Shown: in pieces, positions 1 to 64,000 of the stretch
Position numbering within the stretch: position 1 is the first letter of the stretch
Layout: each line of letters starts with the position of its first letter
Source of the DNA: Thermoplasmata archaeon
GTDB taxonomy: Archaea; Thermoplasmatota; Thermoplasmata; Lutacidiplasmatales; UBA184
Assembly: GCA_021828195.1 (NCBI GenBank)
Contig: JAKASQ010000004.1
Coordinates: 1 to 64,000 of the forward strand
DNA length: 64,000 nucleotides
Direction: 5' to 3'
Notes under the pieces: model-generated
Told to the model about the DNA's origin: nothing
Database searches by the model: none
What the model saw: only the letters and a program-made list of their open reading frames with translations
Translations under genes and position numbers: made by a program

Positions 1-2409
1 GCCAACGGAGACGGTCCCTGCCTGCTCCCCGGCGGCGCGACCAGCACCTCCCAGCCGGCGTTCCAGAACTACGTGGCCACGGTCAACCCGACGAGCTGGG
101 ACGCGCTCCAGATGCTCGCGGCGACGAACCCCCTGAACCCTCAGCCCGCGGTGAAGGAGAGCATGGTCGGATCTGGCCCGTACTACACGGTGGCGATCGA
201 CAACGCGATCGGGTACGTGCTCCAGGCCAACCCGTACTACCACGCCCCGACCGGCTGCGCTGGTCAGCAAGGTTGCCAGCCGCTGCCGGGAAGCTATCAG
301 GGAACGGTCAACGTCTTCTGGGAGCAGACCGACCAGCAGGGGATCGCGAACTACCAGGCCGGCCAAGCCGACCTTGCAGGGATCCAGTTGCCCGCCCACG
401 TCTCGACCCTGACGACGCTGCTCAACGCTGGGAAGATCGACCTGACGTATATCCCCACGCTCTGGATCTCTTTCATGCCATACAATCTGAACTTCGATGT
501 CAATGACACCAACGCCGTACCTGGCAACTCCGGTACGACCAACGTACCGGGAGATTTCTTCAGCCAGATCGGGCTTCGCCAGTTCATCACCAACGCCTAC
601 CCGTACGCGACGATCAACTCGAGCCTGCTCCAGGCGGGTAACCTCTCCCAGGGCTTCGGCTTCGGTGGCGCGATTCCGAAGTATCTGGGTAACTACTACG
701 CGTACAACATCAGCTGGCCCCAGAGCGATCCCAGCACGAACCCAAACGCCACGGGCGGGGCCGCGTGGTGGTGGGCTCAGGCGAACAACGCGAGCTCCCC
801 ATACTACGACAGGGAGGTCGTGGCGTGCACGACCTCGAACCCATGCACATTCCCGATCGACAGCCAGGCGGGGTCGACGTTCTTCGACGCGGCGATCGTC
901 GATCTGATCGGCGAGATTAAGTCCCTCACCGGCGACCGACTTCAGCCGTATGCCTTCACTGGGTTCTGCGGATTCTATGGTGGGTGTGGAAACTGGATGA
1001 CGCTCTGGAGTCTCGGGTGGGCTCCGGACTACCCCGACCCGACCGATTACGTGGGTTCGATCTACCAACCCAACCCGACGGTCCCCTACGGGGGTACGTA
1101 CCCCATCGCGGACTCGGTACCGGCGGAGCTCGGTCTCCCTCAGTTTAACTCGCCCTCTTGCGCATACGCCTCCAACTACAGCCACCCAGACGATGCGTGG
1201 GCGGCGCTCGTCTACTACCACGGGCTCCAAGAACTCCCCGACGCATGCCAGGGAGTCGCCTACAACATTTCGACGTACTGGTACCAACTCGCCGCCTCGC
1301 TTGCCATCGGGCCCCAGCGGACGCTCGACTACCAGATGGCGAACCAGCTCGACTACCTGCTCTCGCTCTACATCTGGAACTTCCAGGCCCAGATCCCGGA
1401 GACGTACGCTCCGTGGATCCATGGCCCATCGTTGAACGCGAACGTGATGATCGGAGGCGGCGGGGACAACACCTGGTACACCGTGGGGTACGCCTCGAAC
1501 ATACGGTCGGTGACGTTCCGGGAGAGGGGGATGCCGCCCGCGGCTGGCGGGGGGGTAAGGTTCAATGGCGGTATCCTCACTGCGTTCGGCGCAGATGGGC
1601 TGCTTACGTTCAGTGGACTACGCAATGGCACCTACAACTATACGATCGTGGCAGCGCCCGGCTACGAGCTCGTTTCGTCGAGCCCGGCTTCGCCGGTGGA
1701 CGTGAGCGGATCGGATGTGACCGTGTCCGTCATGTTCGAAGTGCCTCACGCCGTCACGTTTACGGAAGAGGGGATGCCCACGACGGCGGGTGGCGGGGTC
1801 GATTTCAACGGAAGTGGGCTGGTGCACTTCGTCCCGGCGGGCGGAGGTACGGGCACCGTCACCTTCAGCGGCCTAGCGAATGGGACCTACAACTACACCC
1901 TCAGCGCGGGGCCAGGTTACCAACTGATCTCAGCTCTGCCGACCTCGCCCGTCGTCCTGAGTGGAACCGACCTCGCAGTACAGGTTCGGTTCGAGGCCGT
2001 GTATTCGGTGACGTTCTCCCAGAGCGGCATTCCCAACGGTACGACTTGGACGTTGCGGGTCGCTCAGGCCTTCACCCCGCCCCGGGCGGCCGCATCCGGC
2101 GGGACCGAGACGAACTGGTCGGTGAACGCAACGGGGCCGAGCGCGGTACTGGAGCTCCCGAATGGTTCCTACTCGTACATGATCACGGCGTCCGGCTACT
2201 CGGCTGCGACGGGTACCTTCTCGGTCGGCGGGCAGCCCGTGCAGGTGCCGGTGGCCGTTTCTTCGAGCGCTTCGGAGGCTACGGTGTGGGTCTACGTTGT
2301 AATCGGGGTTGTAATCGCTGGTACGGGCGTCGGTCTCGCGATCGCGCTCCGGCGCCACCGCCGACCGCCCACCGGGGACACCGGCCCGCCTCCCCCGGCG
2401 ACTCCTTAG
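1..2409 (+). CDS. ABC-type peptide/nickel substrate-binding protein (SBP_bac_5 type) with beta-repeat tail, 5' truncated
   Basis: The frame is open from base 1, so the N-terminus and signal peptide lie outside the window; the GTG at 73 is internal. About 800 residues are visible. The first ~490 (to about base 1480) resemble the C-terminal lobe of extracellular oligopeptide-binding proteins, rich in Trp, Tyr and Asn. Three beta repeats follow (about 1505-1740, 1741-1995, 1996-2270), each opening with a VTF-x5-G[MI]P pattern and containing NGTYNY or NGSYSY. A single membrane helix (about 2282-2345) and a short basic, Pro-rich cytoplasmic tail end the protein. It is probably a membrane-anchored solute receptor on the outer face. 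No transporter permease or ATPase is in the window. Family call is by overall pattern, so the substrate is unknown. Confidence 0.75.
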   Translation, partial: ANGDGPCLLPGGATSTSQPAFQNYVATVNPTSWDALQMLAATNPLNPQPAVKESMVGSGPYYTVAIDNAIGYVLQANPYYHAPTGCAGQQGCQPLPGSYQGTVNVFWEQTDQQGIANYQAGQADLAGIQLPAHVSTLTTLLNAGKIDLTYIPTLWISFMPYNLNFDVNDTNAVPGNSGTTNVPGDFFSQIGLRQFITNAYPYATINSSLLQAGNLSQGFGFGGAIPKYLGNYYAYNISWPQSDPSTNPNATGGAAWWWAQANNASSPYYDREVVACTTSNPCTFPIDSQAGSTFFDAAIVDLIGEIKSLTGDRLQPYAFTGFCGFYGGCGNWMTLWSLGWAPDYPDPTDYVGSIYQPNPTVPYGGTYPIADSVPAELGLPQFNSPSCAYASNYSHPDDAWAALVYYHGLQELPDACQGVAYNISTYWYQLAASLAIGPQRTLDYQMANQLDYLLSLYIWNFQAQIPETYAPWIHGPSLNANVMIGGGGDNTWYTVGYASNIRSVTFRERGMPPAAGGGVRFNGGILTAFGADGLLTFSGLRNGTYNYTIVAAPGYELVSSSPASPVDVSGSDVTVSVMFEVPHAVTFTEEGMPTTAGGGVDFNGSGLVHFVPAGGGTGTVTFSGLANGTYNYTLSAGPGYQLISALPTSPVVLSGTDLAVQVRFEAVYSVTFSQSGIPNGTTWTLRVAQAFTPPRAAASGGTETNWSVNATGPSAVLELPNGSYSYMITASGYSAATGTFSVGGQPVQVPVAVSSSASEATVWVYVVIGVVIAGTGVGLAIALRRHRRPPTGDTGPPPPATP

Positions 2410-2476
2410 TGCGGAGCGTCCGCCGGCTTTTCCCCCACCCGCCTCCCCGCAAGCGCCCGGGCCCGATCTAGGGGAG

Positions 2477-2582
2477 TGGTGCTCCCGGCGGGAGTTTCCC
2501 CGCCCGGCCAGCGGCCGGGCGGATTTGAACCCGCGTCAGGGGCTCGAGAGGCCCCTATCCTTGACCACTAGACTACGGGAGC
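2477..2582 (-). tRNA. tRNA-Glu (anticodon CTC) with a 30-nt intron in the T arm
   Basis: Reading the - strand, acceptor GCTCCCG (2582-2576) pairs with CGGGAGC (2487-2481), followed by discriminator A and an encoded CCA (2480-2477). The anticodon stem GGGGC/GCCCC encloses loop CTCTCGA, giving anticodon CTC. The T arm starts as GCGGG-TTCAAAT-CC and is then interrupted by 30 bases before the stem finishes with CGC at 2490-2488. Removing about 2520-2491 restores a perfect CCCGC and a 76-nt tRNA including CCA. The insert folds as GCCCGGCC/GGCCGGGC with a 3-nt loop, as expected for an archaeal intron cut at a bulge-helix-bulge site. The exact borders are ambiguous by up to two bases because C runs repeat at both ends. 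Confidence 0.88.
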
Positions 2583-2656
2583 GCCCGAGCCCGAGGTACC
2601 GGGCCTCCTCCTTGAGCCTTTCGACCGTACGGCTCGGCTCCGATAGGACGGGAAGC

Positions 2657-3115
2657 TCAGTCTGGCTCGGGGGGATCGAAATCGACCCAGAAGCGTACCA
2701 CGCGACTCCGGTGAACAAGTGGATGAAGCCCGTCGATCGGCGCGGTCGCTCGGCGCGCGCATTCCCATCGGTAGAGCAGACTGACCCGGCGGGTGGGCAG
2801 GGGGATCCGGCTCCACGTCGCGATCGCGATCGGCTCGGGACCCTCGAGCGCAAGCACGCCCTGGCTCTCCCCCCTGTCGAGCGCTTGGCGCATTCGTACG
2901 GTCCATTCCTCCTCCGCGAACCGATCGCCCGCGATCTCCGCGAGGGCCCCTCGGCACAGCGGCCAGCTTTCGCCGGGTCGCTGGGAGAGCGGGATCGTCT
3001 CGAGCAGGGGCCGTCGGACCTCCGCTGTCGAATAACTGGCTGCCAGGGTTGCCGCGCGCTCTCCGAAGGCCCTAAGTGCGCTCTCGAGCTTGGTTCCGGA
3101 AGATGACTCCGCCGG
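2657..3115 (-). CDS. uncharacterised protein, start codon unresolved
   Basis: This frame is open from the stop at 3116-3118 to the stop at 2657 and reads as a plausible protein of up to 152 residues with balanced composition and several Trp (for example TWSRIPLP, RFWVDF near the C-terminus). The difficulty is the start: the only in-frame ATG is at 2893, which would leave 78 residues, and there is no GTG or TTG upstream. Either a rare start codon is used, an indel is present, or only the C-terminal part is translated. The 5' end overlaps the divergent gene at 3103. I recognise no family. Confidence 0.45.
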   Translation of the reverse strand, partial: PAESSSGTKLESALRAFGERAATLAASYSTAEVRRPLLETIPLSQRPGESWPLCRGALAEIAGDRFAEEEWTVRMRQALDRGESQGVLALEGPEPIAIATWSRIPLPTRRVSLLYRWECARRATAPIDGLHPLVHRSRVVRFWVDFDPPEPD

Positions 3116-3552
3116 TCAAGGCCCGCAGCGGCCACATCCTCCTCGACTCCAGACGCAGTTACAAGGACCTCGTGCGAGTCTTCCCCGAGATCTACAAGAA
3201 GGTCGTGGAGGCGAACCGCCCGTTCGCGAAGGACGGAGAGACGATCCTGCCGGACGTGCTCCTCGAGGAGAACCTGCGGGACCTGCGCGCTGACCGCAAG
3301 CCCGCGGGGTACAATCGCATCGACGCCTTCGGGCTCCGGTTGATCTTCCCGATGGCCGACGAGCGCCGGGTGGAGTTCTACTTCACCAAGGCATTGCGCG
3401 GGCAGGACATCGTCCATGTCACCGAGCAGGTCTCGGCCATGCTTCGTCGCCGCGGCATCAAGCACACGGTCGAGTACGACCGACTGCCTCTCGGACCCCC
3501 ACGGGGCCCTCCGGGGATCTTGCTCGCCGGAGCTCAGTTGAGCTCGAGCTGA
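3103..3552 (+). CDS. conserved-looking hypothetical protein, 149 aa
   Basis: Charged, soluble protein beginning MTPPVKARSG; an in-frame GTG at 3076 would add nine residues. It has a central helical segment (RVFPEIYKKVVEAN) and a beta-rich part with FGLRLIFPMA and VEFYFTKAL, ending in a Pro/Gly-rich tail. No catalytic motif, zinc ligand or membrane segment is visible and I do not recognise the family. An AT-richer patch at about 3029-3037 (GAATAACTG) could be its promoter. It runs head-on towards the aIF5A gene, whose stop lies only 8 bases away. Confidence 0.6.
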   Translation: MTPPVKARSGHILLDSRRSYKDLVRVFPEIYKKVVEANRPFAKDGETILPDVLLEENLRDLRADRKPAGYNRIDAFGLRLIFPMADERRVEFYFTKALRGQDIVHVTEQVSAMLRRRGIKHTVEYDRLPLGPPRGPPGILLAGAQLSSS

Positions 3553-3559
3553 ATCCGCG

Positions 3560-3946
3560 CTACGAACGCGTGATCTTGCGGCGGCCGAGCGCCTCGAGGT
3601 ACTGGATCTCCGACCCCGGCTGGAGCTGCCCCTTCGTCTCCGCGTCGAGGGCCATCGAGAACGTCGCGTACGTTTCCATGTCCATGAGCTGGACCTCGGT
3701 GTCCGTCAGCGAGAGGACCTGAGCTTGGTGCTTACCGATCATCGGGATCTGGACCTTATGCTTCACGGGATGGACGACGCTGCGCTTCGCTCCGTCGAAG
3801 ATGCCCACCGCGTCGATCCGCGATTTCGCTTCCCCGTGCTTTCCCGGCTTGGAAGTCTGGATGCTCAGGATCCGGCACGGCTCGTCGTCGATGATCATGT
3901 ACCGGCCTTCCTTGAGCTCGCGAACCTCCGCTTGCGTCCACGCCAT
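3560..3946 (-). CDS. translation initiation/elongation factor aIF5A
   Basis: 128-residue protein, the usual size of archaeal IF5A. It promotes ribosomal peptide-bond formation at difficult (for example polyproline) stretches and needs hypusine on one lysine. The conserved loop [10 protein letters not shown] is present, with Lys36 as the modification site. The N-terminal SH3-like domain (to about residue 70) precedes a C-terminal OB-fold. The frame extends far upstream, but ATG 3946 ([10 protein letters not shown]) is the family start and lies about 40 bases downstream of a TATA-like ATTTATC at 3988-3982. Monocistronic. Confidence 0.95.
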
Positions 3947-3981
3947 GAATGGGTCCCTGCGGGCGAGCAGGACGAAGGCGG

Positions 3982-3988
3982 GATAAAT
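3982..3988 (-). promoter_or_regulatory. TATA-like box of aIF5A
   Basis: ATTTATC on the - strand in otherwise GC-rich DNA. Its spacing to ATG 3946 predicts a transcription start about 10-15 bases before the codon. Confidence 0.5.
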
Positions 3989-4184
3989 CTTGCCCCGGTA
4001 GCCGCGGATCGCGCGCGGGAGGTGCTGGGCCACCATGGGTTGATGGGAGCCCCCCAGCACGGGATTCTCGAGGAGACTCACGGGACCATCCACAATTGGC
4101 GACACAGGACTGCGATGGGTCCCCGACCCTGGAGATGGCAAGATAGTTAGGGAGGATCCGCTTGGGCCAGCTGGAGCGTCGATC

Positions 4185-4340
4185 ATGGTGGTGAGTACGT
4201 CGTTGCCCCTGGCCCTGCTGGTAATCGCGGCCATTGTCGTGATCATCGTGGTGGTCATCAAGTTCTTCTGGCTCCTGCTTCTCGTGGGTGGGCTGCTCGT
4301 GGTCAGCTACCTATTCTACACCGGAACCGTGCACTTCTAA
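4185..4340 (+). CDS. small membrane protein, 51 aa
   Basis: ATG 4185 opens a 51-codon frame ending TAA 4338-4340. It encodes two closely spaced hydrophobic helices: a Val/Ile-rich one around residues 7-25, then [14 protein letters not shown] around 27-40, separated only by a Lys. The C-terminus is YTGTVHF. A GGAG lies about 8 bases before the start. Such mini-proteins usually act as membrane-bound subunits or regulators, but no partner gene is evident. It diverges from aIF5A. Confidence 0.6.
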
Positions 4341-4423
4341 CGGTAAGCCCCTCGGGGTCCGGGGGCGACGCCCACGGCGCCGCTTCTTCCGTCCCGATCG
4401 GGCGTCCCCGCTCCGGGCCCCGG

Positions 4424-4570
4424 TCAGGGCCCGCCCGAACGAGCCCAGGAACGGGATCGGATGCGGTGGCGGTTCCAATGCGAGAACGCCTTCCGCCGCC
4501 GCGTCACGATGAGAACCATGAAACCTAGCCAGAGCGCGGCTAGCATGGCATCTCGCTCCTCCCGCTTCAT
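4424..4570 (-). CDS. possible small single-TM protein, 48 aa
   Basis: Frame from ATG 4570 to TGA 4426-4424. It starts MKREERDAM, then a short hydrophobic stretch LAALWLGFMVLIV and a strongly basic tail with TRRRKAF. A second in-frame ATG at 4546 sits 11 bases after GGAGGAG and may be the true start. Size, charge pattern and a ribosome-binding site argue for it; nothing else does. Confidence 0.35.
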   Translation of the reverse strand: MKREERDAMLAALWLGFMVLIVTRRRKAFSHWNRHRIRSRSWARSGGP

Positions 4571-5037
4571 CTCACGCCGATGACCCCCCAATCGGTCTCT
4601 GCTTATCCGTCTTGGCGCCTACGTTCGCGCGGGTCGCCCGTTCGACCGAGCCTTGGTGGGATGCCGTGCGTTCTCCGAGCACTCGCTCTCCGAGCGTCGC
4701 CCTCGCACCGATCCGAGATGGAGGGGCCGGCCGGACGCGCCGGCATCGTAGGCCCCATGACTTGGCGGTAGCTGGAAGCGGGATTCCTGGGGGTACTGAC
4801 AGAGCGCCCGCCCCCGCGGCCGTTCGCCCAAGATAGAGCCGGCACCTGCCCGTAGTGGGGTCCGGCGGCGGAAGTACCTGTTCTCTGCGGGTCGGGACCT
4901 CCCTCCTGCGCTCGAGTCGAGCCACCGGGTCGCTCGTGCCCGGCCCGCCCGGGAGCCGCTGCGGCCCGACCACCCTCCTGATCTCGCCGCCCGCGTCCCA
5001 GGCTAGAGGACTTGTGTCTTCGTGGCCTAGACCCTCC
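4571..5037. other. intergenic region without convincing genes
   Basis: 467 bases of uniformly GC-rich DNA between the small - strand frame and the MscS gene. Open frames here have the Arg/Pro/Ser-rich composition of antisense readings. I looked for archaeal SRP RNA and RNase P core motifs and saw none. Confidence 0.4.
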
Positions 5038-5967
5038 ATGGACGCAACGAAACGCGAGAATCTGGCCGTCGCGACGGGAAGCCTGGTCGTCGTGGGGCTG
5101 GTAGCTCTCGGGGTAGGCCTCTTCCTGGCCATCGACACCCTTGGGGTCGTACCGATGAACCTGGTCACCGTGGTCCATGTTCTCATTGCCGCGGTCCTCG
5201 GGGTGACGGCCCTATTGTTGGTCGGGCGGTTGATCGAGCGTGCCACGCGGCGGTCGATGGACCTACGGCGGGCATCCCTCGTCCTCTCGCTCTACCGGCT
5301 GGCGGCGTATACGACGCTCGCGCTCGTCCTGCTCGCGGTAGCGGGAGTCAATGGGCTCGCGCTCCTGGCCGGAGGAACCTTCGCGGGACTGGTGCTGGGG
5401 CTCGCCTCGCAAACGGTGCTCTCCAACCTCATTGCGGGGGTCGCGCTCCTGCTCACGCGCCCGCTACAGCCCGGAGATCGGGTCACGATCGTGACGTGGC
5501 AGTACGGACTCCTCGCGCCGGCCTACCCACCGAAGTTCTACTCCCAGGACACGCTCGTCCCGGGATACACCGGGACGGTGATCAGCCTGAGCCTCGTCTA
5601 TTCCCTGCTGCGCATGGACGAGGGCTCGATGTTCAAGGTGCCGAACAGCATCCTGATCCAATCGGCCATCATTTCCCATGATCTTCCCGAGCGATGGGTG
5701 CGCGCGAAGTACGAACTGCCCGTGCAGGCCGACCCCGAGCTCGCGCTCGAGCAGATTGCCGAAGCCGTGCGCGGGGTCCCCTGCGTCGCGCGGCCCGATT
5801 CTGTGCGCGTCCTTCTGAACCAGGCAAATCAGTCCACGCTGGTCGTCTCCGTGGACGCGCTCTGCCATGGTAACATGGAAGAACCGCCGCGCAGCGAGAT
5901 CCTGTTGGCCGCCATCCATGCCGTCCGTCGGATCGACGCGCCGACGCAGGTCGAGCCTTCCTGGTAG
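5038..5967 (+). CDS. MscS-family small-conductance mechanosensitive channel
   Basis: 309-residue membrane protein starting MDATKRENLA at ATG 5038; upstream in-frame sequence is low-complexity and not channel-like. Hydrophobic helices lie at about 14-37, 42-62 and 85-108. The pore helix follows with the Gly/Ala-rich pattern GTFAGLVLGLASQTVLSN, typical of MscS TM3. After it come the beta domain (QPGDRVTI) and a C-terminal alpha/beta domain. The protein would open under membrane tension and release solutes during hypo-osmotic shock. It is a stand-alone gene. Confidence 0.88.
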   Translation: MDATKRENLAVATGSLVVVGLVALGVGLFLAIDTLGVVPMNLVTVVHVLIAAVLGVTALLLVGRLIERATRRSMDLRRASLVLSLYRLAAYTTLALVLLAVAGVNGLALLAGGTFAGLVLGLASQTVLSNLIAGVALLLTRPLQPGDRVTIVTWQYGLLAPAYPPKFYSQDTLVPGYTGTVISLSLVYSLLRMDEGSMFKVPNSILIQSAIISHDLPERWVRAKYELPVQADPELALEQIAEAVRGVPCVARPDSVRVLLNQANQSTLVVSVDALCHGNMEEPPRSEILLAAIHAVRRIDAPTQVEPSW

Positions 5968-6360
5968 CCCGCTCCGACGGGCCGGGTTCGCAGATACCCG
6001 CACGCCGAATCCGAGGCCGTCCCGCGAGGTGCACCGCGATCAGCCTGCGCGACTCTCGCTCCACTTTGCCGGGGCGCAGATGCCGGCGAGATATCTGGTG
6101 CGGCTCCCACCGCTGTGCTCACGAGCGCCCAGTACTCTGTCTCGAGCTCCCGGCCCGGCGACCCTCCGTAGTCCCGTCGCCGAGACCGCTCGTTCTCGCA
6201 CGCGAACCTGCAGACACAATCCCGCTCGTGCACGAACAGGGGCCCCGGACGGTCGGACGTCCCTCCTCCAGGGCGGTTGGCTCCATCCTAAGGAGCTCAC
6301 GATACCGCACGCCCGTTGGTGGCGACCGATCGGGTCCCGGAGTCGCCACCGGGATCAGGC
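5968..6360. other. intergenic region, nothing recognised
   Basis: 393 bases between the MscS gene and the promoter of the RHH regulator. Several overlapping frames exist on both strands but all have antisense-like composition, and no RNA structure stood out. Confidence 0.4.
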
Positions 6361-6410
6361 GTTAAACAGAAGTTGAATAATATTTAAATAGTCGTTTAAT
6401 ATCGTTAAAC
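6361..6410 (+). promoter_or_regulatory. promoter with TATA box and operator-like inverted repeat
   Basis: A 50-base AT-rich island in GC-rich surroundings. TATTTAAATA at 6381-6390 is a near-perfect TATA element, 24 bases before the GTG at 6414, so the mRNA should be essentially leaderless. GTTTAA (6394-6399) and TTAAAC (6405-6410) form a 6-bp inverted repeat with a 5-base spacer, and a third GTTAAAC lies at 6361-6367 upstream of the TATA box. Their placement across the start region suits a repressor, probably the downstream RHH protein. Confidence 0.65.
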
Positions 6411-6413
6411 TCT

Positions 6414-6809
6414 GTGCGAACTGACCGGCCCCCGACGAAAGCGTCCCGATTCCTCGGCGTGCGTCTGACCGAGGAAGAGGAGACACTCCTCGAGAACTTC
6501 CGCCGATCGCGTGAGTTTGCGAACCGCTCCGAAGCGGTCCGTACGCTCGTGCGCGAGTCGGCGGAGCGTAGAGAATTCGCCTTCGAACTACCTGCCACCC
6601 TGCAGGCCGAGGTCGAGGCGCTCGTCGAAGATGGAGTTCTGAAAAGCCCCGAGAGCGCGATCGACACGCTCGTGACCCTCGGCATGGCGGAACTCGGCCG
6701 AACCCACGAACGCGTCGTCCAACTCCGCGCGCACGCGCGGAACGAAGCGACGCGCCGTGAGAGCCGGCGGCGGGCAGATCGCGAGGGTCGGGGCCTCCTC
6801 GGGCGCTAG
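6414..6809 (+). CDS. ribbon-helix-helix (CopG-like) transcriptional regulator
   Basis: 131 residues from GTG 6414. The N-terminal region has the RHH pattern: a short strand (RFLGVRLTEEE), a helix (ETLLENFRRS), a turn and a second helix beginning NRSEAVRTLV. RHH proteins bind DNA as dimers through the paired strand. The middle (about 60-100) is a helical segment and the C-terminus is very basic. The start is fixed by the TATA box 24 bases upstream. Inverted repeats in the promoter suggest autorepression. The target pathway is unknown; cobalamin adenosyltransferase follows downstream. Confidence 0.75.
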   Translation: MRTDRPPTKASRFLGVRLTEEEETLLENFRRSREFANRSEAVRTLVRESAERREFAFELPATLQAEVEALVEDGVLKSPESAIDTLVTLGMAELGRTHERVVQLRAHARNEATRRESRRRADREGRGLLGR

Positions 6810-6834
6810 GTCTCGAAAACAGGGTGTTGCAACC

Positions 6835-7062
6835 ATGGAACCGTTGGGAATCGCCTGGAGCGAACGTAGTGGATTCATCTGCCGACTGTGCCGTCAGGAC
6901 GCCAAGCATAATGAGGTTCTCCGAATCTCATACTGTCCGGTGCACGGGCTCAGCTCTCCGCTCGACGAGCTGCCCGGGCGACCGGAGGCACGAGCGATAC
7001 GCGGCTCTACACTCGCACCGGGGATCGCGGCGAGACCGCTCTCGTCGGCGGGACGCGCGTAG
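6835..7062 (+). CDS. possible small zinc-binding protein
   Basis: ATG 6835 opens a 75-codon frame starting MEPLGIAW. A CRLC pair and a CPVH pair are 16 residues apart, which could bind one zinc ion. The second half, after about residue 45, has antisense-like composition and overlaps the start of the cobalamin adenosyltransferase in another frame. It may be a short independent gene or the N-terminal part of a frameshifted fusion with that enzyme. Confidence 0.35.
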   Translation: MEPLGIAWSERSGFICRLCRQDAKHNEVLRISYCPVHGLSSPLDELPGRPEARAIRGSTLAPGIAARPLSSAGRA

Positions 7063-7550
7063 CCAAGGACTCCTTCCGGATCGGGGCCTACGGCACGTTC
7101 GACGAGCTCGCCGCGTGCCTTGGCGTCGTCGAGACCTCACTTCCGGACGCACTGTCCGAAGTTCGGGCGCTCCTCCGACGTCTCGAGCACGAACTCTTCC
7201 TCGCGGAGAGCGAGCTCGCTACGCCTTCGGGTGGGGCTCCCCCCGCGGGCCGCATCGAAGCACGCCACGTTCGCCGGCTCGAGGCGGATATCGATCGGTA
7301 CTCCGACGCGGTCCAAGCGCTGCGCACGTTCGTGCTCCCGACGGGATCGCCCGCGGCGGCCTACCTGCATTGGGCCCGGGCTCTCGCGCGCCGGGCGGAA
7401 CGGGAGCTCCTGCGGCTGCACCGAACCGAGCCTCAATCCGAGGAGCTGCTCCAATGGTCGAACCGCCTCGGCGACCTGTTCTTTGCCCTCGCGCTGAGCG
7501 CAAATCGAGCGCTCGGCGTCTCCGAGATCCCGCCCGACTACTCGGCGTAA
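6999..7550 (+). CDS. PduO-type ATP:cob(I)alamin adenosyltransferase
   Basis: Transfers the adenosyl group of ATP to cob(I)alamin to make adenosylcobalamin. The N-terminal nucleotide-binding segment LYTRTGDRGE begins at 7005, and the family core FVLPTGSPAAAYLHWAR and NRLGDLFFAL lie in the C-terminal helices. Coding similarity starts right at about 7002, yet no ATG, GTG or TTG occurs in frame between the stop at 6912 and GTG 7332, which is far inside the domain. ACG at 6999, 11 bases after GGAGG, is the nearest candidate start. A frameshift with the upstream zinc-binding frame is the alternative. The enzyme itself looks complete. Confidence 0.8.
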   Translation, partial: TRLYTRTGDRGETALVGGTRVAKDSFRIGAYGTFDELAACLGVVETSLPDALSEVRALLRRLEHELFLAESELATPSGGAPPAGRIEARHVRRLEADIDRYSDAVQALRTFVLPTGSPAAAYLHWARALARRAERELLRLHRTEPQSEELLQWSNRLGDLFFALALSANRALGVSEIPPDYSA

Positions 7551-7571
7551 GGACACCGGTAGGACGATCCG

Positions 7572-8768
7572 ATGGAGGTGGGGGTCGTCGGTCAGCCGAA
7601 CGTCGGGAAGTCGACGTTCTTCAACGCGCTCACGCTTCTCGACGTTCCGATGGCGCCGTTCCCGTTCACGACCATCGCGCCCAACCGGGGGATCGCGGCC
7701 GTACGGTCCCCATGTCCGCATACCGAGAAGGGTACACCGTGCACCCCCGGCAACGCCAAGTGCGTCGACGGGACTCGGTGGATCCCCATCAACCTGGTCG
7801 ACGTGCCCGGACTCGTACCCGGGGCGCACGAAGGGCGTGGCCTCGGCCACCGCTTCCTGGACGATCTCCGTGCCGCGGACGGGTTCCTGCAGGTGGTCGA
7901 CCTTTCGGGCTCTACGAACGCCGAGGGGGTGATCGACAACAGCGGGCATCACAACCCCGCCGAGGAGGTCGAGTGGCTTCAGGAGGAACTGGTCGCCTGG
8001 TGCGGGGAGATCCTATCGAGGGAGTTCGAACGGCAGGCGCGCCACATCGAGATGGAGGGCCTCAAGACGGAGGAGTTCCTCGCCCAACGCCTCGCCGGGC
8101 TCTCGATCACTCCCGCCGCGATCTCTTCCGCCCTGCGCGCGGTACCGATCGACCGTGAGCACCCGTCCAAGTGGATGGCCGCGGACCGGACCGAGCTCGC
8201 GCGCGAGCTGCTCCGTGTCGCGAAGCCTCGCGAGGTCGTGGCGAACAAGTGCGACCGGGCCCTGCCGGCCCAGCGCGATCGGCTCGCGGAAGAGGTCCGT
8301 CCCGTTCCCGTGATCGCCACCTCGGCCGATCAGGAGCTAACGCTGCGACGCGCCGCTCGAGCGGGCCTCGTCCGGTACCGCCCCGGGGATCCCTCGTTCA
8401 CCCTCACGGACCCGGACCGCCTCTCCCCGGCGCAGCGCAAGGCGTTGGACGGGATTGCCGAGACGATGAAGCGTTGGGGATCGACCGGGGTCCAATCCGC
8501 GCTCGAGTCGATGATCTTCGAGCGGCTCCACCGGATCGTCGTCTATCCGGTCGAGGACGAGACCCACTGGACGGACTCGCGGGGCCGGGTCCTCCCGGAC
8601 GCGTTCCTGCTTCCGGCGGGCACCACGGCCCGGGCGATGGCCTACCGAGTGCACACCGATCTCGGGGAGAACTTCATCCGCGCGATCGATGCACGGACCC
8701 ACCGGGCCTTGGCCGCGGAACATCCGGTGGAGCCGAACAGCGTCGTGCGGATCGTCGCGCGCAAGTAA
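7572..8768 (+). CDS. YchF/Obg-family redox-type P-loop NTPase
   Basis: 398-residue TRAFAC-class GTPase/ATPase. P-loop GQPNVGKST is at residues 7-15, the G3 motif is DVPGLV around 78, and NKCD lies near 221. Cysteines CPHTEKGTPC and NAKC sit between G1 and G3, as in archaeal members. A helical domain follows and the C-terminus has a TGS-like domain (about 310-398). These proteins associate with ribosomes and act in translation or stress response. The gene follows the adenosyltransferase by 21 bases, so co-transcription is likely. Confidence 0.9.
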   Translation: MEVGVVGQPNVGKSTFFNALTLLDVPMAPFPFTTIAPNRGIAAVRSPCPHTEKGTPCTPGNAKCVDGTRWIPINLVDVPGLVPGAHEGRGLGHRFLDDLRAADGFLQVVDLSGSTNAEGVIDNSGHHNPAEEVEWLQEELVAWCGEILSREFERQARHIEMEGLKTEEFLAQRLAGLSITPAAISSALRAVPIDREHPSKWMAADRTELARELLRVAKPREVVANKCDRALPAQRDRLAEEVRPVPVIATSADQELTLRRAARAGLVRYRPGDPSFTLTDPDRLSPAQRKALDGIAETMKRWGSTGVQSALESMIFERLHRIVVYPVEDETHWTDSRGRVLPDAFLLPAGTTARAMAYRVHTDLGENFIRAIDARTHRALAAEHPVEPNSVVRIVARK

Positions 8769-8784
8769 CCGACGCGGGGCCGCC

Positions 8785-9780
8785 TCACCCGGAGGTGGAC
8801 GTGGGATCCGTCGGCTCGATCAGTTCAGCCCCCCGGGACGCCGGACGAACCACGAAGGCGAGGCCACCCGCCCGCGCGAGTCGGCGGAGGAGTTCCACCT
8901 CGCGTCCCGCCTTCGGAAGGATCACGACCGACCCGCCCGCGCCGGCTCCCGTCAGCTTCGAGCCGTCCGCAAGGGGAGCCGCCGCCTCGAGCAAGGCCTC
9001 GATCCGAGGATGCGAGACCCCGACCTGTCGTAGCAGTCCCTGATTCTGGGTCATGAGCGAGGCGACCCCCGCCCGGTCCTCCGCTCCGAGCGCGTGGATC
9101 CCTTCCGTCGCCACACGCACGAACTCCGCGAGGAGTTCCGGGCCCCCCGGCTCGTCGAGCCGTCGATTCACCGCCCGTACGGCCTCGGCGGTCGAGCGCG
9201 GCACGCCGGTGTAGGCGACGACCCACGTCCAGCCCGGGTCCGGCGCACGGCGGGCCGTCCATTCCGTATCCTCCTGGGTCAGGCTCCACAGGGTCGCGCC
9301 CGTTCCTCCGTTCATGGTCACGTAGCCACCCGCAACGCAGGCGGAGGTGTCTCCGGGGCTTCCGACCCCTTGGGCCGCTCGCTCTACCGCGAAGCTGCGC
9401 CGGGCGAGCTCGGTTCGGGAGAGCCCTCCCGAAGCCGCTCCGAGAGCCGCGACGGTCGCCGCCACGAACGCGGCCGACGAACCGAGGCCCGCGGCCCGCG
9501 GGATCCGGGAGACCGCTCGCACTCCGATGGGACGCGAGTTCTTCCAGCAGTGCTCCACCGCGGCACGGAAGTACGGATTGTGGTCCATCCCCAGGGGGTC
9601 CGCATTCAAGGTGAACGTCGGGGCCTCCCGCACGAGTATCTGCGTGGAGAGATCGATCGCCAGCAAGAGCTCCGGAGCACCTCGCACGACCGCGTGCTCT
9701 CCGAACAGGATGCACTTTCCCGGGGCGCGCGCCGAGAGCGGGAGGGCCCGGGCGGGAATATCGGAGGCACCGGTCGTCAT
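8785..9780 (-). CDS. mvk: mevalonate kinase
   Basis: 331-residue GHMP kinase that phosphorylates mevalonate using ATP, the entry to archaeal isoprenoid lipid synthesis. Visible are the N-terminal substrate motif APGKCILFGEHAVV, the ATP-binding loop PRAAGLGSSAAF near residue 115, and the C-terminal KLTGAGAGGSVV. I placed the start at ATG 9780 (MTTGASDIP), overlapping the stop of trm56 by 4 bases, which implies translational coupling; longer frames upstream merely run through trm56. It belongs to the - strand housekeeping operon that descends from eL42. Confidence 0.9.
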   Translation of the reverse strand: MTTGASDIPARALPLSARAPGKCILFGEHAVVRGAPELLLAIDLSTQILVREAPTFTLNADPLGMDHNPYFRAAVEHCWKNSRPIGVRAVSRIPRAAGLGSSAAFVAATVAALGAASGGLSRTELARRSFAVERAAQGVGSPGDTSACVAGGYVTMNGGTGATLWSLTQEDTEWTARRAPDPGWTWVVAYTGVPRSTAEAVRAVNRRLDEPGGPELLAEFVRVATEGIHALGAEDRAGVASLMTQNQGLLRQVGVSHPRIEALLEAAAPLADGSKLTGAGAGGSVVILPKAGREVELLRRLARAGGLAFVVRPASRGAELIEPTDPTSTSG

Positions 9781-10352
9781 GCTCGGGCCCTCTTCGCCGG
9801 GAGTACCTTCTTGCCGCGGGCGCTCGGGACGATGCGGTGCTTCGCTCCGCGAAAGCTCCGGGGAGGGGGAGCTCCGAGCAGGCGATCCAGCGCGATCGCG
9901 AGCGCCGCGACCTCGCTGTGGGGCTGGTGCCCGACCGCTACGTTGTACGATGCTAGTCGGTAGAGCTGAGGGGGAACCTTGGCGCCGCCCACCACGATCA
10001 GAACTCGACCGTGGCGGCGGATCCGAGGCGAGGCTCGATCGATCGGTATCCCGTACATCGTGAGGTGAACGACCGCGCCGTCCCACGCGCGGACGAACTC
10101 CCGCCAATGCTCGACGCCGTCGATGGTGAACGCGCCTCCCCATCGTTCGGACACCCCCGCGAGTCGAGCCGCGAGCTCCGGGTCCGGGGGATGGAGGTAC
10201 ATCCGAGAAGCTCCAAACGCGCGGGCGGTCAGCGCGACATGGGTCGTGAGGCGGGGATCGCGGCCGGCCCGATGGCCGACGCGCAGGACCGAAACGTCCG
10301 GGCGGGGCCTACGCCTCGGGCGTCGGCTGGAACCGCTCGATGCGGTGGCCAC
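9777..10352 (-). CDS. trm56: tRNA (cytidine(56)-2'-O)-methyltransferase
   Basis: SPOUT-superfamily enzyme found only in archaea; it methylates the ribose of C56 in the T loop of tRNAs. The family N-terminus VLRVGHRAGRDPRLTTHVALTARAFGA-type segment begins near residue 22, and the SAM-knot region with VVGGAKVPP and YNVAVGHQPHSEVAALA is clear. The only in-frame start is ATG 10352, which gives a basic 19-residue leader and a 44-base overlap with the preceding HTH gene. C-terminal tail is Lys/Arg-rich. Confidence 0.9.
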   Translation of the reverse strand: MATASSGSSRRPRRRPRPDVSVLRVGHRAGRDPRLTTHVALTARAFGASRMYLHPPDPELAARLAGVSERWGGAFTIDGVEHWREFVRAWDGAVVHLTMYGIPIDRASPRIRRHGRVLIVVGGAKVPPQLYRLASYNVAVGHQPHSEVAALAIALDRLLGAPPPRSFRGAKHRIVPSARGKKVLPAKRARA

Positions 10353-10833
10353 GGTACTCCAACTTGACGGAGCGCTTCACGATCGCCTTGAGGCGGATCG
10401 GGCTCATGCTCAGCTCCTCCGCGATGTCCGAGAAGAAGCGGCCCTGCTCGCCGACGGCCTGGTAGAGGCGATCCTCGACCTTCGCGTACTCCTTCGGGCT
10501 CATGGACGCGATCGAGAGGATCTCGCTGATCTCGGCGAGGGGGGTCGTGGTGTTGATGTTCACGGTCGAGTAGTAGAAGTGGTAGCTCTTGTCCGGCTGG
10601 CGTCGGCCCTCACGGGCCACCCAGCGCGTGTCGATCAGTTTCAGCTTCTCGAAGAACATGAGCGCCTGGGAGCCTTCCTTGCCGAACTCGGTCGCGATGT
10701 CCTCGGCCGTCAGCCAGCTCTCGCCGAGCCGCTGGACGAGCTTGAGCTTCAGCGGCGAGTCCACCGCGCGCAGGATCGGTACGAGATCGGAAATGTCGTT
10801 CACGACCTTGATGCGGTGCATCGCTCCGGACAT
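10309..10833 (-). CDS. ArsR-like winged-helix protein, predicted transcription regulator
   Basis: 174 residues. Residues 10-75 form a helix-turn-helix module (KLKLVQRLGESWLTAEDIA), followed by a beta wing with YHFYYSTVNINTTTPL and a C-terminal helical domain that may contain a second HTH (FFSDIAEELSMSPIRLKAIV). No metal-binding Cys cluster is evident. Its place between trm56 and nop10 in a translation-related operon is typical of conserved euryarchaeal regulators of unknown ligand. Confidence 0.75.
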   Translation of the reverse strand: MSGAMHRIKVVNDISDLVPILRAVDSPLKLKLVQRLGESWLTAEDIATEFGKEGSQALMFFEKLKLIDTRWVAREGRRQPDKSYHFYYSTVNINTTTPLAEISEILSIASMSPKEYAKVEDRLYQAVGEQGRFFSDIAEELSMSPIRLKAIVKRSVKLEYRGHRIERFQPTPEA

Positions 10834-10842
10834 GGTGCCTTC

Positions 10843-11025
10843 CTACCCGCGGTGCGCGTCCTTCTCGGCGGATACGGTCAGCATACGGCGATATTTCCCC
10901 CAGCGGTCCCCCGGGCTGAACCGAGCCGGGTGCGGGGTGCGCGTGGGCGCGTGGCACGAAGGGCAGGTCTCGTGAAAGGTGTAGCGCTGGCAGGCCCGGC
11001 AGACCCGCAGGAGCGATTCGGTCAT
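10843..11025 (-). CDS. nop10: H/ACA RNP protein Nop10
   Basis: 60-residue protein of the H/ACA ribonucleoprotein, which guides pseudouridylation of rRNA and tRNA with Cbf5, Gar1 and L7Ae. Zinc ribbon CRACQRYTFHETCPSCHAP is at residues 9-27, followed by the conserved linker RFSPGDRWGKYRR. ATG 11025 overlaps the aIF2-alpha stop (ATGA), so the two are translationally coupled. Confidence 0.93.
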   Translation of the reverse strand: MTESLLRVCRACQRYTFHETCPSCHAPTRTPHPARFSPGDRWGKYRRMLTVSAEKDAHRG

Positions 11026-11798
11026 GCGCGGGTGAACGTCCCCTGGCCTCCGGCCTTCGTGATCGATGCGATCGCGGCCTCGGTCGCTCGCTTCATCGTC
11101 TCCTCGGCCTGCTTGTACTGCCCGGCCGAGACTCGGATTCGGTAGCGCGGGGCGCCCACGTACTGGATCGTGATGGACTCCGGGTCGGTCTTCTCCGCGA
11201 GCATGAGCGCGGCCCTCACATGCTCGACTCCGTCCGCAGAAAGGTCCCGAACCTCGAGAGTTCCCGAGATCTCCACGTGCGGCGGCAGAATGTTGTCGCG
11301 CGCGACCTTGAGGAACGCGGCGACCCAAGGGGCTTTCTCGCTGTCCTTCTGGAATTGCTTCGGATCGGCCGAGGCGAGCTCGAAGGCCGCGTAGAGCGAA
11401 CCGTACCGCTCCACGAGCGAGCTCGCGAAGAGCGCATGCGTCGCCTCGGGCTCGATCTTGAGCCCCTCGGCGACCTGATCGATCAGGCGCATCGCGCGCT
11501 GCTCGTTCTTCCACTGCTGGACCTTCTCGCGGCGCTGGTGGTCGTTGATCCGCTTGAGCGAGAGATCGACCTGGCCCTTCGCCGCATCGACCCGGAGGAC
11601 CCGCGCGACGATCTTCTGGCCCTCGCGTATGTGATCCCGGATGTACTTGACCCAGCCCGGCGCGACCTCGGAGAGATGGATGAACGCCTCCCGGTTGGCG
11701 AACTCGTCCAGCCCAACGACGGCTCCGAAGTTCCGGATCTCCTTGACGGTCGCGATGACGATGTCCCCTTCTTCGGGGAACTCGGGGCGCAGCGGCAT
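11022..11798 (-). CDS. translation initiation factor aIF2 subunit alpha
   Basis: 258 residues. Subunit of the aIF2 trimer that delivers initiator Met-tRNA to the small ribosomal subunit. It starts with an S1 RNA-binding domain (residues 9-85; GDIVIATVKEIRNFGAVV), continues with a helical domain and ends in an alpha-beta domain (VRAALMLAEKTDPE) that contacts the gamma subunit. ATG 11798 (MPLRPEFPEE) is chosen because upstream in-frame sequence belongs to the eS27 gene. The S1 domain lies where the family expects it. Confidence 0.95.
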   Translation of the reverse strand: MPLRPEFPEEGDIVIATVKEIRNFGAVVGLDEFANREAFIHLSEVAPGWVKYIRDHIREGQKIVARVLRVDAAKGQVDLSLKRINDHQRREKVQQWKNEQRAMRLIDQVAEGLKIEPEATHALFASSLVERYGSLYAAFELASADPKQFQKDSEKAPWVAAFLKVARDNILPPHVEISGTLEVRDLSADGVEHVRAALMLAEKTDPESITIQYVGAPRYRIRVSAGQYKQAEETMKRATEAAIASITKAGGQGTFTRA

Positions 11799-11809
11799 CG
11801 GCCGCAGAC

Positions 11810-11998
11810 CTACGCCTGGCCCGCGGGTCGAACGAGTTCGCCCCGCAGTTGGGCCCGGCCACCGGTCGGCGTAGCGAGCAAGGCCCCACAGACCAGGCAG
11901 TTGATGGTCGTCGCGGGGCGGCTGAAGATCGTTTGCTCCCCGGTGCAGTCCGGGCACTTCACGACCCAGAACGGGGCCGGCGGGTGGTCGATCGGCAT
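11810..11998 (-). CDS. ribosomal protein eS27
   Basis: 62 residues, a small-subunit protein with a C4 zinc finger: CPDC near residue 15 and CLVC near 34. ATG 11998 (MPIDHPPAPF) follows the eL42 stop by two bases. Its length is normal for archaeal S27e. Confidence 0.92.
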   Translation of the reverse strand: MPIDHPPAPFWVVKCPDCTGEQTIFSRPATTINCLVCGALLATPTGGRAQLRGELVRPAGQA

Positions 11999-12000
11999 GT

Positions 12001-12285
12001 CTAGGAATGCTCCACGAGTTCTAGGCTGCTCGCGCGCCAGCTGGGAGGCTGAACGATGTACTTGCACTTCTTGCATCGATACTTCAGGTTCACCCGGCGG
12101 ACGGCCTTGGCGCGACCTTCGGGCTTCGGACGTGGGAAGCCTCCGTATCCGCTCGTCGCGCGCCGGAATCGGCGCTGACCCCACTTCATTTCGGAGGCGG
12201 GGCGCTTCCTTCCCTTCTCGACCTCGTGGTCCGTGTGCACCTTGCACCGCGGACAGTACGTCGAGACGACTTTTGGGTAGTGCAT
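12001..12285 (-). CDS. ribosomal protein eL42 (L44e)
   Basis: 94-residue large-subunit protein near the E site. Zinc ligands CPRCKVHTDH at residues 11-20 and CKKC near 72-75 are intact, as is the basic central region with KWGQRRFRR. ATG 12285 is 27-33 bases from the TATA box at 12312-12318, so this is the first gene of the operon eL42-eS27-aIF2alpha-nop10-HTH-trm56-mvk, with an almost leaderless mRNA. Confidence 0.95.
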   Translation of the reverse strand: MHYPKVVSTYCPRCKVHTDHEVEKGRKRPASEMKWGQRRFRRATSGYGGFPRPKPEGRAKAVRRVNLKYRCKKCKYIVQPPSWRASSLELVEHS

Positions 12286-12311
12286 ACAGGGCGGCGGCGA
12301 GGCTTGGTGCA

Positions 12312-12318
12312 TATATAG
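12312..12318 (-). promoter_or_regulatory. TATA box of the eL42 operon
   Basis: TATATAT on the - strand centred 30 bases before the eL42 ATG; the strongest TATA match in this part of the window. Confidence 0.75.
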
Positions 12319-12812
12319 GCGTACCTGCGCGTCCAGGCGAAGGCTCGCGGCTCTCGGGGCGGAATCCTCGAGCCCGGTCGACTCTTCCGACCGCCTTCGT
12401 CCCCCACCCGGCGCTCTCTTCCGCCTTGGAGCTCCTCGAAGGAGTCCACTGGGTCCGGCTCGGCGCGGGAAAAATCGGTCCACGAACGGACGACCCGGCT
12501 CAGTGAGGTGAAGAAGGCGACCTTCGCTCTGTCGGGGGGACCCGCCACCTACCTTGTATCTAAATCAGTCCGGGCGTGGGGATAACCGTAACTCGGCCTC
12601 CCGGCACGGGTCGGGGTCCCGACGGCGGTGAGGGAGGCGCCGGCGACAATCGGCCCCGGTTCCGGAGGATCCCGCAACGCGGGGAGAGGTGCGCGTCCGG
12701 CAGTGGGGAGCCTCGTCACGGTCACGCATCAGAGGATGGGATGCGGCCGGTCTCGGGCGCGCGGTCGACGCCGGGGTCGTACGAGATAAGCCGACGATAA
12801 GTGTCAATTCGC
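12319..12812. other. intergenic region between divergent eL42 operon and etfBA
   Basis: 494 bases. Apart from promoter elements at each end (GATAAG-type AT patch at about 12784-12800 before etfB) I see no gene. A short + strand frame ending at 12506 contains ELLEGVHWV but is not convincing. The central part (12575-12700) is rich in G/C runs and could fold, but matches no RNA family I know. Confidence 0.4.
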
Positions 12813-13607
12813 ATGGCAGCGCCACAGTTGCGCATATTGGTCGCAGTAAAGCATGGGGTCGACGTGGGACTCGCGCGCGCCGACCGCACCACCGGAGTGG
12901 TCGCTCTCGATACGGCTCCCCGAAAGACCAGCGACTTCGACCGAAACGCGGTGGAGGAGGCGGTCCGGATACGGGAGCGTCTCGGTGGAAGGGTCACCGC
13001 CATCTCGGTCGGATCCGCGTCCGCTCGGGAAGCCCTGCGCGACGCGGTCGCTATCGGCGCGGATGACGCGATCCTGGTGACGGATCCTGCGGTGCCCGTC
13101 TTCGACACTCGGGCGGTGAGTCGGGTCCTCGCGGCCGTGAGCCGCACCCTGGGAGGTTTCGACCTCTTCCTCCTGGGCGAGGGAAGCTCGGACCACTTCG
13201 CCGGCCTGGTGGGGCCCCGGGTGGCCGGAGAGCTGGGCGTCGCCGATGTAGCGTACGTGCGCAAGCTCACGGTGGATGCCACGGGGGTCGTCGCCGAAAA
13301 AGACCTAGAACGCGAGCTCGAGGTCGTCCGCGCGTCGTTTCCGGTGATCGTCACCGTGGGTCAGGAGATCAACACGCCTCGGCTCCCCACATTTATGGCG
13401 ACGCTCAAAGCGTCGAAGAAGGAGATCCGTCAGCTCTCCGTCGCCGAGATCGGGCTCGATGCGGCGCATTTGGACCCGACGGTACGCATCGACCGCGCCG
13501 CAGTGCCCGCGACGACGCGCAAGCAGGTCACGATCACCGGGAACACTCCGGACGAGGTCGCCCGGACGCTGGTCGACGCCCTGCGCACCGAAGGAGCGCT
13601 CCCGTGA
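12813..13607 (+). CDS. etfB: electron transfer flavoprotein subunit beta
   Basis: 264 residues from ATG 12813 (MAAPQLRILVAVKHG); an in-frame GTG at 12801 would add four. EtfB binds AMP or FAD and forms the ETF heterodimer with EtfA. The ETF fold is clear: N-terminal ILVAVKHGVDV, the DRNAVEEAVRI helix and the signature segment DFDRNAVEEA/VGPRVAGELG. A TATA-like GATAAG about 26 bases upstream suggests a leaderless mRNA. The stop overlaps the etfA GTG by 4 bases. The context next to fixC points to electron input from a dehydrogenase and output to quinone. Confidence 0.9.
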   Translation: MAAPQLRILVAVKHGVDVGLARADRTTGVVALDTAPRKTSDFDRNAVEEAVRIRERLGGRVTAISVGSASAREALRDAVAIGADDAILVTDPAVPVFDTRAVSRVLAAVSRTLGGFDLFLLGEGSSDHFAGLVGPRVAGELGVADVAYVRKLTVDATGVVAEKDLERELEVVRASFPVIVTVGQEINTPRLPTFMATLKASKKEIRQLSVAEIGLDAAHLDPTVRIDRAAVPATTRKQVTITGNTPDEVARTLVDALRTEGALP

Positions 13608-14560
13608 GCCCCGAGTCCGTGCTCTGCTGGTCGGAGGATCCCGACCTCGCGGGCCAGTTGGTCCGACTCGCCCGATCGGTGGCTTCGGGACCGGAAGACC
13701 GGGTGTTCGCCGCCAGCTTCGACCCCCCGAGCGACGACGGGTCGCGACGGATCGCCGAAGCCGGCGCCCATGTACTGATCCGGCCGAACCCTGCGGGCCC
13801 CGCGAGCACCGACCCTCATGTCGTGGCGAGCGAGCTCCGGGCGTTGGTCGACACGAGCCATGTCACCCTCGTACTGCTCGGGTCGACCAAGCGGGGACGA
13901 GAGATCGCCGGCCGCCTCGCCGGTCTGTTGGACGCCCCGGCCGAAACGGGGGTGGCCCGAGTCCACCTCGATGCCGGTGCCGTCGTGGTGGAGCGGGAGA
14001 TGCTCAGCGGCAATGCGCTGGCTCAGGAGACACTGATCGCCCGTCCCGCCGTGGTCGCGATCATGCCCGATGTGTCGGCCTCCTCGCCCCCTCCGACCGT
14101 TCCGGTGGTGCAGCAGGTCCCTTCGACTTCCCCCGCGCCGCTCTCCGAACGGCTCGAGCTCCGTCCGAAGCCGTCGGGCGGGGTTCGCCTCGAGAGTGCC
14201 GAGCGGATCGTGACGATCGGTCGGGGGTTGCAGAAGAAGGATGACCTCGTGCTGATCGAGGCGCTGGCGACCGCGCTCGGCGCCTCGGTGGGTTGCACGC
14301 GACCGCTGGCCGCCGAGGCCGGCTGGCTGAGCGACGACCACTGGATCGGGCTCACCGGCCACCGCGTGAAACCGAGACTCTACATCGCGATCGGCGTGTC
14401 CGGAGCAGTGCAGCACCTGGTCGGAATGCGGGACTCCCAGACCGTCGTGGCGATCAACAAGGACCCGAACGCCCCGATCTTTGGCCAGGCCGACTATCGG
14501 GTCACGGGTGACCTGTACGCGGTGGTGCCCGCGCTGACGAAGGCGTTGGACGCGAAGTGA
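13604..14560 (+). CDS. etfA: electron transfer flavoprotein subunit alpha
   Basis: 318 residues starting with GTG 13604, coupled to etfB. The N-terminal half has the shared ETF fold. The C-terminal FAD domain is complete, with GRGLQKKDDL, ASVGCTRPLAAEAGW, GLTGHRVKPRLYIAIGVSG and AINKDPNAPIF. It is the redox FAD site of the ETF pair. EtfAB genes are part of one class (type II) of sHdr sulfur-oxidation loci, so proximity to the sHdr cluster 2.4 kb downstream may be functional. It ends 10 bases from the convergent fixC. Confidence 0.92.
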   Translation: MSPESVLCWSEDPDLAGQLVRLARSVASGPEDRVFAASFDPPSDDGSRRIAEAGAHVLIRPNPAGPASTDPHVVASELRALVDTSHVTLVLLGSTKRGREIAGRLAGLLDAPAETGVARVHLDAGAVVVEREMLSGNALAQETLIARPAVVAIMPDVSASSPPPTVPVVQQVPSTSPAPLSERLELRPKPSGGVRLESAERIVTIGRGLQKKDDLVLIEALATALGASVGCTRPLAAEAGWLSDDHWIGLTGHRVKPRLYIAIGVSGAVQHLVGMRDSQTVVAINKDPNAPIFGQADYRVTGDLYAVVPALTKALDAK

Positions 14561-14570
14561 CGGCGGGGGC

Positions 14571-15860
14571 CTAGAGCGTCCGCATCGCCTGCAGCATGTC
14601 CCGGCCGAGGGTGAGCATCGAGGCCTTCCCGCGATACGACTCCTTCAGGAGCCCGCGAAGATGCGGCTTGTCCTCTCCGTCCACGAAGTACGCCCGGTGT
14701 AGGAGTGACGTCAGGATCTCGGGGTAGCGGGTGTACAGTCGTGGATTCGCGAAGACCTTCGGATACTTCCGGTAGGTCTTCAATTGGCGAAGGACGAAGC
14801 TCGAAGCGAGTCGCTGCCGGTACCGCGCGAGGAACGCGGATCCGGTCTGCTTGGCGTGGACTGCTTCGACCGCCACCTCGCCGGCGATCCGTCCGGACTC
14901 GATCGCGAAGTCCATTCCACGCAGCGTGAACCCGGTGTTGAGGAAGAGCCCGGCCGCCGAGCCGGCGAGGAGGAACCCCTCTCCCCAGAGCGGGGGGATC
15001 GCGTCGTATCCCCCCTCCCCGACAAAGCATCCGCTGTACTCGAGGAGCGAGCCGCCCTCGAGCCAGCGGGAGACCAGAGGATGCTGCTTGAACTCCTCGA
15101 GGATCTCGTACATCCGCGCGTCGTGGTCGACGAGGGACCGCATGTTCAGGATCATGCCCAGGGAAAGGCTGTCGCGGTTCGTGTAGAGGAACGCGCCGCC
15201 CTCGACCTCTCCCGGAAACCCGATCGTGGTGATCTGGGTCCCCTCCATCCCGCGGAGCTGGAAACGCCGTTCGATCTCACCGGGAGGGAGACCGATGACC
15301 TGTTTGACGCCGACGCCGACCGTCTCGGGCCGGATTTCGGGCTGGATCCCTGCCCGGCGGGAAGTGAGCGTGTTCACGCCTTCTGCCACGACGACGACAT
15401 CCGCTCCCAGGTCGTCGCTGCCCGAACGTATTCCGACGACGCGCCCGTTCTCCCGCAGCAGTGAATCGACCTTCACCCCATAGACGGGTACCGCACCGGC
15501 CGCCTCGGCTTTCGCGGCGAGCCACGGATCGAGCCGGCCGCGCAGGACGCTGAACGCGTTGAACGGGGGAGCAGAGAACGACGCATCGTAGAAGTCGAGC
15601 GACACGGCCTGGCGGGGGGTGAGGAACGAGACGACGTTCCGCGAGATCGCTCGCTCCACGGGGGAGGGGTCCTCCTTCCAAAATTCCGGGAAAATCTGCT
15701 GAAGGCCGTGGCTGTAGAGGAGGCCGCCCGAGACGGTCTTCGTCCCGGGTCGGGTGCCGCGCTCGGCCAGCAGAACCTGGAGCCCGGCCTTCGCTGCGAC
15801 GTACGCGGCGGTGCAGCCGGCGAGGCCCGCACCGACAACGACCACGTCGAATTTCTCCAT
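14571..15860 (-). CDS. fixC: FixC-like ETF:quinone oxidoreductase flavoprotein
   Basis: 429-residue flavoprotein that would pass electrons from ETF to membrane quinone. An N-terminal dinucleotide-binding motif GAGLAGCTAAY (residues 10-20) is followed by the FAD-binding ERGTRPGTKTVSGG segment. The substrate/membrane-facing domain follows, and GEGFLLAGSAAG near residue 285 is the second FAD motif. The C-terminus is amphipathic and helical. The partner ferredoxin fixX is not adjacent but lies at 30233-30526, on the other flank of the sulfur cluster. TATA-like CGAAATAG at 15890-15883 sits about 26 bases before ATG 15860. Confidence 0.88.
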   Translation of the reverse strand: MEKFDVVVVGAGLAGCTAAYVAAKAGLQVLLAERGTRPGTKTVSGGLLYSHGLQQIFPEFWKEDPSPVERAISRNVVSFLTPRQAVSLDFYDASFSAPPFNAFSVLRGRLDPWLAAKAEAAGAVPVYGVKVDSLLRENGRVVGIRSGSDDLGADVVVVAEGVNTLTSRRAGIQPEIRPETVGVGVKQVIGLPPGEIERRFQLRGMEGTQITTIGFPGEVEGGAFLYTNRDSLSLGMILNMRSLVDHDARMYEILEEFKQHPLVSRWLEGGSLLEYSGCFVGEGGYDAIPPLWGEGFLLAGSAAGLFLNTGFTLRGMDFAIESGRIAGEVAVEAVHAKQTGSAFLARYRQRLASSFVLRQLKTYRKYPKVFANPRLYTRYPEILTSLLHRAYFVDGEDKPHLRGLLKESYRGKASMLTLGRDMLQAMRTL

Positions 15861-15882
15861 TTGGAGCGCGCACGGTCGCGCA

Positions 15883-15890
15883 CTATTTCG
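15883..15890 (-). promoter_or_regulatory. TATA-like box of fixC
   Basis: CGAAATAG on the - strand, centred 26 bases before the fixC ATG; predicts a leaderless transcript. Confidence 0.5.
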
Positions 15891-15981
15891 GCTTTCGGTG
15901 CCCTCCCGGAAGCGATTCCACCGGATTCCCGCGCATCCAAGCGCTGATAACCCGGCGCGCCTTCAAACGGGCGTCCCGAAC

Positions 15982-16302
15982 ATGGCCGGAACCGAAGATC
16001 CTCCCCCGATCGATCCCCAGGAATTTGATCGAATGATGGATCGGAAGGTCCTCGCCTGGGGATCGAAGAAGGATGGTCCCTGCCCGAAGTGCGGCGAGGT
16101 CGGGTTCCGGATGATCGCGGATTCCGAGATGGTTTCCTTGTTCGCGTGTCGTCGGTGCGGATACCAGACCGAGGAACTCCACGAGTTCCGCGAGGTGGCT
16201 CAACCCCCTTTCCGCGAGTACCGGGAGGGCCGGGGATTCGCCGCCGCCGTGGAAGACACTACCCAGGGGTTGGACCCCGAGACACGGAGTGACGGGACGT
16301 GA
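15982..16302 (+). CDS. zinc-ribbon protein, 106 aa
   Basis: Begins MAGTEDPPPI at ATG 15982. Residues 35-65 form a zinc ribbon: CPKCGEVGFR and, after a spacer, CRRCGYQ. This fold resembles transcription factor S or RPA-type ribbons, but the rest (Glu-rich, FREVAQPPFREY) does not identify a role. The stop overlaps the GTG of the Lrp-type regulator, so the two are coupled and may form a regulatory pair upstream of the sHdr operon. Confidence 0.7.
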   Translation: MAGTEDPPPIDPQEFDRMMDRKVLAWGSKKDGPCPKCGEVGFRMIADSEMVSLFACRRCGYQTEELHEFREVAQPPFREYREGRGFAAAVEDTTQGLDPETRSDGT

Positions 16303-16880
16303 AGCCCACCGGCACCCGGCACGCCTCCCGTTCCCCGCCGTCGCCCGCCCAGCGACCCGGACCGGGCCGACGTCCCCGGGTCAGCCTGGACGACCTCGAT
16401 ATCCGGATACTTCGGACACTCCAGAACGACGGGCGGGCCTCCTTTCGCCAGGTGGCCCTGCGGGTGGGGGCGAGCGTGACCACCGTGAGCACCCGCGTTC
16501 GCCAACTAAGCGGTCTCGGCGTGCTCCAGGGATTCGTCCCGCTCGTCAGCGTCCAACGGCTCGCCGAGGTCGGTCGCGCGCCGGACTGTGCGGTCCTGTA
16601 CGTCCATCCGACGGACGCTGCCCCGCACGCGATCCAAGAGGTCGCCGCCGCGATCGCCGGTTGCCCGGGCGTCTGCTACATCTTCGAGCTCCACGGCCGT
16701 TCCGAGCTGATGGTGCTCGCGTCGACGCCCACCGCAGAGGAGACGACCGACCTTCTCACCGCCATCCGCGAACTGCCCGGGGTCTCTCGGGCCCGGGCGA
16801 TGGGCATCGAACGGGTGCACAAGGAGCGTCCGGGGCATCCGGTCGGGCCTCCACCGGCCCTCGCAACCCCGGCGGTGTGA
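16299..16880 (+). CDS. Lrp/AsnC-family transcriptional regulator
   Basis: 193 residues from GTG 16299. A Pro/Arg-rich leader (about 28 residues) precedes the HTH: LDDLDIRILRTLQNDGRASF and VALRVGASVTTVSTRVRQL. The RAM ligand domain follows (about 95-180; CPGVCYIFELHGRSELMVLA). Located 109 bases upstream of the sHdr operon on the same strand, it is the best candidate for controlling that operon, though this is inferred from position only. The extended leader is unusual for the family. Confidence 0.85.
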   Translation: MKPTGTRHASRSPPSPAQRPGPGRRPRVSLDDLDIRILRTLQNDGRASFRQVALRVGASVTTVSTRVRQLSGLGVLQGFVPLVSVQRLAEVGRAPDCAVLYVHPTDAAPHAIQEVAAAIAGCPGVCYIFELHGRSELMVLASTPTAEETTDLLTAIRELPGVSRARAMGIERVHKERPGHPVGPPPALATPAV

Positions 16881-16988
16881 GCATTCCGGCGCCTTCGCGG
16901 TGGCCGGGGCAATCGTGATTGAACAGAACCCCGTGCAAAGCCTTATCATGGCCCTCCCGTTTGGACGTTTGTCCATCTGGAATCCGTC

Positions 16989-17825
16989 ATGAGCGTGGTT
17001 GCCCACCTGCCACGGCGCGTCCTCTCGCTGGTCGAGGAGGAAGCTCCGGACCCCCCGTCGATGAACCTGACGGGTCGCGAGCGGATGACCGTGTCAGACC
17101 GGACGCTCGCCGAGCAGATGTTCACCGAGTTCCGCCAGGATCCCCGGCATCATGAGTTCGTACTCGGATGCCTCAACTGCGGCGAGTGCACCACGGGTTG
17201 CCCGGCGGCTCGATTCTACGACTTTTCCCCTCGCGAGATGCTCCAGATCGCCCAGACGGGGGACGCCACGACCCTCTGGGACGCGATGCAGGAAAAGATC
17301 TGGGCCTGTTGCCAATGCTACACCTGCAACATGCGTTGCCGCTTCGGTAACGACATCGCGGGGATCATCAGCGTGATGCGGGAGCTCTCCGTCCGTCACG
17401 GTGTGGAGGCGACGCGGCGCACGCTCTCCCCGTTCAATCGGTCCCTCACCCTGCTGATGACCGTTGGCACCCAGGTCTCCTCCGACATGATCCAGCCGGA
17501 CTTCTTCCGCGATTGGGGCCCGTTCGCCGCGGGGTCGGAGCAGGTGTGGGGCGTGAGCGCGGAGGTCATGCGCAAGGCCATCCCCCTCGACGTCCTGCAG
17601 ACGACTACGTCGTCGTGGGAGGTGTCGGTGCAGACGTCCCTCGAACTGTTCCGGATCTACGAGCAGACCGGGGTTCTCGACATGCTGCGCGGGCTCGATC
17701 CGGATCTCACGGAGATGCTCGTGGACCTCATCGAGGAGCGACGCGAGGAGTTTACCGAGGCGCGCGAGCGGTACCGGACCGAGATCGAGCGCATGCACGG
17801 GCCGGTGGCCACGTTTTCCGGGTGA
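16989..17825 (+). CDS. shdrC1: sulfur-oxidising heterodisulfide reductase-like subunit sHdrC1
   Basis: 278-residue iron-sulfur protein of the cytoplasmic sHdr complex, which oxidises protein-bound sulfane sulfur. Two [4Fe-4S] motifs are visible: CLNCGECTTGC (Cys61-71) and CCQCYTCNMRC (Cys107-117). A long helical C-terminal domain (about 150-278) distinguishes it from HdrC of methanogens. ATG 16989 begins the operon shdrC1-B1-A-H-C2-B2-lbpA, the order known from bacteria such as Hyphomicrobium and from sulfur-oxidising archaea. An AT-richer CCTTATCAT about 40 bases upstream may be the promoter. Confidence 0.9.
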   Translation: MSVVAHLPRRVLSLVEEEAPDPPSMNLTGRERMTVSDRTLAEQMFTEFRQDPRHHEFVLGCLNCGECTTGCPAARFYDFSPREMLQIAQTGDATTLWDAMQEKIWACCQCYTCNMRCRFGNDIAGIISVMRELSVRHGVEATRRTLSPFNRSLTLLMTVGTQVSSDMIQPDFFRDWGPFAAGSEQVWGVSAEVMRKAIPLDVLQTTTSSWEVSVQTSLELFRIYEQTGVLDMLRGLDPDLTEMLVDLIEERREEFTEARERYRTEIERMHGPVATFSG

Positions 17826-17834
17826 GGAGGGACC

Positions 17835-19142
17835 ATGCTCAACGCGACCCAGATTCGCCAGGTGATCGAGGAACGGACGGAACGCCGGCACGGGACCGGA
17901 AAGAAGGTCGTCGACGTACGGGAGGAGATGGACCGTCTCGAGGACCAGGGGGAGCTCATCGTCCACCGCATCCGGCCCGAGAATCGGCCGGTCGAGATGA
18001 AGACCCTGTTCGGTTGGACCAAGCGGATCCCCACCAACCGGCTCTGGCATCACAAGTCCTGCGGCCAGTGCGGGAACATCCCCGGCTACCCCTCGTCCCT
18101 CCTGTGGGTGATGAACGAAACCGGGCGCTCGTACCTCAACGAGCCCCACCAAACCTCCTGCACGGCTTGGAACTATCACGGGACGGCGACGTCGAATCCC
18201 GTCGCCCTCGCGGCGGTCGCGGCGCGAAACTTCCACCGCGCCTACGAGACCGACAATTTCCCGCTGATCCATTGCGGCACGAGCTTCGGCGATTACAAGG
18301 AGATGCGCAAGCTCCTGGTCGAGAACGCGGAGATCCGGCACAAGGTCCGCGACGTGCTCCGTTCGATGGACCGGGACCTGGTGCTGCCGGAGGAGATCGT
18401 CCACTATTCGGAGTGGGTGCAGGCGATGACCCCCGAGATCGTCGCCCGCCAGAAGATCGCGGCGTCGGGCGTGGTCGCGACCGTGCACGAACCCTGTCAC
18501 TACTACAAGATGGTGCCCGAAGACGCGATCTACGATGACGCCGTCTATCAGGGGCAGAGACCGGCGGTACCGACGGGGATCCTCCTGGCCCTCGGTGCGA
18601 CGGTCGCCGACTACTCGACCTGGTACGACTGTTGCGGGTTCGGGTTCCGCCACATCCTCAGCGAGCGGGAGTTCAGCCGATCGTTCGCGAACCTGCGCAA
18701 GATCCGGCCGATGGTCGAGGAGGCCCATTCGGACGTTGCGATCACCAGCGACACGGGCTGTGTCACGACGCTCGACAAGAGCCAGTGGATTGGGAAAGCC
18801 CACGGCCAGCCGTACCTGCTGCCGGTCCTTTCGGACATCCAGTTCGTCGCCCTCACGATGGGGGCGCATCCCTACAAGATCGCCCAGCTCCATTGGCATG
18901 CGGCTCCCGTCGATCGGCTCCTCGACCGCCTCGGGATTGACTGGCGGACCGCGAAGACCGAGTTCCTCGACTACCTTCGGCAACTCAAGAGCGGGGGCGC
19001 GCCCGAACTTCTGCACCCGCCGCGGGAGGATATCGAGCGGTTCTTTGCCATCAACAAGGGGCAGGTCCTGCCGGACGAAACCCGGGCGACCCCTCCGCCG
19101 TCACCGGTCCCCGTCCCGAGCGCGGGGAGAGGCGGGCGTTGA
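17835..19142 (+). CDS. shdrB1: sulfur-oxidising heterodisulfide reductase-like subunit sHdrB1
   Basis: 435 residues. HdrB-type proteins carry cysteine-rich CCG domains that bind noncubane [4Fe-4S] clusters and form the disulfide-active site. Here the CCG-like parts include HHKSCGQCGN (about 70), HEPCHYYK and YDCCGFGF. The protein is longer than methanogen HdrB, as usual for sHdrB1. Ten bases separate it from shdrC1, with a GAGG ribosome-binding site, and its stop overlaps the TTG of shdrA. Pro-rich C-terminal tail. Confidence 0.88.
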   Translation: MLNATQIRQVIEERTERRHGTGKKVVDVREEMDRLEDQGELIVHRIRPENRPVEMKTLFGWTKRIPTNRLWHHKSCGQCGNIPGYPSSLLWVMNETGRSYLNEPHQTSCTAWNYHGTATSNPVALAAVAARNFHRAYETDNFPLIHCGTSFGDYKEMRKLLVENAEIRHKVRDVLRSMDRDLVLPEEIVHYSEWVQAMTPEIVARQKIAASGVVATVHEPCHYYKMVPEDAIYDDAVYQGQRPAVPTGILLALGATVADYSTWYDCCGFGFRHILSEREFSRSFANLRKIRPMVEEAHSDVAITSDTGCVTTLDKSQWIGKAHGQPYLLPVLSDIQFVALTMGAHPYKIAQLHWHAAPVDRLLDRLGIDWRTAKTEFLDYLRQLKSGGAPELLHPPREDIERFFAINKGQVLPDETRATPPPSPVPVPSAGRGGR

Positions 19143-20176
19143 ATCCGATTCTGGTGCTGGGCGCCGGGCCGGCCGGTCTGAGCGCTGCGGCGGAGCTCGC
19201 GAGCCTCGGTGCGCCCACCCTATTGGTGGAGAAGGAGTCCTACCTCGGCGGCAATCCGACGCGGTGGCATTACTCGCTCCTGGCGCCGGACCTTCGGCCC
19301 GCCGAGGAGATCCTGGGACCGCTCATCCAGCGGGTGGAACACAACCCGAAGATCGAGCTGCACACCGGCTCGCTCATCGCCCGCGCGGAGCCCGAAGGGA
19401 AGGGGTACCGGGTGTCGCTCCAGTCCAAGGATACCGTCCAGACGCGGGAGGTCAGCGCGGTCATCTTGGCTACGGGATTCGACCACTTCGACTCCCGCCG
19501 CAAGTTCGAGTACGGCTACGGACACTTTCCCGACGTGCTCGATTTCAAGGAGCTCGAGGGGATGATCCACGACGACAAGGTCCTCCGACCGTCCGACGGG
19601 AAGCCTCCGCGGCGGATCGCCTGGATCCTGTGCGTCGGTTCCCGCGACATCCAGATCGGCAATCCGTGGTGCTGCCGGATGGGGTGCGTCGTCAGCATCA
19701 AGCAGGCGGTCGAGATCCGCCAGAAACATCCCGAGATCGACGCGTACATTTACTACATGGACGTCCGAACCTACGGCCTCTGGGAAGACCTCTACTGGAA
19801 GTCGATGCAGGAGTACGGGGTCAAGTTCATCCGGGGGCGGATCGGCGCGGTCTCCCTGACGGAGGGCGGGAAGCGCCTCATCGCGACGGGCGAGGACACG
19901 ATCCTGAGCCGACCCACCGAAGTTCCCTTCGACCTGATCGTGCTCGCGAGCGGGATGGAACCGGGGACCGGGACGAAGGAGGCCTCCGAGCTCTTCCACG
20001 TACCGGTCGGTCCCGAGGGGTTCCTCACGCCCAAGCTTTCCGACATGAACACCATTGATTCGGGCCTACCGGGGATCTACTTCGCCGGCGCGGCGACCGG
20101 CCCGAAGGCGATCCCCGACGCGATCACGGAAGGTATGGGGGCGGCGCTTCGTGCGTTCCAGTACGCTCGCGAGTGA
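19139..20176 (+). CDS. shdrA: sulfur-oxidising heterodisulfide reductase-like subunit sHdrA
   Basis: 345-residue FAD subunit. It starts with TTG 19139 and has an immediate dinucleotide motif LGAGPAGLSAAAEL (residues 6-19), then VEKESYLGGN for FAD binding. A Cys group NPWCCRMGC near residue 180 ligates an atypical cluster in this family, and the C-terminal FAD motif is IYFAGAATGPKAIPDAI. sHdrA is shorter than methanogen HdrA and lacks its extra ferredoxin domains; that matches this sequence. It mediates electron transfer within the sHdr complex. Overlaps the next gene by 26 bases. Confidence 0.92.
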   Translation: MNPILVLGAGPAGLSAAAELASLGAPTLLVEKESYLGGNPTRWHYSLLAPDLRPAEEILGPLIQRVEHNPKIELHTGSLIARAEPEGKGYRVSLQSKDTVQTREVSAVILATGFDHFDSRRKFEYGYGHFPDVLDFKELEGMIHDDKVLRPSDGKPPRRIAWILCVGSRDIQIGNPWCCRMGCVVSIKQAVEIRQKHPEIDAYIYYMDVRTYGLWEDLYWKSMQEYGVKFIRGRIGAVSLTEGGKRLIATGEDTILSRPTEVPFDLIVLASGMEPGTGTKEASELFHVPVGPEGFLTPKLSDMNTIDSGLPGIYFAGAATGPKAIPDAITEGMGAALRAFQYARE

Positions 20177-20903
20177 TCCGGCCGACCCGCGGGGCGTCGC
20201 CTCCCGCGTCGATCCGGCGAAGGTCGCCTCGGCGTGGGAGCGGTGGGTCGTTCCGTGCGGCTCCGAGCCGATCAACCGTCTCGAGACCCTGCTCGAACGG
20301 AAGTTCGCGGAAGGACAGCAGCTCGGCCGGCTTCCCGACGCCGAGTTCGGCGCTCGGTGGACCGTCTTTCTCGACGCGATCGTCTCCACCCGACCGTATC
20401 GGCCGGCGATCGTGGAGGCGACGGATGCCCGCCGGATCCGGTCGCTGGTCGAGAAGGTCCGGGCCGGCGGCTTCTCGGCGCGCGACCTGCCGGCCCTCGC
20501 CGACGAGCTCTCCGGCGCGCCACGGGATGTACGGATCGATGTCGCGGCCGAGCTGCTCCACGCCGCCGCCCCCGACCGATCGGGACTCTTGACCCGGTGG
20601 GTCTGGAACCCGGAGCGGGGCACCGGCATCCTCGCGGAGTTCGTGGCCCCGGGCCCGACCCGGTTCCCGGAGGTCCAGGCACGCCTCGGCGAGATCCGGC
20701 TCGAGCTCGCGGCTCTCGGATTTCCTTCGGCGACCTTCGCCTCGGTCGATATTTTGCTCGCCCTCGCCTATTCGGTGCGTCTCTCCGAGGCGACGGACCG
20801 AAGCTTCCAGGGAGGTGGGATGGAGAGCCTGCTGCCCGGCACGCTCGGTCTCGCGTCGATGGTCCTCGGGGTGCGGAGGTGGATCGTTCGTGCCGATAGT
20901 TGA
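20151..20903 (+). CDS. shdrH: sHdrH-like accessory protein of the sHdr operon
   Basis: 250 residues from GTG 20151, inside the end of shdrA. It sits between shdrA and shdrC2, exactly where sHdr operons carry the hypothetical gene hdrH (or its archaeal counterpart). It is soluble and helical, with no cysteine clusters or nucleotide motif. Segments such as WERWVVPCGSEPINRLETLL and ILLALAYSVRLSE can be made out. Identity rests mainly on position and size, so the name is tentative. The stop region overlaps the shdrC2 start. Confidence 0.65.
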   Translation: MRSSTLASDPADPRGVASRVDPAKVASAWERWVVPCGSEPINRLETLLERKFAEGQQLGRLPDAEFGARWTVFLDAIVSTRPYRPAIVEATDARRIRSLVEKVRAGGFSARDLPALADELSGAPRDVRIDVAAELLHAAAPDRSGLLTRWVWNPERGTGILAEFVAPGPTRFPEVQARLGEIRLELAALGFPSATFASVDILLALAYSVRLSEATDRSFQGGGMESLLPGTLGLASMVLGVRRWIVRADS

Positions 20904-21621
20904 GAAGTCGCTCGTCCGCGTCAAGCGGACGGAAAAGCTCGAGCTCGATGGGATCGACGTCTCGGGCGATTGGAACACGTTCCTGGAGTCCCGGGTCCAG
21001 ACCGACCTCGACGTCGGCATCGTCGACTGGGTCCGTTCCCAACCCCAGGGCGACACCATCGACCGATGCTGGCAGTGCGGGACCTGCACGGCCGGCTGCT
21101 GCATGCACACCGACTACGGCCTCGAGGAGTTCAACCCCCGCTATTTCATCTACCTCGCTCAGATCGGATACGAGGAGGAATTGCGGCGCTATGCCCAGAC
21201 GATCTGGCGGTGCGTGTCGTGCAACAAGTGCGTCGAGCGTTGTCCCAAAGGCGTCAAGGTCGAGGAGGTCGTCCATACGATCGGGACCTACCTCGAAGCG
21301 AGCGGCCGGGCGCCCGAGAGCCCCGCGGATCGCTTCGACCGTGCCTACACCGAAAATCTTCTCGACCGCGGCATCCTCGACGAGGCCGGTCTGTTCCGGA
21401 CGTACGAGCGGCTCGAGGGCCGCAAGACGCCGGTCCGAGAGCTCCTGCGCATGGGAACCTCCTTGCTGCTGAGCGGCCGTCTCCACACCGGTCCGCTCGC
21501 CCACCGGACCAAGGGATGGCGCCGAATGCGCCCGGTCCTGAAGGGGCTGCTCGACGAGGACCTCCGCCAGCGGCGGGAGAGCGCCCAAGCCACGCGACCG
21601 GTCGGCCGGAGGGAACCGTGA
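20890..21621 (+). CDS. shdrC2: sulfur-oxidising heterodisulfide reductase-like subunit sHdrC2
   Basis: 243 residues from GTG 20890 (PIVEKSLVRV). Two [4Fe-4S] motifs: CWQCGTCTAGCC near residue 60 and CVSCNKCVERCP near residue 110. The C-terminal half is helical. It would carry electrons between sHdrA and sHdrB2. Overlaps both neighbours, so translation of the whole operon is tightly coupled. Having a C2-B2 pair in addition to C1-B1 fits the type I sHdr arrangement rather than type II. Confidence 0.9.
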   Translation: MPIVEKSLVRVKRTEKLELDGIDVSGDWNTFLESRVQTDLDVGIVDWVRSQPQGDTIDRCWQCGTCTAGCCMHTDYGLEEFNPRYFIYLAQIGYEEELRRYAQTIWRCVSCNKCVERCPKGVKVEEVVHTIGTYLEASGRAPESPADRFDRAYTENLLDRGILDEAGLFRTYERLEGRKTPVRELLRMGTSLLLSGRLHTGPLAHRTKGWRRMRPVLKGLLDEDLRQRRESAQATRPVGRREP

Positions 21622-22550
21622 TTGATCGTTCGCAGTCCCGGGGACCGTCCGACCCGGTGCCAGCGTACTATCCCGGCTGCTCGATGGACGGCCTGGGAAA
21701 GGCGTATGAGGTCTCCTGCCAGCTCGTGCTCGACCGGCTCGGTCTCGCGATGGACCGGATCGTCGACTACAACTGCTGCGGGGCGACCGAGGTGAAGAAC
21801 CTCAGCGAGGAGGTTTCTCTGACCCTGCCCGCGCGCAATCTCTCCATGGCCCGGTCGATGGGTCGCCACGAGGTGATCGCCGCCTGCAACGGCTGCGTCT
21901 ATTCCCTGACGCGGGCGAACGACGCGGACGAGACGACCCGGAGCCGGATCAATTCCCATCTCGAAAAGGGCGGGGCGCCGGCCTACGACGGGGAGGCAAA
22001 CGTCCAGCATGTCCTCGAGTTCATCCACAATCGCGCCGGGGTACCCCGCGTCCGCGCCGCGGTGCGGCGGCCGCTCGCCGGGCTCAAGGTGGCGCCGTAC
22101 TACGGCTGTCTGTACTCCCGGCCCAAACGGTACACGGGCGTCGGGGTCACGCCGGGGACGGACAATCCGGAGCATCCGTTCTTCCTCGACGAGCTCCTGG
22201 AAGCGTGCGGGGCGACGGTGATGCGCGACTATCTGGCGAAGACGATCTGCTGCGGCGGCGGCCATGCGTTGAGCGACCTCGACGTCAGTGTTGCGTTCAG
22301 CGCCTCGGTCATGAACGAAGCGAAGCGGGCCGGGGCGGACCTGGTCGCGACGATCTGTCCCCTCGGCCAGATCAACATCGAGAACAACCTCGACCGGATC
22401 CGCCAGGCCTACGGGGAGGAAACCCTCGTCCCCGTGGCGTACTTCACCCAACTGATGGCGCTCGCGTTGGGCGCGAGCATGCGTGAGGCGCGTCTCAAGG
22501 ACAACTTCTCCCGGCCCGACCGATTCCTGCGCGAGCGCGGGTTCCACTGA
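21618..22550 (+). CDS. shdrB2: sulfur-oxidising heterodisulfide reductase-like subunit sHdrB2
   Basis: 310 residues from GTG 21618. Two complete CCG domains are visible: YYPGCSMDG, YNCCGATE and CNGCVY in the first; YYGCLYSRP, ICCGGGHALSD and ICPLG in the second. This cysteine set binds the paired noncubane clusters used for disulfide cleavage in HdrB. The likely partner is a lipoyl disulfide on LbpA or a thiol bound to sHdr. Nine bases before lbpA1. Confidence 0.92.
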   Translation: MIDRSQSRGPSDPVPAYYPGCSMDGLGKAYEVSCQLVLDRLGLAMDRIVDYNCCGATEVKNLSEEVSLTLPARNLSMARSMGRHEVIAACNGCVYSLTRANDADETTRSRINSHLEKGGAPAYDGEANVQHVLEFIHNRAGVPRVRAAVRRPLAGLKVAPYYGCLYSRPKRYTGVGVTPGTDNPEHPFFLDELLEACGATVMRDYLAKTICCGGGHALSDLDVSVAFSASVMNEAKRAGADLVATICPLGQINIENNLDRIRQAYGEETLVPVAYFTQLMALALGASMREARLKDNFSRPDRFLRERGFH

Positions 22551-22558
22551 AAGGTACC

Positions 22559-23008
22559 ATGACGATCTTGAACGGATGCGAATTTCCCGACGGACTGCTC
22601 TACTACGTCGAACGCACGCAGATGACCTGGGTCCGCCTGGACGGCGAGGAAGCCCGGGTCGGCCTGACCGATCCGGCGCAGACCCGGGCCGGCAAGATCC
22701 TGCATCTGCGGATCAAGGCGGCCGGTACCGCCCGGGAGCGGGGCCGACCCGTCGCCACGGTCGAGAGCGGAAAGTGGGCCGGGCCCGTCATGGCGCCCCT
22801 CACCGGGGTCGTCGTCGAGCCGAACCCCGAGGTCGAGAAGGACCCGGGGCTGCTCAACACCGATCCGTACGGGGCGGGGTGGATCGTCCGGCTCAAGATC
22901 TCGAAGCCCGAAGAGCTGCGAGACCTCCTCGAAGGGCCGGCGGCGACCGCGCGGTTCCGGGAGATCCTGGAGAAGGACAATATACGCTGCATGCGTTGCA
23001 AGGAGTGA
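22559..23008 (+). CDS. lbpA1: lipoate-binding protein LbpA (GcvH-like) of the sHdr pathway
   Basis: 149-residue lipoyl-domain protein resembling GcvH. The lipoyl-lysine is Lys72 in the hairpin VESGKWAGP. The flanking VGLTDPAQTRAGKIL and DPYGAGWIVRL are typical of LbpA/GcvH. No glycine-cleavage genes are nearby and it directly follows shdrB2, so it is the sHdr-dedicated carrier rather than GcvH. The C-terminus adds a CMRC pair not found in ordinary GcvH. Its lipoate is thought to accept electrons or sulfur during thiol oxidation. Confidence 0.9.
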   Translation: MTILNGCEFPDGLLYYVERTQMTWVRLDGEEARVGLTDPAQTRAGKILHLRIKAAGTARERGRPVATVESGKWAGPVMAPLTGVVVEPNPEVEKDPGLLNTDPYGAGWIVRLKISKPEELRDLLEGPAATARFREILEKDNIRCMRCKE

Positions 23009-23015
23009 GCTGTCG

Positions 23016-23420
23016 ATGTCGACCGACCTAGGGACCCCGGCTCCGGCGGACCCGACCGGGAAGAAGATCCTGATGATCATGACAACCGGTCCGGAAGACC
23101 CGGACAAGACCTACGCCCCGTTCTACACCGCCGCGCTCATGGCGGCGATGGAGATCGACACGACGATGTACTTCCTCATGCACGCCCCCGAACTGCTCCG
23201 GAAGGGGGCGGCGGAAGCGGTCCCGCTCAAGAAGGGCGGGAACCTGAAGATGTTCGTCGACATGGCGCTCGAGAACGGCGTGAAGCTCATGGCCTGCGCC
23301 GAGAGCTGCCGGGACCTGTGCGAGATCGCCGAGACGGACCTGATCGATGGGGTCCGGCTCGTCGGGTCGGCGACCCTCGCCGACCTGGCGCTCGAAGCGG
23401 ACTCGGTGATCTCGTTCTGA
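23016..23420 (+). CDS. DsrE-family sulfurtransferase (DsrE3-like)
   Basis: 134 residues, DsrE/DsrF-like alpha/beta fold with KKILMIMTTGPEDP at the N-terminus. Candidate sulfur-carrying cysteines occur in LMACAESCRDLCE (about residues 95-107). DsrE3-type proteins shuttle sulfane sulfur with TusA in sHdr organisms. Located 7 bases after lbpA1 and 3 before the lipoate ligase, it is in the sHdr operon. The subclass is judged from context. Confidence 0.8.
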   Translation: MSTDLGTPAPADPTGKKILMIMTTGPEDPDKTYAPFYTAALMAAMEIDTTMYFLMHAPELLRKGAAEAVPLKKGGNLKMFVDMALENGVKLMACAESCRDLCEIAETDLIDGVRLVGSATLADLALEADSVISF

Positions 23421-23423
23421 GCC

Positions 23424-24581
23424 ATGGAACCGGACCGGGCCAGTACGGTCGAGTGGCGCTGGCTCGACCTCGGCAGCGTCGACGGTCCGACGATGGTCAA
23501 TGTCTTCGTCTCGCTCGCGGGCCCCGTGGGCCGGCGCGAATCGTTGCCGACCGTCGTGGTCCTGCACCCCGCCGCGCCGTTCGCCAACGTCGGCTACCAC
23601 CAGGAGGCCGACCGGGAGATCGACCTCGAGTACTGTCGGGGAGCGGGGATACCGGTCGTCCGCCGGGTCGTCGGTGGAGGGGCCATCCTGGACGGGCCGT
23701 GGGAACAGGATTACATGGTCATCGTGCCGAACGGGACGGCGGGCACAGAGGCGGGCGTCGGCCCGTTCTACGACCGTTTCCTCGGGCCGGTCCAGCGCAC
23801 GCTCGCGAGGCTCGGGGTGCGGGCCGAGCGCTCCGGGGTCAACGACCTCGCAGTGGCGGGTCGGAAAGTCAGCGCCAACGGCGCGCTCTCCCTCGACGGG
23901 AGCTGGGTGCTCGTCGGCGACATCCTGCGCGAGCTCGACGTCGCGGCCATGACCCGGGTCCTGCGGGTCCCGGACGAGAAGTTTCGTGGCAAGCTCGCGA
24001 AGGGAATGGACGAGTGGCTGACGTCGCTGACGGCGTTGCTCGGGAGTGCGCCGTCCCGGACCGCGATCACCCGGGCCCTCCGGGAGGAGTACGAGCGGGA
24101 GTTCGGGGTCTCCCTCGTTCCCGGCTCCCTGACCGAGGCCGAGGTCGGGACGCTGACGCGCCTCCGCGCCGAGCGATCGAGCGATGCATGGACGTTCCTC
24201 AAGGAGTCCTCCCACCCGGGGTTCCGGTCTCCCGACCTCCCGCCGCCGGGCCGGTCGGTGAAGATCGCCCACGACACCTACCTCGGGCGCAGCGACCGCA
24301 AGGCAGGCAAGCTGGTCCGGGTGACCCTGCGCTCCCGCGGCGGGGCGGTCGAGGAGATCGAGATATCGGGGGACTTCTTCACCCAGCCGTTCGCCGGTCA
24401 CTTGGACGAGCTTGAGGCGTCGCTCGTCGGCTGCCGGCTCGAGCGCGGCCCGCTCGAAGGCGCGATCGCGCGCTGGGCCGCCGACCGGAAGGTCGCCTTG
24501 CTGGGGATCTCGGGGTCGGACCTCGTCGGTGCGATTCTCGACGCCGGCCCCCCGGCCGCCGGGAATCCGGCACCGCCCTAG
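23424..24581 (+). CDS. slpl1: lipoate:protein ligase of the sHdr type (sLplA/B-like), first copy
   Basis: 385 residues. The cofactor transferase core is recognisable: YHQEADREID (usual GxxQ region), RRVVGGGAILDG (the RR-x2-GGG-x4 lipoyl-AMP loop), NDLAVAGRKVSANG with the conserved Lys that holds the lipoyl carboxylate. A C-terminal accessory domain (about 260-385) resembles an LplB part. It should attach lipoate or a precursor to LbpA. It closes the + strand sHdr operon. Its TAG stop overlaps the stop of the opposing second ligase in the palindrome CTAG, so the two ligases meet tail to tail. Confidence 0.85.
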   Translation: MEPDRASTVEWRWLDLGSVDGPTMVNVFVSLAGPVGRRESLPTVVVLHPAAPFANVGYHQEADREIDLEYCRGAGIPVVRRVVGGGAILDGPWEQDYMVIVPNGTAGTEAGVGPFYDRFLGPVQRTLARLGVRAERSGVNDLAVAGRKVSANGALSLDGSWVLVGDILRELDVAAMTRVLRVPDEKFRGKLAKGMDEWLTSLTALLGSAPSRTAITRALREEYEREFGVSLVPGSLTEAEVGTLTRLRAERSSDAWTFLKESSHPGFRSPDLPPPGRSVKIAHDTYLGRSDRKAGKLVRVTLRSRGGAVEEIEISGDFFTQPFAGHLDELEASLVGCRLERGPLEGAIARWAADRKVALLGISGSDLVGAILDAGPPAAGNPAPP

Positions 24582-25612
24582 ATCCCGAACGAGCCCAACC
24601 GCTCGCGGCGCGGGTCCCCGGGGTCGATCACCACCGGCGGCGCCGTGGACCCGGGATCGTCCGCCGCTACCGACCACGCTCCCTCGGTCGATCCCCCATC
24701 GATGACCCCAACCACGAGGTCCGTCGATCCCTCCTCCCGCACCGCGACCACGAACCGGGACCCGGCGACCCGGACCCGGCGCACGAGCGCGGACGCCCGG
24801 CGGGGCGGTGGAGGTTGACGGAGCCACGCCGGGTCGAGATGGCGGGGCCGGACCTCGGATTCGAATCGGCGGCTCTCGGCCGGTGCGGCGCTCCCTCGGC
24901 GTACCCGAAAGAGGCCCTCCGCCTCGAAGGCCGCGAGCAGGGGAGCCGTCCACCGATCGAGCGCCGGTACGCCCACGGCTTCGCGCTCCAGCGAGGAGAT
25001 CCGGTCCGCCATCTCCCGACGGAGCAGCGAGGAGAACGCCGGATGGGGGGAACGCAGTGCGCCCGCCATCGCGTCGAGGTCCGCACGGCCGAGGAACCCG
25101 CCGACGAGGAGGTGCGCGCCCTCCCAGTCGCCGCCGGCGTTCCCCGAGATCTTGCGGCCGGCCACGACGAGGTCACTCGGCGGGCGGAGCTCGGCCGGGA
25201 CCCCGAGGGAGACGAGGCAGCGCACCGGGCCGCGCAGGAACCGTCCGAGGTCCGCGGGCCCGCCCGACCCGCCCGGAAGGGCATCGTCCAGGTACACGAG
25301 CTGGTAGAAGAGCTGGTCCGCGTCGAGCCAGGTGGTTCCTCCGCCCGTGACCCGCCGGATCACCGGCACGTTCCGGGCGCGGACGAAGGCGTCGTCGATC
25401 TCTTCCTCGTACGACTGGTGGAACCCGAGCGAGAGGTACGGCGTCGCGGGAGCGGCGAGGATCAGCGTGTTCGGGACCTCTCCGGCGGCGACGGAGACGG
25501 CGACGCTCTCGGCGAACGTCTGGGCGACGTACGGCTCGCAGCGGCCGAGATCGAGGAAACGCCAGGGCGCCCTCTCGGAACCGGATCCCCCGGGACAGTC
25601 GCCGGCGGTCAC
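24578..25612 (-). CDS. slpl2: lipoate:protein ligase of the sHdr type, second copy
   Basis: 344 residues from GTG 25612. Same fold as the first copy but diverged: SLGFHQSYEEEIDD, IRRVTGGGTTWLD, SDLVVAGRKISGNAGG are the three active-site elements, all intact. The C-terminal accessory part is Arg/Pro-rich and differs. Its start overlaps the stop of lbpA2, so ligase and substrate are coupled. Two intact ligases each joined to its own LbpA suggest carrier-specific lipoylation, or a split in which one handles octanoate and the other lipoate. Confidence 0.85.
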   Translation of the reverse strand: MTAGDCPGGSGSERAPWRFLDLGRCEPYVAQTFAESVAVSVAAGEVPNTLILAAPATPYLSLGFHQSYEEEIDDAFVRARNVPVIRRVTGGGTTWLDADQLFYQLVYLDDALPGGSGGPADLGRFLRGPVRCLVSLGVPAELRPPSDLVVAGRKISGNAGGDWEGAHLLVGGFLGRADLDAMAGALRSPHPAFSSLLRREMADRISSLEREAVGVPALDRWTAPLLAAFEAEGLFRVRRGSAAPAESRRFESEVRPRHLDPAWLRQPPPPRRASALVRRVRVAGSRFVVAVREEGSTDLVVGVIDGGSTEGAWSVAADDPGSTAPPVVIDPGDPRRERLGSFGI

Positions 25613-26001
25613 GGGGACGGCGCCGGTCCCGTTCCTGCGCCGGGGACTGACCCGTCCGGCCGGATCCGGTAGAACCAGCCCTCCCCGTAGGGGTCCCGGT
25701 TGATCGGGGACGGGTCGGCGGTGAGCGCGTCGTGGGTGGCGACGATCGTGCCTCCGGCCGGCGCCGGGAGATGACCGACCCACTTCTCCGACTCCAGGCT
25801 CACGACCGCGTCGCCGTGGTGGTGCACTGCGCCGAGCACCGGTCCCCGCCAGTGGACGATCCGGCCCGTACGCTGCTGGCCCTCGTCTGTGAGACCGACC
25901 GTCACCGACCCGTCGGGCTCCCGGCGGACCCACAGATCGATCCCGGCAAGACAGGCGATCCCCGGCGGGACCAGCCGCCCGGACGAGGGAAGCTCACTCA
26001 T
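25609..26001 (-). CDS. lbpA2: lipoate-binding protein LbpA-like, second copy
   Basis: 130 residues from ATG 26001 (MSELPSSGRL); GTG 26010 would add three. Lipoyl-lysine is Lys73 in LESEKWVGH, and VGLTDEGQQRTGRIVHW plus DPYGEGWFYRI match LbpA1. An extra HHH in AVHHHGD precedes the hairpin. It lacks the C-terminal CMRC of LbpA1. It is in the tusA-dsrE2-DUF1641-lbpA2-slpl2 operon, so it may work with a different redox partner than the main sHdr complex. Confidence 0.85.
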   Translation of the reverse strand: MSELPSSGRLVPPGIACLAGIDLWVRREPDGSVTVGLTDEGQQRTGRIVHWRGPVLGAVHHHGDAVVSLESEKWVGHLPAPAGGTIVATHDALTADPSPINRDPYGEGWFYRIRPDGSVPGAGTGPAPSP

Positions 26002-26047
26002 CCCGGCCACCGATGGTCCGGGACGTTGGGGGCGATCGGGCGGTCGA

Positions 26048-26473
26048 TCACCCGGACTTCGGTCGGCCCGGGGACGAAGATTGGCGCCCCATCTCCTTGA
26101 AGACGAGCCGGGCCCGGCGTACTCCGCGCTGGATCTCGGGATCGTGGAGGACGCGTCCCAGTCCGGACACTCCCGACACCGCAGGAAGCCGGGCCAGCTC
26201 CTTTTCCCGGCGCTCGGGGTTGGAGAGGACCTCGAGCGACGCGACCAGCGACGTGAGCGCCGGTGCGTTCTCCACCCGGGTCGCGATCAGGGGTTCCATC
26301 TTTTCCTTCGGTGGCAGAGACTCGATGAACCGGATCCACCTGATCGTCGAGGCGCCCGCCGACGCGACCATCTGGTCGGTGGTCGCCTGGGGGACACCGG
26401 CGGCTCCTTCGAGCAGCGTGACGAGCGCGCCGGTCTCCTCCCACTCGTCCCCCGTGCTCCGCGGCGGGAACAG
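26048..26473 (-). CDS. DUF1641-like helical protein, start unresolved
   Basis: All-helical protein with the DUF1641 style: two repeated segments, ALTSLVASLEVLSNPERREK and VLHDPEIQRGVRRARLVFK, each with a helix-DPE-helix pattern. Such genes accompany sHdr and formate-dehydrogenase-like clusters. Coding character extends up to the dsrE2 stop at 26482, but no ATG, GTG or TTG is in frame upstream of ATG 26371. I give CTG 26473 as a possible start; translation from 26371 would yield 107 residues. Function unknown. Confidence 0.6.
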   Translation of the reverse strand: MFPPRSTGDEWEETGALVTLLEGAAGVPQATTDQMVASAGASTIRWIRFIESLPPKEKMEPLIATRVENAPALTSLVASLEVLSNPERREKELARLPAVSGVSGLGRVLHDPEIQRGVRRARLVFKEMGRQSSSPGRPKSG

Positions 26474-26481
26474 GCGGATCT

Positions 26482-26937
26482 CTAGATGAACAGGGTCATC
26501 GCGTCCGCCCTCGACGCGAGTTCGAGGTAGGTGCTCGCGCCGATGACGTCGTCGACCTCGCCCACGAGGCTCTCCTTGGTGAGCCCGAACATGTCCATCG
26601 TCGGGGAGCAGGCGTGGATCCGGACCCCGGCGCTCTTGGCGGACTGCATGAATTGTTCGAGCGAGGGGAACTTCTCGGCGATCTTCTTCTGGAGTTCCGG
26701 CGGGAAGACGTCCATCGCTTTCTTCCGGCCCTCGGTCGTCAGGAGCTGCATCCCCCAGAACGTGAAGTACATGTGCGACTCCATTCCCAGCGCGCGCGCC
26801 GTGGTCGCCAGGATCAGCGACGGATAGGCCATGTCCGCGCCTCCTTTCGACACCACGAGGATGAGGGACGTCTTCCCATCCTTCTTCGCCCGTTCGATCG
26901 ACTCCGTGGCATGCGCCGCCGTTGCTCCCTCGGGCAT
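26482..26937 (-). CDS. dsrE2: DsrE2-type sulfurtransferase
   Basis: 151 residues with the DsrE2/peroxiredoxin-like pattern: SLILVVSKGGADMAYPSLILA at the N-terminal strand and TFWGMQLLT in the middle. The conserved cysteine in RIHACSPTMDMFGL is the presumed sulfur carrier. DsrE2 and TusA are regular partners delivering sulfane sulfur to sHdr. It follows tusA by 14 bases. Confidence 0.88.
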   Translation of the reverse strand: MPEGATAAHATESIERAKKDGKTSLILVVSKGGADMAYPSLILATTARALGMESHMYFTFWGMQLLTTEGRKKAMDVFPPELQKKIAEKFPSLEQFMQSAKSAGVRIHACSPTMDMFGLTKESLVGEVDDVIGASTYLELASRADAMTLFI

Positions 26938-26951
26938 GTTCCTTGTACCTC

Positions 26952-27191
26952 CTACTTGTGTTCCAGGACGAACCGGTAGAATCCCGCCTTCTCTTCGTTC
27001 GCCACGAGCGGATTCCCCGTCCGCTTGGCGAACGCGACGAAGTCGGAAGGCGCCGCCGGATCATCGGCCAGAACTTCGAGATGTTCTCCGCGGCCCAGCG
27101 TGCCGAGCATCTCGCTGGCCTTGAGGATCGGCATCGGACAGAAGAGCCCGCGAGCATCCAGCTTGGCCTTCGATTCCATGGAGGATTCCAT
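26952..27191 (-). CDS. tusA: sulfur carrier protein TusA
   Basis: 79 residues. The two-layer TusA fold begins LDARGLFCPMPILKA with active Cys18 in the CPxP motif. TusA holds sulfane sulfur as a persulfide and passes it to DsrE proteins and then to sHdr. The start may be ATG 27191 or ATG 27179; both precede the domain. First gene of the - strand operon tusA-dsrE2-DUF1641-lbpA2-slpl2. Confidence 0.92.
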   Translation of the reverse strand: MESSMESKAKLDARGLFCPMPILKASEMLGTLGRGEHLEVLADDPAAPSDFVAFAKRTGNPLVANEEKAGFYRFVLEHK

Positions 27192-27226
27192 CGAAATGAC
27201 ACCGTGGGACGTGGTAGCACGGCACT

Positions 27227-27236
27227 CTATTTACTA
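27227..27236 (-). promoter_or_regulatory. TATA-like box of the tusA operon
   Basis: TAGTAAATAG on the - strand in an AT-richer patch, 36-45 bases before ATG 27191; leader of roughly 15 bases predicted. Confidence 0.5.
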
Positions 27237-27330
27237 CTTTGCACTTGTCCAATCTATCGGGCGACCAAGCCGCAAAGACGCGGGCGGTGCGATCGGGGTC
27301 TGGGCCCCCTCGGGAGTCAGAGTTCGTCGA

Positions 27331-27702
27331 TCAACGCACGGAGAGTTCGATGTCGAACGTGCGTCGATCGAGGATCGTCTCTCTTGGGATCGTGAGGATA
27401 TGACGGTACGCCGGGAACAGGTCGGCGCCAAACCGATCGCAGAACGCCGCATTCTCGGCTCCGAAGGCCACCTCGCCGAGCGCGACGAACTCGTCGTCCT
27501 CCCGCAAGAGCACTCCGGCCGCGTGAAAGATCGGTCCGGCCATCATTCCCGAGACCCCCGGGAACTCGAGCGGGGCCGGGTCCCGGTAGCGGATGTAGAC
27601 GACCCGAAGGGGTCCCGAAGGACCGACCGGCTGGTCCTTGCCCGCAGGGTCCCCGGCCATCGGTAGTGGCACGAACGTCTCGCGCTCCTTCGGTCCGCTC
27701 AT
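27331..27702 (-). CDS. unknown protein of the dsrEFH operon, 123 aa
   Basis: ATG 27702 overlaps the dsrH stop (ATGA). Sequence is alpha/beta-like, for example RVVYIRYRDPAPLEF and AGVLLREDDEFVALGEVAFG, with one Cys (AAFCDRF). No metal or nucleotide motif and no known family that I can name. The repeated VALGEVAFG-NAAF pattern hints at a ligand-binding or sensor fold. Last gene of the mrp-dsrEFH operon, thus probably linked to sulfur handling. Confidence 0.65.
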   Translation of the reverse strand: MSGPKERETFVPLPMAGDPAGKDQPVGPSGPLRVVYIRYRDPAPLEFPGVSGMMAGPIFHAAGVLLREDDEFVALGEVAFGAENAAFCDRFGADLFPAYRHILTIPRETILDRRTFDIELSVR

Positions 27703-28028
27703 GGAAGTTCTATCACCTTCGCGGCCTCAAAGAGCCAGGTGACGATCTGTGCGTACGTCACTGGAATGACCGATCCGTCCGAGCCGCCGCGGATCCCCCG
27801 TCCGCGGAACTCCTCCTCCAGAACGTAGAGTCGGGCCGGTGCTCCGGAGGAGGGGACGCGAGGCATGTCGGCCCGATAGCTCGCCGTGCCCAAGAGGATG
27901 CGATGGAGCCGCGCCCCCGCGCGTGCTGCGACGCGGAGGAGCGCGTTCAAGATCTCTTCCTCCTCGACTCCGGGCGCGCTCTGGTGGAGAACGATCCACA
28001 GGGGCCCGGGCGCCGAGTCCCCGGTCAC
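27699..28028 (-). CDS. DsrH/TusB-like protein
   Basis: 109 residues from GTG 28028, coupled to the preceding gene by GTGA. It has the DsrE-superfamily pattern WIVLHQSAPG...EILNALLRVAARAG and ends TYAQIVTWLFEAAKVIELP. It lacks a clear active Cys. With the next two genes upstream it would form a DsrEFH-type heteromer that accepts sulfur from TusA. Assignment as the H subunit is by size and order. Confidence 0.65.
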   Translation of the reverse strand: MTGDSAPGPLWIVLHQSAPGVEEEEILNALLRVAARAGARLHRILLGTASYRADMPRVPSSGAPARLYVLEEEFRGRGIRGGSDGSVIPVTYAQIVTWLFEAAKVIELP

Positions 28029-28375
28029 AACGGCACCACCCGATCCGCCCGCACCAACCATTCGGCAACCTCGTCCGTATCCACCACGGTCACCGGGAGG
28101 TCCGCGATGAGCTCCGCCGGGAGGATCGACCGCCGGGCGAGCGAGTCGCCGTGGACGAGGGCCGGCGAATCCGCTGCAATGATCCCCCGAAGCAGTTGCT
28201 CGAGGGGGGGCCCCAGCCGATGAGGCTCCTGCCCGTGGACCAGCGCGCGGACGCCCTCGCCGACGAACAGGAGACGCACCGGCGTTCCGAGCGCGACCGT
28301 CATCGCCGATGCGCGGATCGTCTCGGCGAGGTGATTGGTCGAGTAGGGCGCGTGCCGGACCCAGAACAGGATCAT
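28025..28375 (-). CDS. DsrF/TusC-like protein
   Basis: 116 residues. It begins MILFWVRHAPYSTNHLAET and continues with the DsrEF-like helix and strand ALGTPVRLLFVGEGVRALV. Ends DEVAEWLVRADRVVPL, like other DsrF/TusC members. No cysteine is seen. Seven bases after dsrE. Confidence 0.68.
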   Translation of the reverse strand: MILFWVRHAPYSTNHLAETIRASAMTVALGTPVRLLFVGEGVRALVHGQEPHRLGPPLEQLLRGIIAADSPALVHGDSLARRSILPAELIADLPVTVVDTDEVAEWLVRADRVVPL

Positions 28376-28382
28376 CCTCGGT

Positions 28383-28739
28383 CTACTCCTCTTGGGTCAG
28401 CGCGACGAATCGGTCGGAGCGGGCGAGCAGATCCGATAGGTCCTCGAGCGTTCCGTTGCGCGCGTTGGGGATCAGCGCGCTGTCGGAAAGACCTCGAAAT
28501 CGGGCGCAGGTCGCGCAGTTGATGAGGGTCACGGAACGCGGCAGCCGGGCGAACTGCGTCACCACCGAGTCCGCACCCGCCTCGAGGTGGGCCCGACTGG
28601 TGCAGTACACCCCGTCCCCCAGAAAGAAGACGGTGACTTCGTGGCCGAGCTCGGCCGCGCTCGCTGCGAGACCGACCCCGACGGCGGGCAACCGGTGCTG
28701 TACCGGCGAGGGGAACACGAGGACTCCTAGGGTGCCCAC
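28383..28739 (-). CDS. DsrE/TusD-like sulfurtransferase
   Basis: 118 residues, starting MGTLGVLVFPSPVQH. The DsrE fold shows in LGHEVTVFFLGDGVYC, and the likely sulfur-binding cysteines are in LINCATCARFRG. This is the Cys-bearing E subunit of the predicted DsrEFH complex. In Dsr organisms DsrEFH goes with DsrC, but no dsrAB or dsrC is in the window, so here it probably feeds sHdr. Confidence 0.75.
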   Translation of the reverse strand: MGTLGVLVFPSPVQHRLPAVGVGLAASAAELGHEVTVFFLGDGVYCTSRAHLEAGADSVVTQFARLPRSVTLINCATCARFRGLSDSALIPNARNGTLEDLSDLLARSDRFVALTQEE

Positions 28740-28749
28740 CGTACCTCCC

Positions 28750-28989
28750 TCACGCGGTTCGAACGACTCTCCAGCCGGCCTTGGTGCAGAGGTACATCCG
28801 CGGGCCGATGCGGACCACTCCCCCGATGTCGACTGAACTGTCGTAGAACATTCGATTCAGGATCCCGACATCCTCGGGGGTCGAGGGGGCGGGATCCGTC
28901 TCGGCGAGCTCGGCTTCGAACGGATCCCCCCAGCGGCGGACGATCCTCACGGGCGGTGGAGCCCGGCGAGAAGGGTCGCCGCCCGACAT
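28750..28989 (-). CDS. unknown small protein, 79 aa
   Basis: Starts MSGGDPSRRAP two bases after the mrp stop. The core ILNRMFYDSSVDIGGVVRIGPRMYLCTKAGWRVV is beta-rich with a single Cys near the C-terminus. No family recognised. Its conserved place between mrp and dsrE makes it a candidate small partner of the sulfur-transfer complex. Confidence 0.6.
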   Translation of the reverse strand: MSGGDPSRRAPPPVRIVRRWGDPFEAELAETDPAPSTPEDVGILNRMFYDSSVDIGGVVRIGPRMYLCTKAGWRVVRTA

Positions 28990-28990
28990 C

Positions 28991-29872
28991 TCAGACCTCC
29001 GGATGACGGGCGGCCGCGATGCGATCGGCGAGCAGCTTGAGCCGTCGCGCGAGGACGGAGCCGTCGTCGCTCGAGAACTCCTCGAGGCGTCCGGCGTCCG
29101 ACAGGCCCGGCACCTGGGGCGAGATCGGGAGGCTTCCCAGAAACGGGACTCCCATGCGGGTCGCGTACTCGGCGCCGCGGGACGGGCCGAACAGGTCGAC
29201 GCGTTCCCCGTGGGGACAGACGAGATAGGCCATGTTCTCCACGAGGCCCAGGATCGGCGCGTGGAAGGTCCGCGCCATCTCCGCCGCCTTTGCGACGACT
29301 TCCGCGGAGAGCTCCGTCGGGGCCGTGACCAGTACGACCCCGTCCGGGTCCAGCGACTGGAAGACCGTCATCGGGGCGTCGCTCGTCCCCGGCGGAAGGT
29401 CGACCAGGAGGTAGTCGAGCACGGGCCAGGCGGTATCTCGGTACAGGCCGCGGATGGCACTGTTCACCATCGGGCCCCGCCAAATCAACGGGATCTTGCT
29501 CGCGGCGGTGACGGAGGCCATCGACATCACGTACACTCCCGCCTTCGAGCGGAGCGGTGCGATCGTTCGACCGTCCGGGTTCAGTTGCGGAGCCTCGGCG
29601 ACACCGAATACCCTCGCGATCGAGGGGCCTGTGATGTCGGCGTCGAGCACTCCCACGGTCGCCCCCGCCCGGTTGAGTTCGCTCGCGAGGTACGCGGTCA
29701 CGAACGTCTTCCCGACTCCGCCCTTCCCCGATATGATCGCGACGACGCATCGAATCCGGGTGCGGTCCAGCCGGCCGATGGCGAACGTCGCGTCCGGAGT
29801 GGTCGGCGAGCGGGGGAGAGGCGGGAGGACGGGGAGCGGGATATCGTCGGTCTCCTCGGTAGGCTCCGGCAT
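28991..29872 (-). CDS. Mrp/NBP35-family ATP-binding protein (Fe-S carrier)
   Basis: 293 residues from ATG 29872 (MPEPTEETDD); the frame continues upstream but that part is antisense to the DUF1059 and fixX genes. Deviant Walker A SGKGGVGKT (about 48-56), switch DADITGPSIARV, and DLPPGTSD are all present. A CPHG motif near residue 213 takes the place of the usual cluster CxxC. These proteins load [4Fe-4S] clusters on targets. The sHdr and AprB proteins nearby need many clusters, which explains its place as first gene of the mrp-orf79-dsrEFH operon. Confidence 0.88.
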   Translation of the reverse strand: MPEPTEETDDIPLPVLPPLPRSPTTPDATFAIGRLDRTRIRCVVAIISGKGGVGKTFVTAYLASELNRAGATVGVLDADITGPSIARVFGVAEAPQLNPDGRTIAPLRSKAGVYVMSMASVTAASKIPLIWRGPMVNSAIRGLYRDTAWPVLDYLLVDLPPGTSDAPMTVFQSLDPDGVVLVTAPTELSAEVVAKAAEMARTFHAPILGLVENMAYLVCPHGERVDLFGPSRGAEYATRMGVPFLGSLPISPQVPGLSDAGRLEEFSSDDGSVLARRLKLLADRIAAARHPEV

Positions 29873-29988
29873 GCTGGCGAATCGAATGCGTGCGGCCCGC
29901 CTTAAGGTGCCGGAACCTCCCGCGCCCGGGCCGAGGTCCACCGGCAACGCGCTCCAGGGCGAGGGTTTATCATCGATCGTTTCCTGCA

Positions 29989-30219
29989 ATGTCTGGCCAC
30001 CGATTCGCCCGCACGGGGGCCATCCCGAACGAGGAAAACGTGCCCGAAGTAGCGTTCGAATGCCGGTCCGTGGGCTTCCCGTGCGAATGGGCCCTGCGCG
30101 CGCCCTCGCCGGTCGAGGTCGTCCGTCGAATGTCCGAACACATCCGCTGTGCGCACGCCTTGCCGGAGCTCTCCCCCGACCTCCGGGCTCGCGTGGAAGC
30201 AGCGGTACGACCGGCCTGA
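29989..30219 (+). CDS. DUF1059 small protein
   Basis: 76 residues from ATG 29989, or 59 from GTG 30040. The DUF1059 pattern is evident: VAFECRSVGFPCEWALRAPS followed by VVRRMSEHIRCAH. Family members have paired Cys and a His and are of unknown function. TTTATC at about 29966-29971 is about 20 bases before ATG 29989, favouring a leaderless long form. It is followed 13 bases later by fixX. Confidence 0.75.
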   Translation: MSGHRFARTGAIPNEENVPEVAFECRSVGFPCEWALRAPSPVEVVRRMSEHIRCAHALPELSPDLRARVEAAVRPA

Positions 30220-30232
30220 CCCGGAGTCGAGC

Positions 30233-30526
30233 GTGGCCGCCCGCCTGAGCATCTCGGAGCGCCTCGGGGCGAACTCGTTCACCACGGACCGGGTCTCCCA
30301 TCTCAAGATCGCCGACGTGCGACTCTGCCAGACCTGTGCGCTCCGGCCGTGCATCAAGGTCTGTCCGGCCGAGGTGTACCACTGGGAGGGCGACCACCTC
30401 CGGATCAACTACGAGAACTGTCTCGAGCTCGGGGCGTGCCGGGTGGCGTGCCAGGAACTGGGGAACCACGCCCTCGAGTGGGAGTTTCCCGTGGGGAGCC
30501 GGGGCGTCCACTACCGCTACGGGTAG
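30233..30526 (+). CDS. fixX: FixX-like ferredoxin
   Basis: 97 residues from GTG 30233. Cysteine clusters CQTCALRPCIKVCPAEV and CLELGACRVAC, and the C-terminal VGSRGVHYRYG, match FixX, the 2x[4Fe-4S]-like partner of FixC in ETF:quinone oxidoreductases. Remarkably, it is not beside fixC (14571-15860) but across the whole sHdr cluster, directly before aprBA. This suggests the ETF-FixCX branch serves the sulfur pathway. Confidence 0.88.
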   Translation: MAARLSISERLGANSFTTDRVSHLKIADVRLCQTCALRPCIKVCPAEVYHWEGDHLRINYENCLELGACRVACQELGNHALEWEFPVGSRGVHYRYG

Positions 30527-30617
30527 CCCTCTTCCTCCCGCCGTGGATCGACGCGCGCCCGAGCGAACCGTGTCGACGGACGCCGGTGCCATCGCAATGA
30601 TTGGACAATTGTCGAAG

Positions 30618-30627
30618 GTATTTTAAC
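30618..30627 (+). promoter_or_regulatory. TATA-like box of the aprBA operon
   Basis: GTATTTTAAC, an AT-rich element about 90 bases before the aprB ATG; would give a leader of roughly 60 bases. Confidence 0.5.
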
Positions 30628-30713
30628 AGACCACAGAATCGGTGACTCGGCAGGTTCCAGCGGTCGCGGGGCCCCTTCGGGCGCCGGTCGACGGGATCTT
30701 CCGGGAACGTACG

Positions 30714-31163
30714 ATGCCTACCTACGTGATGACTGACAAGTGCAAAGGCTGCATGGAGTGCGTCAAGATCTGCCCGAGCGATATCATGCATATCGACCCC
30801 GTGCAAGGGCGGGCCTACAACATCGAACCGGCGATGTGCTGGGAATGTTACGCGTGCGTGAAGGCGTGTCCGGAAGCGGCGATCGACGTTCGCGGGTACG
30901 CCGACTTCGCTCCCCTCGGGCACAGCGTGGTCCCGATGCGTACCGCCGATCGGATCGTCTGGAAGATCCGGATGCTGGGCGGAGAGACCAAGGAGTTCAC
31001 GTTCCCGATCCGCACCACTCCCTGGGGATCGATACGGGCGCCGCAGGACGCGCCCGAACCGACCCACGACGCGGCCCGCAGCGAGCTCCTCTCCTTCGAG
31101 CCCGACTATCTGGCGGTCGATGCGCTGCCGACCCTGCCCCGTCCGACCACGGCGGGTGCCTGA
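30714..31163 (+). CDS. aprB: adenylylsulfate (APS) reductase subunit beta
   Basis: 149 residues from ATG 30714 (MPTYVMTDKC). Two [4Fe-4S] motifs: CKGCMECVKICPS (about 9-21) and CWECYACVKACPE (about 43-55), followed by the family's beta sheet and C-terminal tail that wraps around AprA (IRMLGGETKEFTFPI). AprB passes electrons to or from the FAD of AprA. In an sHdr organism the pair works oxidatively: sulfite + AMP to APS. 19 bases before aprA. Confidence 0.95.
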   Translation: MPTYVMTDKCKGCMECVKICPSDIMHIDPVQGRAYNIEPAMCWECYACVKACPEAAIDVRGYADFAPLGHSVVPMRTADRIVWKIRMLGGETKEFTFPIRTTPWGSIRAPQDAPEPTHDAARSELLSFEPDYLAVDALPTLPRPTTAGA

Positions 31164-31182
31164 TCATCGGAGGGAGCCGAAG

Positions 31183-33021
31183 ATGGACGAGGCTCAACCC
31201 CACCCCACGCACGTCGTCGACTGCGACATCCTGATCGTCGGCGGCGGTTTCGCCGGCTGCGGTGCGGCCTACGAGGCGCGCTACTGGGGCCGCGACCTCA
31301 AGATCGTCATCGCCGAGAAGGCCGCGATCGAGCGGAGCGGCGCGGTCGCCCAGGGACTCTCGGCGATCAACTGCTACATGGGCATGCGCTGGAACGAGAA
31401 CCAGCCCGAAGACTTCGTCCGCTACGTGCGGAACGACCTCATGGGCCTCTCCCGAGAGGACCTCGTCTACGACATGGCCCGACACGTCGACTCGACCGTC
31501 CATATGCTGGAGGAGTGGGGACTCCCGATCTTCACCGACCCCAAGACCGGTCGGTACGTGCGCGAAGGTCGCTGGCAGGTCATGATCCACGGCGAGTCGT
31601 ACAAGCCGATCGTCGCCGAGGCGGCTCGCAAAGCCGCCTCGGAGCTCTACGAGCGAATCGTGGTGACCCACCTCCTGCCGGACGCGAAGGACCCGAAGCG
31701 GGTCGCCGGGGCGGTCGGGATCAATGTCCGCGATGGCTCGTTCTACGTCTTCCGCGCGAAGGCCGTCATCGTGGCAGCGGCCGGCGCCTCCCACATCTAC
31801 CGCCCGCGCTCCGCCGGCGAAGGCTCGGGACGGACCTGGTACCCACCGTGGGCGACCGGGTCGGCCTACGCGCTCCTCATTCAGATGGGCGCCGAGATGA
31901 CCCAAATGGAGAACCGACTGGTCGTGACCCGGTTCAAGGACGGCTACGGGCCCGTCGGGGCATGGTTCCTCCTGTTGAAGGCGGTGGCGACCAACGCCGC
32001 AGGCGAGCACTTCGAATCCGCCCGGCTCCCCGAGCTCAGAACCCGGGTCGGGGCGTACGCCGACGCGAAGCCGATGCCGACCTGCCTGAGGAACCACCTC
32101 ATGCTCCAGGAGATCCTTGAGGGGAAGGGACCGATCCTGTTGCACACCGAACGCGTCCTCGACACCCCCGAGAAGGAAACGATCGGCTGGGAGGATTTCC
32201 TGAACATGACGATCGGCCAGGCGGTCACCTGGGCCTCCCAAGGGATCGAACCGACGAAGGACCCGTCGGAGCTCATCCTCTCCGAACCGTACGTGATGGG
32301 CTCCCATGCCGTCTGCGCAGGGGCGTGGACGAGCGGTCCCCAGGACGTCGCGCTGGGGGAGTACTCATGGGGGTACAACCGCATGACGACGGTGGCGGGA
32401 CTGTTCGGAGCGGGGGACACCGTGGGCGGTTCCGCCCACAAGTTCTCGAGCGGGTCGTTCACCGAGGGCCGTCTCGCGGCCAAAGCTGCGGTCGCATTCG
32501 TCCGGGACCACGCCGAGGCGCCGACCGTCGGGGAGGAGGAGATCGCCCGGTTCCGCAGCACGGTCTACGCGCCGTTGGACCGGTACGCGGAGAAGCGCGG
32601 GAACGTGACGGCGGGGACCGTGAGCCCAGACTACCTGTTCCCCGATCAGGGATTGAACCGCCTCGAGAAGATCATGGACGAGTACGCGGGCGGCGTCAGC
32701 GCCAACTACACGACCAACGAGCACCTGCTGACCCGCGCTCTCGAGCATCTTCGCCGGCTCCGGGTCGACCTCGGATCGATGGGGGCACGGGACCTCCACC
32801 AGCTTCAGCGCGTCTGGGAGCTCGACCACCGCCTCTGGACGGCCGAAGCCGTCGTCCGACACACGCTCTTCCGGCAGGAGACGCGCTGGCCCGGGTACTA
32901 CTACCGTGCCGACTATCCCCACGTGGACGACGAGAAGTGGCACTGTTTCGTCAATTCGGTCTTCGACCCGGCGACCCGCGAGTGGAAGCTGTTCACCCGG
33001 CCGTACCACGCGCTCATCTAG
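31183..33021 (+). CDS. aprA: adenylylsulfate (APS) reductase subunit alpha
   Basis: 612 residues from ATG 31183, with GGAGGGAG ribosome-binding site. FAD-binding motif VGGGFAGCGAAYEA is at residues 16-29. The active-site and FAD segments RSGAVAQGLSAINCY and GASHIYRPRSAGEGSGR are present, and the C-terminal RWPGYYYRADYP and WHCFVNSVFD are diagnostic for AprA. Full family length. It lies in the operon aprB-aprA-phosphatase-sat. Confidence 0.96.
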   Translation: MDEAQPHPTHVVDCDILIVGGGFAGCGAAYEARYWGRDLKIVIAEKAAIERSGAVAQGLSAINCYMGMRWNENQPEDFVRYVRNDLMGLSREDLVYDMARHVDSTVHMLEEWGLPIFTDPKTGRYVREGRWQVMIHGESYKPIVAEAARKAASELYERIVVTHLLPDAKDPKRVAGAVGINVRDGSFYVFRAKAVIVAAAGASHIYRPRSAGEGSGRTWYPPWATGSAYALLIQMGAEMTQMENRLVVTRFKDGYGPVGAWFLLLKAVATNAAGEHFESARLPELRTRVGAYADAKPMPTCLRNHLMLQEILEGKGPILLHTERVLDTPEKETIGWEDFLNMTIGQAVTWASQGIEPTKDPSELILSEPYVMGSHAVCAGAWTSGPQDVALGEYSWGYNRMTTVAGLFGAGDTVGGSAHKFSSGSFTEGRLAAKAAVAFVRDHAEAPTVGEEEIARFRSTVYAPLDRYAEKRGNVTAGTVSPDYLFPDQGLNRLEKIMDEYAGGVSANYTTNEHLLTRALEHLRRLRVDLGSMGARDLHQLQRVWELDHRLWTAEAVVRHTLFRQETRWPGYYYRADYPHVDDEKWHCFVNSVFDPATREWKLFTRPYHALI

Positions 33022-33067
33022 TGGCTCCGCGTCGGACGCACATGCCTCGTGCGGATTCCGCCAGGGG

Positions 33068-34168
33068 ATGGCGCCCGTGAACCACGTCGAGGCGGTGGCC
33101 GACGACCCCCGGTACCTCGAGGGCAAGCCGGCATCCGAGTTCCATGCCTTCCTCGACGAGGTCTTCGCGGGTCTGGCAGAGTCGAACGGGACGGCGTTGG
33201 CCCGGGTTCGGTCCGACCGCCCCGTGCAGGTGATCGCGGACAGCCACGGGGATTACGTCTCCGTCGGGCGGGCGCTTCGCTATGCGCGGAGCCACGATCC
33301 GCCCCACCGGTTCGTTGGGCTCGGGGATTACATCGACCGGGCCACGTGTGGGGACCCGAAACCCACGGCGCTCCCGGGGGGGTCGATCTGGAACCTCGCA
33401 TTCCTGCTGGCTTGGGCGACCCGAGCCCCCGATGAGGTGCTGCTGCTCCGCGGCAACCACGAGGCGCCCCGACGGTTCCCCGTGCCGGTGATGACGTTCC
33501 TCAAGGAGTTGCGTCGGCACTTCCCGCGCGAGGAGGCGTTCGGCCTCTACTGTCGCTGTCTCGATGTGTGCGACCGCCTTCCGGCGGCGGCGGCGACCGA
33601 GAACGGGGTCTTCCTCGCCCACGGGGGGATACCGCCCGGTTCGGCTTCCGCCCGGCTCGGGTCGCGACCGATCGATGATCGGGTCCTCGAAGGGCTCCTT
33701 TGGAGCGATCCGGCCGAGGACTACGAGGACCGGGGGATCGGTTTCTCCTATACCGCGAAAGACCTCGAGCGATTCCTCGGGAGGAACCGCTGGCGCGTGA
33801 TGGTCAAGGGCCACGCCCCGGCGCATCTCGGACGGTCGATGTACGGGCGGCAGCTGCTCACGATCCATACGTCGGACCTCTTCCAGGATCTCGGTCACCG
33901 CGGCATCCTGATGGCCGAGATCCCCGCGATCCGACGCGTCCGCTCGACCCGGGACCTGACCGTGCGCCAGCTCGTCCGCGGCGACTGGAAGCCGTACCGC
34001 GTGGCGGAGGGTCCCGCGGGACCCCGTCGGCGTTCCGTTCCCGCTCGAGGTCGAAAGGGACGACCAGGCGTCCCGATCCCCGCCGTCATGCGTCGCGACG
34101 GGGCCGGTCCTCCCCACCGACACACTCTAATGCCCCGGAAGTTCGGACCGGACGGGTTGGATCCGTGA
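33068..34168 (+). CDS. PPP-family metallophosphatase (protein phosphatase / ApaH-like)
   Basis: 366 residues from ATG 33068. PPP metal-binding motifs in order: ADSHGDY (usually GDxHG; the first Gly is Ala here), GLGDYIDRA, LLRGNHEAPRR, then HGGIPP and KGHAP. This family includes Ser/Thr protein phosphatases and the diadenosine tetraphosphatase ApaH. The C-terminal ~60 residues are basic and Pro-rich. Its stop overlaps the sat GTG (GTGA), so it is inside the apr-sat operon. A role in regulating these enzymes or in removing adenylated by-products is possible but unproven. Confidence 0.8.
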   Translation: MAPVNHVEAVADDPRYLEGKPASEFHAFLDEVFAGLAESNGTALARVRSDRPVQVIADSHGDYVSVGRALRYARSHDPPHRFVGLGDYIDRATCGDPKPTALPGGSIWNLAFLLAWATRAPDEVLLLRGNHEAPRRFPVPVMTFLKELRRHFPREEAFGLYCRCLDVCDRLPAAAATENGVFLAHGGIPPGSASARLGSRPIDDRVLEGLLWSDPAEDYEDRGIGFSYTAKDLERFLGRNRWRVMVKGHAPAHLGRSMYGRQLLTIHTSDLFQDLGHRGILMAEIPAIRRVRSTRDLTVRQLVRGDWKPYRVAEGPAGPRRRSVPARGRKGRPGVPIPAVMRRDGAGPPHRHTLMPRKFGPDGLDP

Positions 34169-35331
34169 TCCCCCATCCCCACGGCGGACGGCTCATCGAT
34201 CGTCTTCGGCCCGAAGGCGAAGTCGCTCGGCGCGAATCCGAAGCGCGCGACCTGCTTCGCATCATCCCGTTCGTGGACGAGGTCTACGACGCGGAGAAGA
34301 TCGGTCTCGGCGCGTACAGCCCGCTCGACGGTTTCCAGGACAGTGCCACCCTCGATTCGGTCCTCTCGCGCGGGCGCCTTCTGAACGACCTCCCCTGGAC
34401 GATGCCGATCCTCCTGGCACCGCCGGGGAGCGAGAACCAGGCGGTCGTCGAGTCGGCGCGTCCCGGTGACGAGGTCGGGCTGTTCGCCCCCGACGGCCGG
34501 TTGTTCGCCCTCCTCCACTTGGAGGAAAAGTACCCCTACGATAAGAAGCGGGTCGCGCAGGCCACCTACGCGACGACCGACCCGGCACACCCCAACGTCG
34601 GCGACCTCCTGGCCTCGGGCGATACCGTCCTAGCGGGCACGATCGACCTCCTTCGCCGGCTCGATCACCCTACCGGCGCTCTGGAGCTTGGGCCCGCAGA
34701 GACGCGGGCGGAGTTCGCCCGTCGTGGGTGGAAGACGGTCGTCGCCTACCAGACCCGGAACGTGCCCCACACCGCGCACGAATACCTGCAGCGATGCGCC
34801 CTCGAGCGGGAGGAGGTCGACGGCATGCTGATCCATCCGGTCCTCGGCCGGTTGAAGAAGGGGGACTACCGGCCCAGCGTCGTGCTCGAAGCCTACCAGG
34901 CCCTGATCCAGAACTACTACCCGACGGACCGAGTGATGCTGGCCTCGCTGAGCATCACGATGCGGTACGCGGGACCGAAGGCCGCACTCTTTCTCGCGAT
35001 CGTCCGGAAGAATTTCGGCTGCGGGGAGTACATCGTCGGGCGCGACCAGGCCGGGGTCGGCAAGTACTACGACCCGTTCGCCTGCCAACGGATCTTCGAC
35101 GAGTTCCCGATCGAGGTCCTACCGCTCAAGTTCGCGGAGACGTTCTTCTGTCGCCGGTGCGGTTGGATGGCGACATCGCGCACCTGCGTGCACCCGCCGG
35201 AATCCCGGGTGGACACCAGCCAGAGCCGCATCCGCACGGCCCTGTCGAAAGGGGATGCCCTCCCGATGGAGATCATCCGCCCCGAGGTCGCGCGCGTCCT
35301 GGCCCGCGGCGACGTGCTCCTGCCCTCCTGA
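34165..35331 (+). CDS. sat: ATP sulfurylase (sulfate adenylyltransferase)
   Basis: 388 residues from GTG 34165. Active-site motifs QTRNVPHTAHE (near 193), GRLKKGDY, and GRDQAGVG (near 293) are all conserved, as is KFAETFFCRRC with the zinc-site Cys. No APS-kinase domain. With AprAB the reaction would run towards ATP and sulfate from APS and PPi, giving substrate-level phosphorylation. Last gene of the operon. Confidence 0.95.
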   Translation: MIPHPHGGRLIDRLRPEGEVARRESEARDLLRIIPFVDEVYDAEKIGLGAYSPLDGFQDSATLDSVLSRGRLLNDLPWTMPILLAPPGSENQAVVESARPGDEVGLFAPDGRLFALLHLEEKYPYDKKRVAQATYATTDPAHPNVGDLLASGDTVLAGTIDLLRRLDHPTGALELGPAETRAEFARRGWKTVVAYQTRNVPHTAHEYLQRCALEREEVDGMLIHPVLGRLKKGDYRPSVVLEAYQALIQNYYPTDRVMLASLSITMRYAGPKAALFLAIVRKNFGCGEYIVGRDQAGVGKYYDPFACQRIFDEFPIEVLPLKFAETFFCRRCGWMATSRTCVHPPESRVDTSQSRIRTALSKGDALPMEIIRPEVARVLARGDVLLPS

Positions 35332-35418
35332 ACGGGGGGAGACGCCCCCGACCGTCGCCCCGATCTGCGGTCGACGGGTCACGACGGTCCGCCCGGTGAC
35401 GACGTCGGCGAGCGCAAG

Positions 35419-35450
35419 CCCCCCCACTTGTTGGGGGGGAGGAGGTCACG
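35419..35450 (+). repeat. IS200/IS605-like right-end (omega-RNA-like) hairpin remnant
   Basis: Seven C, loop ACTTGTT, seven G, then AGGAGGTCACG. A G/C hairpin with a CTTG loop followed by GGAGG-TCA is typical of 3' ends of IS1341/IS605-type elements, where the TnpB guide RNA ends. No tnpB is next to it. Related hairpins are at 37558-37582 and 56706-56733. As it is just past sat, it could also serve as a terminator. Confidence 0.45.
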
Positions 35451-35561
35451 CCCCGGGAAACGTCGGGTCGCACGAGATGAGCGGACGGTCCGGGAGGACC
35501 TCGATCGGTCCGGCGAGGCGGTGACCGATCCCGTTCCAAAGCCGCTTTCGGATTCCCCAGT

Positions 35562-35876
35562 TTAACCGAAGAGGGCTGAGAGACCCTCGGCCGCCTCTTC
35601 CTCCGAGACGCCCTTCTCTTCCTTCTTTTCCTCTTCCTTCTTCTCGCCCTTGCCGTCCTTCTTCTCCGGGGCGGCGGGGGCCGCGGCCGGAGCTGCGAAC
35701 GTCTCGGCCTTGGCGAGAACCTCGGTGACATTGACTCCCTCGAGGGAGGCGAGCAGCGCCTTGACCCGGGCCGCGTCGGGCGAGACGCCCGCTGCGCTGA
35801 GGACTTCCGTCAGGCCCCTTTCGTCGATCGGCTTTCCGGCGGCGTTGAGCAGCAGCGCACCATACACATACTCCAT
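35562..35876 (-). CDS. ribosomal stalk protein P1 (archaeal L12)
   Basis: 104 residues from ATG 35876, 8 bases after GGAG. The helical N-terminus [19 protein letters not shown] dimerises; an Ala/Pro hinge, a Lys/Glu-rich linker and the C-terminal EGLSALFG that recruits elongation factors follow. Last gene of uL1-uL10-P1. Confidence 0.95.
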
Positions 35877-35912
35877 GTTCACACTCTCCGTTCGATTGGT
35901 TTCGGGGATTCC

Positions 35913-36773
35913 CTACTTGCCTGTCAGGTGTTGGATCGCCGCCGCCTCGCGCATGGCGCGGGCGAACAGCGCGGGGATGGTCTCCTTCGTGATGTACCCA
36001 CCCGCCACGGCGAGGCCGAGGGCACTGCGGTGGGCGCGCGCGAGGAGGATCGGGATCGAGGTCTCGGTTGGGTAGGCGATCTCGACCGCGAGGCCGAGCG
36101 CCGCACGGGCCGAGCGGGCGAAGGACGCCCGCAGGGCCTCGAGATCGATCGCGAGCGCGTCGTGCGGGTAGAACGTGTCTCCATCGACGAGGGCGCGGAG
36201 ATCGAGCCCGACCTCGAGCGGAAAGATCTCCATGCGGGTCAAGAGGCCCGCGACCTCGCGGGAGATCGTAGCTCCCTGCTTGACGATGGTCGTGTCCCTC
36301 TTCAGGACGACCTTGCCCTTCTCGATCGCAGCGGGGAAGCCCGCATGTTGGAGCTCGCCGACGATTGGGCCGGGCTTGAAGCTCGTGGTCCCGGCGGGAA
36401 CGACGATGTCGGCTGGAGCGACTTCGCCGCCGCGGGCCGGGGTCGGAGAGCGAGTGGCCGCGAACTCCGCGAAGAGCGCGAAGGGGTTCCCTTCGGCGGA
36501 GAGGACCGCGGTCTGGTCCTCGATCTGAGCGAGGAGAGGTTGGAGCGATGGGCGGGTCTCGATCGCGCGCTCGATCGCGTGCCGGACGGTGCTGTTCGGA
36601 GCCACCAAGATCGGGTGACCTCGGTTGCGCAGCTCCTGGCGCATGGACTGGAGGGCGGATGCGGGAACTCCACGGAGCCCGACCAGCGCGGTGACCTTGC
36701 CGCTGGCGACGGTAATGCGCATCGCCTCGACACGTGCGATCTTCTCGGGACGGAGGGTCTTCCTGCCGGGCAT
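35913..36773 (-). CDS. ribosomal protein uL10 (P0)
   Basis: 286 residues. rRNA-binding N-terminal domain (MPGRKTLRPEKIARVEAM; GLRGVPASALQSMRQELR), the inserted P0 domain (FKPGPIVGELQHAGFPAAIEKG), and C-terminal helices that hold P1 dimers. It stops at about residue 286, without the long charged tail found in some archaea. 8 bases after uL1. Confidence 0.94.
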   Translation of the reverse strand: MPGRKTLRPEKIARVEAMRITVASGKVTALVGLRGVPASALQSMRQELRNRGHPILVAPNSTVRHAIERAIETRPSLQPLLAQIEDQTAVLSAEGNPFALFAEFAATRSPTPARGGEVAPADIVVPAGTTSFKPGPIVGELQHAGFPAAIEKGKVVLKRDTTIVKQGATISREVAGLLTRMEIFPLEVGLDLRALVDGDTFYPHDALAIDLEALRASFARSARAALGLAVEIAYPTETSIPILLARAHRSALGLAVAGGYITKETIPALFARAMREAAAIQHLTGK

Positions 36774-36781
36774 CTTCCTTC

Positions 36782-37420
36782 CTACCAGAGCCGGACGGCC
36801 GGCCCCATGGTGGTCTTGACGTAGACCGACTCGATGTTCGTTCGACCGCGCTCAAGCTTGCCCACCACCCGGCTCAGGAGCGCATCGACGTTCTGTGCGA
36901 TCTGTTCCGGCGGCATTCCGCGGGCTCCGACAGCGGCGTGGAAGGTGCGGTTGCCCTTCGAGCGGACTCGGACCGATCGTTGAAGCGCCTTGATCAGGTT
37001 CGTGGGATCGCTGCCGGGAGGAACGGGGCGGGGCATCTTGCCGCGCGGACCGAGTACCACTCCGAGGCGCTTGCCGATCGTCGGCATCAGCGGGGCCTCG
37101 GCGAGGAAGAAGTCGATGTCATCGACCGTGCGCTTCGCTCCCTTCGCGTCCTTCATGAAGTCCTCGAGTTCGGTGGACGGAATGATCTTGTCGGCGACCC
37201 CGCGGACCTTCTGGCACATCTCGGGAGTACCGAAGAGGGCCACCTTGACCGGCTTGCCACGCCCGCCGGGGAGAGGTACGTCGTCCTCCAGGCGATTCTT
37301 AGGGATCGCGAGGTCCAGGTCCTTGAGGTTGATGGAGAGCTCCACGGACTCGGGGAACTTGCGTTCCGGCCCCTTCTGGAGCGCCTCTGTGACGACCTCG
37401 AGCGAGTTGCGATCTGCCAT
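36782..37420 (-). CDS. ribosomal protein uL1
   Basis: 212 residues from ATG 37420 (MADRNSLEVV). L1 signature region LGVVLGPRGKMPRPVPPG is at about 117-134, and NRTFHAAVGARGMPPEQIAQN follows. First gene of the stalk operon. uL1 commonly represses its own mRNA in archaea. TATA-like CTTTAAGTAG lies 35-44 bases upstream. Confidence 0.95.
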   Translation of the reverse strand: MADRNSLEVVTEALQKGPERKFPESVELSINLKDLDLAIPKNRLEDDVPLPGGRGKPVKVALFGTPEMCQKVRGVADKIIPSTELEDFMKDAKGAKRTVDDIDFFLAEAPLMPTIGKRLGVVLGPRGKMPRPVPPGSDPTNLIKALQRSVRVRSKGNRTFHAAVGARGMPPEQIAQNVDALLSRVVGKLERGRTNIESVYVKTTMGPAVRLW

Positions 37421-37454
37421 CGGTGAATCCGGTGCGGCGGCGGAGCAGGCACCC

Positions 37455-37464
37455 CTACTTAAAG
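37455..37464 (-). promoter_or_regulatory. TATA-like box of the uL1-uL10-P1 operon
   Basis: CTTTAAGTAG on the - strand; predicted start about 10-15 bases before ATG 37420. Confidence 0.55.
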
Positions 37465-37535
37465 CGTACGAGAGTGCTTCTGGGCTTTCGGGGAGGTGTC
37501 TAATCACCAAAACGCATCGCAGCGACCGTTCCATC

Positions 37536-37599
37536 CTACAAGTGAAAGCCGAGAGGGCCTCCCTACTTGTGGGGAGGATGAATCGGCCTTCACTTGTAG
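37536..37599. repeat. 64-bp MITE-like inverted repeat with nested hairpin
   Basis: A 17-base arm at 37536-37552 (CTACAAGTGAAAGCCGA) is mirrored at 37583-37599 with one mismatch. Nested inside, CCTCCC/GGGAGG (37558-37563 and 37572-37577) encloses TACTTGT and is followed by ATGA, like the IS605-type hairpins at 35419 and 56706. The element joins directly to a TnpB-like coding remnant. Confidence 0.55.
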
Positions 37600-37725
37600 A
37601 TGGAAATCCTCCAAGACGATGGCCGCCCGTCGCCTCCGAGCCGCTTCCACGAGGCCCTTACGGACTAGGTGAATGCGCTGCGAGACGCGGGTGCGGCCGT
37701 TAGGGTCCCCCAAAAACGCGAGCAC
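37600..37725 (-). pseudogene. TnpB (IS200/IS605 OrfB) fragment
   Basis: About 40 codons on the - strand resemble the RuvC-II region of TnpB: a helix RVSQRIHLVRKGLVEAARR followed by RAAIVLEDF, where the Glu of LED is a catalytic residue. The reading then enters the inverted repeat at 37599-37536 and loses similarity. No upstream or downstream TnpB parts are present. It is a remnant between the uL1 and purF promoters. Confidence 0.5.
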
Positions 37726-37840
37726 ATTTCACATCCGGTTTCAAAGCGTCCCTGCAGCAGCTTCCCAAAGCGCACGGCTTAAGACCCGGGTTCGGGTCGC
37801 TCCGGGCGGAGACTCTCGCGGGGAGGCTCCGCCTCGAGTC

Positions 37841-39247
37841 ATGCCGGCGCACGAATTCTGCGGCGTCGTCGGAGTATCCCTCCAGGGCAAGCCGGCGGCC
37901 CCTCAACTGTTCCGGGGCCTGCGGGCCCTCCAGCATCGGGGCCAGGAGTCCGCCGGAATCGCCACGACCTCCCACGGAGTGCTCCATCTGCGCAAGGGGA
38001 TGGGACTCGTCCACGAGATCTTCACCGAGGAACTCGTCGATGCGCTCCGGGGGACGACCGGCATCGGCCACACCCGCTACTCGACGACCGGCACGAGCGA
38101 CCTCGAGAACGCCCAGCCGCTGGTCGTGAAGCTGCGCGGCGAGGACGCCGCGATCGCGCACAACGGCGACCTCGTCAACTTCGAGCGCATCCGACGTCGG
38201 CTCCAGGCGCAAGGCGTGGAGCTGATGGGCTCTGCGGACAGCGAGACCATGGCGCAGATGATCGCCATCGAATACGGCCGCACGCGCGACCTCGAGCCTG
38301 CGATCCGTCGCGCCTGCGCGGAGCTCGTGGGTGGGTACGCGGTGGTCCTGATCGTCGGGAACCGCATCGCGGCGTTCCGCGACCCGCTCGGGATCCGTCC
38401 GCTCGTTCTCGGCTCCCTCGAAGGGGGGGTGGCGGTCGCGAGCGAGTCGGTCGCTATCGAGCTGATGGGCGGTCGGACGATCCGGGATGTCGAGCCCGGC
38501 GAGGTCCTCATCCTCGAGCACGGGGCGATCACGCACACCTCGAAGATCGCCGGGACGGGAGAGCGCGCCCACTGTATGTTCGAGTGGGTCTACTTCTCCC
38601 GACCGGATTCGGTCGCCGAGGGTCGATCCGTCTACGAGGTCCGCCACCGGATCGGCCAGCAGCTCGCGCGCGAGGCGCCGATCGATGCCGATATCGTGGT
38701 GCCGGTCCCCGACTCCGCGCGCCCGCAGGCGCTCGGGTTTTCGGAAGCGACCGGGATCCCGTACGCCGAGGCGCTGATCAAGAACCGGTTCGTCGAACGA
38801 ACGTTCATCCTTCCCGACCAGAAGCGCCGCGAGCAGGAGGTTCGTGTCAAGCTCCACCCGGTCCCGGGGCTCCTCAAGGGCCGACGGATCGTCCTCCTGG
38901 ACGACTCGATCGTGCGCGGAACCACGCTCCGCGAGATCATCGGCATGGTCCGTTCGGCCGGTGCTTCCCGGGTCGACGTCCGGATCGGCTGCCCGCCGAT
39001 CCGCGCGCCGTGCTACTTCGGCGTCGACATGAAGGTGCGCAAAGACCTCGTGGCGGCGGATCGTACCGAGGAAGAGGTCAGCGCGGTGATCGGGGCGGAC
39101 AGCGTCCACTACCTTTCCATCCCCGGGCTCGTCGAGGCACTGAACATCAAGGCGGAGAACCTGTGCCTCGGTTGCCTCACCGGGCGCTACCCGGTCGAGG
39201 TCCCCCAGGAACGTCACCGCTACCAGAAGTCGCTCGCGGAGTTCTAG
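37841..39247 (+). CDS. purF: amidophosphoribosyltransferase
   Basis: 468 residues; first committed step of purine synthesis, PRPP + glutamine to phosphoribosylamine. Starts MPAHEFCGVVGV; Cys7 is the glutaminase nucleophile exposed after propeptide removal. The GAT domain has RGQESAGIAT and TGIGHTRYSTTG. The PRTase domain has the PRPP loop VLLDDSIVRGTT. C-terminal Cys residues (ENLCLGCLTGRYP) and PIRAPCYFG match Fe-S-type PurF. A TTAAGA patch at 37779 is a possible promoter. Confidence 0.95.
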   Translation: MPAHEFCGVVGVSLQGKPAAPQLFRGLRALQHRGQESAGIATTSHGVLHLRKGMGLVHEIFTEELVDALRGTTGIGHTRYSTTGTSDLENAQPLVVKLRGEDAAIAHNGDLVNFERIRRRLQAQGVELMGSADSETMAQMIAIEYGRTRDLEPAIRRACAELVGGYAVVLIVGNRIAAFRDPLGIRPLVLGSLEGGVAVASESVAIELMGGRTIRDVEPGEVLILEHGAITHTSKIAGTGERAHCMFEWVYFSRPDSVAEGRSVYEVRHRIGQQLAREAPIDADIVVPVPDSARPQALGFSEATGIPYAEALIKNRFVERTFILPDQKRREQEVRVKLHPVPGLLKGRRIVLLDDSIVRGTTLREIIGMVRSAGASRVDVRIGCPPIRAPCYFGVDMKVRKDLVAADRTEEEVSAVIGADSVHYLSIPGLVEALNIKAENLCLGCLTGRYPVEVPQERHRYQKSLAEF

Positions 39248-39250
39248 GGT

Positions 39251-40165
39251 GTGGCCGGCGCGCTCCTTCTATCCCGGGGCCGGTACGTCTTTCTCCTCCG
39301 ACCGGCTCCGGCCCGCCTCGTGGCGGCTCCGATCGCGGATGACCGGACCGCAGCGGCCCGCCGTTTGACCGGCGGGGCCCCGACGGAGCTCCCGCGGGCG
39401 ATCGTCGATGCGATCCGGTCCCTAGGTCCCGCACCGCTCGCGGTAGATCCTCCGATGCTCGGCGGCCCGGCGAGCGAGCTCGGTGCCGCGATCGTGGGGC
39501 TCTCGCCGGCGGAGGTGCGTCGCGCACGGGAGGCGCTGCCGCCCCTCGAACCCCTCGAGGAGCGGCTCTTGATCCTCGCGGTCGGGCGAGCCGCCCTGGA
39601 TGAGGCGATGCGCTCTCCGGAGGAGATGCTGGTGTCGCTGACGCGGGAAGAGGAACGTCTGGAACGTGCGCTTCGGAGGGAGGGTAACGCGGCGGAGCAG
39701 TTCGTGTCCGTCCCCGATTCGCCCCTCGCGGCGTACGCCGAAGCGTGGGACGGGTTCCGAAGGACCTTCATGCGTCACCACTCCGAGCTCGAAGGACGGG
39801 TCCGATCGCTGGCTCGGGAGATCGCGCCCAACCTCTCGGCGGTGGTCGGCGCCAAGGTCGCCGCGCGCCTCATCGCGCTCGCCGGCGGCCTCGAGCCGCT
39901 CGCCCGCGGGGACTCGGCGCGTCTCCAGCTGCTCGGATCGCGCCGACGGCCCTCCCGCGATCGCGGGCCCCGGTTCGGGGTGATCCGCATCGCCGATCGC
40001 ATGTCGGACGTCCCGGACGATCGGAGGGGCGCCTACGCGCGTAGCCTGGCGGCCCTCGCCGTGACCGCCGCCCGTGCGGACGCGTACACGCGCGCGGACC
40101 TCACCGCGAAGCTTCTCGTGCGTCGGGATCGACGGGTCGAGACCCTGCGTCGGAGGCGTTCGTGA
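39251..40165 (+). CDS. nop5: C/D box RNP protein Nop5 (Nop56/58-like)
   Basis: 304 residues from GTG 39251. N-terminal domain is Ala/Arg-rich and divergent; the coiled coil spans about 95-165, and the NOP domain (IAPNLSAVVGAKVAARLIALAGG, then SARLQLLGS) binds L7Ae and the C/D RNA. Scaffold of the 2'-O-methylation RNP with FlpA, whose gene overlaps the end by 4 bases. Confidence 0.9.
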   Translation: MAGALLLSRGRYVFLLRPAPARLVAAPIADDRTAAARRLTGGAPTELPRAIVDAIRSLGPAPLAVDPPMLGGPASELGAAIVGLSPAEVRRAREALPPLEPLEERLLILAVGRAALDEAMRSPEEMLVSLTREEERLERALRREGNAAEQFVSVPDSPLAAYAEAWDGFRRTFMRHHSELEGRVRSLAREIAPNLSAVVGAKVAARLIALAGGLEPLARGDSARLQLLGSRRRPSRDRGPRFGVIRIADRMSDVPDDRRGAYARSLAALAVTAARADAYTRADLTAKLLVRRDRRVETLRRRRS

Positions 40166-40920
40166 GACGCTCGACCTCCCTTCAACCCTCGGAGCGGAAC
40201 CCTCGCCTCGTGGAGCAGCGCTCCGAGGATCGAACGGTCTGGTTCACCGAGACGGTCGGTCACGAACCTCCCGTCGCGCGGGAACGCTGGTTCACCCGAG
40301 GCGGCCGAACGTATCGATCGTGGGACCCGAGCCGGAGCAAGCTCGCGGGGGCGCTCGTCCACGACTGGCGCGGCGACATTCCCGAGCCCGGCGAGCGATG
40401 GCTCTACTTGGGCGCCGCCACCGGCACCACCGTCTCGCACGTCGCGGACCTCGTGGGGCCGGAGGGACGGGTCTACTCGATCGAGGCCTCCGTGCGACCG
40501 TTCGGCCGCTTGCTCGCATTCGCGGAGCGGTGGCCCAACGTCCTCCCGATCCTCGCGGATGCGAGGGCGCTCGAGCGCTACTCCGGATTCGTCCCGCTCG
40601 TGGACGGGGTCTACACGGATCTGGCGCAGGCCGACCAGATCGAGATCGCGCTCGCCAACGCGCGTCGATACCTGCGGGGATCGGGAAAGTTCCTCCTCGC
40701 GCTGAAGACGTCTAGCATGGGGCGCGAATCGAGCGCGGCGGAGCACCTGGCCACCGCCACCGCGACGCTCGGTCGATCGTTCGATCTCGACCGTGCCGTA
40801 CACCTCGCTCCGCACCACCGCGCCCACTACTTCCTCGGGGGTCGCCCCCGTCGCAGCCTCTTCGACCCGGCGGACGGCCCTAGGTCGCCACCTGGCTCCC
40901 GCGCGCGACGATCACCGTGA
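40162..40920 (+). CDS. flpA: fibrillarin-like rRNA/tRNA 2'-O-methyltransferase
   Basis: 252 residues from GTG 40162. SAM-binding motif WLYLGAATGTTVSHVADL near residue 80, YSIEASVRPFGRLL, and DGVYTDLAQADQ are fibrillarin signatures. Methyltransferase of the C/D box RNP. Its 3' end overlaps that of the convergent DRG-type GTPase by 41 bases. Confidence 0.93.
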   Translation: MRRSTSLQPSERNPRLVEQRSEDRTVWFTETVGHEPPVARERWFTRGGRTYRSWDPSRSKLAGALVHDWRGDIPEPGERWLYLGAATGTTVSHVADLVGPEGRVYSIEASVRPFGRLLAFAERWPNVLPILADARALERYSGFVPLVDGVYTDLAQADQIEIALANARRYLRGSGKFLLALKTSSMGRESSAAEHLATATATLGRSFDLDRAVHLAPHHRAHYFLGGRPRRSLFDPADGPRSPPGSRARRSP

Positions 40921-41998
40921 CGACATCCTCGTCTCGAAGGACGTGGGCGCGGCCGACGGTCTGCCCGGGGAATCGGGCGCTCGGGCCCCAGATCTGGGCC
41001 GCCCGGAATGTGCGCTGAAGATCGCCGGGGAGCCGTCGCAATAGATCGCTGATCGTGCTGCCGGTGCGCAGGATCACGGGATCGTTCCGGTCGGGAGGCC
41101 GGCCGGGGGGCTTGACGTAGATCCGGACGAACCGCAGGGCCCGGCCCACCTTCTCGACCAAGTTGTCCAATCCGACCCGGTTCTTCGCCGAGATGAAGAT
41201 CGGGTCGAACGGGGCGAGATCCGCCCGCAGCCGCTTGCGCTCCTCCTCGCTGAGCGTCTCGGCCTTGTTCACTCCCAGGATCGCGTCGATGTACACCCGG
41301 TTCCCGGCGAGCACGTCGATCAGCTGGTCGGCGGTCGCGTCCTCTCGGAACACGATGTGGCCGTTGTGCATTCCGAATTCTCGCGCGATCTCGGCCGCGA
41401 GGCCGCCCGCGAGGTGGGTCAGTTTCACGGTGCTGGCGATCGTGAGCCCTCCCCGGTCGTGCGTGGTGACCACGATCTTCGGCGGTCGGGTGTTGAGTCG
41501 CACCCCGCTCGACTCGAGCTCCGTGATCAATGCGCGCAGGTTGGTGTGCTCCGGATCGACGAGGAACAGAACAAGGTCCGTGGAGCGAACCACCGACAAG
41601 ACCTCGCGGCCACGCCCGCGTCCCATCGAAGCCCCGGGGACGAGTCCGGGCATATCGAGGATCTGGATCGACGCGCCGGACCAGCGCAGCATGCCGGGGA
41701 TGATCGACACCGTGGTGAAATCGTAGGCGGCGGCCACACTCTCCGCCGAAGTGAGGGAGGTGAGCAGGGTGGACTTGCCGACCGACGGATACCCGACCAG
41801 TCCCACCGTGGCATGTCCGCTCTTGCGGACGGAGTAGCCGGGCCCGGCACCCTTGCCCTTCGCACGAGTCTCCCGCTCGAGGCGCAAGACGGCGATCTTC
41901 GCCCGCAGCCGTCCGATGTGGCGCTGGGTCGCCTTGTTGTACTGGGTCTTGCGGATCTCGTCCTCGACCTCGGTGATCTGCTCCTCGATCGATGACAT
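40880..41998 (-). CDS. DRG-family (developmentally regulated) GTPase
   Basis: 372 residues from ATG 41998 (MSSIEEQITE). A helical N-terminus, P-loop GYPSVGKSTLL near 70, G3 DMPGLVPGAS, the S5D2L-type insert, NKAE (G4) and a C-terminal TGS domain (RPPDRNDPVILRTGSTISDL) match archaeal DRG/Rbg proteins, which act in translation. Upstream in-frame sequence is not conserved in character. Confidence 0.93.
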   Translation of the reverse strand: MSSIEEQITEVEDEIRKTQYNKATQRHIGRLRAKIAVLRLERETRAKGKGAGPGYSVRKSGHATVGLVGYPSVGKSTLLTSLTSAESVAAAYDFTTVSIIPGMLRWSGASIQILDMPGLVPGASMGRGRGREVLSVVRSTDLVLFLVDPEHTNLRALITELESSGVRLNTRPPKIVVTTHDRGGLTIASTVKLTHLAGGLAAEIAREFGMHNGHIVFREDATADQLIDVLAGNRVYIDAILGVNKAETLSEEERKRLRADLAPFDPIFISAKNRVGLDNLVEKVGRALRFVRIYVKPPGRPPDRNDPVILRTGSTISDLLRRLPGDLQRTFRAAQIWGPSARFPGQTVGRAHVLRDEDVVTVIVARGSQVAT

Positions 41999-42424
41999 CG
42001 CCCCGGACCCGTTCCCTTCGACCGGTGGGACTCGACACCGTACTTGAGTCCTCCGAGGGAGGGCTTGCATGGGGAATCCCGGCTGAAGGAGAATCGGGCG
42101 AGCTCATGGACTACCGAGGCGGGCGACTCCCTTTCGGCCGGCCCGTCGCTCTGCCGTCCGATCCTCACCCTCCACGCCGCTCCCCGGAACTTCGAGCTCG
42201 CTGAATCGCCTGCTCGAAATCCCTTCGGTTCGGCACGATTCGACTGTCGAAGGCCCATCTCGGTGAGAGCCTCGTCCATACGGGGGTCTCGCCGGTAGAG
42301 TGGCGAGGGCTCGGGCCGGGGTCCTTCGAGAACCGGAGCCGAGGAGTGGCTCGAAGTCGATCCGGGATCATCCGGTCTGCTCGCCCGCGCCGGTCCACCC
42401 GGTCGAGCCCGTCTGAACGGGGAG
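41999..42424. other. intergenic region, no supported gene
   Basis: 426 bases between the divergent DRG and HerA-like genes. Frames on both strands are short and Arg-rich. The region should contain both promoters, though no strong TATA box is visible. Confidence 0.35.
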
Positions 42425-44935
42425 GTGTTCCTATCGCGCGGGGCTAGAGGTGAACGAAGTGCGCTCGGAAGTGGGCCGGGCCGCTTACCTGAAGCCGTGC
42501 AGGTTTCATCGTTCGCGAGCCCCGCAACGGACACCGAGCGCCCCGGTGTGGGTGCGAGGGTGCAGCGGGCCTTGGGTGGACCTCGTTGGCGATATCGACC
42601 GCGAAGCGCTCTCGGGCGCCCGGAGGAACTCGATCGCTTCCGCGCTCGCCTCTCCGAGGGATTGCGGATAGGGCATGGGCTAGGCGCGTCCTTCCGCATC
42701 GAGTTTGACTCGGGGATCGGAGGAGGCATCGCGGTCTCCTCGGAGGGCCCCGTCGCGGGCCGGTGGTTCGGGCGCGTCTTGGCCGGAGCGTACGACCACC
42801 ATCGATGGGCTCTGTCGGAGTCGGGGGCGCGGCCCCGCCCGGTGTTGCTCCGGGTTGGCGGGCCGATCCTCTCTTGGCCTCACCCGCTCCGGTCCGGCTT
42901 CGAACCTTCGAGCTGGGGAGACTCGATCGCTCTCGGAATGGGAGCGCTACCCCCAGGACTGAGGCTGGTATGGTCTCTGGCAGCTGCCGCATCTCCACGG
43001 GCCCCTATCCCACTCGCGGCCGGAAGACCGATGGCGGTAGCTCCCGCGGCCGGCGTTCCCGTGCGAGCTCCCGGGCCCATCACCGAGACCGAGCGGCATT
43101 GGCGAGACCGTTGGGAGGAGCAGCAGCAGGCGTTACGCTGGGTAGCCACCGTATCCCTCCGGAGTGGGTCCGTTGTGCCCGCGCGAGCGGCCATCGATCG
43201 CGTCACCGAGGTCATCCAGTCGGTGACTCGCTCCTCGGGGGGTAACGGGATCCGCTTTCGCCCGGCGTCCCGGTGGTGGGCCGCTCGACCCCGGCCCTTC
43301 GTCTTGACCGAGCCGGAACTCCTCGGGCTGCTCCCATCCCCGGAGTGCGTAGTGGTGGAGGTCCCCCGAACACCGGCTCGCTTCGGGCGAGAGTTGGTGG
43401 TGGGCCGAGCGGACATCGGGACCCTGCTGGAGCTTCGCCTCCATCCCCAGGAAGGCCGCCACATGGCGGTGCTCGGCGAGACCGGGATGGGAAAGAGCAC
43501 GTTCCTGACGGCCCTGGCCCGACAGGTGGGGGCAAGGCATGGGGTCGTCCTCCTCGACCCGGTCGGCGATACCGGCCGGGCCCTGTTGAGCTCGCTCGAT
43601 CCCGAGACGCGAAAGCGTGCGGTGTGGGTCTCACCGGCGGAGTCCCCGATCGGGCTCAACGCGCTCGCCGGGGGAGAGGGGGGCAACGAGGCCCCCGGTC
43701 CGCGGCAAGTGGCGGACCTGGTCCAGGCGCTACGACGCGTGCGATCGGGCCGGTACGCGGAGAGCGCCTACTGGGGACCCCGGATCGAGGACGTGGTCAC
43801 ACGCGCTCTGCTCGCGGCGGGAACGATCCCCGGAGGAACGCTCGCGGATGCGCTCAAGCTCCTGGAGAGCCCCGAGCGGCATCGATCCCCGGTCGCCGGC
43901 GAGGCGGGAGCGGCGTGGCGCGATCTCCGTCTGCGGACGCGAGAGCGGCCGGAGGAGACGGACGGTGCTCGGCGACTTCTGCACGAGATCGTCGGGAACT
44001 CGGTGCTGACCCCGCTCCTGTGCGAGCCGTGGCCGCGATGGTCCGCCGCGGACCTCCTGATCGATCGGCGGATCACCGTCGTCACGGGGGACGTCGCGAC
44101 GATCGGGGAGGGGGCGGCGCGCCAGCTCTTGTCCCTGTACCTCGCGCTGTTGTGGTCGGGGATCCTCGCTCGCTCCCGCCTGACGAAGACGTTCGTGATC
44201 CTCGATGAGGCTCAGTGGTTCGGTAACGAAGCCCTCGCCGAGATGCTCAACATCGGGCGACGGTTCAACGTCCATCTCGTCGTGGCCACTCAAACGCTCG
44301 GGTCGCTCAACGAGAACGTGCGCCAAGCGATCGCGACGAATGTCGCCGACTTCATCCTCTTCCGAGGATCGCCGGACGATGCTCGAGAGTTCGGGAGGAT
44401 CGCACGGAGCGTTTCCCCCGAGGAGCTGATGTCGCTCCGTCGCGGGGAGGCGATCCTCCTTCGAGGAAAGGCCGGCCGCTTCGATCGACTTCGTACGCCG
44501 ACCGGTTCCCCTTGCGGAGTCGATCCCGAGGTCTTGCGGGGGATCGCACGGTCGTCGATGGCGCGCTTCGCCCCACGGAACGAAAGGTGGACCGAAGCGA
44601 CGATCGAGAAGCGCCCGCGAGCCGCGCCCGTGGAGGCATCGCGGCCGCGCGGCATCGATGCCGCGGTGCAGACGCTCCTAGAGCAAATCGTGGGGAAGCC
44701 CGACGGCGAGCTCGTGCGCGTGCACCTGAGCACGTTGCGGGAGGGAAGCGACGAGGACGCGTTACGCGCCCTCGGCGCGACCTTGGGCCGCGAGGGGGTC
44801 CTCCACCTCCATAGCCGGGACGAAGCAGGGACGTACTGGGAGCTGCGCCCCGGAGCGGTCCGCGCCACGCTCCTTCCTGCAATGCGAACACGCTCGGCCG
44901 ATGCCGTGGGGCGCGTTTGCGAACGAACCGCATAG
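42425..44935 (+). CDS. HerA/VirD4/TraG-like AAA+ ATPase (DUF87-type)
   Basis: Up to 836 residues; GTG 42425 is the longest start, with GTG 42497 a shorter option. The N-terminal ~330 residues are a poorly conserved beta-rich domain. The motor domain has P-loop VLGETGMGKSTFL (near 355), VLLDPVGDTGRAL, Walker B KTFVILDEAQWFG and sensor LVVATQTLGS. Such ATPases pump DNA or protein in conjugation, pilus or repair systems. It stands alone, without NurA, relaxase or pilus genes, and is followed by a degenerate tRNA-like sequence, so it may be the residue of an integrated element. Confidence 0.75.
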   Translation: MFLSRGARGERSALGSGPGRLPEAVQVSSFASPATDTERPGVGARVQRALGGPRWRYRPRSALGRPEELDRFRARLSEGLRIGHGLGASFRIEFDSGIGGGIAVSSEGPVAGRWFGRVLAGAYDHHRWALSESGARPRPVLLRVGGPILSWPHPLRSGFEPSSWGDSIALGMGALPPGLRLVWSLAAAASPRAPIPLAAGRPMAVAPAAGVPVRAPGPITETERHWRDRWEEQQQALRWVATVSLRSGSVVPARAAIDRVTEVIQSVTRSSGGNGIRFRPASRWWAARPRPFVLTEPELLGLLPSPECVVVEVPRTPARFGRELVVGRADIGTLLELRLHPQEGRHMAVLGETGMGKSTFLTALARQVGARHGVVLLDPVGDTGRALLSSLDPETRKRAVWVSPAESPIGLNALAGGEGGNEAPGPRQVADLVQALRRVRSGRYAESAYWGPRIEDVVTRALLAAGTIPGGTLADALKLLESPERHRSPVAGEAGAAWRDLRLRTRERPEETDGARRLLHEIVGNSVLTPLLCEPWPRWSAADLLIDRRITVVTGDVATIGEGAARQLLSLYLALLWSGILARSRLTKTFVILDEAQWFGNEALAEMLNIGRRFNVHLVVATQTLGSLNENVRQAIATNVADFILFRGSPDDAREFGRIARSVSPEELMSLRRGEAILLRGKAGRFDRLRTPTGSPCGVDPEVLRGIARSSMARFAPRNERWTEATIEKRPRAAPVEASRPRGIDAAVQTLLEQIVGKPDGELVRVHLSTLREGSDEDALRALGATLGREGVLHLHSRDEAGTYWELRPGAVRATLLPAMRTRSADAVGRVCERTA

Positions 44936-45178
44936 CTCCCAGGCGGTGTTGGCCCCACCCGCGACCGTTCGCCCGAGCGATGGACGGGCTCCGAGCGCGG
45001 GGCGACCCCGCGGACGCCCGGGCCGGACCGGACCTTCGATCCCCGGTCCGCACGCCGCGGCCTCGACGCACCCCCAGAATGGCGCGCCCAGTCCGCCCGG
45101 GTCCGCGCCGGCGGAGCGCTCCGGCCGCGAGGTACGAGTGGCCGAGGTGCTATGTCTTTCAGTAAGGGCGAAGGTGGC

Positions 45179-45286
45179 GCCGGGGTGCCGGAGCAGGAAT
45201 GAGACCGAGCCGGCCCGAGGTTGGTTCCGAACGACCGGCTCGGTGAGGCTTACGACCTTCCGCGGGTGCGACTCCCGCCCCCGGCA
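45179..45286 (+). other. degenerate tRNA-like sequence (class II-like), possibly a tRNA pseudogene
   Basis: Acceptor GCCGGGG (45179-45185) pairs perfectly with CCCCGGC (45279-45285), directly preceded by a perfect T stem GCGGG/CCCGC with loop TGCGACT. TG follows the 5' acceptor and the D loop has A-G-C-A-G-G, all tRNA-like. An anticodon stem GCCGG (45209-45213)/CCGGC (45235-45239) would need a roughly 14-base intron and leave a 22-base variable arm, as in tRNA-Ser or -Leu, but the residue before the anticodon would be C instead of U and T-loop position 55 is G. A functional tRNA is doubtful. Confidence 0.4.
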
Positions 45287-45449
45287 GCCTCCTCCGTGTT
45301 CCGGTAGCCGCTCCGACGGTCTTAAAGGCGCCGAGAGGAGACTTTGAGCAGGATAATCTGCCCGCGCTGCGGTGAGCTGGCCCGCGTGCTCTACCTCGGC
45401 TTCACCGAACCGTTATCTATCGTCCTCGGGTCTCAGCGATGGAGCGCAC

Positions 45450-46229
45450 ATGGACGACGTGGTGATCCTGCCGGCCGAGAAGGTCGCGCTCCGCGACCCG
45501 ATCCTCGTGGAGGGACTTCCGGGCGTCGGCAATGTCGGCAAGCTCGCCTCCGACTATCTCCGGGACCAGCTGAGGGCCAAACCGCTCGCCACGGTCTTTT
45601 CCCGCTTCTTTCCGCCGCAGGTCTACGTCAATGAGGACGGGATCATCCGGCTCGTTTCCAACGAGCTATCGTACTACCGGAACCCGAAGTCCGCGCGTGA
45701 CATCGTGATCCTCGGCGGCGACTACCAAGGCATCAGCCCCGAGGGCCAGTACGAGATCACGCACCGCGTTCTCGAGTTCGTGCACAAGCTCGGGGTCCGA
45801 GATCTGTACACCCTCGCCGGGTTCGCCCAGGGCCACGTCGTGGAGAAGCCTCGCGTCCTCGGCGCGGCGACCAGCCCCGCGCGTGTGGCGGCCATGAAGA
45901 AGCTTGGCGTGGTCTTCTCCCGCAACGACCCCGGAGGGGGGCTCATCGGCGCGAGCGGTCTGTTCCTCGGCCTCGGGCGGATGTTCCAGATGGAAGGTGT
46001 CTGCCTCATGGGCGAGACCTCGGGGTACTTCGTCGATCCCCGCGGCGCCCAGGCGGTGCTCAAGGTCCTTTCCCAGGCAATCGAGGTCGATGTCGATTTC
46101 AGCGCTCTCGAGTCGAAGGCCAAAGAGATCGACCGGATCGCCCAGCGCATCCACGATTCCGAGAAGGGAGCGAACGAGCCCACCCCGGGCCCGAGCCCAG
46201 CCCGCGAGGACATCGGGTACATCGGCTGA
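45450..46229 (+). CDS. PAC2-family protein (archaeal proteasome-assembly chaperone homologue)
   Basis: 259 residues from ATG 45450. N-terminal ILVEGLPGVGNVGKLASDYL, the central VILGGDYQGISPEGQYE and LYTLAGFAQGHVVEKPRV, and GGGLIGASGLFLGLG define this COG2047-like family, related to proteasome assembly chaperone PAC2. TTATCTAT at 45412-45419 lies about 31 bases upstream, so the mRNA is near leaderless. C-terminal ~40 residues are charged. Confidence 0.88.
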   Translation: MDDVVILPAEKVALRDPILVEGLPGVGNVGKLASDYLRDQLRAKPLATVFSRFFPPQVYVNEDGIIRLVSNELSYYRNPKSARDIVILGGDYQGISPEGQYEITHRVLEFVHKLGVRDLYTLAGFAQGHVVEKPRVLGAATSPARVAAMKKLGVVFSRNDPGGGLIGASGLFLGLGRMFQMEGVCLMGETSGYFVDPRGAQAVLKVLSQAIEVDVDFSALESKAKEIDRIAQRIHDSEKGANEPTPGPSPAREDIGYIG

Positions 46230-46251
46230 CGCTCCCTTCGAGCGGTTCTCC

Positions 46252-47403
46252 ATGCCCTCGCCCCATCCTCCGAGCGCGGCGCTGGACGAGTCCGCGGAGG
46301 ATCTCGCGCGAGAACGGGCTTTGGTCGAACGCCTGGGCGCGAGCGCAGAGACCGATGGGTTCGTTCCATTCGACCGGTTCATGGACCGGGCCCTGTACGC
46401 CGAAGGGATCGGGTACTACACCGGCCCTACGAACCCGCTCGGTCGATTGGGGGACTTCTACACCGCTCCGCACGTCCATCCTCTGTTCGGGCGGGCACTG
46501 GCCCGGCGCGTGCAGCAGGTGCGCGACCGGCTCGTGCCGGAAGTGCCCTTCCGCGTCGTGGAGCTGGGGCCCGGGGATGGCACCCTGGCCGCCACGGTCC
46601 TGGAAGAGCTCGGTCGAGAGCCCGATGCGGCGGCGCGTTACTCCTACGTCCTGGTCGAACGCTCTCCCTCGCTTCGGACCGTATCGCTTGAACGCGCCCA
46701 GACGGTCGGGGCCGGCGCCGGCATCTCCGTTGCGACCGAGGAAGGACTCGGTTCCTCGGGCCCGTTCGTGGGAGTGGTGATCGCGCACGAGGTCCTCGAC
46801 GCGCAGCCGGTGCGTCGCCTGGTCTACCGCCGAGAGGGCTGGCAGGAGCTCGGCGTCCGGGGGATCGGGGATCGCCTCGAGCCGGCGGAGTCGCGACCCT
46901 CCCGGCCCTTGCCCCCGAACCCTCCCGCTGCTCCGGAGGACGGGGAAATCTGGGAACATGCGGCGGGCACTACGACGTGCGTGCGCGCCATCTCCGACCA
47001 TCTGGCGAGCGGGGTCGCGATCGTGATCGATTACGGTATGGGCGCCGCGGAACTCCGAAGCGCACATCCGACGGGAACTCTCGCCGGGGTCCGACGCCAT
47101 CAGCCCGTGGAGGAGCCGTGGACGCATCCCGGGCACGTCGACCTGAGCACCTTCGTCGACTTCACCCGCGTGCGCGCCGACGCCGCCCGGTTCGGCCTCT
47201 GCGAGCTTGCCTACTCCTCGCAGGCGGAGGCTCTCGGTCGGTGGGGGTTCGACGAGCTCCTTCGGGAGGCGCTGCGGTCGGCCCCATCGGCCGAGGCCCG
47301 GCTCCGGACCCAGCTTGCGGCCAAGAGCCTCCTCTTCGGGTTCGAACGGTTCCAGATACTCGAGCTCGCGCCCGCCGGGGGCGTCGTGTGGCCCATCACG
47401 TAA
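46252..47403 (+). CDS. MidA/NDUFAF7-like SAM-dependent methyltransferase
   Basis: 383 residues. Family hallmarks: FMDRALYAEGIGYYTG, GDFYTAPHVHPLFG, the SAM loop VVELGPGDGTLAATVL near 105, and AHEVLDAQPVRRLV. The C-terminal ALRSAPSAEARLRTQ...LLFGFERFQIL is as in MidA. Eukaryotic members dimethylate an arginine of respiratory complex I; the archaeal target is unknown. 3' end overlaps that of convergent GINS by 8 bases. Confidence 0.88.
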   Translation: MPSPHPPSAALDESAEDLARERALVERLGASAETDGFVPFDRFMDRALYAEGIGYYTGPTNPLGRLGDFYTAPHVHPLFGRALARRVQQVRDRLVPEVPFRVVELGPGDGTLAATVLEELGREPDAAARYSYVLVERSPSLRTVSLERAQTVGAGAGISVATEEGLGSSGPFVGVVIAHEVLDAQPVRRLVYRREGWQELGVRGIGDRLEPAESRPSRPLPPNPPAAPEDGEIWEHAAGTTTCVRAISDHLASGVAIVIDYGMGAAELRSAHPTGTLAGVRRHQPVEEPWTHPGHVDLSTFVDFTRVRADAARFGLCELAYSSQAEALGRWGFDELLREALRSAPSAEARLRTQLAAKSLLFGFERFQILELAPAGGVVWPIT

Positions 47404-48079
47404 CGGTCTTCGCGGGACCCGCGGTGACCCGTTCCGCGATCTGGGCATCGATCAGGAGCTGCGCGGTGTCACCCGGAAGGGACAGCACATCCTCCCTCCG
47501 AAGCTCGACGGTCTCCGATCCAACGGTGATCGGGCGACCGTCCTTGACGATCCGCACGTAGACGAGCGGGGCCGCGACTCCGGGAGTCTTCCGGGTCGGC
47601 GGGGGCGACGGCGATCCGGGGGTCCCCGTCGCGCGCACTTCGGGCTCCGGTGGCGCAGAAGTCGGTACCGATTCCACGTTGTCGGTTGGGTGGGTCGGCG
47701 TCAGGTACGGAGCGACCGCGTGTCGATGGGAGGCGAGCGTCGATACGAGGCGGCCCAACAGTTCTCTCTCCTCCGGGAGCATGTTCGGGACCTCCCGGGG
47801 CCCTCCTACGCTCGCGTGCATGGCGGTCCCGACCAGCTTTGCCATCCGCCCCTCCACGATGTCTCGGGAGAGGCTGCTGGCCCTCTGGTAGGTCTGCCGT
47901 GCGAGCTCGCCCTTGCGATCCGAGGGGTTCTCCCGCAGCTCGGCCTCGTAGGAGCGGCGCAGCTCGGCGAGATAGCTCGCCGTCTGGCTGTAGAAGTTGT
48001 GGGGAAGCTTTGCGAGCCCGCCGCGGGAGGCGTTCTCGTTTCTGCGCCACTCTAGAAGTTGGCCGTACTGGTCGGGCAT
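47396..48079 (-). CDS. DNA replication factor GINS (Gins51-type)
   Basis: 227 residues. The helical A domain is N-terminal (LAKLPHNFYSQTASYLAELR; RDIVEGRMAKLV), followed by a Pro/Thr-rich linker and a small C-terminal B domain (YVRIVKDGRPITVGSETVELRRED). Order A-B identifies the Gins51 type. GINS activates the MCM helicase with GAN/RecJ. The promoter is shared with the divergent Toprim gene. Confidence 0.88.
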   Translation of the reverse strand: MPDQYGQLLEWRRNENASRGGLAKLPHNFYSQTASYLAELRRSYEAELRENPSDRKGELARQTYQRASSLSRDIVEGRMAKLVGTAMHASVGGPREVPNMLPEERELLGRLVSTLASHRHAVAPYLTPTHPTDNVESVPTSAPPEPEVRATGTPGSPSPPPTRKTPGVAAPLVYVRIVKDGRPITVGSETVELRREDVLSLPGDTAQLLIDAQIAERVTAGPAKTVT

Positions 48080-48109
48080 CGCGGTGGGAACGGTCCGATG
48101 GGGACCCGA

Positions 48110-48118
48110 GGCTATAGG
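48110..48118. promoter_or_regulatory. shared palindromic TATA element for two divergent genes
   Basis: GGCTATAGG, centred at 48114. The core CTATAG is a perfect palindrome 35 bases from the GINS ATG (48079) and 34 bases from the Toprim ATG (48148), so one element can serve both leaderless transcripts. No other AT-rich element lies between the genes. Confidence 0.55.
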
Positions 48119-48147
48119 AGTTGCGGCGAGTATGGGCCGAGCGAACG

Positions 48148-48606
48148 ATGCGCGGAAGGGAGGACGCCGACCCGGCCTTCGACGGATTCCTGGAGCTGTG
48201 GCGTCGGCTCTGGCGCGCGAACCGCGACGACGCCGCGGTGATCCTGGTCGAAGGCGAGCGCGATCGCCGATCCCTGACCCGTCTCGGCCTGGAAGGAGAG
48301 ATCGCGCTCGTGCATCGCGGGAAGTCGCTTGCGGAGACCGCGCAGACGCTCGTGCAGGGCCACCGGGCGGTCATCCTCCTCACCGACTGGGACCGGGAGG
48401 GAGGGAACCTCGCCCGACGGCTCCGCGCTCTTCTCGAGGCCGGGGGAGTCGCGCTCGACCTCGAGTACCGGCGCCGTCTCGCCCACATCCTTCGCGGAGA
48501 AGTGGTCCACGTGGAGGGGCTCTACGGCTGGGCCGAGCGCATGGCGGAGCGCCGAGGTGCCACGATGGCGGAGACGCTGGAGCGTCTGCGGGCCGACGGA
48601 GCCTAG
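48148..48606 (+). CDS. Toprim-domain protein (archaeal UPF0292-like)
   Basis: 152 residues from ATG 48148. Toprim motifs: the Glu in [13 protein letters not shown] (near 38) and the Asp pair in [11 protein letters not shown] (near 83). Small archaeal Toprim proteins of this class are related to primase DnaG and RNase M5 domains, but their role is not established. Ends over the eL15 stop by 4 bases, convergent. Confidence 0.85.
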
Positions 48607-49217
48607 GGGATGACCTTGGTCTGGGTCCGTCGGGTGTCCCGGCGGTTGCGCGTGCGCGAGGGTCGCATCCGTTCGGCGCCCTTGCCTTTCCAGCGGAGCC
48701 CCCGGCTCTCGCGACCCGCGCTCGTCAGACCGCGATAGACCCGGCCCTTCTGCGTGGGGGCCGCCATCCACTCGGTCTTCGGGTCCGCGACGATCGACGG
48801 GTGGCTGACATCGACGAGGATCACCTCGAAGAACTTCTCCTTGCCGTCCTCTCCCACCCAGTACGAGTTCAGAACTTCGAGATTCGGATAGTGCTTCTGC
48901 GCGCGCTCCTCGGCGATGCGCTTCAGGCTCTTGGCGAGGGTCATTCGATTGATACCCTTGCGCTTCGGGCGACGCCCGGCGATGATCGCCCGGTGCCGCT
49001 GGCCCCCTCGACGAACGCGCACGCGAACGACGATGAATCCCTCTTTGGCACGATAGCCGACGGCGCGGGCCCGATCCAGTCGGACCGGATGCTCGACGCG
49101 GGTGACGGTGTTTTCCCGCCGCCAGGTCAATAGCCGCTCGTGGCGGAGGGCGGCACCGTCGTCTCCGAGGGTGGCCCGGAACGACCGGCCCATGCGGCTG
49201 TACGCGGACTCCGCCAT
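48603..49217 (-). CDS. ribosomal protein eL15
   Basis: 204 residues, basic. N-terminal [13 protein letters not shown], then [28 protein letters not shown], and [24 protein letters not shown] are classic eL15. The C-terminal [19 protein letters not shown] is also family-typical. Confidence 0.95.
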
Positions 49218-49489
49218 GATGGAAGCGCGCGGCCCACCCGCGCCCCGACTATAAAGCTACCCCCGCGAACGGAGTCGATGCGAGGGACGGGTTCCGCGTG
49301 GCGCTTCGGATCGGTGCCCGGGTGGCACGGACCTCCCGGCTCCCATGACTCGGATTTCGCCCTCCGAACGTTCAAATAACCCTACTCGGATAGCGGTAGG
49401 AGCACGAGGGCCAGTGGGCGCTGCAGCGCTGACAGAATGGTCTCCCGAACGTCGCCGCCCCGTTCTCGGTTCGCCGTGTGGAGTGTTGC

Positions 49490-50620
49490 ATGAGAGCTTG
49501 CGCTAGGTGTGGTCGTGCGAACGAGGATTCCGCTAACTTCTGTCACGGGTGCGGTGCCCCGCTCGGTATGGCCGGAACCCCGGCGTACGCATCTCCGTCT
49601 TCACCCGCCCCTCCCCCGCAACCGAGCCCGTACCCTCCTGGACCCCCGCCAGCGTACATGCCTCCGCCGGCCGCTCCGTATTCCTCCCCTCCGGGGACCC
49701 CCTCCGTTCCGCCCTACTCGCCCCCTCCCTCGCCGTATGTGACTGCCGACCTCTCTCGGCCGCCCGCCCGACGGCCTCCCGGCTACCGACACCGCAGGAG
49801 AACGACCGCAGCGGTGCTGCTCTCGCTCGGGTTCATTCTATCGGCGATCGCGCTCGGAACCGGGTGGTGGTCGGCGAGTGGAGGCGGTGATAGCATCTAC
49901 TATACCCCCGGGAGCACTTTCACTTGCAGCGGCGCGAATTGTCCCACCACCCTCACCTATTCGGTGATCAGCAGCCAGATGGCAAACCTGTACTCCGCGA
50001 TCGATTACATGATCATCGTCGTGCTCATCCTTGCCATCATCGCCACCGCCTTCGCATTCCTCGGGGCCTACGGCGTAACCTTTGGCCGGGGCCAACTGAG
50101 CCTGGTCGTGCTCCTCGCGGCCGTAGGTGGAGTCCTGAGCCTGGCGCCGGTCATCTACGCCGCCCTCGGACAGCCCGCCGCGTTCCAGGCCGCGAACGGC
50201 GGTTGCAACGGCCCCTCCTACTGTACGTCGTTCTTCTACGGTTCCTACGGTTCCGGGGCCAATAGCGTCACCTACGGCCCCTTCGTTGGATGGTACGCCG
50301 CGCTCGTGGGTTTCATCTTCTTGATCGCGGGGGGCGCCCTCTACTCCCGGACCAGGACCGAACCGTTCACGATGGACGAGTTGGCGGCCTCGGCCCAGAT
50401 GCCCGTTCCGGGCATGGCCCCGGGAGCGCCCGGTGGGGGTTCTCCTTGGGCCCAGCCTCCTGCCGCCGCGAACTGGCCGGCTCCCTCCTCTCCCACGATG
50501 CCGCCCAGCTGGCCCTCGGTGCAGCAGGGCTCAGCTCCGCCTGTCATTTGCCCGCGTTGCGGAGTGGCGAACGCGAGCCCCGCGACCAATTGCTGGCGCT
50601 GCCAGTCCCCGTTGCGATAG
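49490..50620 (+). CDS. double zinc-ribbon membrane protein
   Basis: 376 residues from ATG 49490. Cytoplasmic N-terminus has a zinc ribbon (CARCGRAN...FCHGCGAPLG, residues 4-26), then ~70 residues of Pro-rich linker, four predicted membrane helices (about 107-127, 166-190, 197-222, 263-283) and an extracellular Cys-containing loop pair (FTCSGANCPTT; NGGCNGPSYC). The C-terminus is again Pro-rich and ends in a second zinc ribbon (CPRCGVANAS...CWRCQSPL). Function unknown; both ribbons on the cytoplasmic side suggest a scaffold. Confidence 0.7.
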   Translation: MRACARCGRANEDSANFCHGCGAPLGMAGTPAYASPSSPAPPPQPSPYPPGPPPAYMPPPAAPYSSPPGTPSVPPYSPPPSPYVTADLSRPPARRPPGYRHRRRTTAAVLLSLGFILSAIALGTGWWSASGGGDSIYYTPGSTFTCSGANCPTTLTYSVISSQMANLYSAIDYMIIVVLILAIIATAFAFLGAYGVTFGRGQLSLVVLLAAVGGVLSLAPVIYAALGQPAAFQAANGGCNGPSYCTSFFYGSYGSGANSVTYGPFVGWYAALVGFIFLIAGGALYSRTRTEPFTMDELAASAQMPVPGMAPGAPGGGSPWAQPPAAANWPAPSSPTMPPSWPSVQQGSAPPVICPRCGVANASPATNCWRCQSPLR

Positions 50621-50770
50621 AGAGAGCGGGTCGCGGAGCCCTCCCCGGTCGGCGAGGATCCCCCTCCGGATGGGTTCTTGGGCTTGGCTGCGGCGAGAGT
50701 GTGCACCTCACGGTTGGAAGAGCCTCCAAAGTGGCGGCCCCCACCGCCTTCGTCGGCCGCTGTTCGAACC

Positions 50771-53584
50771 TCAGGCCCGCGGCTGGCCGCACTCCGCGCA
50801 AAACCGGTGGGTCGGATCGAGCCGTCGCCCGCACGAGGTGCAGAAGGATCCTCTCGGGGGGCTCGCCGCAGCTACCGGTGGCGTCCAGGGCGCGGGAGGA
50901 GGTGGAGGCGGCCAAGCGCTCGGGGCGGGAGAAGCGTAGGAAGGAGGGGGCAGCGCGGGGGCGTACGGTGCGGGAGGGGGCGGCGCGGGGACGTACGGTG
51001 CGGGAGGGGGCACCGGAGGAGCCCCGCCGGGACCTGGGAGCGGTGGGTAGGAATAGGGAGGCCCGAGCGGGGGAACGCTGGGCCCCGTAGCGCGACGGCT
51101 TCGCGCGGCCCGCGACCGCGAGATCAGTACGGCCGCGATCACCCCTACCACCACGACGGCGCCCAGTCCCCCTACGAGGAAGTATCCGGTAGATCCCGGA
51201 AGTCCGAGGAATCCGGAGCCGCCGGCCGACCCACCCCCTCCCGAGGCGGCGAACCCGATCGAGATGCTCGCTCCGGCTCCGGAGACGGAGACCGTCCCGG
51301 ACGAGGGAGATGCGGTGAACCCGGACACCGCCCCCACGCTGTAGTTGTACGCGCCGTTCGGTTCGGCGAACGTGATCGCCGAGCTCGTGGAGCTGGCCGT
51401 CCCTCCCTTCAACGTCACCGACCACAAGGTTCCCGGCGAGAGCCCGGTTTCGGTGAAGGTCACCGCGTACGTCCCCGGAGCGGTCGCGGTGAACGTGATC
51501 GACACGCTCACTCCAGCCCCGGAGACGGCCACTGTCCCGGACGGGGGAGACGGGGTGAACCCGGAGACCGCCCCCACGCTGTAGTTGTAAGCTCCGTTCG
51601 GTTCGGTGAACGTGATCACCGAACTCGTGGAGAACGCCGTCCCTCCATTCAACGTCACCGACCACGAAGTTCCCAGCAGCAGGCCCGTTTCGGTGAACGC
51701 CACCGAGTACGGACCGGGGGAACTGGCGGTGAACGCGATCGTTTCCGTCACATTGGCCCCGTTCACCGTGACGAGGCCGTTCGGCGGGCTCGCCGTGTAG
51801 CCGGCGGGAGGCCCGACCGCGAACGAGTAGGTTCCGTCGTTCGCACCCGTGAACTGGATGTAGGTGCCCGTCGTTCTGCCAGAGTATCCGGCGAAGGTCA
51901 CGTTCCACGAGGCGCCCGTCGGCAGGCCGCTCTCGATAAACTCCACGGTGTAGGTCGTGGTGGCGTTCCCTCCCACCGTGATCTGCGTGTAGCCCGCCGG
52001 GAGGGCGAGCGGCGGGAGAACGTAGCGGTGCCCTCCGCTGACCACCGTGATGCTGTAGGTGTACGGGATGATCGTGCCGTTCCACTCACTCCCGTCGAAC
52101 GTCCCGACCGCCGGGCCGCTGTACGAGGAGGAGTTCAGGTAGACCGTACCGCCATTCAGCGTCGGTCCGCTGATGTTCAATTGCACGACCTGGCGAATGT
52201 CGTAGAGCTGCCCGAGGGCGCCGGGGCCGTAACTCTGGGCCCCGATGGGGATGGCGCCTTGGGACGCGGGGGTGTCCACGATCCCGCTGATCGTCTCCGC
52301 CGTGTCGCTGCCGAAGTTGAACTCGTTATCCGGCACTTGGAAGTTGTGCCCGTTGAGGTACTCGATCGCCGCGTAGGTCTGAAGGGAGGAAGCAGCCATC
52401 GTCGAGGCACCGCCTCCGGGACCTGCCACGACGAGCTCGGCATCGAAGAATTGACCGTTGGGGGCGTAGAGGTTCCCATCGACGAGATAGAGGGGCCCGT
52501 ACTGAAGGGGGGCCGTCGCGAAGAGGAAACGCGCGGTGTCGTACGCCACCGGGTTTCCGTTGTTGATGGCATCTCCGAAGGTGACGGATGGCACGCCGTT
52601 CGCGATCCCCACCTGCATGAGGAAGTAGATGGGATCGGCCGCGGAGAGCGTGGTGTAGTTCGTGCTGTCCAAGTAGTAGTACCACCCCTGGCCGTTGGAC
52701 GTGAAATTGACCTGGCCGTGGCCCTGGATCGTGCTGTTGTACATGCTCGAACCGGCGGCGCTCGCGTTCCACACATTGTCGATGAACTCGATCGTCTTGG
52801 CCTGCGTGTCGACGAGGGCGACGTCCTGCGTCCAGTAGACGTAATTCGTTCCCCCCGCCTCGAACGTCATGACCGCGTTGAGTTGGATCCCCGCCGCATA
52901 GGCCCCGCTTCCGAGGCTCGCGTTGTAGGTGCCGAAGTTGGTCGGGGTGAACTCCCCGATCCATGTGGTGGTCGTATAGGAGTACGGATTGCCGTACTGG
53001 TCGACACCATAGTCCGTAACGCCCATCGGCGCCGGCTCGCTAGAATACGCCCCATAGGGGTAGACGGAGTCATTGGCGGTGAGGGACGGCATCCGGGCGG
53101 GGATCTTGGGAGGAGCGACGGGATAGGGAGGGGCCCTGGAAGGGACTCCACTTCCGGCCGACGGAGCGAGCGCGGCCGCCGGATGGACGCTTCCCGGCAC
53201 TCCCCCCATCGTGCGCCAGTTCGCCCAGGACGGCGGCGTCCCTGCCAGGGCCATAGAAACCGCGGGGCCCGAGGAGGCGGTCTTCTTCGTCGAGTCCGGG
53301 CCAGCGTGCGGCAGCGCACCCGGTGGCGTGCCGAGGGAGTACGTCGACCCAAGGTTCGCAAGGAGGAGCGCGATGAAGAGCGCGCACCCGAGGACTGCCC
53401 ACCCCGACCGGAGTCTCCTAAGTGCGCTCGGCAGCCTACGCGAGTCGCGGCTGGCGGACCTGTCCCTCGGAGAGAGGCTGTGCCGGCCCGCCCGCGGTCG
53501 TCCGGCCGAGTCGGCCGGGGGCGGTCGGTGACCCGAGTCGCCCGATCCCCGGGCCGACGGAGCGTCGCCTCGCGAGTCGCCCAC
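50771..53584 (-). CDS. thermopsin-like exoprotein with beta repeats, TM anchor and cytoplasmic zinc ribbon
   Basis: 937 residues from GTG 53584, fixed by a TATA box 28 bases upstream. Membrane signal helix at about 60-82, then a peptidase A5 (thermopsin)-like domain (about 165-500; PMGVTDYGVD, NAVMTFEAGGTNYVYWTQDVAL, FIDNVWN). Three beta repeats follow (VEFIESGLPTG, VAFTETGLLLG, VTFTETGLSPG). The tail has FLGLPGSTGY, a TM helix, a ~100-residue Pro-rich segment and a zinc ribbon FCTSCGRRLDPTHRFCAECG. The zinc ribbon inside the cell on an exopeptidase is unusual. Confidence 0.78.
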   Translation of the reverse strand: MGDSRGDAPSARGSGDSGHRPPPADSAGRPRAGRHSLSPRDRSASRDSRRLPSALRRLRSGWAVLGCALFIALLLANLGSTYSLGTPPGALPHAGPDSTKKTASSGPAVSMALAGTPPSWANWRTMGGVPGSVHPAAALAPSAGSGVPSRAPPYPVAPPKIPARMPSLTANDSVYPYGAYSSEPAPMGVTDYGVDQYGNPYSYTTTTWIGEFTPTNFGTYNASLGSGAYAAGIQLNAVMTFEAGGTNYVYWTQDVALVDTQAKTIEFIDNVWNASAAGSSMYNSTIQGHGQVNFTSNGQGWYYYLDSTNYTTLSAADPIYFLMQVGIANGVPSVTFGDAINNGNPVAYDTARFLFATAPLQYGPLYLVDGNLYAPNGQFFDAELVVAGPGGGASTMAASSLQTYAAIEYLNGHNFQVPDNEFNFGSDTAETISGIVDTPASQGAIPIGAQSYGPGALGQLYDIRQVVQLNISGPTLNGGTVYLNSSSYSGPAVGTFDGSEWNGTIIPYTYSITVVSGGHRYVLPPLALPAGYTQITVGGNATTTYTVEFIESGLPTGASWNVTFAGYSGRTTGTYIQFTGANDGTYSFAVGPPAGYTASPPNGLVTVNGANVTETIAFTASSPGPYSVAFTETGLLLGTSWSVTLNGGTAFSTSSVITFTEPNGAYNYSVGAVSGFTPSPPSGTVAVSGAGVSVSITFTATAPGTYAVTFTETGLSPGTLWSVTLKGGTASSTSSAITFAEPNGAYNYSVGAVSGFTASPSSGTVSVSGAGASISIGFAASGGGGSAGGSGFLGLPGSTGYFLVGGLGAVVVVGVIAAVLISRSRAARSRRATGPSVPPLGPPYSYPPLPGPGGAPPVPPPAPYVPAPPPPAPYAPALPPPSYASPAPSAWPPPPPPAPWTPPVAAASPPRGSFCTSCGRRLDPTHRFCAECGQPRA

Positions 53585-53606
53585 GCTCCTAGCTCATGGT
53601 GAATGA

Positions 53607-53616
53607 GATACTTATT
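53607..53616 (-). promoter_or_regulatory. TATA box of the 53584 gene
   Basis: AATAAGTATC on the - strand, centred 28 bases before GTG 53584; leaderless start. Confidence 0.55.
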
Positions 53617-53890
53617 CCCGGTGTTCGTGGTCCGCAGGGTCGGGCGGTCGGTGCTCGGCCCGCGGTCCTTGATGGTCCGCCCATCGCCGTCGTCTTCGAG
53701 AGTCGGACTGCAGAGGACTCCAGCCACCGGTTCCAACACGGTGCCCGAGTGACCGATCTCGGTCCTGCTTCAAGGTGGATCCGGGAGCCCCCGCCTCCGG
53801 TTCGGAAAGGGTTCAGCTCGGGGCAGGAGGAAGCGGTCGCTACTCGCTCCACTCCCCGAGAGCCGCGCGCACCGGGAGGCACCGGTCCCA

Positions 53891-56506
53891 TCAGTGGAGC
53901 GTCAGCACCACGTACAGGCTCTGGTCGACCACGCTCAGAGTGCCCGTCGCAGGTGTCACCGAGGGTCCGCCTGGAACACCGGTTGCGGTGAAGGTGTACG
54001 TCCCGGGAACCTCGTAGAACACCAGGAAGTAGCTCGTAGTGGTCTGCGTGATCCCGTTCATCGTCACCGACCACGCCCCGCCGAAGCCAGGTCCGTAGGC
54101 GGCGAAGACGACCGCATACGCGATGAGCGGATACGGCAGGTAGTCGCCTCCGGTCGCGATGAAGCCGAACTCATCGTAGGGTAGGGTGGTTCCCGGCGTG
54201 TAATCCGCCCAGAAGTTGCCCCCTTGCCACGCGGATCCCACGACGCTGCCCGTCAGCCAGTACCCGTTGAAGATCGAGACGATGAACGCGGGCTCGATCT
54301 GCGTCAGGTTCCAGTTCTCCGCGTTGAGCTGCGGCGATCCGAAGAACATGTTGACGTTGGGCGCGTAGGCGGTGATCGACGTGCCGACCCAGTTGTTGTA
54401 GATCCAATCCCCGCTCTCGAACGCCCAGATCGCGACCGGGGGTCCGTTGACGGCGCCGTTGCCGGGGAACATCGTGGGGCTGAGGGCGGTGCTGTTCAGG
54501 AAGGTGTTGCCCCACACGACGTTGTCCGTCGGGGCCGCGGGGTTCACACCCGCCAGGAGCAGCGAGCTTCCTTGGCTTACGAAGACGTTGTCACCCACGA
54601 GATCGTTCGTCCCACCCCAGATGACCACATTGGCCAGGGGCAGGAGGCCGAGCGGTCCGTAGTCCTCGAAGAAGAACCAACCGCTGATCCCGCGCGCTCC
54701 CCAGATCGAGACATGCGACGCATCCACGATCTGGAACTGGAGGTTGTTGGTCAACGGAAGTCCGAAGTGCGCGAGGGCCGCATCGTAGCCCGACTGGTAG
54801 GTCACGTTCAGGAGCGAGGGGTTGTTGAAGCTCACGTACGCCGTCGTATCGGCGATGATGACCCCGGGGAAGACGGGATACAGGTAATCGTTGAACTGCC
54901 CGAAGACGGAGTTCAGCCCACCGAGGGCGGGGTTGTTCTCGATGATGTACGGAACCGTCGCGGTTCCAACCCCACCGGAGGAGATCGCGGCGAGCTGCGC
55001 GTTGTTCCATGCGTCCAGGGGGGTGTAGACCCCCATGGCGATGTTGCGTTGCAGGGCGAAACTGAGGCTCGCCAGACCACCGCTCCCGACCGAGGTTGTG
55101 ACCTGGATCGGGTTGTAATCGCTCATCATCACGTTGATCGTGTACGTTCCCGGAGGCAGCACGTAGCTGAAGGTGCCGGCGGTCTGGGTCGGCGCCCAGG
55201 AGGCGAGGTTAGGATCGAAACTGGACCCGGGCGTGAAGAAGACGAAGGCGTTCGATGGAGAGATCGGTCCGGAGAACGTGGCTTGTCCCAGATTCCCCCC
55301 GGGGGTCGAGTTCCATAGCGGTTGGGGGATCGACGGGCCCGTGTTGAGCTGCACCGTGCCGGGCGATGTGTAGCTCACGGCGATCCCTTCGGAGGTCTCA
55401 CCCGTCTCGGAGCCGAGGTTCCAGGCCGATAGCGGGTTCGCGTAGCTCGCGGTCGTGCTGTCCCAGTACTTCAGGCTCTCCGAACCACTGATCCCATAGA
55501 CGGACGTCGTCGTTCCGCCGCCGGGGCCACCGAGCATGATCTCGGCGTCCCATGGGATGAAGCCGGTCGGATTAACCTGAGAGCCGTCCACCAGGTACGG
55601 GGCCGCCGGCACGTGACCGATCGGCGTCTGGGAGGCGAAGAGGACGGTGTCGTAGACCCCGGACGCCTGGCTCTTTCCGGTCGTTGGGTCGATGACGTTG
55701 TAACCGAACTTCACGGTCGAGTATCCGAACCCCGTGGAGGCAAGGTTCGTCGTGCTCGAGTTCAGGTAGAGCTGCACGGTGACGGGGAAGGTGATCGGGA
55801 AGGACGGGCCGATATCGTAGTAGTAGGTTGGGTACACGGGAGTGCCGTTGTAGGAGTAGAGCGTGCCGGCCGTCAGCGAAACGGCGGGGGAGGAGAAGTT
55901 CCAGATGTTGTCCAGGAAGGTGATCATCCCGGGACTGGGGAAGTTGAAGTAGAGCACGTTCTGGGTCCAGAAGCTGTAGGTGCTCGTGGTCCCGACCGTC
56001 GTTCCGTTCGTCACCGCGTTGAGCTGAACGCCGAAGGTGTTCTGGCTCCCGTTGGTCGAGATGGAACCGTCGTTGGTCAGTAGGAAGGTGTTGATGCTGT
56101 TGAGCGTGATGGAACCTTCCCAGCCGGAAGTCTGCATGGAGTAGGCGGTGGGGGTTCCGGTGGTGTTGAGGACCCCATAGGTGCCGATCCCCATGGGGGC
56201 CGGGGCTTGCGTGGAGAGGGGCTGTACGACGCCGTTAGAAACCGTGGAATGTCCGAGAAGGTTGGGGAGCGAGACCGCTTCCATGGGGATGTGATCCGCC
56301 TTGGTCTGAGCGAGGATGTGCTGCACCATCGCCGAGCGCGCAGAGCTACCGGCTGACGTGGCCGCCGATGGGGCAGTGTGAGTTGTGGGTGCCGCCGCGC
56401 TTGCCGGACTGGCTGCCGGATGGGCATTCCCGACAACCGCCAGGCCGAAGGCCGAGATCGTCACTGCCACGACCAAAATCGTCAGAACCACTTGACGCAC
56501 CGACAT
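53891..56506 (-). CDS. thermopsin-family acid peptidase (A5), secreted
   Basis: 871 residues from ATG 56506. Clear N-terminal signal helix (VVLTILVVAVTISAFGLAVVG). The thermopsin region spans about 100-450 (PMGIGTYGVL, NAVTNGTTVGTTSTYSFWTQN, FLDNIWNFSS, PWDAEIMLGGPGGG). The second half (about 480-800) is another beta domain rich in Asn and Trp, and a single truncated Ig-like repeat (AWSVTMNG) ends the protein. No C-terminal membrane anchor, so it is probably released. Many Asn-x-Ser/Thr sites. TATA box at 56528-56536. Confidence 0.85.
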   Translation of the reverse strand: MSVRQVVLTILVVAVTISAFGLAVVGNAHPAASPASAAAPTTHTAPSAATSAGSSARSAMVQHILAQTKADHIPMEAVSLPNLLGHSTVSNGVVQPLSTQAPAPMGIGTYGVLNTTGTPTAYSMQTSGWEGSITLNSINTFLLTNDGSISTNGSQNTFGVQLNAVTNGTTVGTTSTYSFWTQNVLYFNFPSPGMITFLDNIWNFSSPAVSLTAGTLYSYNGTPVYPTYYYDIGPSFPITFPVTVQLYLNSSTTNLASTGFGYSTVKFGYNVIDPTTGKSQASGVYDTVLFASQTPIGHVPAAPYLVDGSQVNPTGFIPWDAEIMLGGPGGGTTTSVYGISGSESLKYWDSTTASYANPLSAWNLGSETGETSEGIAVSYTSPGTVQLNTGPSIPQPLWNSTPGGNLGQATFSGPISPSNAFVFFTPGSSFDPNLASWAPTQTAGTFSYVLPPGTYTINVMMSDYNPIQVTTSVGSGGLASLSFALQRNIAMGVYTPLDAWNNAQLAAISSGGVGTATVPYIIENNPALGGLNSVFGQFNDYLYPVFPGVIIADTTAYVSFNNPSLLNVTYQSGYDAALAHFGLPLTNNLQFQIVDASHVSIWGARGISGWFFFEDYGPLGLLPLANVVIWGGTNDLVGDNVFVSQGSSLLLAGVNPAAPTDNVVWGNTFLNSTALSPTMFPGNGAVNGPPVAIWAFESGDWIYNNWVGTSITAYAPNVNMFFGSPQLNAENWNLTQIEPAFIVSIFNGYWLTGSVVGSAWQGGNFWADYTPGTTLPYDEFGFIATGGDYLPYPLIAYAVVFAAYGPGFGGAWSVTMNGITQTTTSYFLVFYEVPGTYTFTATGVPGGPSVTPATGTLSVVDQSLYVVLTLH

Positions 56507-56527
56507 ATCGCTCTCCCCATGCCCCCC

Positions 56528-56536
56528 CTATTAAAG
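56528..56536 (-). promoter_or_regulatory. TATA box of the thermopsin gene
   Basis: CTTTAATAG on the - strand, centred 26 bases before ATG 56506. Confidence 0.6.
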
Positions 56537-56705
56537 CCCTTTCGGACGCCCGACGCCATGTCCTTCGATGAGCGCGAGACGGGGCGGCTTGTCGGAGGGC
56601 TCGCTCGATTCGCGAGGGGGTCTCGGGCTTCCTCGGCGCTCTTCGGTAGGTTGCGGTCTAAGTTCGGAACCCGGGCGACTTCGACTCATGATCCCGAGCC
56701 GGGGG

Positions 56706-56733
56706 CCCCCGCTTGCGGGGGGGAGGATCTCAC
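56706..56733 (+). repeat. IS200/IS605-like right-end hairpin, or terminator, next to S53 gene
   Basis: Five C, GCTTGC, seven G, then AGGATCTCACC; same layout as 35419-35450. It ends within the S53 stop codon. Read on the - strand it is a stable hairpin just after the S53 stop and may simply terminate transcription. Confidence 0.4.
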
Positions 56734-59700
56734 CCGCTTCCGGGACGGCGCCGGAGCGCCCAAATCGCCACGAGCACCAGCCCTACGATCACCGCGGCGA
56801 GAACAATGTAGTAGCCGGTGTTGCCAGGGAACCCCAGGAACGTACTCGGGGTCGCCGAGGAGGGGTTCGCTACGACGTTCGAGCCCTGCACGGCAACGGT
56901 CCCCTGGCTCGCAAGAGACGGGTTTCCGGGGACCACGATCGAGTAGGAGTACGTCCCATTCGGCGCGCGGAGGGTCAGCGAACCCGTCGAGGCGGTGCGG
57001 ACGGTGACCGGGCCCGCCGTCGAGTTCAGGTAGACGGTCCAGGAGCCACCCGCCGGCATTCCCGAGGGACTGTTGAAGGTGATCTCGAACGTGCCCACGA
57101 ACGTGATCGACTCTCCGACGGCCACTCCCGCCACCCTCACGGTGCCACCCGGGCTCGTTGCGTTGTACATCGCGCCGGTCGACGCCGTGTAGGCGAATGT
57201 GCCGTTCGGCTCGGCGAGAGTGACGACGTCCGTCGTCGAGCCATAGGAGGGACCACCCGTGACGTTCACGTACCACAGGGTTCCAGTAGGCAGGCCGGAC
57301 TCGGTGAAGCTCACCACGGAAGTGAACTGGCTGAACGCGAGCACCGCGTAGATGATCGCCGACCCGTTCACCGTGACCGATCCGGCGTAGGGGATGCTCG
57401 GTTGATGCCACCCGGGGACAGCTCCGATCGAGTAGGAGTACGTACCGTTCGGCTCGGCGAATGCGAGAGAGGAGGTCGTCGAGGCGACCGTCGCTCCGTT
57501 CACCGTCACGGACCAGGAGGTCCCCGACGGGAGTCCTGTCTGCGAGAAGGTCACCGAGTACGTCAACTGGGCGAACTCCAGGGTCGGTTCGGTCACAGCT
57601 GCTCCGGCCACCGTCACGGAACCCGCGTACGGAAGCGTCGTTTGGTGCCAACCCGAGACGTCCCCGATGGAATACGACGCGGTCCCGTTGGGCTCGGCGA
57701 ACGTGAGGGTGGTGGTCGTCGAGGCCCCCGTCACCCCGTTCAATGTCACCGACCAGGAGATCCCCGACGTCAGCCCGGCCTCCAGGAAGGTGACCGCGTA
57801 CGTCGCGGGCCCGAAGGCGAGCGTCGGCTCGGTCACGACCGTCCCGTCGACGGTCACCGATCCGGTGTAGGGAAGGGCGGACTGATGCCAGCCGGGGATA
57901 TCGGCGATGGAGTACGGGATGGTTCCGTTCGCCTCGGTGAAGGTGAGGGTCGGTGTCGTGGTCGCTTGCGTCGCCCCGTTCAACGTCACCGACCAGGACG
58001 TACCCGACGGGAGGCCCGTCTCCGTGAACGCGACGGAGTACTCCACGATGGTGAACTGCACGCTCACCGAAACCGGCGCGCCATTCACGGTCACCTGCCC
58101 GTGGTACTGGGTCGAGTACCCGGGAATAGGGGTGATGGAATAGGCATACGGGCCGTTCGGTTCGTTGAAGGCGATCGAACTCGTCACCGAGCTTTCGGGA
58201 CTACCGCCGAGGGTCACCGACCATAAGGTTCCCACCGGTAGACCCGTCTCGGTGAGCGTCACCGCGTACGTCGCCCCAGGAGTGAACGTGATCGGTTGGC
58301 TCGTGTCTCCTCCGTTCACGCTGATGCTGCCTGCGGACGGGCTCGCCGTGTATCCTCGAACCGTGCCCACCGTGTAGGCATAGCTTCCGTTCGTGAGCCC
58401 CACGAACACGATCGTGGTCGTCGTCGTGTTCTCGGTGGCCCCGTTCAACGTCACCGACCAGAATGTCCCCGTCGGGAGCCCCGTCTCCGTGAAGCTCACG
58501 GAGTACGTCGCACCGGCCGAAGGCTGGTAGGAGAGGACCCCCTGGGTCGTGCTGCCGGGCTGGATCCCGAGGCTCCAGTTCGGTCCGGACTGCTGCGTCC
58601 ATGCGAGGTTCGCCGCGGCTTCTCCGGTCTGGTCCACGTTCTCCCCGAACGACCTCGTCGCCGCCGGAACGAACTTCGAGCTGCCGTAGGGAAGTACCCG
58701 GGCCGTGAGGTTTCCCGAGGTGGGGCGCGCGAACTCCCCGACTCCTCCGGACGGTCCCGCCACGAGCCCGAATTGCGGCGATAGGCCGCCGGGCACGGGG
58801 TTGTTCGGGAAGGGACCGTTGGTGTAGTTCGCCCCCTGCCACGAGTAGTTGTACCACAGGCTGCCGATGATGAACGAGGCGCCGGGAACGGGCAACGTTA
58901 CCGTGTGCGACCCGACGGAGAACGTGACACACTGCGCATTGAACCCGGCCGGCGACTGGAGAACGGTCTTCACGTCGAAGTTCGACGGAAGGGAGACGTA
59001 CTGTCCCGACGGGAAGTTGTACTCGTAGAGCGTTTCGCTCGAGTAAAGGCCGTAGAACGGGTAGATGACCCAACCCGTATCGTTCATCGCCCAACCGCGG
59101 GAGGTGTTCGTGATGTAGATCACGTTCTGAATCCAATACACCGGAGCGCCGAGGCTGTTCGCGAGGAAGAAGTTTTGCTGGATCGAAGCGTTGTACTGGG
59201 TGTTGACCCCGCCGCCCGAGGAGTAGGACGTGACCCCGAGGTTGCTCAGACTGAGGTAGTCCTCGACCCCGGAGAGTCGGCCATAGACGCCGGCGGACGG
59301 CACGCTCAGGAAGTACATCGTGTAGTTGTAGGCGTCCAGGGATCCCCAGCCGGTGACGAGGTCGTAGCCGAACCCGGCTCCGTAGAGATAGTTCCCACCG
59401 ACCGTCACGTCGACGAAGGGAACCGTGGGGAGCGATGAAACGTAGGTTCCCGTCGCGATGTAGCCCGTGGTCGAGGTGGAGCTGGGAGCGGTGAACTCCG
59501 CGTTGGCGAGCGTGTAGAGCTGCGGATTGAGGAAGCCGAGCGCGGCGTTCCCGTGGGCCGCGAGGACGTGATCGATCTCGGCGATGAGCCCCGCGGTCAG
59601 GGGGGACGCGATGCTGGTCCCCCCCATAGGGTAGAAATTACCCGGAACCGAAAACGTCGCGTTCCAGGCTTGGTATTGGTAGCCATCGATGTTGATGGTG

Positions 59701-61337
59701 ATCAGGGTGTTGTTGGCGATCGCCGCAATGTCCGGAACGCCGCGACCTGCCCCGGCGAGCACGGCGTTGGCCGAAGTCGTCAACTGCCATGAGGGCTCGG
59801 GAAAGACCGTCGATATCCCGCCCGAGCTTCCCGCGGGGCCGCCATCGGTCGTGTCCGCCGCACTGATGTTCCATGCCACCTGGCTCGCGAGCTGGAGGCT
59901 CGGATTCAAGGAAACGGTCGTTCCGCCCACGGCCGTTACACCGAAGGTGTTGTACGCCATCGACGAGGGGAACTCCACGTTGGTCCCCGACCACTTGGAA
60001 CTCGCCGGATTGTCCGCCGCATCGCCGCTCGAAGCGAGCACCGAGATACCCCGGGCTTGCGCCTCCTCCAAGCTCCCCATCCACGTCGTGTCGTTCGTGT
60101 CGGACCCGCCCCAGGAGTTCGTGATCACATTGACGTTGGCGAGACCCGGTGTCTGGGTCGGGTTGAGGATGTAACTGAACGCCGCGTCGAGGTTGGCGAA
60201 TGAGGCCGTTGGTCCATAGACGTTGTAGATGGAGGCGCCGGGCGCGGTGCTCCCGACCATTTCGAGATCGAGCGTGTTCTCCCCGTTCGCCCCGGTAGCA
60301 TCGTAGCTTGCGCTCGCTCCCGGTGGGAGCGCACCGTTCAGCGGAACTCCATTGACGCTCGCGTGAGGCTCCCCCACCGGCAACGTCTCGTTGAAGAAGT
60401 CGTAGATGTCCGAGGGAACGTATGGGCCGACGGCGGCTCCGGAGGAATCCGTTCCCGCCCAGAGGATCGTCGCAACGACCGCGTTCGTGGGGTAGCCGGA
60501 GTCCTGGAAGAGCGAGAGTTCATCGTAGGCGACCTGGAAGTCCGGGGCGTATTCGTATTGGATTCCGTTGACCGTGGCCGGCGGGAGGTAGGTGGCCGTG
60601 GAGACCCGGGGGGCCGCCGGAGCCCCGGCCGGGTTCCGGACGACGGTTGCGGAGGAGTCGGTGTGGATGAGGAGAGAGGAATACGTGCTGAGACCCTCGA
60701 CGCTCAGGATGGCGGAAGCGAGCTCGCTCGGCAGCTCCGGACTCCCCGTCGGGGCGACGTAGGTCCGGCCGTCGAGCGCGAACCGTTCAAGGCTCGTATG
60801 GAAGATCTCCTGGATCTGGGTTGGGGAGGCCAGGAAGGTGAGGGTCAGCCGATCGGCTGAGGTCCTCAGGCCCGCAACTCCGAACGACTGGAAGTAGGCG
60901 TCCGCAGCGGCATAGGCGACCGCATTCCCGCCGTACGCGGCGTCGAACGCAGAGGCGGTTAGGTACTGGTGATACAGGGTGGAGGTCGGGTCCACCAGGG
61001 AATGGAGGAACTGGGTCAGTTGCGGCGAATGCTGGATGGGAAACGACACGAGGATAAGGAGCGAGGGGACCGACGGAGGTCCGACCGCAATCGCGCCCGG
61101 GAGGCCCAGCCCGGGCTCGGAGTCTCGGACGGAGGAGAGCTGCGACGAGCGCAGCGCGTCGACCGTCCAGGCGTCCGTCCCGAGCGAAGAAGGCGAGGCA
61201 CTCGGGAGGTGGGGCGGGGGCTGACCCGCGGGGCCGGCTACCACGAGGAGGGTGCTCGCGATCATGAGTGCGGTCACCGCGACCGTGCCGGACAGGCGGG
61301 GTAGTTTCGAGCGGTTCTCGGTCCAAGCGGCAGTCAC
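56730..61337 (-). CDS. S53 sedolisin/kumamolisin-type acid serine peptidase with seven beta repeats
   Basis: 1535 residues from GTG 61337, 8 bases after GGAGAG; signal helix about 15-38. The pro-kumamolisin domain spans about 85-235. The catalytic domain follows: GENTLDLEM carries the Glu-x3-Asp pair (near 375), NVITNSWGG supplies the oxyanion/Asp region, and GGTSIASPLTAG has the catalytic Ser (near 575). About 250 residues later come seven tandem beta repeats starting with patterns such as SVSFTETGLPTG (coding about 57040-58530). FLGFPGNTGY, a TM helix and RRRPGSG end it. It should work outside the cell at low pH, tethered to the membrane. Confidence 0.88.
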   Translation of the reverse strand: MTAAWTENRSKLPRLSGTVAVTALMIASTLLVVAGPAGQPPPHLPSASPSSLGTDAWTVDALRSSQLSSVRDSEPGLGLPGAIAVGPPSVPSLLILVSFPIQHSPQLTQFLHSLVDPTSTLYHQYLTASAFDAAYGGNAVAYAAADAYFQSFGVAGLRTSADRLTLTFLASPTQIQEIFHTSLERFALDGRTYVAPTGSPELPSELASAILSVEGLSTYSSLLIHTDSSATVVRNPAGAPAAPRVSTATYLPPATVNGIQYEYAPDFQVAYDELSLFQDSGYPTNAVVATILWAGTDSSGAAVGPYVPSDIYDFFNETLPVGEPHASVNGVPLNGALPPGASASYDATGANGENTLDLEMVGSTAPGASIYNVYGPTASFANLDAAFSYILNPTQTPGLANVNVITNSWGGSDTNDTTWMGSLEEAQARGISVLASSGDAADNPASSKWSGTNVEFPSSMAYNTFGVTAVGGTTVSLNPSLQLASQVAWNISAADTTDGGPAGSSGGISTVFPEPSWQLTTSANAVLAGAGRGVPDIAAIANNTLITINIDGYQYQAWNATFSVPGNFYPMGGTSIASPLTAGLIAEIDHVLAAHGNAALGFLNPQLYTLANAEFTAPSSTSTTGYIATGTYVSSLPTVPFVDVTVGGNYLYGAGFGYDLVTGWGSLDAYNYTMYFLSVPSAGVYGRLSGVEDYLSLSNLGVTSYSSGGGVNTQYNASIQQNFFLANSLGAPVYWIQNVIYITNTSRGWAMNDTGWVIYPFYGLYSSETLYEYNFPSGQYVSLPSNFDVKTVLQSPAGFNAQCVTFSVGSHTVTLPVPGASFIIGSLWYNYSWQGANYTNGPFPNNPVPGGLSPQFGLVAGPSGGVGEFARPTSGNLTARVLPYGSSKFVPAATRSFGENVDQTGEAAANLAWTQQSGPNWSLGIQPGSTTQGVLSYQPSAGATYSVSFTETGLPTGTFWSVTLNGATENTTTTTIVFVGLTNGSYAYTVGTVRGYTASPSAGSISVNGGDTSQPITFTPGATYAVTLTETGLPVGTLWSVTLGGSPESSVTSSIAFNEPNGPYAYSITPIPGYSTQYHGQVTVNGAPVSVSVQFTIVEYSVAFTETGLPSGTSWSVTLNGATQATTTPTLTFTEANGTIPYSIADIPGWHQSALPYTGSVTVDGTVVTEPTLAFGPATYAVTFLEAGLTSGISWSVTLNGVTGASTTTTLTFAEPNGTASYSIGDVSGWHQTTLPYAGSVTVAGAAVTEPTLEFAQLTYSVTFSQTGLPSGTSWSVTVNGATVASTTSSLAFAEPNGTYSYSIGAVPGWHQPSIPYAGSVTVNGSAIIYAVLAFSQFTSVVSFTESGLPTGTLWYVNVTGGPSYGSTTDVVTLAEPNGTFAYTASTGAMYNATSPGGTVRVAGVAVGESITFVGTFEITFNSPSGMPAGGSWTVYLNSTAGPVTVRTASTGSLTLRAPNGTYSYSIVVPGNPSLASQGTVAVQGSNVVANPSSATPSTFLGFPGNTGYYIVLAAVIVGLVLVAIWALRRRPGSG
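57040..58530 (-). repeat. seven tandem ~70-90-residue beta-repeat units within the S53 gene
   Basis: Each unit encodes [YV]xVxFTExGLPxGTxWxV, an NGA/NGG turn, a Thr/Ser-rich strand, xEPNGTxxYS and GSVTVxGxxV. At the DNA level, stretches like TTCAACGTCACCGACCA recur nearly unchanged here and in the gene at 50771-53584 (for example at about 51409 and 51649), pointing to recent duplication or gene conversion. Confidence 0.75.
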
Positions 61338-61673
61338 CGATACTCTCCTCTCGATCCGCGGCCCGTCTGTGCGGCTGATGGGTCCTAGAGGTTGGGTTCG
61401 ATATGAGCCCTCCGCTCGGCCTAGGCGCCCGGCCCACCGCAGGGCAGCTCGCGGAGGCCTCAAGGCCGTCCACCAGCGCCCTCGAGGCACGATAAAGGAC
61501 GATCCCACGGACCCGTGTCAGCCTTGCAAGCCCCTCGCAGCCTCATCCCAACGGGCGAACTTCGACCTCCCTGCTCGCGTGGGCCCCGGGAAGGCACGCT
61601 TTACGTCGGGCCCCGTGGATCCGTGCAATGATCACTCCCCAGACTCCAAATACTTTCGTTCGCTCGGTGGCTG
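61338..61673. other. divergent promoter region of the S53 and TM-protein genes
   Basis: 336 bases. A TCCAAATACTTTC patch at 61645-61657 is a likely + strand promoter 17-29 bases before GTG 61674. Nothing else recognised. Confidence 0.4.
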
Positions 61674-62231
61674 GTGCCCGACCTGGTCCTCCTTTCCCTC
61701 GCCGTAGCGGGGTTGGCGATCTCTCTCTTCGCGATCGTCCTACTCCTTTCGGCCTTTCGGCTCGTGGGCCGGTTCTTCTCGATCACGGCGGTCTACCTCC
61801 TCTTCGCGCTGACGTTCCTCGCGGCCACCCTCGGCGCTCTCTATTCGTGGCCCTACACCTTCGCGGCCCTCTTCGAGGCGGCCGCGCTCTTCCTCGTGTT
61901 CTACCAGAACTTCCGGCGCGAGTTCCTATCGTCGTCGACCGCCGGGATCGTGGGCGCCGTCCTCGCACCCGCCGAGGCGGTGGCCTCCGTGCTCTCGCTG
62001 TACTTCCTCGCCTACAGCGCCGTCGTCATCGTACGGGAGCGGCGGGAGACGCCCGATTCGCGCTACGTCTTCGCGGCGTTCCTTGTCCTCATCGCCTCCG
62101 TCCTGACCGCGCTCCTGTACGACCTCGGGGTCAACTCCCCCACCATGCAGATCTCCTACGGCCTTCTCGACATCGGCGTGGTCCTGTTCTTCGTGCCCCT
62201 CTTCCGCCTGCGCCATGCACACTCCCCATGA
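61674..62231 (+). CDS. multi-spanning membrane protein of unknown function
   Basis: 185 residues from GTG 61674. Six hydrophobic helices can be drawn (about 3-26, 33-54, 58-76, 88-112, 128-148, 158-176). Charged loops are short and there are no catalytic motifs. The stop overlaps the ATG of the winged-helix gene (ATGA), so it is probably a two-gene sensor/regulator unit. Confidence 0.72.
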   Translation: MPDLVLLSLAVAGLAISLFAIVLLLSAFRLVGRFFSITAVYLLFALTFLAATLGALYSWPYTFAALFEAAALFLVFYQNFRREFLSSSTAGIVGAVLAPAEAVASVLSLYFLAYSAVVIVRERRETPDSRYVFAAFLVLIASVLTALLYDLGVNSPTMQISYGLLDIGVVLFFVPLFRLRHAHSP

Positions 62232-62512
62232 GGACGTACCGGACCGAGATCGCGATCCTGCTCGAGATCCTTCGAGCGATGGATACCGACGAGCTGAGCC
62301 TCGCGAAGCTCTCCCGGCGGGTCAACGTGCCCTACCGTCGGCTCGAGGAGTACGTCGAGGAGCTCGGCCGGCGGAAACTAGCCGAAGCGGTGCCGGACGA
62401 CGAGGGCTCGGACCGGGCGACCCACTTCCGGGTCACGGACGAGGGCCGGAAGTTCATGACCGAGGCCCGGCAGTTCGAGTGGTTCCTCCACGCGTACGGG
62501 ATCCACCTCTGA
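62228..62512 (+). CDS. winged-helix transcription regulator, 94 aa
   Basis: MRTYRTEIAILLEILRAMDT starts a wHTH: helix 1, LAKLSRRVNVPYRRLEEYVEEL as helix-turn-helix, a wing with THFRVTDEGRKFM, and a C-terminal helix. Similar to small archaeal COG3432-type regulators. It is translationally coupled to the membrane protein upstream, which may control its activity. Confidence 0.8.
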   Translation: MRTYRTEIAILLEILRAMDTDELSLAKLSRRVNVPYRRLEEYVEELGRRKLAEAVPDDEGSDRATHFRVTDEGRKFMTEARQFEWFLHAYGIHL

Positions 62513-62921
62513 CCTCTTCCCACGGACCCGTAGGTCGACTTCAAGGTTCGATGGGTCTGGGTCTCACGATCCCCCGCGTACCTGGACGAGCACGTGCGCC
62601 GGGTCGTTAAGCTCGCGGTCCAGCCGGGAAGCGCAGGTGCGGGGGTCCGAGCTCGAGCAGGCGGCTCACGATCCTCCGGCCGCTCAAGCGACTGGCCATC
62701 AACCCATCTCACGATCCCGAACTAGCGAGCCAATCGGGTGGGAGCCCCGGGCTAGCCGAGAGGGCGGCAGTTGCGCCGAGAGGGACGATCCCCTGGCGAG
62801 GAACGGCACCCTGACACGCGTGGGACCATGATCGAAGCGAACGGGCCGAGCCGTTTCCCCCTTCTACGGGAGGAGTTGCCTATGGGCCGCGAGGTAGTGA
62901 AACGGGAAGAACGTTCACCTT
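62513..62921. other. intergenic region, no supported gene
   Basis: 409 bases. A 13-codon frame at 62883-62924 follows GGGAGGAG but is too short to call. Several short GC stems occur; none matches a known RNA. Confidence 0.35.
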
Positions 62922-62949
62922 AAGAAAGAAAAAAGGGAAGAGGAAAAGG
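62922..62949 (-). terminator. T-rich terminator of the surface-protein gene
   Basis: On the - strand, about 30 bases after the stop of the gene at 62979, a 28-base pyrimidine tract includes TTTTTT and several TTT/CTTT runs; archaeal RNA polymerase terminates at such U-rich tracts. Confidence 0.55.
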
Positions 62950-62978
62950 TTGGTCTCGGGCCCTCGCGGGGCACCTCC

Positions 62979-64000
62979 CTAGGGCGTCTTAGGCGCCTCG
63001 TACACCTTCGGCGGTTCCGCCGGGGGTCGCCGCTGGCCCACACGCGAGAGAAGCACGGCCGCCAGGGCGAGCGTGATGATGACCAGGACGATCACCACGT
63101 AGAGCAGCAGCGTCGCCGTGTTCAGGGCCGCCCCGTAGTTCGTCGTTGGGATCTGGCTGACGCTCGTCTGCAACGTTCCGAGCTCCGTCTGGATCGTCGC
63201 CACGCTACCGTTGATCGCCGTCACGGTTCCTGTGAGCGTCCCGAGATCCGTCTGGATCGTTGCAACACCGTTGCTGATCGAGGTCACCTTCACGCCAATC
63301 GCGGTCAGGTTGGCCGACATCGTTCCCACACTCGAGGTAAGCGTAGCGACATCACCGGCCACCGACGTCAACTTAGCTTCGATCGCGGCGAGGCTCACCT
63401 GGATCTGGCCCACATCGGTCGTCAGCGTCGCGATCCCGGTCTCGATCGTCACTACCTTCGCGTTCAACGCGGTGAGGTTCGTGTTGATCTGACCGACGGT
63501 CGTGCTCAGCACGATCACGTTGTTGGACACCGTCGTCACCGTCGCTCCGATGGCGGAGAGCGCCGCCGTCACGGTCCCGAGCGTTGTGCTCAGGGTGACG
63601 ATCCCGTTCTCGATGTTGGCGATCCCGGCCGCGTTGGCGGTAACGATCGCATTGATGTCGTTCAGCGAGACCGTCATGTTACCGAAGCCGCTCGTCAGCG
63701 ACGCGTAGGTCTTGTTGCCGAGCGCGTAGATGCCCGAGATCTTTGCGCCGAGGTTGGCGAGCGTGATGTTCACGTTCGCGCCCGAGAGCGTTGCGATCTG
63801 GACCATGTCCGCGTGGCTGATGCTCAGGACGAGCGCGCCCGAACCGCTCACCAGCGTGAGCGTTGCCGGATTACTGACGGATCCCACGACCGTCTGACCG
63901 ACCGAGCTCATCGACTCGGTCTCGATGGTCAGGGTGACGATGTATCCCGTCGCCGGCGTGAGTCCCGTTAGCGTCACGGTGACGCTACCCGCCGCCAGCG
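62979..64000 (-). CDS. coiled-coil surface stalk protein with C-terminal TM anchor, 5' truncated by window
   Basis: The frame is open to base 64000, so the N-terminus is outside; GTG 63977 is internal. Visible ~340 residues: an Ig-like end (TGLTPATGYIVTLTIETESM), then about 200 residues of regularly repeated V-x2-I/L patterns (VGQINTNLTALNAKV, IATLTTDVGQIQVSLAAIEA) predicting a long parallel coiled coil, with frequent Asn/Thr. A TM helix (LLLYVVIVLVIITLALAAVLL) and a short basic, Pro-rich tail end the protein. It resembles archaeal S-layer stalk or tetrabrachion-type proteins, but the function is unproven. Confidence 0.72.
   Translation of the reverse strand, partial: LAAGSVTVTLTGLTPATGYIVTLTIETESMSSVGQTVVGSVSNPATLTLVSGSGALVLSISHADMVQIATLSGANVNITLANLGAKISGIYALGNKTYASLTSGFGNMTVSLNDINAIVTANAAGIANIENGIVTLSTTLGTVTAALSAIGATVTTVSNNVIVLSTTVGQINTNLTALNAKVVTIETGIATLTTDVGQIQVSLAAIEAKLTSVAGDVATLTSSVGTMSANLTAIGVKVTSISNGVATIQTDLGTLTGTVTAINGSVATIQTELGTLQTSVSQIPTTNYGAALNTATLLLYVVIVLVIITLALAAVLLSRVGQRRPPAEPPKVYEAPKTP

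Follow-up and report, generated by a model that had tools for sequence, protein, structure and literature searches.

A type I sHdr-LbpA cluster sharing a gene island with AprBA and Sat in a Thermoplasmata archaeon

The island described here is a variant of a core pathway that is itself already known, and a capacity for sulfur oxidation in Thermoplasmata has reportedly been proposed before, for 'Ca. Sysuiplasmatales'. The same potential was proposed from the heterodisulfide reductase of E-plasma, as cited in a passage of PMC10669018. Type I sHdr systems are defined by the genes shdrC1B1AHC2B2 in one syntenic cluster (PMC11582611). In the published view their lipoate-binding protein LbpA is lipoylated by sLpl(AB) with LipS1/S2 and not by the canonical machinery; LipS1/S2 are present in 88.6% of archaea with sHdr, so exceptions exist (PMC10332631). 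In sulfur oxidizers, AprBA is associated with AprM in lineage I and with Qmo in lineage II, a loop is characteristic of the Qmo-linked AprB, and no native electron partner is stated to be known for the AprM-type enzyme (PMC2211403).

The DNA analyzed here (the window) is a stretch of 64,000 nt from a Thermoplasmata archaeon (assembly GCA_021828195.1, contig JAKASQ010000004.1, positions 1–64,000, forward strand). Positions are window coordinates, and the genome was probed by searches and in single stretches.

Gene content and surroundings of the island

A complete type I sHdr-LbpA cluster lies with AprBA and Sat in one island, in agreement with an earlier note on this DNA. On the forward strand, shdrC1 (16989–17825), shdrB1 (17835–19142), shdrA (19139–20176, TTG start), shdrH (20151–20903, in an ORF open from 20055), shdrC2 (20890–21621), shdrB2 (21618–22550, GTG start) and lbpA1 (22559–23008) form a single syntenic cluster in the published type I order, as the note had it. 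sHdrC1 and sHdrC2 match HdrC/Fer4 (4Fe-4S) models and sHdrB1 and sHdrB2 the CCG domain, with two CCG stretches in sHdrB2, for which TIGR03288 stays below its cut-off. The hypothetical subunit sHdrH has no Pfam match and was assigned by position and by weak homology to shdrH of an Aquificota-type cluster (L006). A small zinc-ribbon protein gene (16033–16302, forward), syntenic with lrp and shdr, and an Lrp/AsnC-type regulator gene (16350–16880, start approximate, forward; Pfam HTH_AsnC-type and AsnC_trans_reg) lie upstream; the latter adjoins shdrC1, and its position is conserved in relatives.

The cluster is followed on the same strand by a dsrE-type sulfurtransferase gene (23016–23420; Pfam DsrE), whose product is among the most conserved of the island (81–91% in family f1), and by an lplAB-type lipoate:protein ligase gene (23424–24581; LplA-B_cat and Lip_prot_lig_C, with the LplB model NF053749 below cut-off). 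The reverse strand then carries lplA2, encoding a second lipoate-ligase-like protein (24578–25612; LplA-B_cat), and lbpA2 (25609–26001). Both lipoate-binding proteins match GCV_H and keep the lipoyl lysine, in the motifs ESGKWAGP (LbpA1) and ESEKWVGH (LbpA2). Further reverse-strand genes are a truncated DUF1641-protein gene (26048–26371), a dsrE3/dsrE2-like sulfurtransferase gene (26482–26937; DrsE_2), tusA (26952–27179; Pfam TusA, CPMP motif), the conserved island gene x34 (27331–27702), dsrH-like, dsrF/tusC-like and dsrE/tusD-like genes (27699–28739, the dsrH-like gene by position only) and a gene for an mrp/NUBPL-type Fe-S scaffold ATPase (28991–29872; Pfam ParA (NUBPL), 255 bits). The function of x34 is unknown; it is represented by 16 sequences in two families, its predicted model is fairly confident (mean pLDDT 84), and a fold search gave no PDB match at E ≤ 0.001. 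The island closes on the forward strand with a fixX-like ferredoxin gene (30233–30526), aprB (30714–31163), aprA (31183–33021), a calcineurin-like phosphoesterase gene (33068–34168; Pfam Metallophos) and sat (34165–35331, GTG start).

By Pfam and NCBIfam models, the dsrE, lipoate ligase, tusA, dsrEFH, mrp, aprBA and sat genes all occupy the places and the order that the earlier note had given them. Its label DsrE2 is borne out as to the DsrE family, but the DsrE2 model NF047629 is matched only below cut-off, and we use DsrE3/DsrE2-like instead. The starts given above for sHdrA, sHdrB2 and Sat are corrections. The note had overlooked lbpA2, the second ligase, FixX and etfB-etfA-fixC (12864–15860), as well as the metallophosphatase gene that separates aprA from sat.

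The same island, with its synteny kept, occurs in about 20 other genomes of two families, which excludes chance. AprA was found in 27 of 28 sHdrB1-bearing genomes among 400 genomes of the class (p = 4e-27 by Fisher's exact test, uncorrected for relatedness). A search for AprA in plasmids returned two records only, and an Actinomycetes relative of sHdr occurs in the same MAG naming series.

Ancestry of the sHdr core

The best PDB match of sHdrA is 6tjr, which we take to be the sHdrA of H. denitrificans, over the whole length (E = 1.8e-82). In a tree of C1+B1+A the cluster groups with Sulfolobales with support of 100/99, joining the sHdr of Thermoplasmata and of Sulfolobales in a single archaeal clade; the sHdrB1 tree places the window sequence inside the sHdr group, very far from the HdrB of the class. 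The phylogeny that the earlier note had proposed thus sets these proteins apart from methanogen-type Hdr.

Two readings would remove the locus from sulfur oxidation altogether. One is that the Hdr-like genes are a remnant of methanogen-type HdrABC with another role, as might be suspected from sub-cutoff matches to HdrABC models and from distant HdrB relatives in the same class. The two trees lead us to reject it, and we regard it as extremely improbable: sHdrA is short, like 6tjr, and methanogen HdrA aligns with it over only about 240 residues (E = 4e-62), and lbpA, ligase and sulfurtransferase genes are linked to the cluster. The other, a binning or assembly chimera, could appeal to the draft state of the genome (7 contigs) and to the deletion junction described below, which comes from a single assembly. 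It is rejected with similar firmness because on this one contig the island has archaeal genes on either side (P1/L10/L1 and aIF2-alpha/S27e/L44e), where the earlier note had considered bacterial flanks; the GC content is even across the window, and the island recurs in many other genomes.

Proposed route from sulfane sulfur to sulfate

We propose, with a probability of roughly 0.8, that the island encodes a route by which sHdr-LbpA, AprBA and Sat oxidize sulfane sulfur in the cytoplasm, with sulfate as the end product. TusA and DsrE-family proteins would deliver protein-bound sulfane sulfur to the type I sHdr complex (C1-B1-A-H-C2-B2), which would convert it to sulfite with lipoylated LbpA as cofactor carrier. 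AprBA would form APS from sulfite and AMP, Sat would form sulfate and ATP from APS and pyrophosphate, and the electrons would pass to the quinone pool and on to a haem-copper oxidase. We infer the direction, the substrate, the lipoylation route and the electron partners from the sequence. The genome encodes a haem-copper oxidase (COX1), and the dsr search suggested in the earlier note gave no dsrA match in it; together these observations favour the oxidative direction. RuBisCO, the carbon-fixation marker searched for, was not found in the genome, and the new chemolithotroph of the earlier note is at most a conjecture.

AprB and AprA both pass the equivalog models of dissimilatory AprBA, with scores of 178.8 against a cut-off of 135.65 (TIGR02060) and 929 against 642 (TIGR02061), the AprA residues being aligned with the A. 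fulgidus structure, and Sat passes PRK04149. AprB is without the loop reported for Qmo-linked AprB. No qmo-like genes lie beside aprBA in the window or in the family f1 loci examined, nor was a membrane gene seen there in the position of aprM; in family f11, a membrane protein in this position is a candidate. AprA forms a Thermoplasmata clade of its own in a tree without lineage I references such as Allochromatium.

The earlier note had placed the whole route in one place. This holds for sHdr-LbpA, AprBA and Sat, but not for the sulfur-input enzyme or the lipoyl synthase. A block of ~2.2 kb with sqr, tusA2, dsrE3b and half of the DUF1641 gene (226 aa in full) is present in the sister genome G239 and missing here by blastn (junction at 26426–26483, against L157). 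Relatives carry SQR within the island, and only a distant SQR-like protein is left in this genome, which counts against the proposed route.

The island ligase or ligases would attach lipoyl groups to LbpA, with sulfur inserted by a canonical LipA or the lipoate obtained by salvage. LipA is encoded outside the island and exceeds its model cut-off. LipS2 is absent from the genome, a control genome being positive in the same search, and LipS1 was found in 0 of 81 family genomes in a search without a positive control; LipS1/LipS2, the usual though not strictly defining type I partners, were thus not found. The published assignment of LbpA lipoylation to sLpl(AB) with LipS1/S2 (PMC10332631) weighs against the LipA route proposed here. 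For the question of whether LbpA can be matured by canonical LipA, the island is a test case.

Possible electron transfer from AprBA and comparison with known systems

Upstream of the island, etfB (12864–13607, forward) and etfA (13604–14560, forward) match Pfam ETF and ETF_alpha, are of the YdiQR/FixAB type and score below the cut-off of PRK11916. A gene for a fixC-like ETF:quinone oxidoreductase (14571–15860, reverse) has ETFQO_UQ-bd and a sub-cutoff PRK10015/FixC-type match of 384 bits, and the FixX-like protein has Fer4_ETF_QO and a sub-cutoff match to PRK15449 (FixX). All four Pfam models of a FixABCX-type system are thus passed, and the NCBIfam matches all stay below cut-off. The least certain step of the proposed route is that FixX with EtfBA/FixC possibly stands in for AprM or Qmo. 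That these proteins are the quinone link of AprBA in sulfite oxidation in this archaeal family, and that canonical LipA instead of LipS1/S2 matures LbpA, is a tentative combination to which we give somewhat less than an even chance. If true, AprBA would be coupled to quinone in a third way, and the LipS1/S2 rule would have an exception. An origin of the ETF from type II sHdr clusters was rejected by the EtfA tree.

For this step, there is close to an even chance that ETF/FixC serve acyl-CoA (fatty-acid) oxidation, that FixX is a neighbour of aprB by coincidence or through common regulation, and that AprBA reaches quinone through a different partner not yet recognised. YdiQ/YdiR-type models give the best matches to the ETF subunits, EtfA is unrelated to the EtfAB of type II clusters, several aprBA loci in the family are without FixX, and acyl-CoA dehydrogenase and fadD genes occur in a related Thermoplasmatota order (PMC9287336). 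A fatty-acid role is harder to reconcile with FixX being split from fixC and placed directly upstream of aprB in about a dozen loci, and with the etfBA-fixC block preceding or following aprBA in genomes with differing island layouts and in G205, where no sHdrB1 was found and FixX is next to aprB with etfBA-fixC nearby. Linkage of etfBA to either aprBA or shdr was seen in the genomes G161, G205, G221, G224, G065 and G254. Such a role is one point against the proposed route, and is compatible with all of it but the electron link. A different matter is whether AprBA-Sat runs reductively (sulfate/APS reduction), with sHdr recycling or reducing sulfur. AprBA and Sat are reversible and common to sulfate reducers, and in families f27 and f31 of the class an Archaeoglobus-like AprA is followed by HdrA-like (Qmo-like) genes. 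The reversibility, and the presence of related AprA in genomes of the class that lack sHdr, also weigh on the proposed route. Reductive sulfur metabolism is nevertheless disfavoured, and we consider it unlikely, given the dsrA result, the lack of Qmo-like neighbours in this family and of the Qmo-type loop, the haem-copper oxidase, the type I sHdr genes linked to aprBA-sat and the SQR that relatives have inside the island.

Under the proposed oxidative route, a nearly full path from sulfane sulfur to sulfate is placed in a species-rich, uncultured Thermoplasmata family, whose members would produce sulfate and acid if the island is expressed. The island may pass electrons to the membrane by a route not described before, and it is a direct test of AprBA electron transfer to quinone with neither Qmo nor AprM at hand.

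Compared with the type I sHdr-LbpA systems of Hyphomicrobium, Aquificota and Sulfolobales, the locus shares the order shdrC1B1AHC2B2 with lbpA, tusA, dsrE and lipoate ligase, and differs in having LipA where LipS1/LipS2 would be expected, AprBA-Sat within the island, and FixX and EtfBA/FixC linked to it. Type II clusters of Actinomycetota and Chloroflexota also have ETF genes near shdr, but there shdrB3 is fused, whereas C2 and B2 are separate here and EtfA is of another lineage. The compactness stressed in the earlier note is not unique, as Chloroflexota CSP1-4 has shdr beside sat-aprBA; CSP1-4 differs in two further HdrA-like (QmoAB-like) genes after aprA and in the Qmo-type AprB loop. The enzymes are those of the AprBA-Sat of sulfur oxidizers (PMC2211403), with an AprB that, like that of lineage I, has no Qmo loop, while AprA stands in its own clade (lineage I unsampled) and AprM was seen at most as the f11 candidate. 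Finally, EtfBA, FixC and FixX are homologues of the FixABCX and YdiQRST systems, from which the island differs by a FixX detached from the rest, placed before aprB and linked to genes of sulfite oxidation.

Gene order and occurrence of the island

Gene calling and profile searches confirmed every gene named for the island in the earlier note. The core runs shdrC1 (start 16989)-B1-A-H-C2-B2-lbpA (end 23008), with revised starts for sHdrA (19139), sHdrB2 (21618) and, further downstream, Sat (34165), and it matches the order shdrC1-B1-A-H-C2-B2 that defines the type I sHdr system in PMC11582611. Just upstream lie etfB, etfA and a divergent fixC (12864-15860) with genes for a zinc-ribbon protein and an Lrp-type regulator, and downstream of lbpA those for a DsrE protein and an LplAB-type ligase. 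A minus-strand group encodes a second ligase, a second LbpA, a DsrE3-like protein, TusA, the conserved protein x34, DsrH/F/E-like proteins and Mrp; it is followed on the plus strand by a FixX-like ferredoxin, aprB, aprA, a metallophosphatase and sat.

The possibility that the island is an artefact was rejected, as archaeal genes stand on both flanks (aIF2-alpha, S27e and L44e on one side; P1, L10 and L1 on the other, all on the same contig), GC content is even, and the island recurs in relatives. The genome comprises 1.62 Mb in 7 contigs, with 93.6% completeness and 0.03% contamination. The gene order is shared by twenty stretches from relatives, in at least four genera of the window's own family (f1) and, rearranged, in family f11. 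Both families keep protein x34 in their island (27331-27702, minus strand, in the window; 16883-17167 in stretch L125), and Y, P, G, E, D and R residues at certain positions are invariant among its 16 sequences; it had no Pfam match, and its fairly confident structural model no significant PDB fold match.

Among 400 genomes of the class searched for sHdrB1 and AprA, 31 had sHdrB1 matches, 28 of them true sHdr (66-90% identity, full-length matches) and three distant HdrB (~30%). AprA was found in 50 genomes, including 27 of the 28 with true sHdr; the association (p = 4e-27 by Fisher's exact test) overstates independence because the genomes are related. The exception, G332, is 80% complete. sHdrB1 was not found in many genomes of the window's own genus, one of them 100% complete, and the trait is therefore patchy.

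Phylogeny and direction of the pathway

A very long branch separates sHdrB1 from the HdrB of the class. In the joined C1+B1+A tree, f1 and f11 form a single clade (support 100/99), with Sulfolobales, represented by one genome on a long branch, as sister (100/99), Aquificota type I next, and type II forms of Actinomycetota and Chloroflexota set apart. The Thermoplasmata AprA clade (f1, f11, f19 and one f31 genome; 100/99) is separate from Archaeoglobus, from sulfate reducers and from the small number of other bacteria in the tree, a set without lineage I oxidisers such as Allochromatium.

The relative G157 has two distinct sets of aprBA (stretch L116): the AprA of the set immediately 5' of shdrC1 shares 65% identity with that of the window, and the AprA of the set at the customary location 88%. 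NZ_CP061967.1, a 21.8 kb record without annotation that is labelled "Klebsiella pneumoniae plasmid" and is possibly mislabelled or a contaminant, holds at 19872-21725 a gene for an AprA with 52% identity to the window's. The contig RFFP01000018.1 (L006), probably mislabelled as Acidobacteria, has an sHdr cluster that nests within Aquificota in the trees. On Acidithiobacillus ferrooxidans plasmids an sHdrB1-like gene occurs as an orphan (NZ_CP040512.1, 16364-17704; L187), with a GcvH-like gene close by and the rest of the cluster absent.

The window's AprA conserves, by alignment, Trp234, Arg265, Arg317 and His398 (A. fulgidus numbering), which we take to be the active-site residues of the A. 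fulgidus enzyme. Together with the linkage to sHdr, a haem-copper oxidase in the genome and no match to dsrA there, this favours the oxidative direction, from sulfane sulfur through sulfite to sulfate with substrate-level ATP formation by Sat. RuBisCO was not found in the genome; a mixotroph and a lithoautotroph are equally likely.

Most relatives carry an sqr-tusA2-dsrE3b block between lbpA2 and dsrE3, adjoining a DUF1641 gene. The window lacks it: relative to the sister genome G239, ~2.2 kb is absent at 26426-26483 and the DUF1641 protein is shortened from 226 to 107 residues, through either a real deletion or an assembly fault. No close ortholog of the relatives' island-type SQR was found elsewhere in the genome. 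A second SQR-like flavoprotein, ~33% identical to the island type, is encoded beside a dsrE gene on contig C6 (141532-142857; L156); its nearest PDB chains are 3h8i/3h8l and those of bacterial sulfide-quinone reductases, and it may be the sole sulfide oxidase remaining.

Probable lipoylation route of LbpA and possible electron link of AprBA

For the sHdr-LbpA system, PMC10332631 assigns the maturation of LbpA to sLpl(AB) together with LipS1/S2 and reports the latter from 88.6% of sHdr archaea. The window's genome differs, having canonical LipA over the cut-off, as do most relatives tested (no match in G254 and G065). LipS1 was found in none of 81 family genomes, in a search that had no positive control, and LipS2 in none of the f1 genomes, in a search that did give a match in the control genome; one weak LipS2 match (24%) came from G020 of f11. 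Since the lipoyl lysine motif is also kept in LbpA1 and LbpA2, LbpA is probably served by LipA or by salvage.

In PMC2211403, AprB is tied to Qmo where it has a loop after Cys-B13 and, in sulfur oxidisers, to AprM where it has none. This loop is absent from the AprB of the window, whereas that of CSP1-4, Sulfuricellaceae and families f27/f31 has it. Neither Qmo-like nor AprM-like genes were found near aprBA in f1, so that the window differs from Qmo-linked AprBA in both respects and resembles AprM-linked AprBA in its AprB but not in gene neighbourhood. In f11 a membrane protein with no Pfam match occupies the aprM position.

FixX lies directly 5' of aprB in most f1 loci (it is missing in those of G108, G236, G041 and G157), and etfBA-fixC adjoin aprBA in G254, G221, G065 and G224, shdr in the window and G161, and fixX-aprBA in G205, where sHdrB1 was not found. 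Judging from this gene neighbourhood, AprBA may pass its electrons to quinone by way of FixX and EtfBA/FixC; it is about as likely that ETF/FixC serve fatty-acid oxidation. In G254, two genes of the TauE/SafE type (sulfite exporter family) flank fixX-aprBA (L158, 205-1059 and 5257-6111).

Relation to known systems

The window's EtfA is unrelated to that of type II sHdr systems, which belongs to another lineage. 'Ca. Sysuiplasmatales' have reportedly been proposed as oxidisers of reduced sulfur. Sulfur-oxidation genes were noted earlier for E-plasma (PMC10669018), and literature text searches, with supplementary tables of sHdr surveys outside their scope, found no detailed account of sHdr in Thermoplasmata. 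Chloroflexota CSP1-4 share with the window the co-occurrence of shdr and sat-aprBA, which is thus also found in bacteria. Given these precedents and searches, the combination as such is already known, from bacteria, and the Thermoplasmata island is a variant of it rather than a new kind of system.

Follow-up and report, generated by a model that had tools for sequence, protein, structure and literature searches.

Two GcvH-like carriers, each with a lipoate ligase in its own operon, in a Thermoplasmata sHdr island

Why should one sulfur-oxidising cell keep two LbpA carriers? Two LbpA types are already known in bacterial sHdr systems (PMC6067878, PMC10332631), and Cao et al. described the holding of two LbpA proteins by some sulfur oxidisers as unexplained (PMC6067878). 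The question also arises in a 64,000-nt stretch of DNA from a Thermoplasmata archaeon (here called the window), in which the complete sHdr operon of a MAG ends at a locus with two carriers and two lipoate ligases:

22559..23008, + strand: lbpA1, GcvH-like carrier of 149 aa with lipoyl Lys72, Cys7 and a C-terminal IRCxRC (GCV_H 1.9e-34)
23016..23420, + strand: DsrE-type sulfurtransferase between lbpA1 and slpl1, in a conserved position (Pfam DsrE 8.8e-15)
23424..24581, + strand: slpl1, lipoate ligase with a catalytic domain and an intact LplB-like domain (GDFF)
24578..24581, no strand: CTAG common to the slpl1 and slpl2 stop codons
24578..25612, − strand: slpl2, lipoate ligase core (RRVTGGGT, DQ, PSDL, GRKISGNAGG) with a truncated accessory domain (LplA-B_cat 9e-24)
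25609..26001, − strand: lbpA2, GcvH-like carrier with lipoyl Lys73 and no C-terminal Cys (GCV_H 8.9e-23; PDB H-protein matches); the in-frame GTG at 26010 could also serve as its start

A first-pass annotation of this DNA had described lbpA1-dsrE-slpl1 (+) and lbpA2-slpl2 (−) as convergent, with the ligase stops overlapping in CTAG, and the sequence bears this out. At least 13 further genomes of the family also have the two operons facing each other, which is more than chance. The exact 4-nt overlap of the ligase stops was found in only 6 of 13 genomes, with gaps of −17 to +486 in the others, which leaves the idea of CTAG as a conserved device unsupported. Missing from that annotation was a second overlap, in which the GTG start of slpl2 at 25612 shares 4 nt with the lbpA2 stop as GTGA; among the 18 genomes in which both genes are complete, about 15 have lbpA2 and slpl2 joined by a 4-nt stop/start overlap.

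Near the sHdr operon and the locus are etfBA, dsrE2, tusA, dsrEF-like genes, aprBA and sat:

12801..14560, + strand: etfB (12801-13607) and etfA (13604-14560), electron transfer flavoprotein (NCBIfam EtfB/EtfA-type matches)
14571..15860, − strand: FixC/ETF-QO-like FAD oxidoreductase (Pfam ETFQO_UQ-bd and NCBIfam FixC-type matches)
16989..22550, + strand: sHdr core, comprising hdrC1 (16989-17825), hdrB1 (17835-19142), hdrA (19139-20176), hyp (end 20903), hdrC2 (end 21621) and hdrB2 (21618-22550) (Fer4, CCG and HdrA/HdrB-type matches)
26048..26482, − strand: DUF1641-like protein (Pfam 0.0032, below cut-off)
26485..26937, − strand: DsrE2-type protein (Pfam DrsE_2 5.7e-30; NCBIfam SulfCarrDsrE2 5.9e-20, below cut-off)
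26952..27191, − strand: TusA sulfur carrier (Pfam TusA 1e-20)
27699..28739, − strand: DsrE-like (28383-28739), DsrF-like (28025-28375) and weak DsrH-like (27699-28061; E 0.08) genes (Pfam DsrE; NCBIfam TusD/TusC-type, below cut-off)
30714..33021, + strand: aprB (from about 30714) and aprA, APS reductase, presumably working in the oxidative direction (TIGR02060 and TIGR02061 above cut-off)
34180..35331, + strand: sat, ATP sulfurylase, start approximate (NF003166 above cut-off)

The bacterial sHdr core has the order hdrC1-B1-A-hyp-C2-B2-lbpA; the same order is found here, with an lbpA gene following, and is kept in relatives. A type III-like SQR gene adjoins the DUF1641-like gene in several relatives and is absent at the locus of the window genome.

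Both carriers are GcvH-like proteins with a lipoyl lysine, in or beside the sHdr cluster, as expected of LbpA. The lysines are kept, as had been claimed, at K72 of LbpA1 (VESGKW) and K73 of LbpA2 (LESEKW), with ES-x-KW around the lysine common to both. The LbpA family has been described as having conserved N- and C-terminal cysteines, from which some archaeal members deviate (PMC6067878). In LbpA1 the lipoyl lysine, Cys7 and C144 are present in 23 of 23 relatives and C147 in 22, so that the C-terminal CMRC picked out by the first-pass annotation belongs to a CxRC tail conserved across the family. LbpA2 has an N-terminal Cys in most members and no conserved C-terminal Cys. Its HHH, pointed out at the same time, is present but private to the window genome; no other LbpA2 examined has it, which rules it out as a functional feature. 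In a carrier tree LbpA2 (100/100), GcvH, fusion proteins and LbpA1 (90/89) form separate clades, and in a ligase tree sLpl1 and sLpl2 each form their own clade (100/100 each). Because sLpl1 of families f1 and f11 falls in one clade with sLpl2 outside it, we rejected a recent duplication of slpl1 as the origin of slpl2.

The distribution of the genes suggests that lipoylation in the cell runs along two lines that are partly separate. Both lbpA2 and slpl2 are present in 19 genomes of the family (in one of them slpl2 is cut short by the end of the contig) and both are missing from G032 and seven f11 genomes; neither occurs alone. A search of genome contigs for sLpl2 gave matches only in MAGs of the same group (16 Thermoplasmata and one 'bacterium'). 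The LbpA2/sLpl2 pair was found only in this family of uncultivated Thermoplasmata; LbpA1/sLpl1 is older and also occurs in f11. Purifying selection acts on each of the four genes (dN/dS 0.10-0.41). Cognate carrier–ligase pairs covary modestly more (partial Mantel r 0.36, p 0.023, and r 0.50, p 0.006) than non-cognate pairs (r 0.24 and 0.18, p > 0.08), although the covariation between the two ligases (partial r 0.55) is no weaker than that within any cognate pair, and regional effects may therefore inflate the signal. Two apparent exceptions were set aside: G003, which seemed to hold lbpA2 without sHdr, has hdrB1 on another contig, and G051 was left out as a case of lbpA1 without slpl1 because its contig ends after lbpA1.

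Taken together, these observations make it reasonably probable that the sulfane-sulfur-oxidising sHdr island holds two operon-specific carrier–ligase pairs, with a preferred rather than absolute specificity. The carrier-specific lipoylation proposed in the first-pass annotation is favoured indirectly by the co-occurrence, the start/stop coupling, the separate clades, the purifying selection and the covariation, but not to the point of exclusivity, because G031 has lost slpl1 and still has both carriers; carrier specificity is probably a preference. The same genome, with slpl2 as the only one of the two ligases, is an argument for ligases that each modify both carriers, paired by operon organisation and dosage and not by recognition. 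The ES-x-KW shared by the two carriers is consistent with such interchangeability, as is the in vitro modification of both LbpA1 and LbpA2 by a single bacterial ligase, LplA of Thioalkalivibrio (PMC6067878). We nevertheless consider it rather unlikely, since a redundant ligase should often be lost, whereas lbpA2 never occurs without slpl2 even though slpl1 is nearly always present among the genomes examined, and since covariation is stronger between cognate than between non-cognate partners. The G031 carriers have themselves diverged (LbpA1 without C147, LbpA2 with KC for KW), which may reflect adaptation to one ligase.

We also considered whether sLpl2 is an ATP-dependent ligase at all. As first annotated, both ligases have the RR-x2-GGG loop and the GRK lysine (RRVVGGG/GRKVS in sLpl1, RRVTGGG/GRKIS in sLpl2), and loop and catalytic lysine are invariant within the family. 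sLpl1 is a full LplA-LplB fusion (LplA-B_cat 1.7e-28, Lip_prot_lig_C 1.2e-5, NCBIfam LplB 9e-12; AF2 model pLDDT 90), and alignment A4 supports its two-domain anatomy. In sLpl2 (AF2 model pLDDT 91; best PDB matches archaeal LplA, 3r07/2art) the LplB-type accessory domain is a four-strand remnant without the GDFF motif or the long terminal helices (alignment A3 and AF2). In classical ligases this domain is required for adenylation, and its reduction fits an sLpl2 that acts as an acyl relay, passing octanoyl or lipoyl groups to LbpA2 from GcvH, LbpA1 or a CoA or adenylate donor. LipM/LipL-type transferases, however, use a catalytic cysteine that sits beside the NDL motif; sLpl2 has no invariant cysteine in alignment A3, and the invariant C71 of sLpl1 is not beside that motif. 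sLpl2 also retains the ligase core (RR-GGG, (S)DL, RK-SGNA), and those bacterial sHdr ligases that have been described as single-domain reportedly work as ligases without an accessory domain and show no transferase activity (PMC6067878). We therefore regard a relay as improbable, and equally so a decay of the accessory domain because adenylation was not needed.

When lipoyl synthases were sought elsewhere, as had been recommended, LipA was found in the window genome (G000), which also has LipB, and in most relatives. Searches for LipS1 (A1) and LipS2 (NF053743) returned only background matches in G000, f1 and f11, whereas the positive controls, taken from other families of the class, gave E 1e-66 to 1e-174; we thus rejected LipS1/LipS2 as partners and, with them, an sLpl(AB)-LipS1/S2 pathway. 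The remaining proposal of the first-pass annotation was a division between octanoyl and lipoyl substrates. Such a division, with one ligase using octanoate (feeding LipA) and the other scavenging preformed lipoate, is very improbable: nothing direct speaks for it beyond the coexistence of LipA and the ligases, both ligases have the same core motifs, there is a single lipoyl synthase, and the sHdr ligases that have been characterised can use either acid (PMC6067878, PMC10332631).

In the scheme that we infer for enzymatic activity, carrier preference and carrier roles, pair 1 (LbpA1/sLpl1) would be ancestral and part of the sHdr core. Using ATP, sLpl1 would activate octanoate or lipoate in free form and attach it to Lys72 of LbpA1, octanoyl-LbpA1 would receive sulfur from LipA, and LbpA1, in which Cys7 and the CxRC tail are conserved, would present electrons or sulfur to HdrA-B-C. 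The genes of pair 2 (LbpA2/sLpl2) lie in the facing sulfur-relay operon (TusA, DsrE2, DUF1641, often SQR), where translational coupling may hold the amounts of sLpl2 and LbpA2 in step and LbpA2 would be the preferred substrate charged by sLpl2. The two carriers probably act within one pathway, but where sulfur enters it at separate points or at separate sites. It is possible, and we suggest this only tentatively, that the lines are orthogonal, with sLpl2 recognising only LbpA2, LbpA2 linking sulfane sulfur derived from SQR, TusA and DsrE2 to the sHdr complex, and LbpA1 serving the Hdr core.

Two preferential pairs would have parallels elsewhere. The sHdr-LbpA/sLpl(AB) systems of Hyphomicrobium and Thioalkalivibrio also combine lipoyl-lysine GcvH-like carriers with an in-cluster LplA-like ligase and DsrE/TusA partners (PMC6067878, PMC10332631), and the ligases linked to hdr genes are specific for LbpA (PMC6067878). 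In bacteria, however, both carriers are served by a single characterised ligase and sulfur is mostly inserted by LipS1/LipS2, whereas the archaeal locus has one ligase per carrier and the archaeal genomes have LipA; the shared name LbpA2 does not imply orthology. The SirTM operon of Staphylococcus and Streptococcus likewise places a second GcvH-like carrier with a second ligase beside a canonical H-protein, and LplA2 of S. aureus is selective for the GcvH-L of its own operon (PMC4518038); that operon includes a sirtuin and a macrodomain, both absent from the archaeal locus, which has an archaeal host and a sulfur-oxidation context. Mhp-Lpl and Mhp-LplJ are also two ligases per cell with differing carrier ranges (PMC7873978), although the carriers in that case, GcvH and a subunit of PDH, are not a pair of H-like proteins from one pathway. 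LplA of Thermoplasma acidophilum (PDB 3r07, 2art) is alike in catalytic fold and core motifs, but is bipartite with LplB, whereas sLpl1 is a fused AB protein and sLpl2 retains a B remnant only.

The family offers a natural comparison among close relatives that hold pair 1 only, both pairs, or both carriers with one ligase, and it extends predicted sHdr lipoylation to lineages with LipA and without LipS1/S2. If the two lines were orthogonal, ligase specificity would maintain the separate regulation of the two carriers.

The first-pass annotation had described two LbpA carriers, each with its own lipoate ligase, in facing operons, and the sequence and Pfam matches place these genes and their motifs where it had put them:

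22559-23008, plus strand, lbpA1, carrier (Pfam GCV_H)
23016-23420, plus strand, dsrE
23424-24581, plus strand, slpl1, ligase (Pfam LplA-B_cat)
25612-24578, minus strand, slpl2, ligase (Pfam LplA-B_cat)
26001-25609, minus strand, lbpA2, carrier (Pfam GCV_H)

The two ligase stop codons overlap in the CTAG at 24578-24581. In the window, the GTG start of slpl2 overlaps the lbpA2 stop, and this 4-base overlap is found in about 15 of 18 genomes. The ligase genes are facing neighbours in the window and 13 other genomes; in G021 they lie about 17 kb apart (L060, L061; G021:C26).

We searched 200 relatives, fetched the genomes with slpl genes and compared gene order. lbpA2 and slpl2 occur together in 19 genomes of the window's family (f1), counting the window's own and G026, in which slpl2 is cut at a contig end, and neither was found without the other in any genome compared. 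G032 and seven genomes of a second, related family (f11) carry lbpA1 with slpl1 and have neither lbpA2 nor slpl2. In the checked f1 genomes without slpl genes, the only clear matches were GcvH and a GcvH-TusA fusion protein. Across 390 genomes of the phylum, an sLpl2 profile gave full-strength matches in f1 only, with sLpl1 and other ligases as the next best.

sLpl1 (f1 and f11) and sLpl2 (f1) form separate clades, each with 100/100 support; the sLpl2 clade has a long stem and no well-supported sister group. sLpl1 conserves RRVxGGGA, NDL, GRKxSANGA and an accessory domain with GDFF. sLpl2 conserves RRVxGGGT, SDL and RKxSGNAGG and has no invariant cysteine; four strands follow its core, but GDFF and the series of helices at the end are missing. 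PDB structures of archaeal and bacterial LplA match the fold of sLpl2. Bacterial sHdr ligases are described as single-domain yet active (PMC6067878), so the reduced accessory domain of sLpl2 is no argument against activity.

In the carrier tree, LbpA2, GcvH and the fusion each form a clade with good support; LbpA1 (90/89) groups weakly with the fusion rather than with LbpA2. Cys7, Lys72 and an IRCxRC-type tail are conserved in LbpA1 from f11 through f1. In LbpA2 the lysine is invariant, most members have an N-terminal cysteine, and no C-terminal cysteine is conserved; its HHH, to which attention had been drawn, occurs only in the window genome. The evolutionary rate of LbpA2 is about five times that of LbpA1, and the rate of sLpl2 about double that of sLpl1. 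In close pairs, dN/dS is 0.10-0.41 for all four genes. Controlled for Hdr distances across 14 genomes, partial r was 0.36 (p 0.023) and 0.50 (p 0.006) for the cognate carrier-ligase pairs, 0.24 and 0.18 (p 0.08 and 0.17) for the crossed pairs, and 0.55 for sLpl1 against sLpl2. Covariation thus points towards cognate pairing without settling it.

One relative, G031, appears to be a natural knockout of slpl1. On an unbroken contig (L071 8255-10591), slpl2 is directly faced by lbpA1-dsrE, and no slpl1 copy was found elsewhere in this genome, a single assembly that is a 90% complete draft. Both carriers are kept; LbpA1 has lost C147, and in LbpA2 the Trp that follows the lipoyl lysine is Cys (KC for KW). 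G031 therefore probably relies on a single ligase for the two carriers, provided that both still function.

The window genome also encodes GcvH, the fusion, LipA, a LipB whose gene adjoins a lipoamide dehydrogenase-like gene, and one divergent LplA-like protein (L008 1291-1992; G000:C6:775662-776033) with RRRTGGTG and cysteines ahead of a VGGAAQ motif; this protein may be a transferase or have no activity. LipA is found in nearly all f1/f11 relatives, but not in G047 and G068. LipS1 and LipS2 were absent from the window genome and every f1/f11 relative tested; the same searches gave strong matches in other families of the class (NCBIfam confirmed the identity of the query alignments, at scores slightly below its cut-offs). 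As LipS1/S2 are reported in 88.6% of sHdr archaea (PMC10332631), the window's lineage belongs to the minority. In other families of the class, two ligases from separate clades are encoded beside Hdr-like, lbpA-like and lipS1/lipS2-like genes (L080 4912-13719, L082 8373-11938), one type being about 520 aa with a DUF116 domain.

The fusion joins GcvH-like and TusA-like domains in about 220-265 aa (L004 1159-2010; G000:C2:277455-277763, minus strand; also L130-L137, L142, L143) and occurs in nearly all f1 genomes, including ones without sHdr, and in all f11 genomes checked. Most have Arg in place of the lipoyl lysine (Lys in G142), and where the two domains meet there is a conserved IRC/IHC that matches the tail of LbpA1. 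A rhodanese-like gene adjoins the fusion gene in the window genome.

Upstream of lbpA1, on the plus strand, lies hdrC1-hdrB1-hdrA-hyp-hdrC2-hdrB2, an hdr-like cluster of the kind reported from sulfur oxidisers (PMC6067878); etfBA and a FixC-like gene are close by. lbpA2-slpl2 ends a minus-strand run of DUF1641-like, DsrE2-type, tusA and DsrE/DsrF-like genes. Named relatives are for the most part Thermoplasmata MAGs. In several relatives, the DUF1641 and tusA-like genes flank a type III-like SQR gene (L146, L147); none is present at the corresponding window site, by the DUF1641-like gene (26048-26482), and the window assembly (1.62 Mb, 93.6% complete) has only a 35% homologue on a different contig. 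Near the sHdr island are aprB, aprA and sat (30714-35331), which would fit the oxidation of sulfite to sulfate, the presumed direction, and suggest that the path from sulfane sulfur to sulfate is complete.

No paper among those searched describes an sHdr locus with two such pairs, though this does not prove that none has been described; the arrangement is alike in kind to the LplA2/GcvH-L pair of S. aureus (PMC4518038). The roles of the carriers and the activities of the enzymes are all inferred, and the locus is best read as two operon-specific carrier-ligase pairs whose specificity is preferred, not exclusive.
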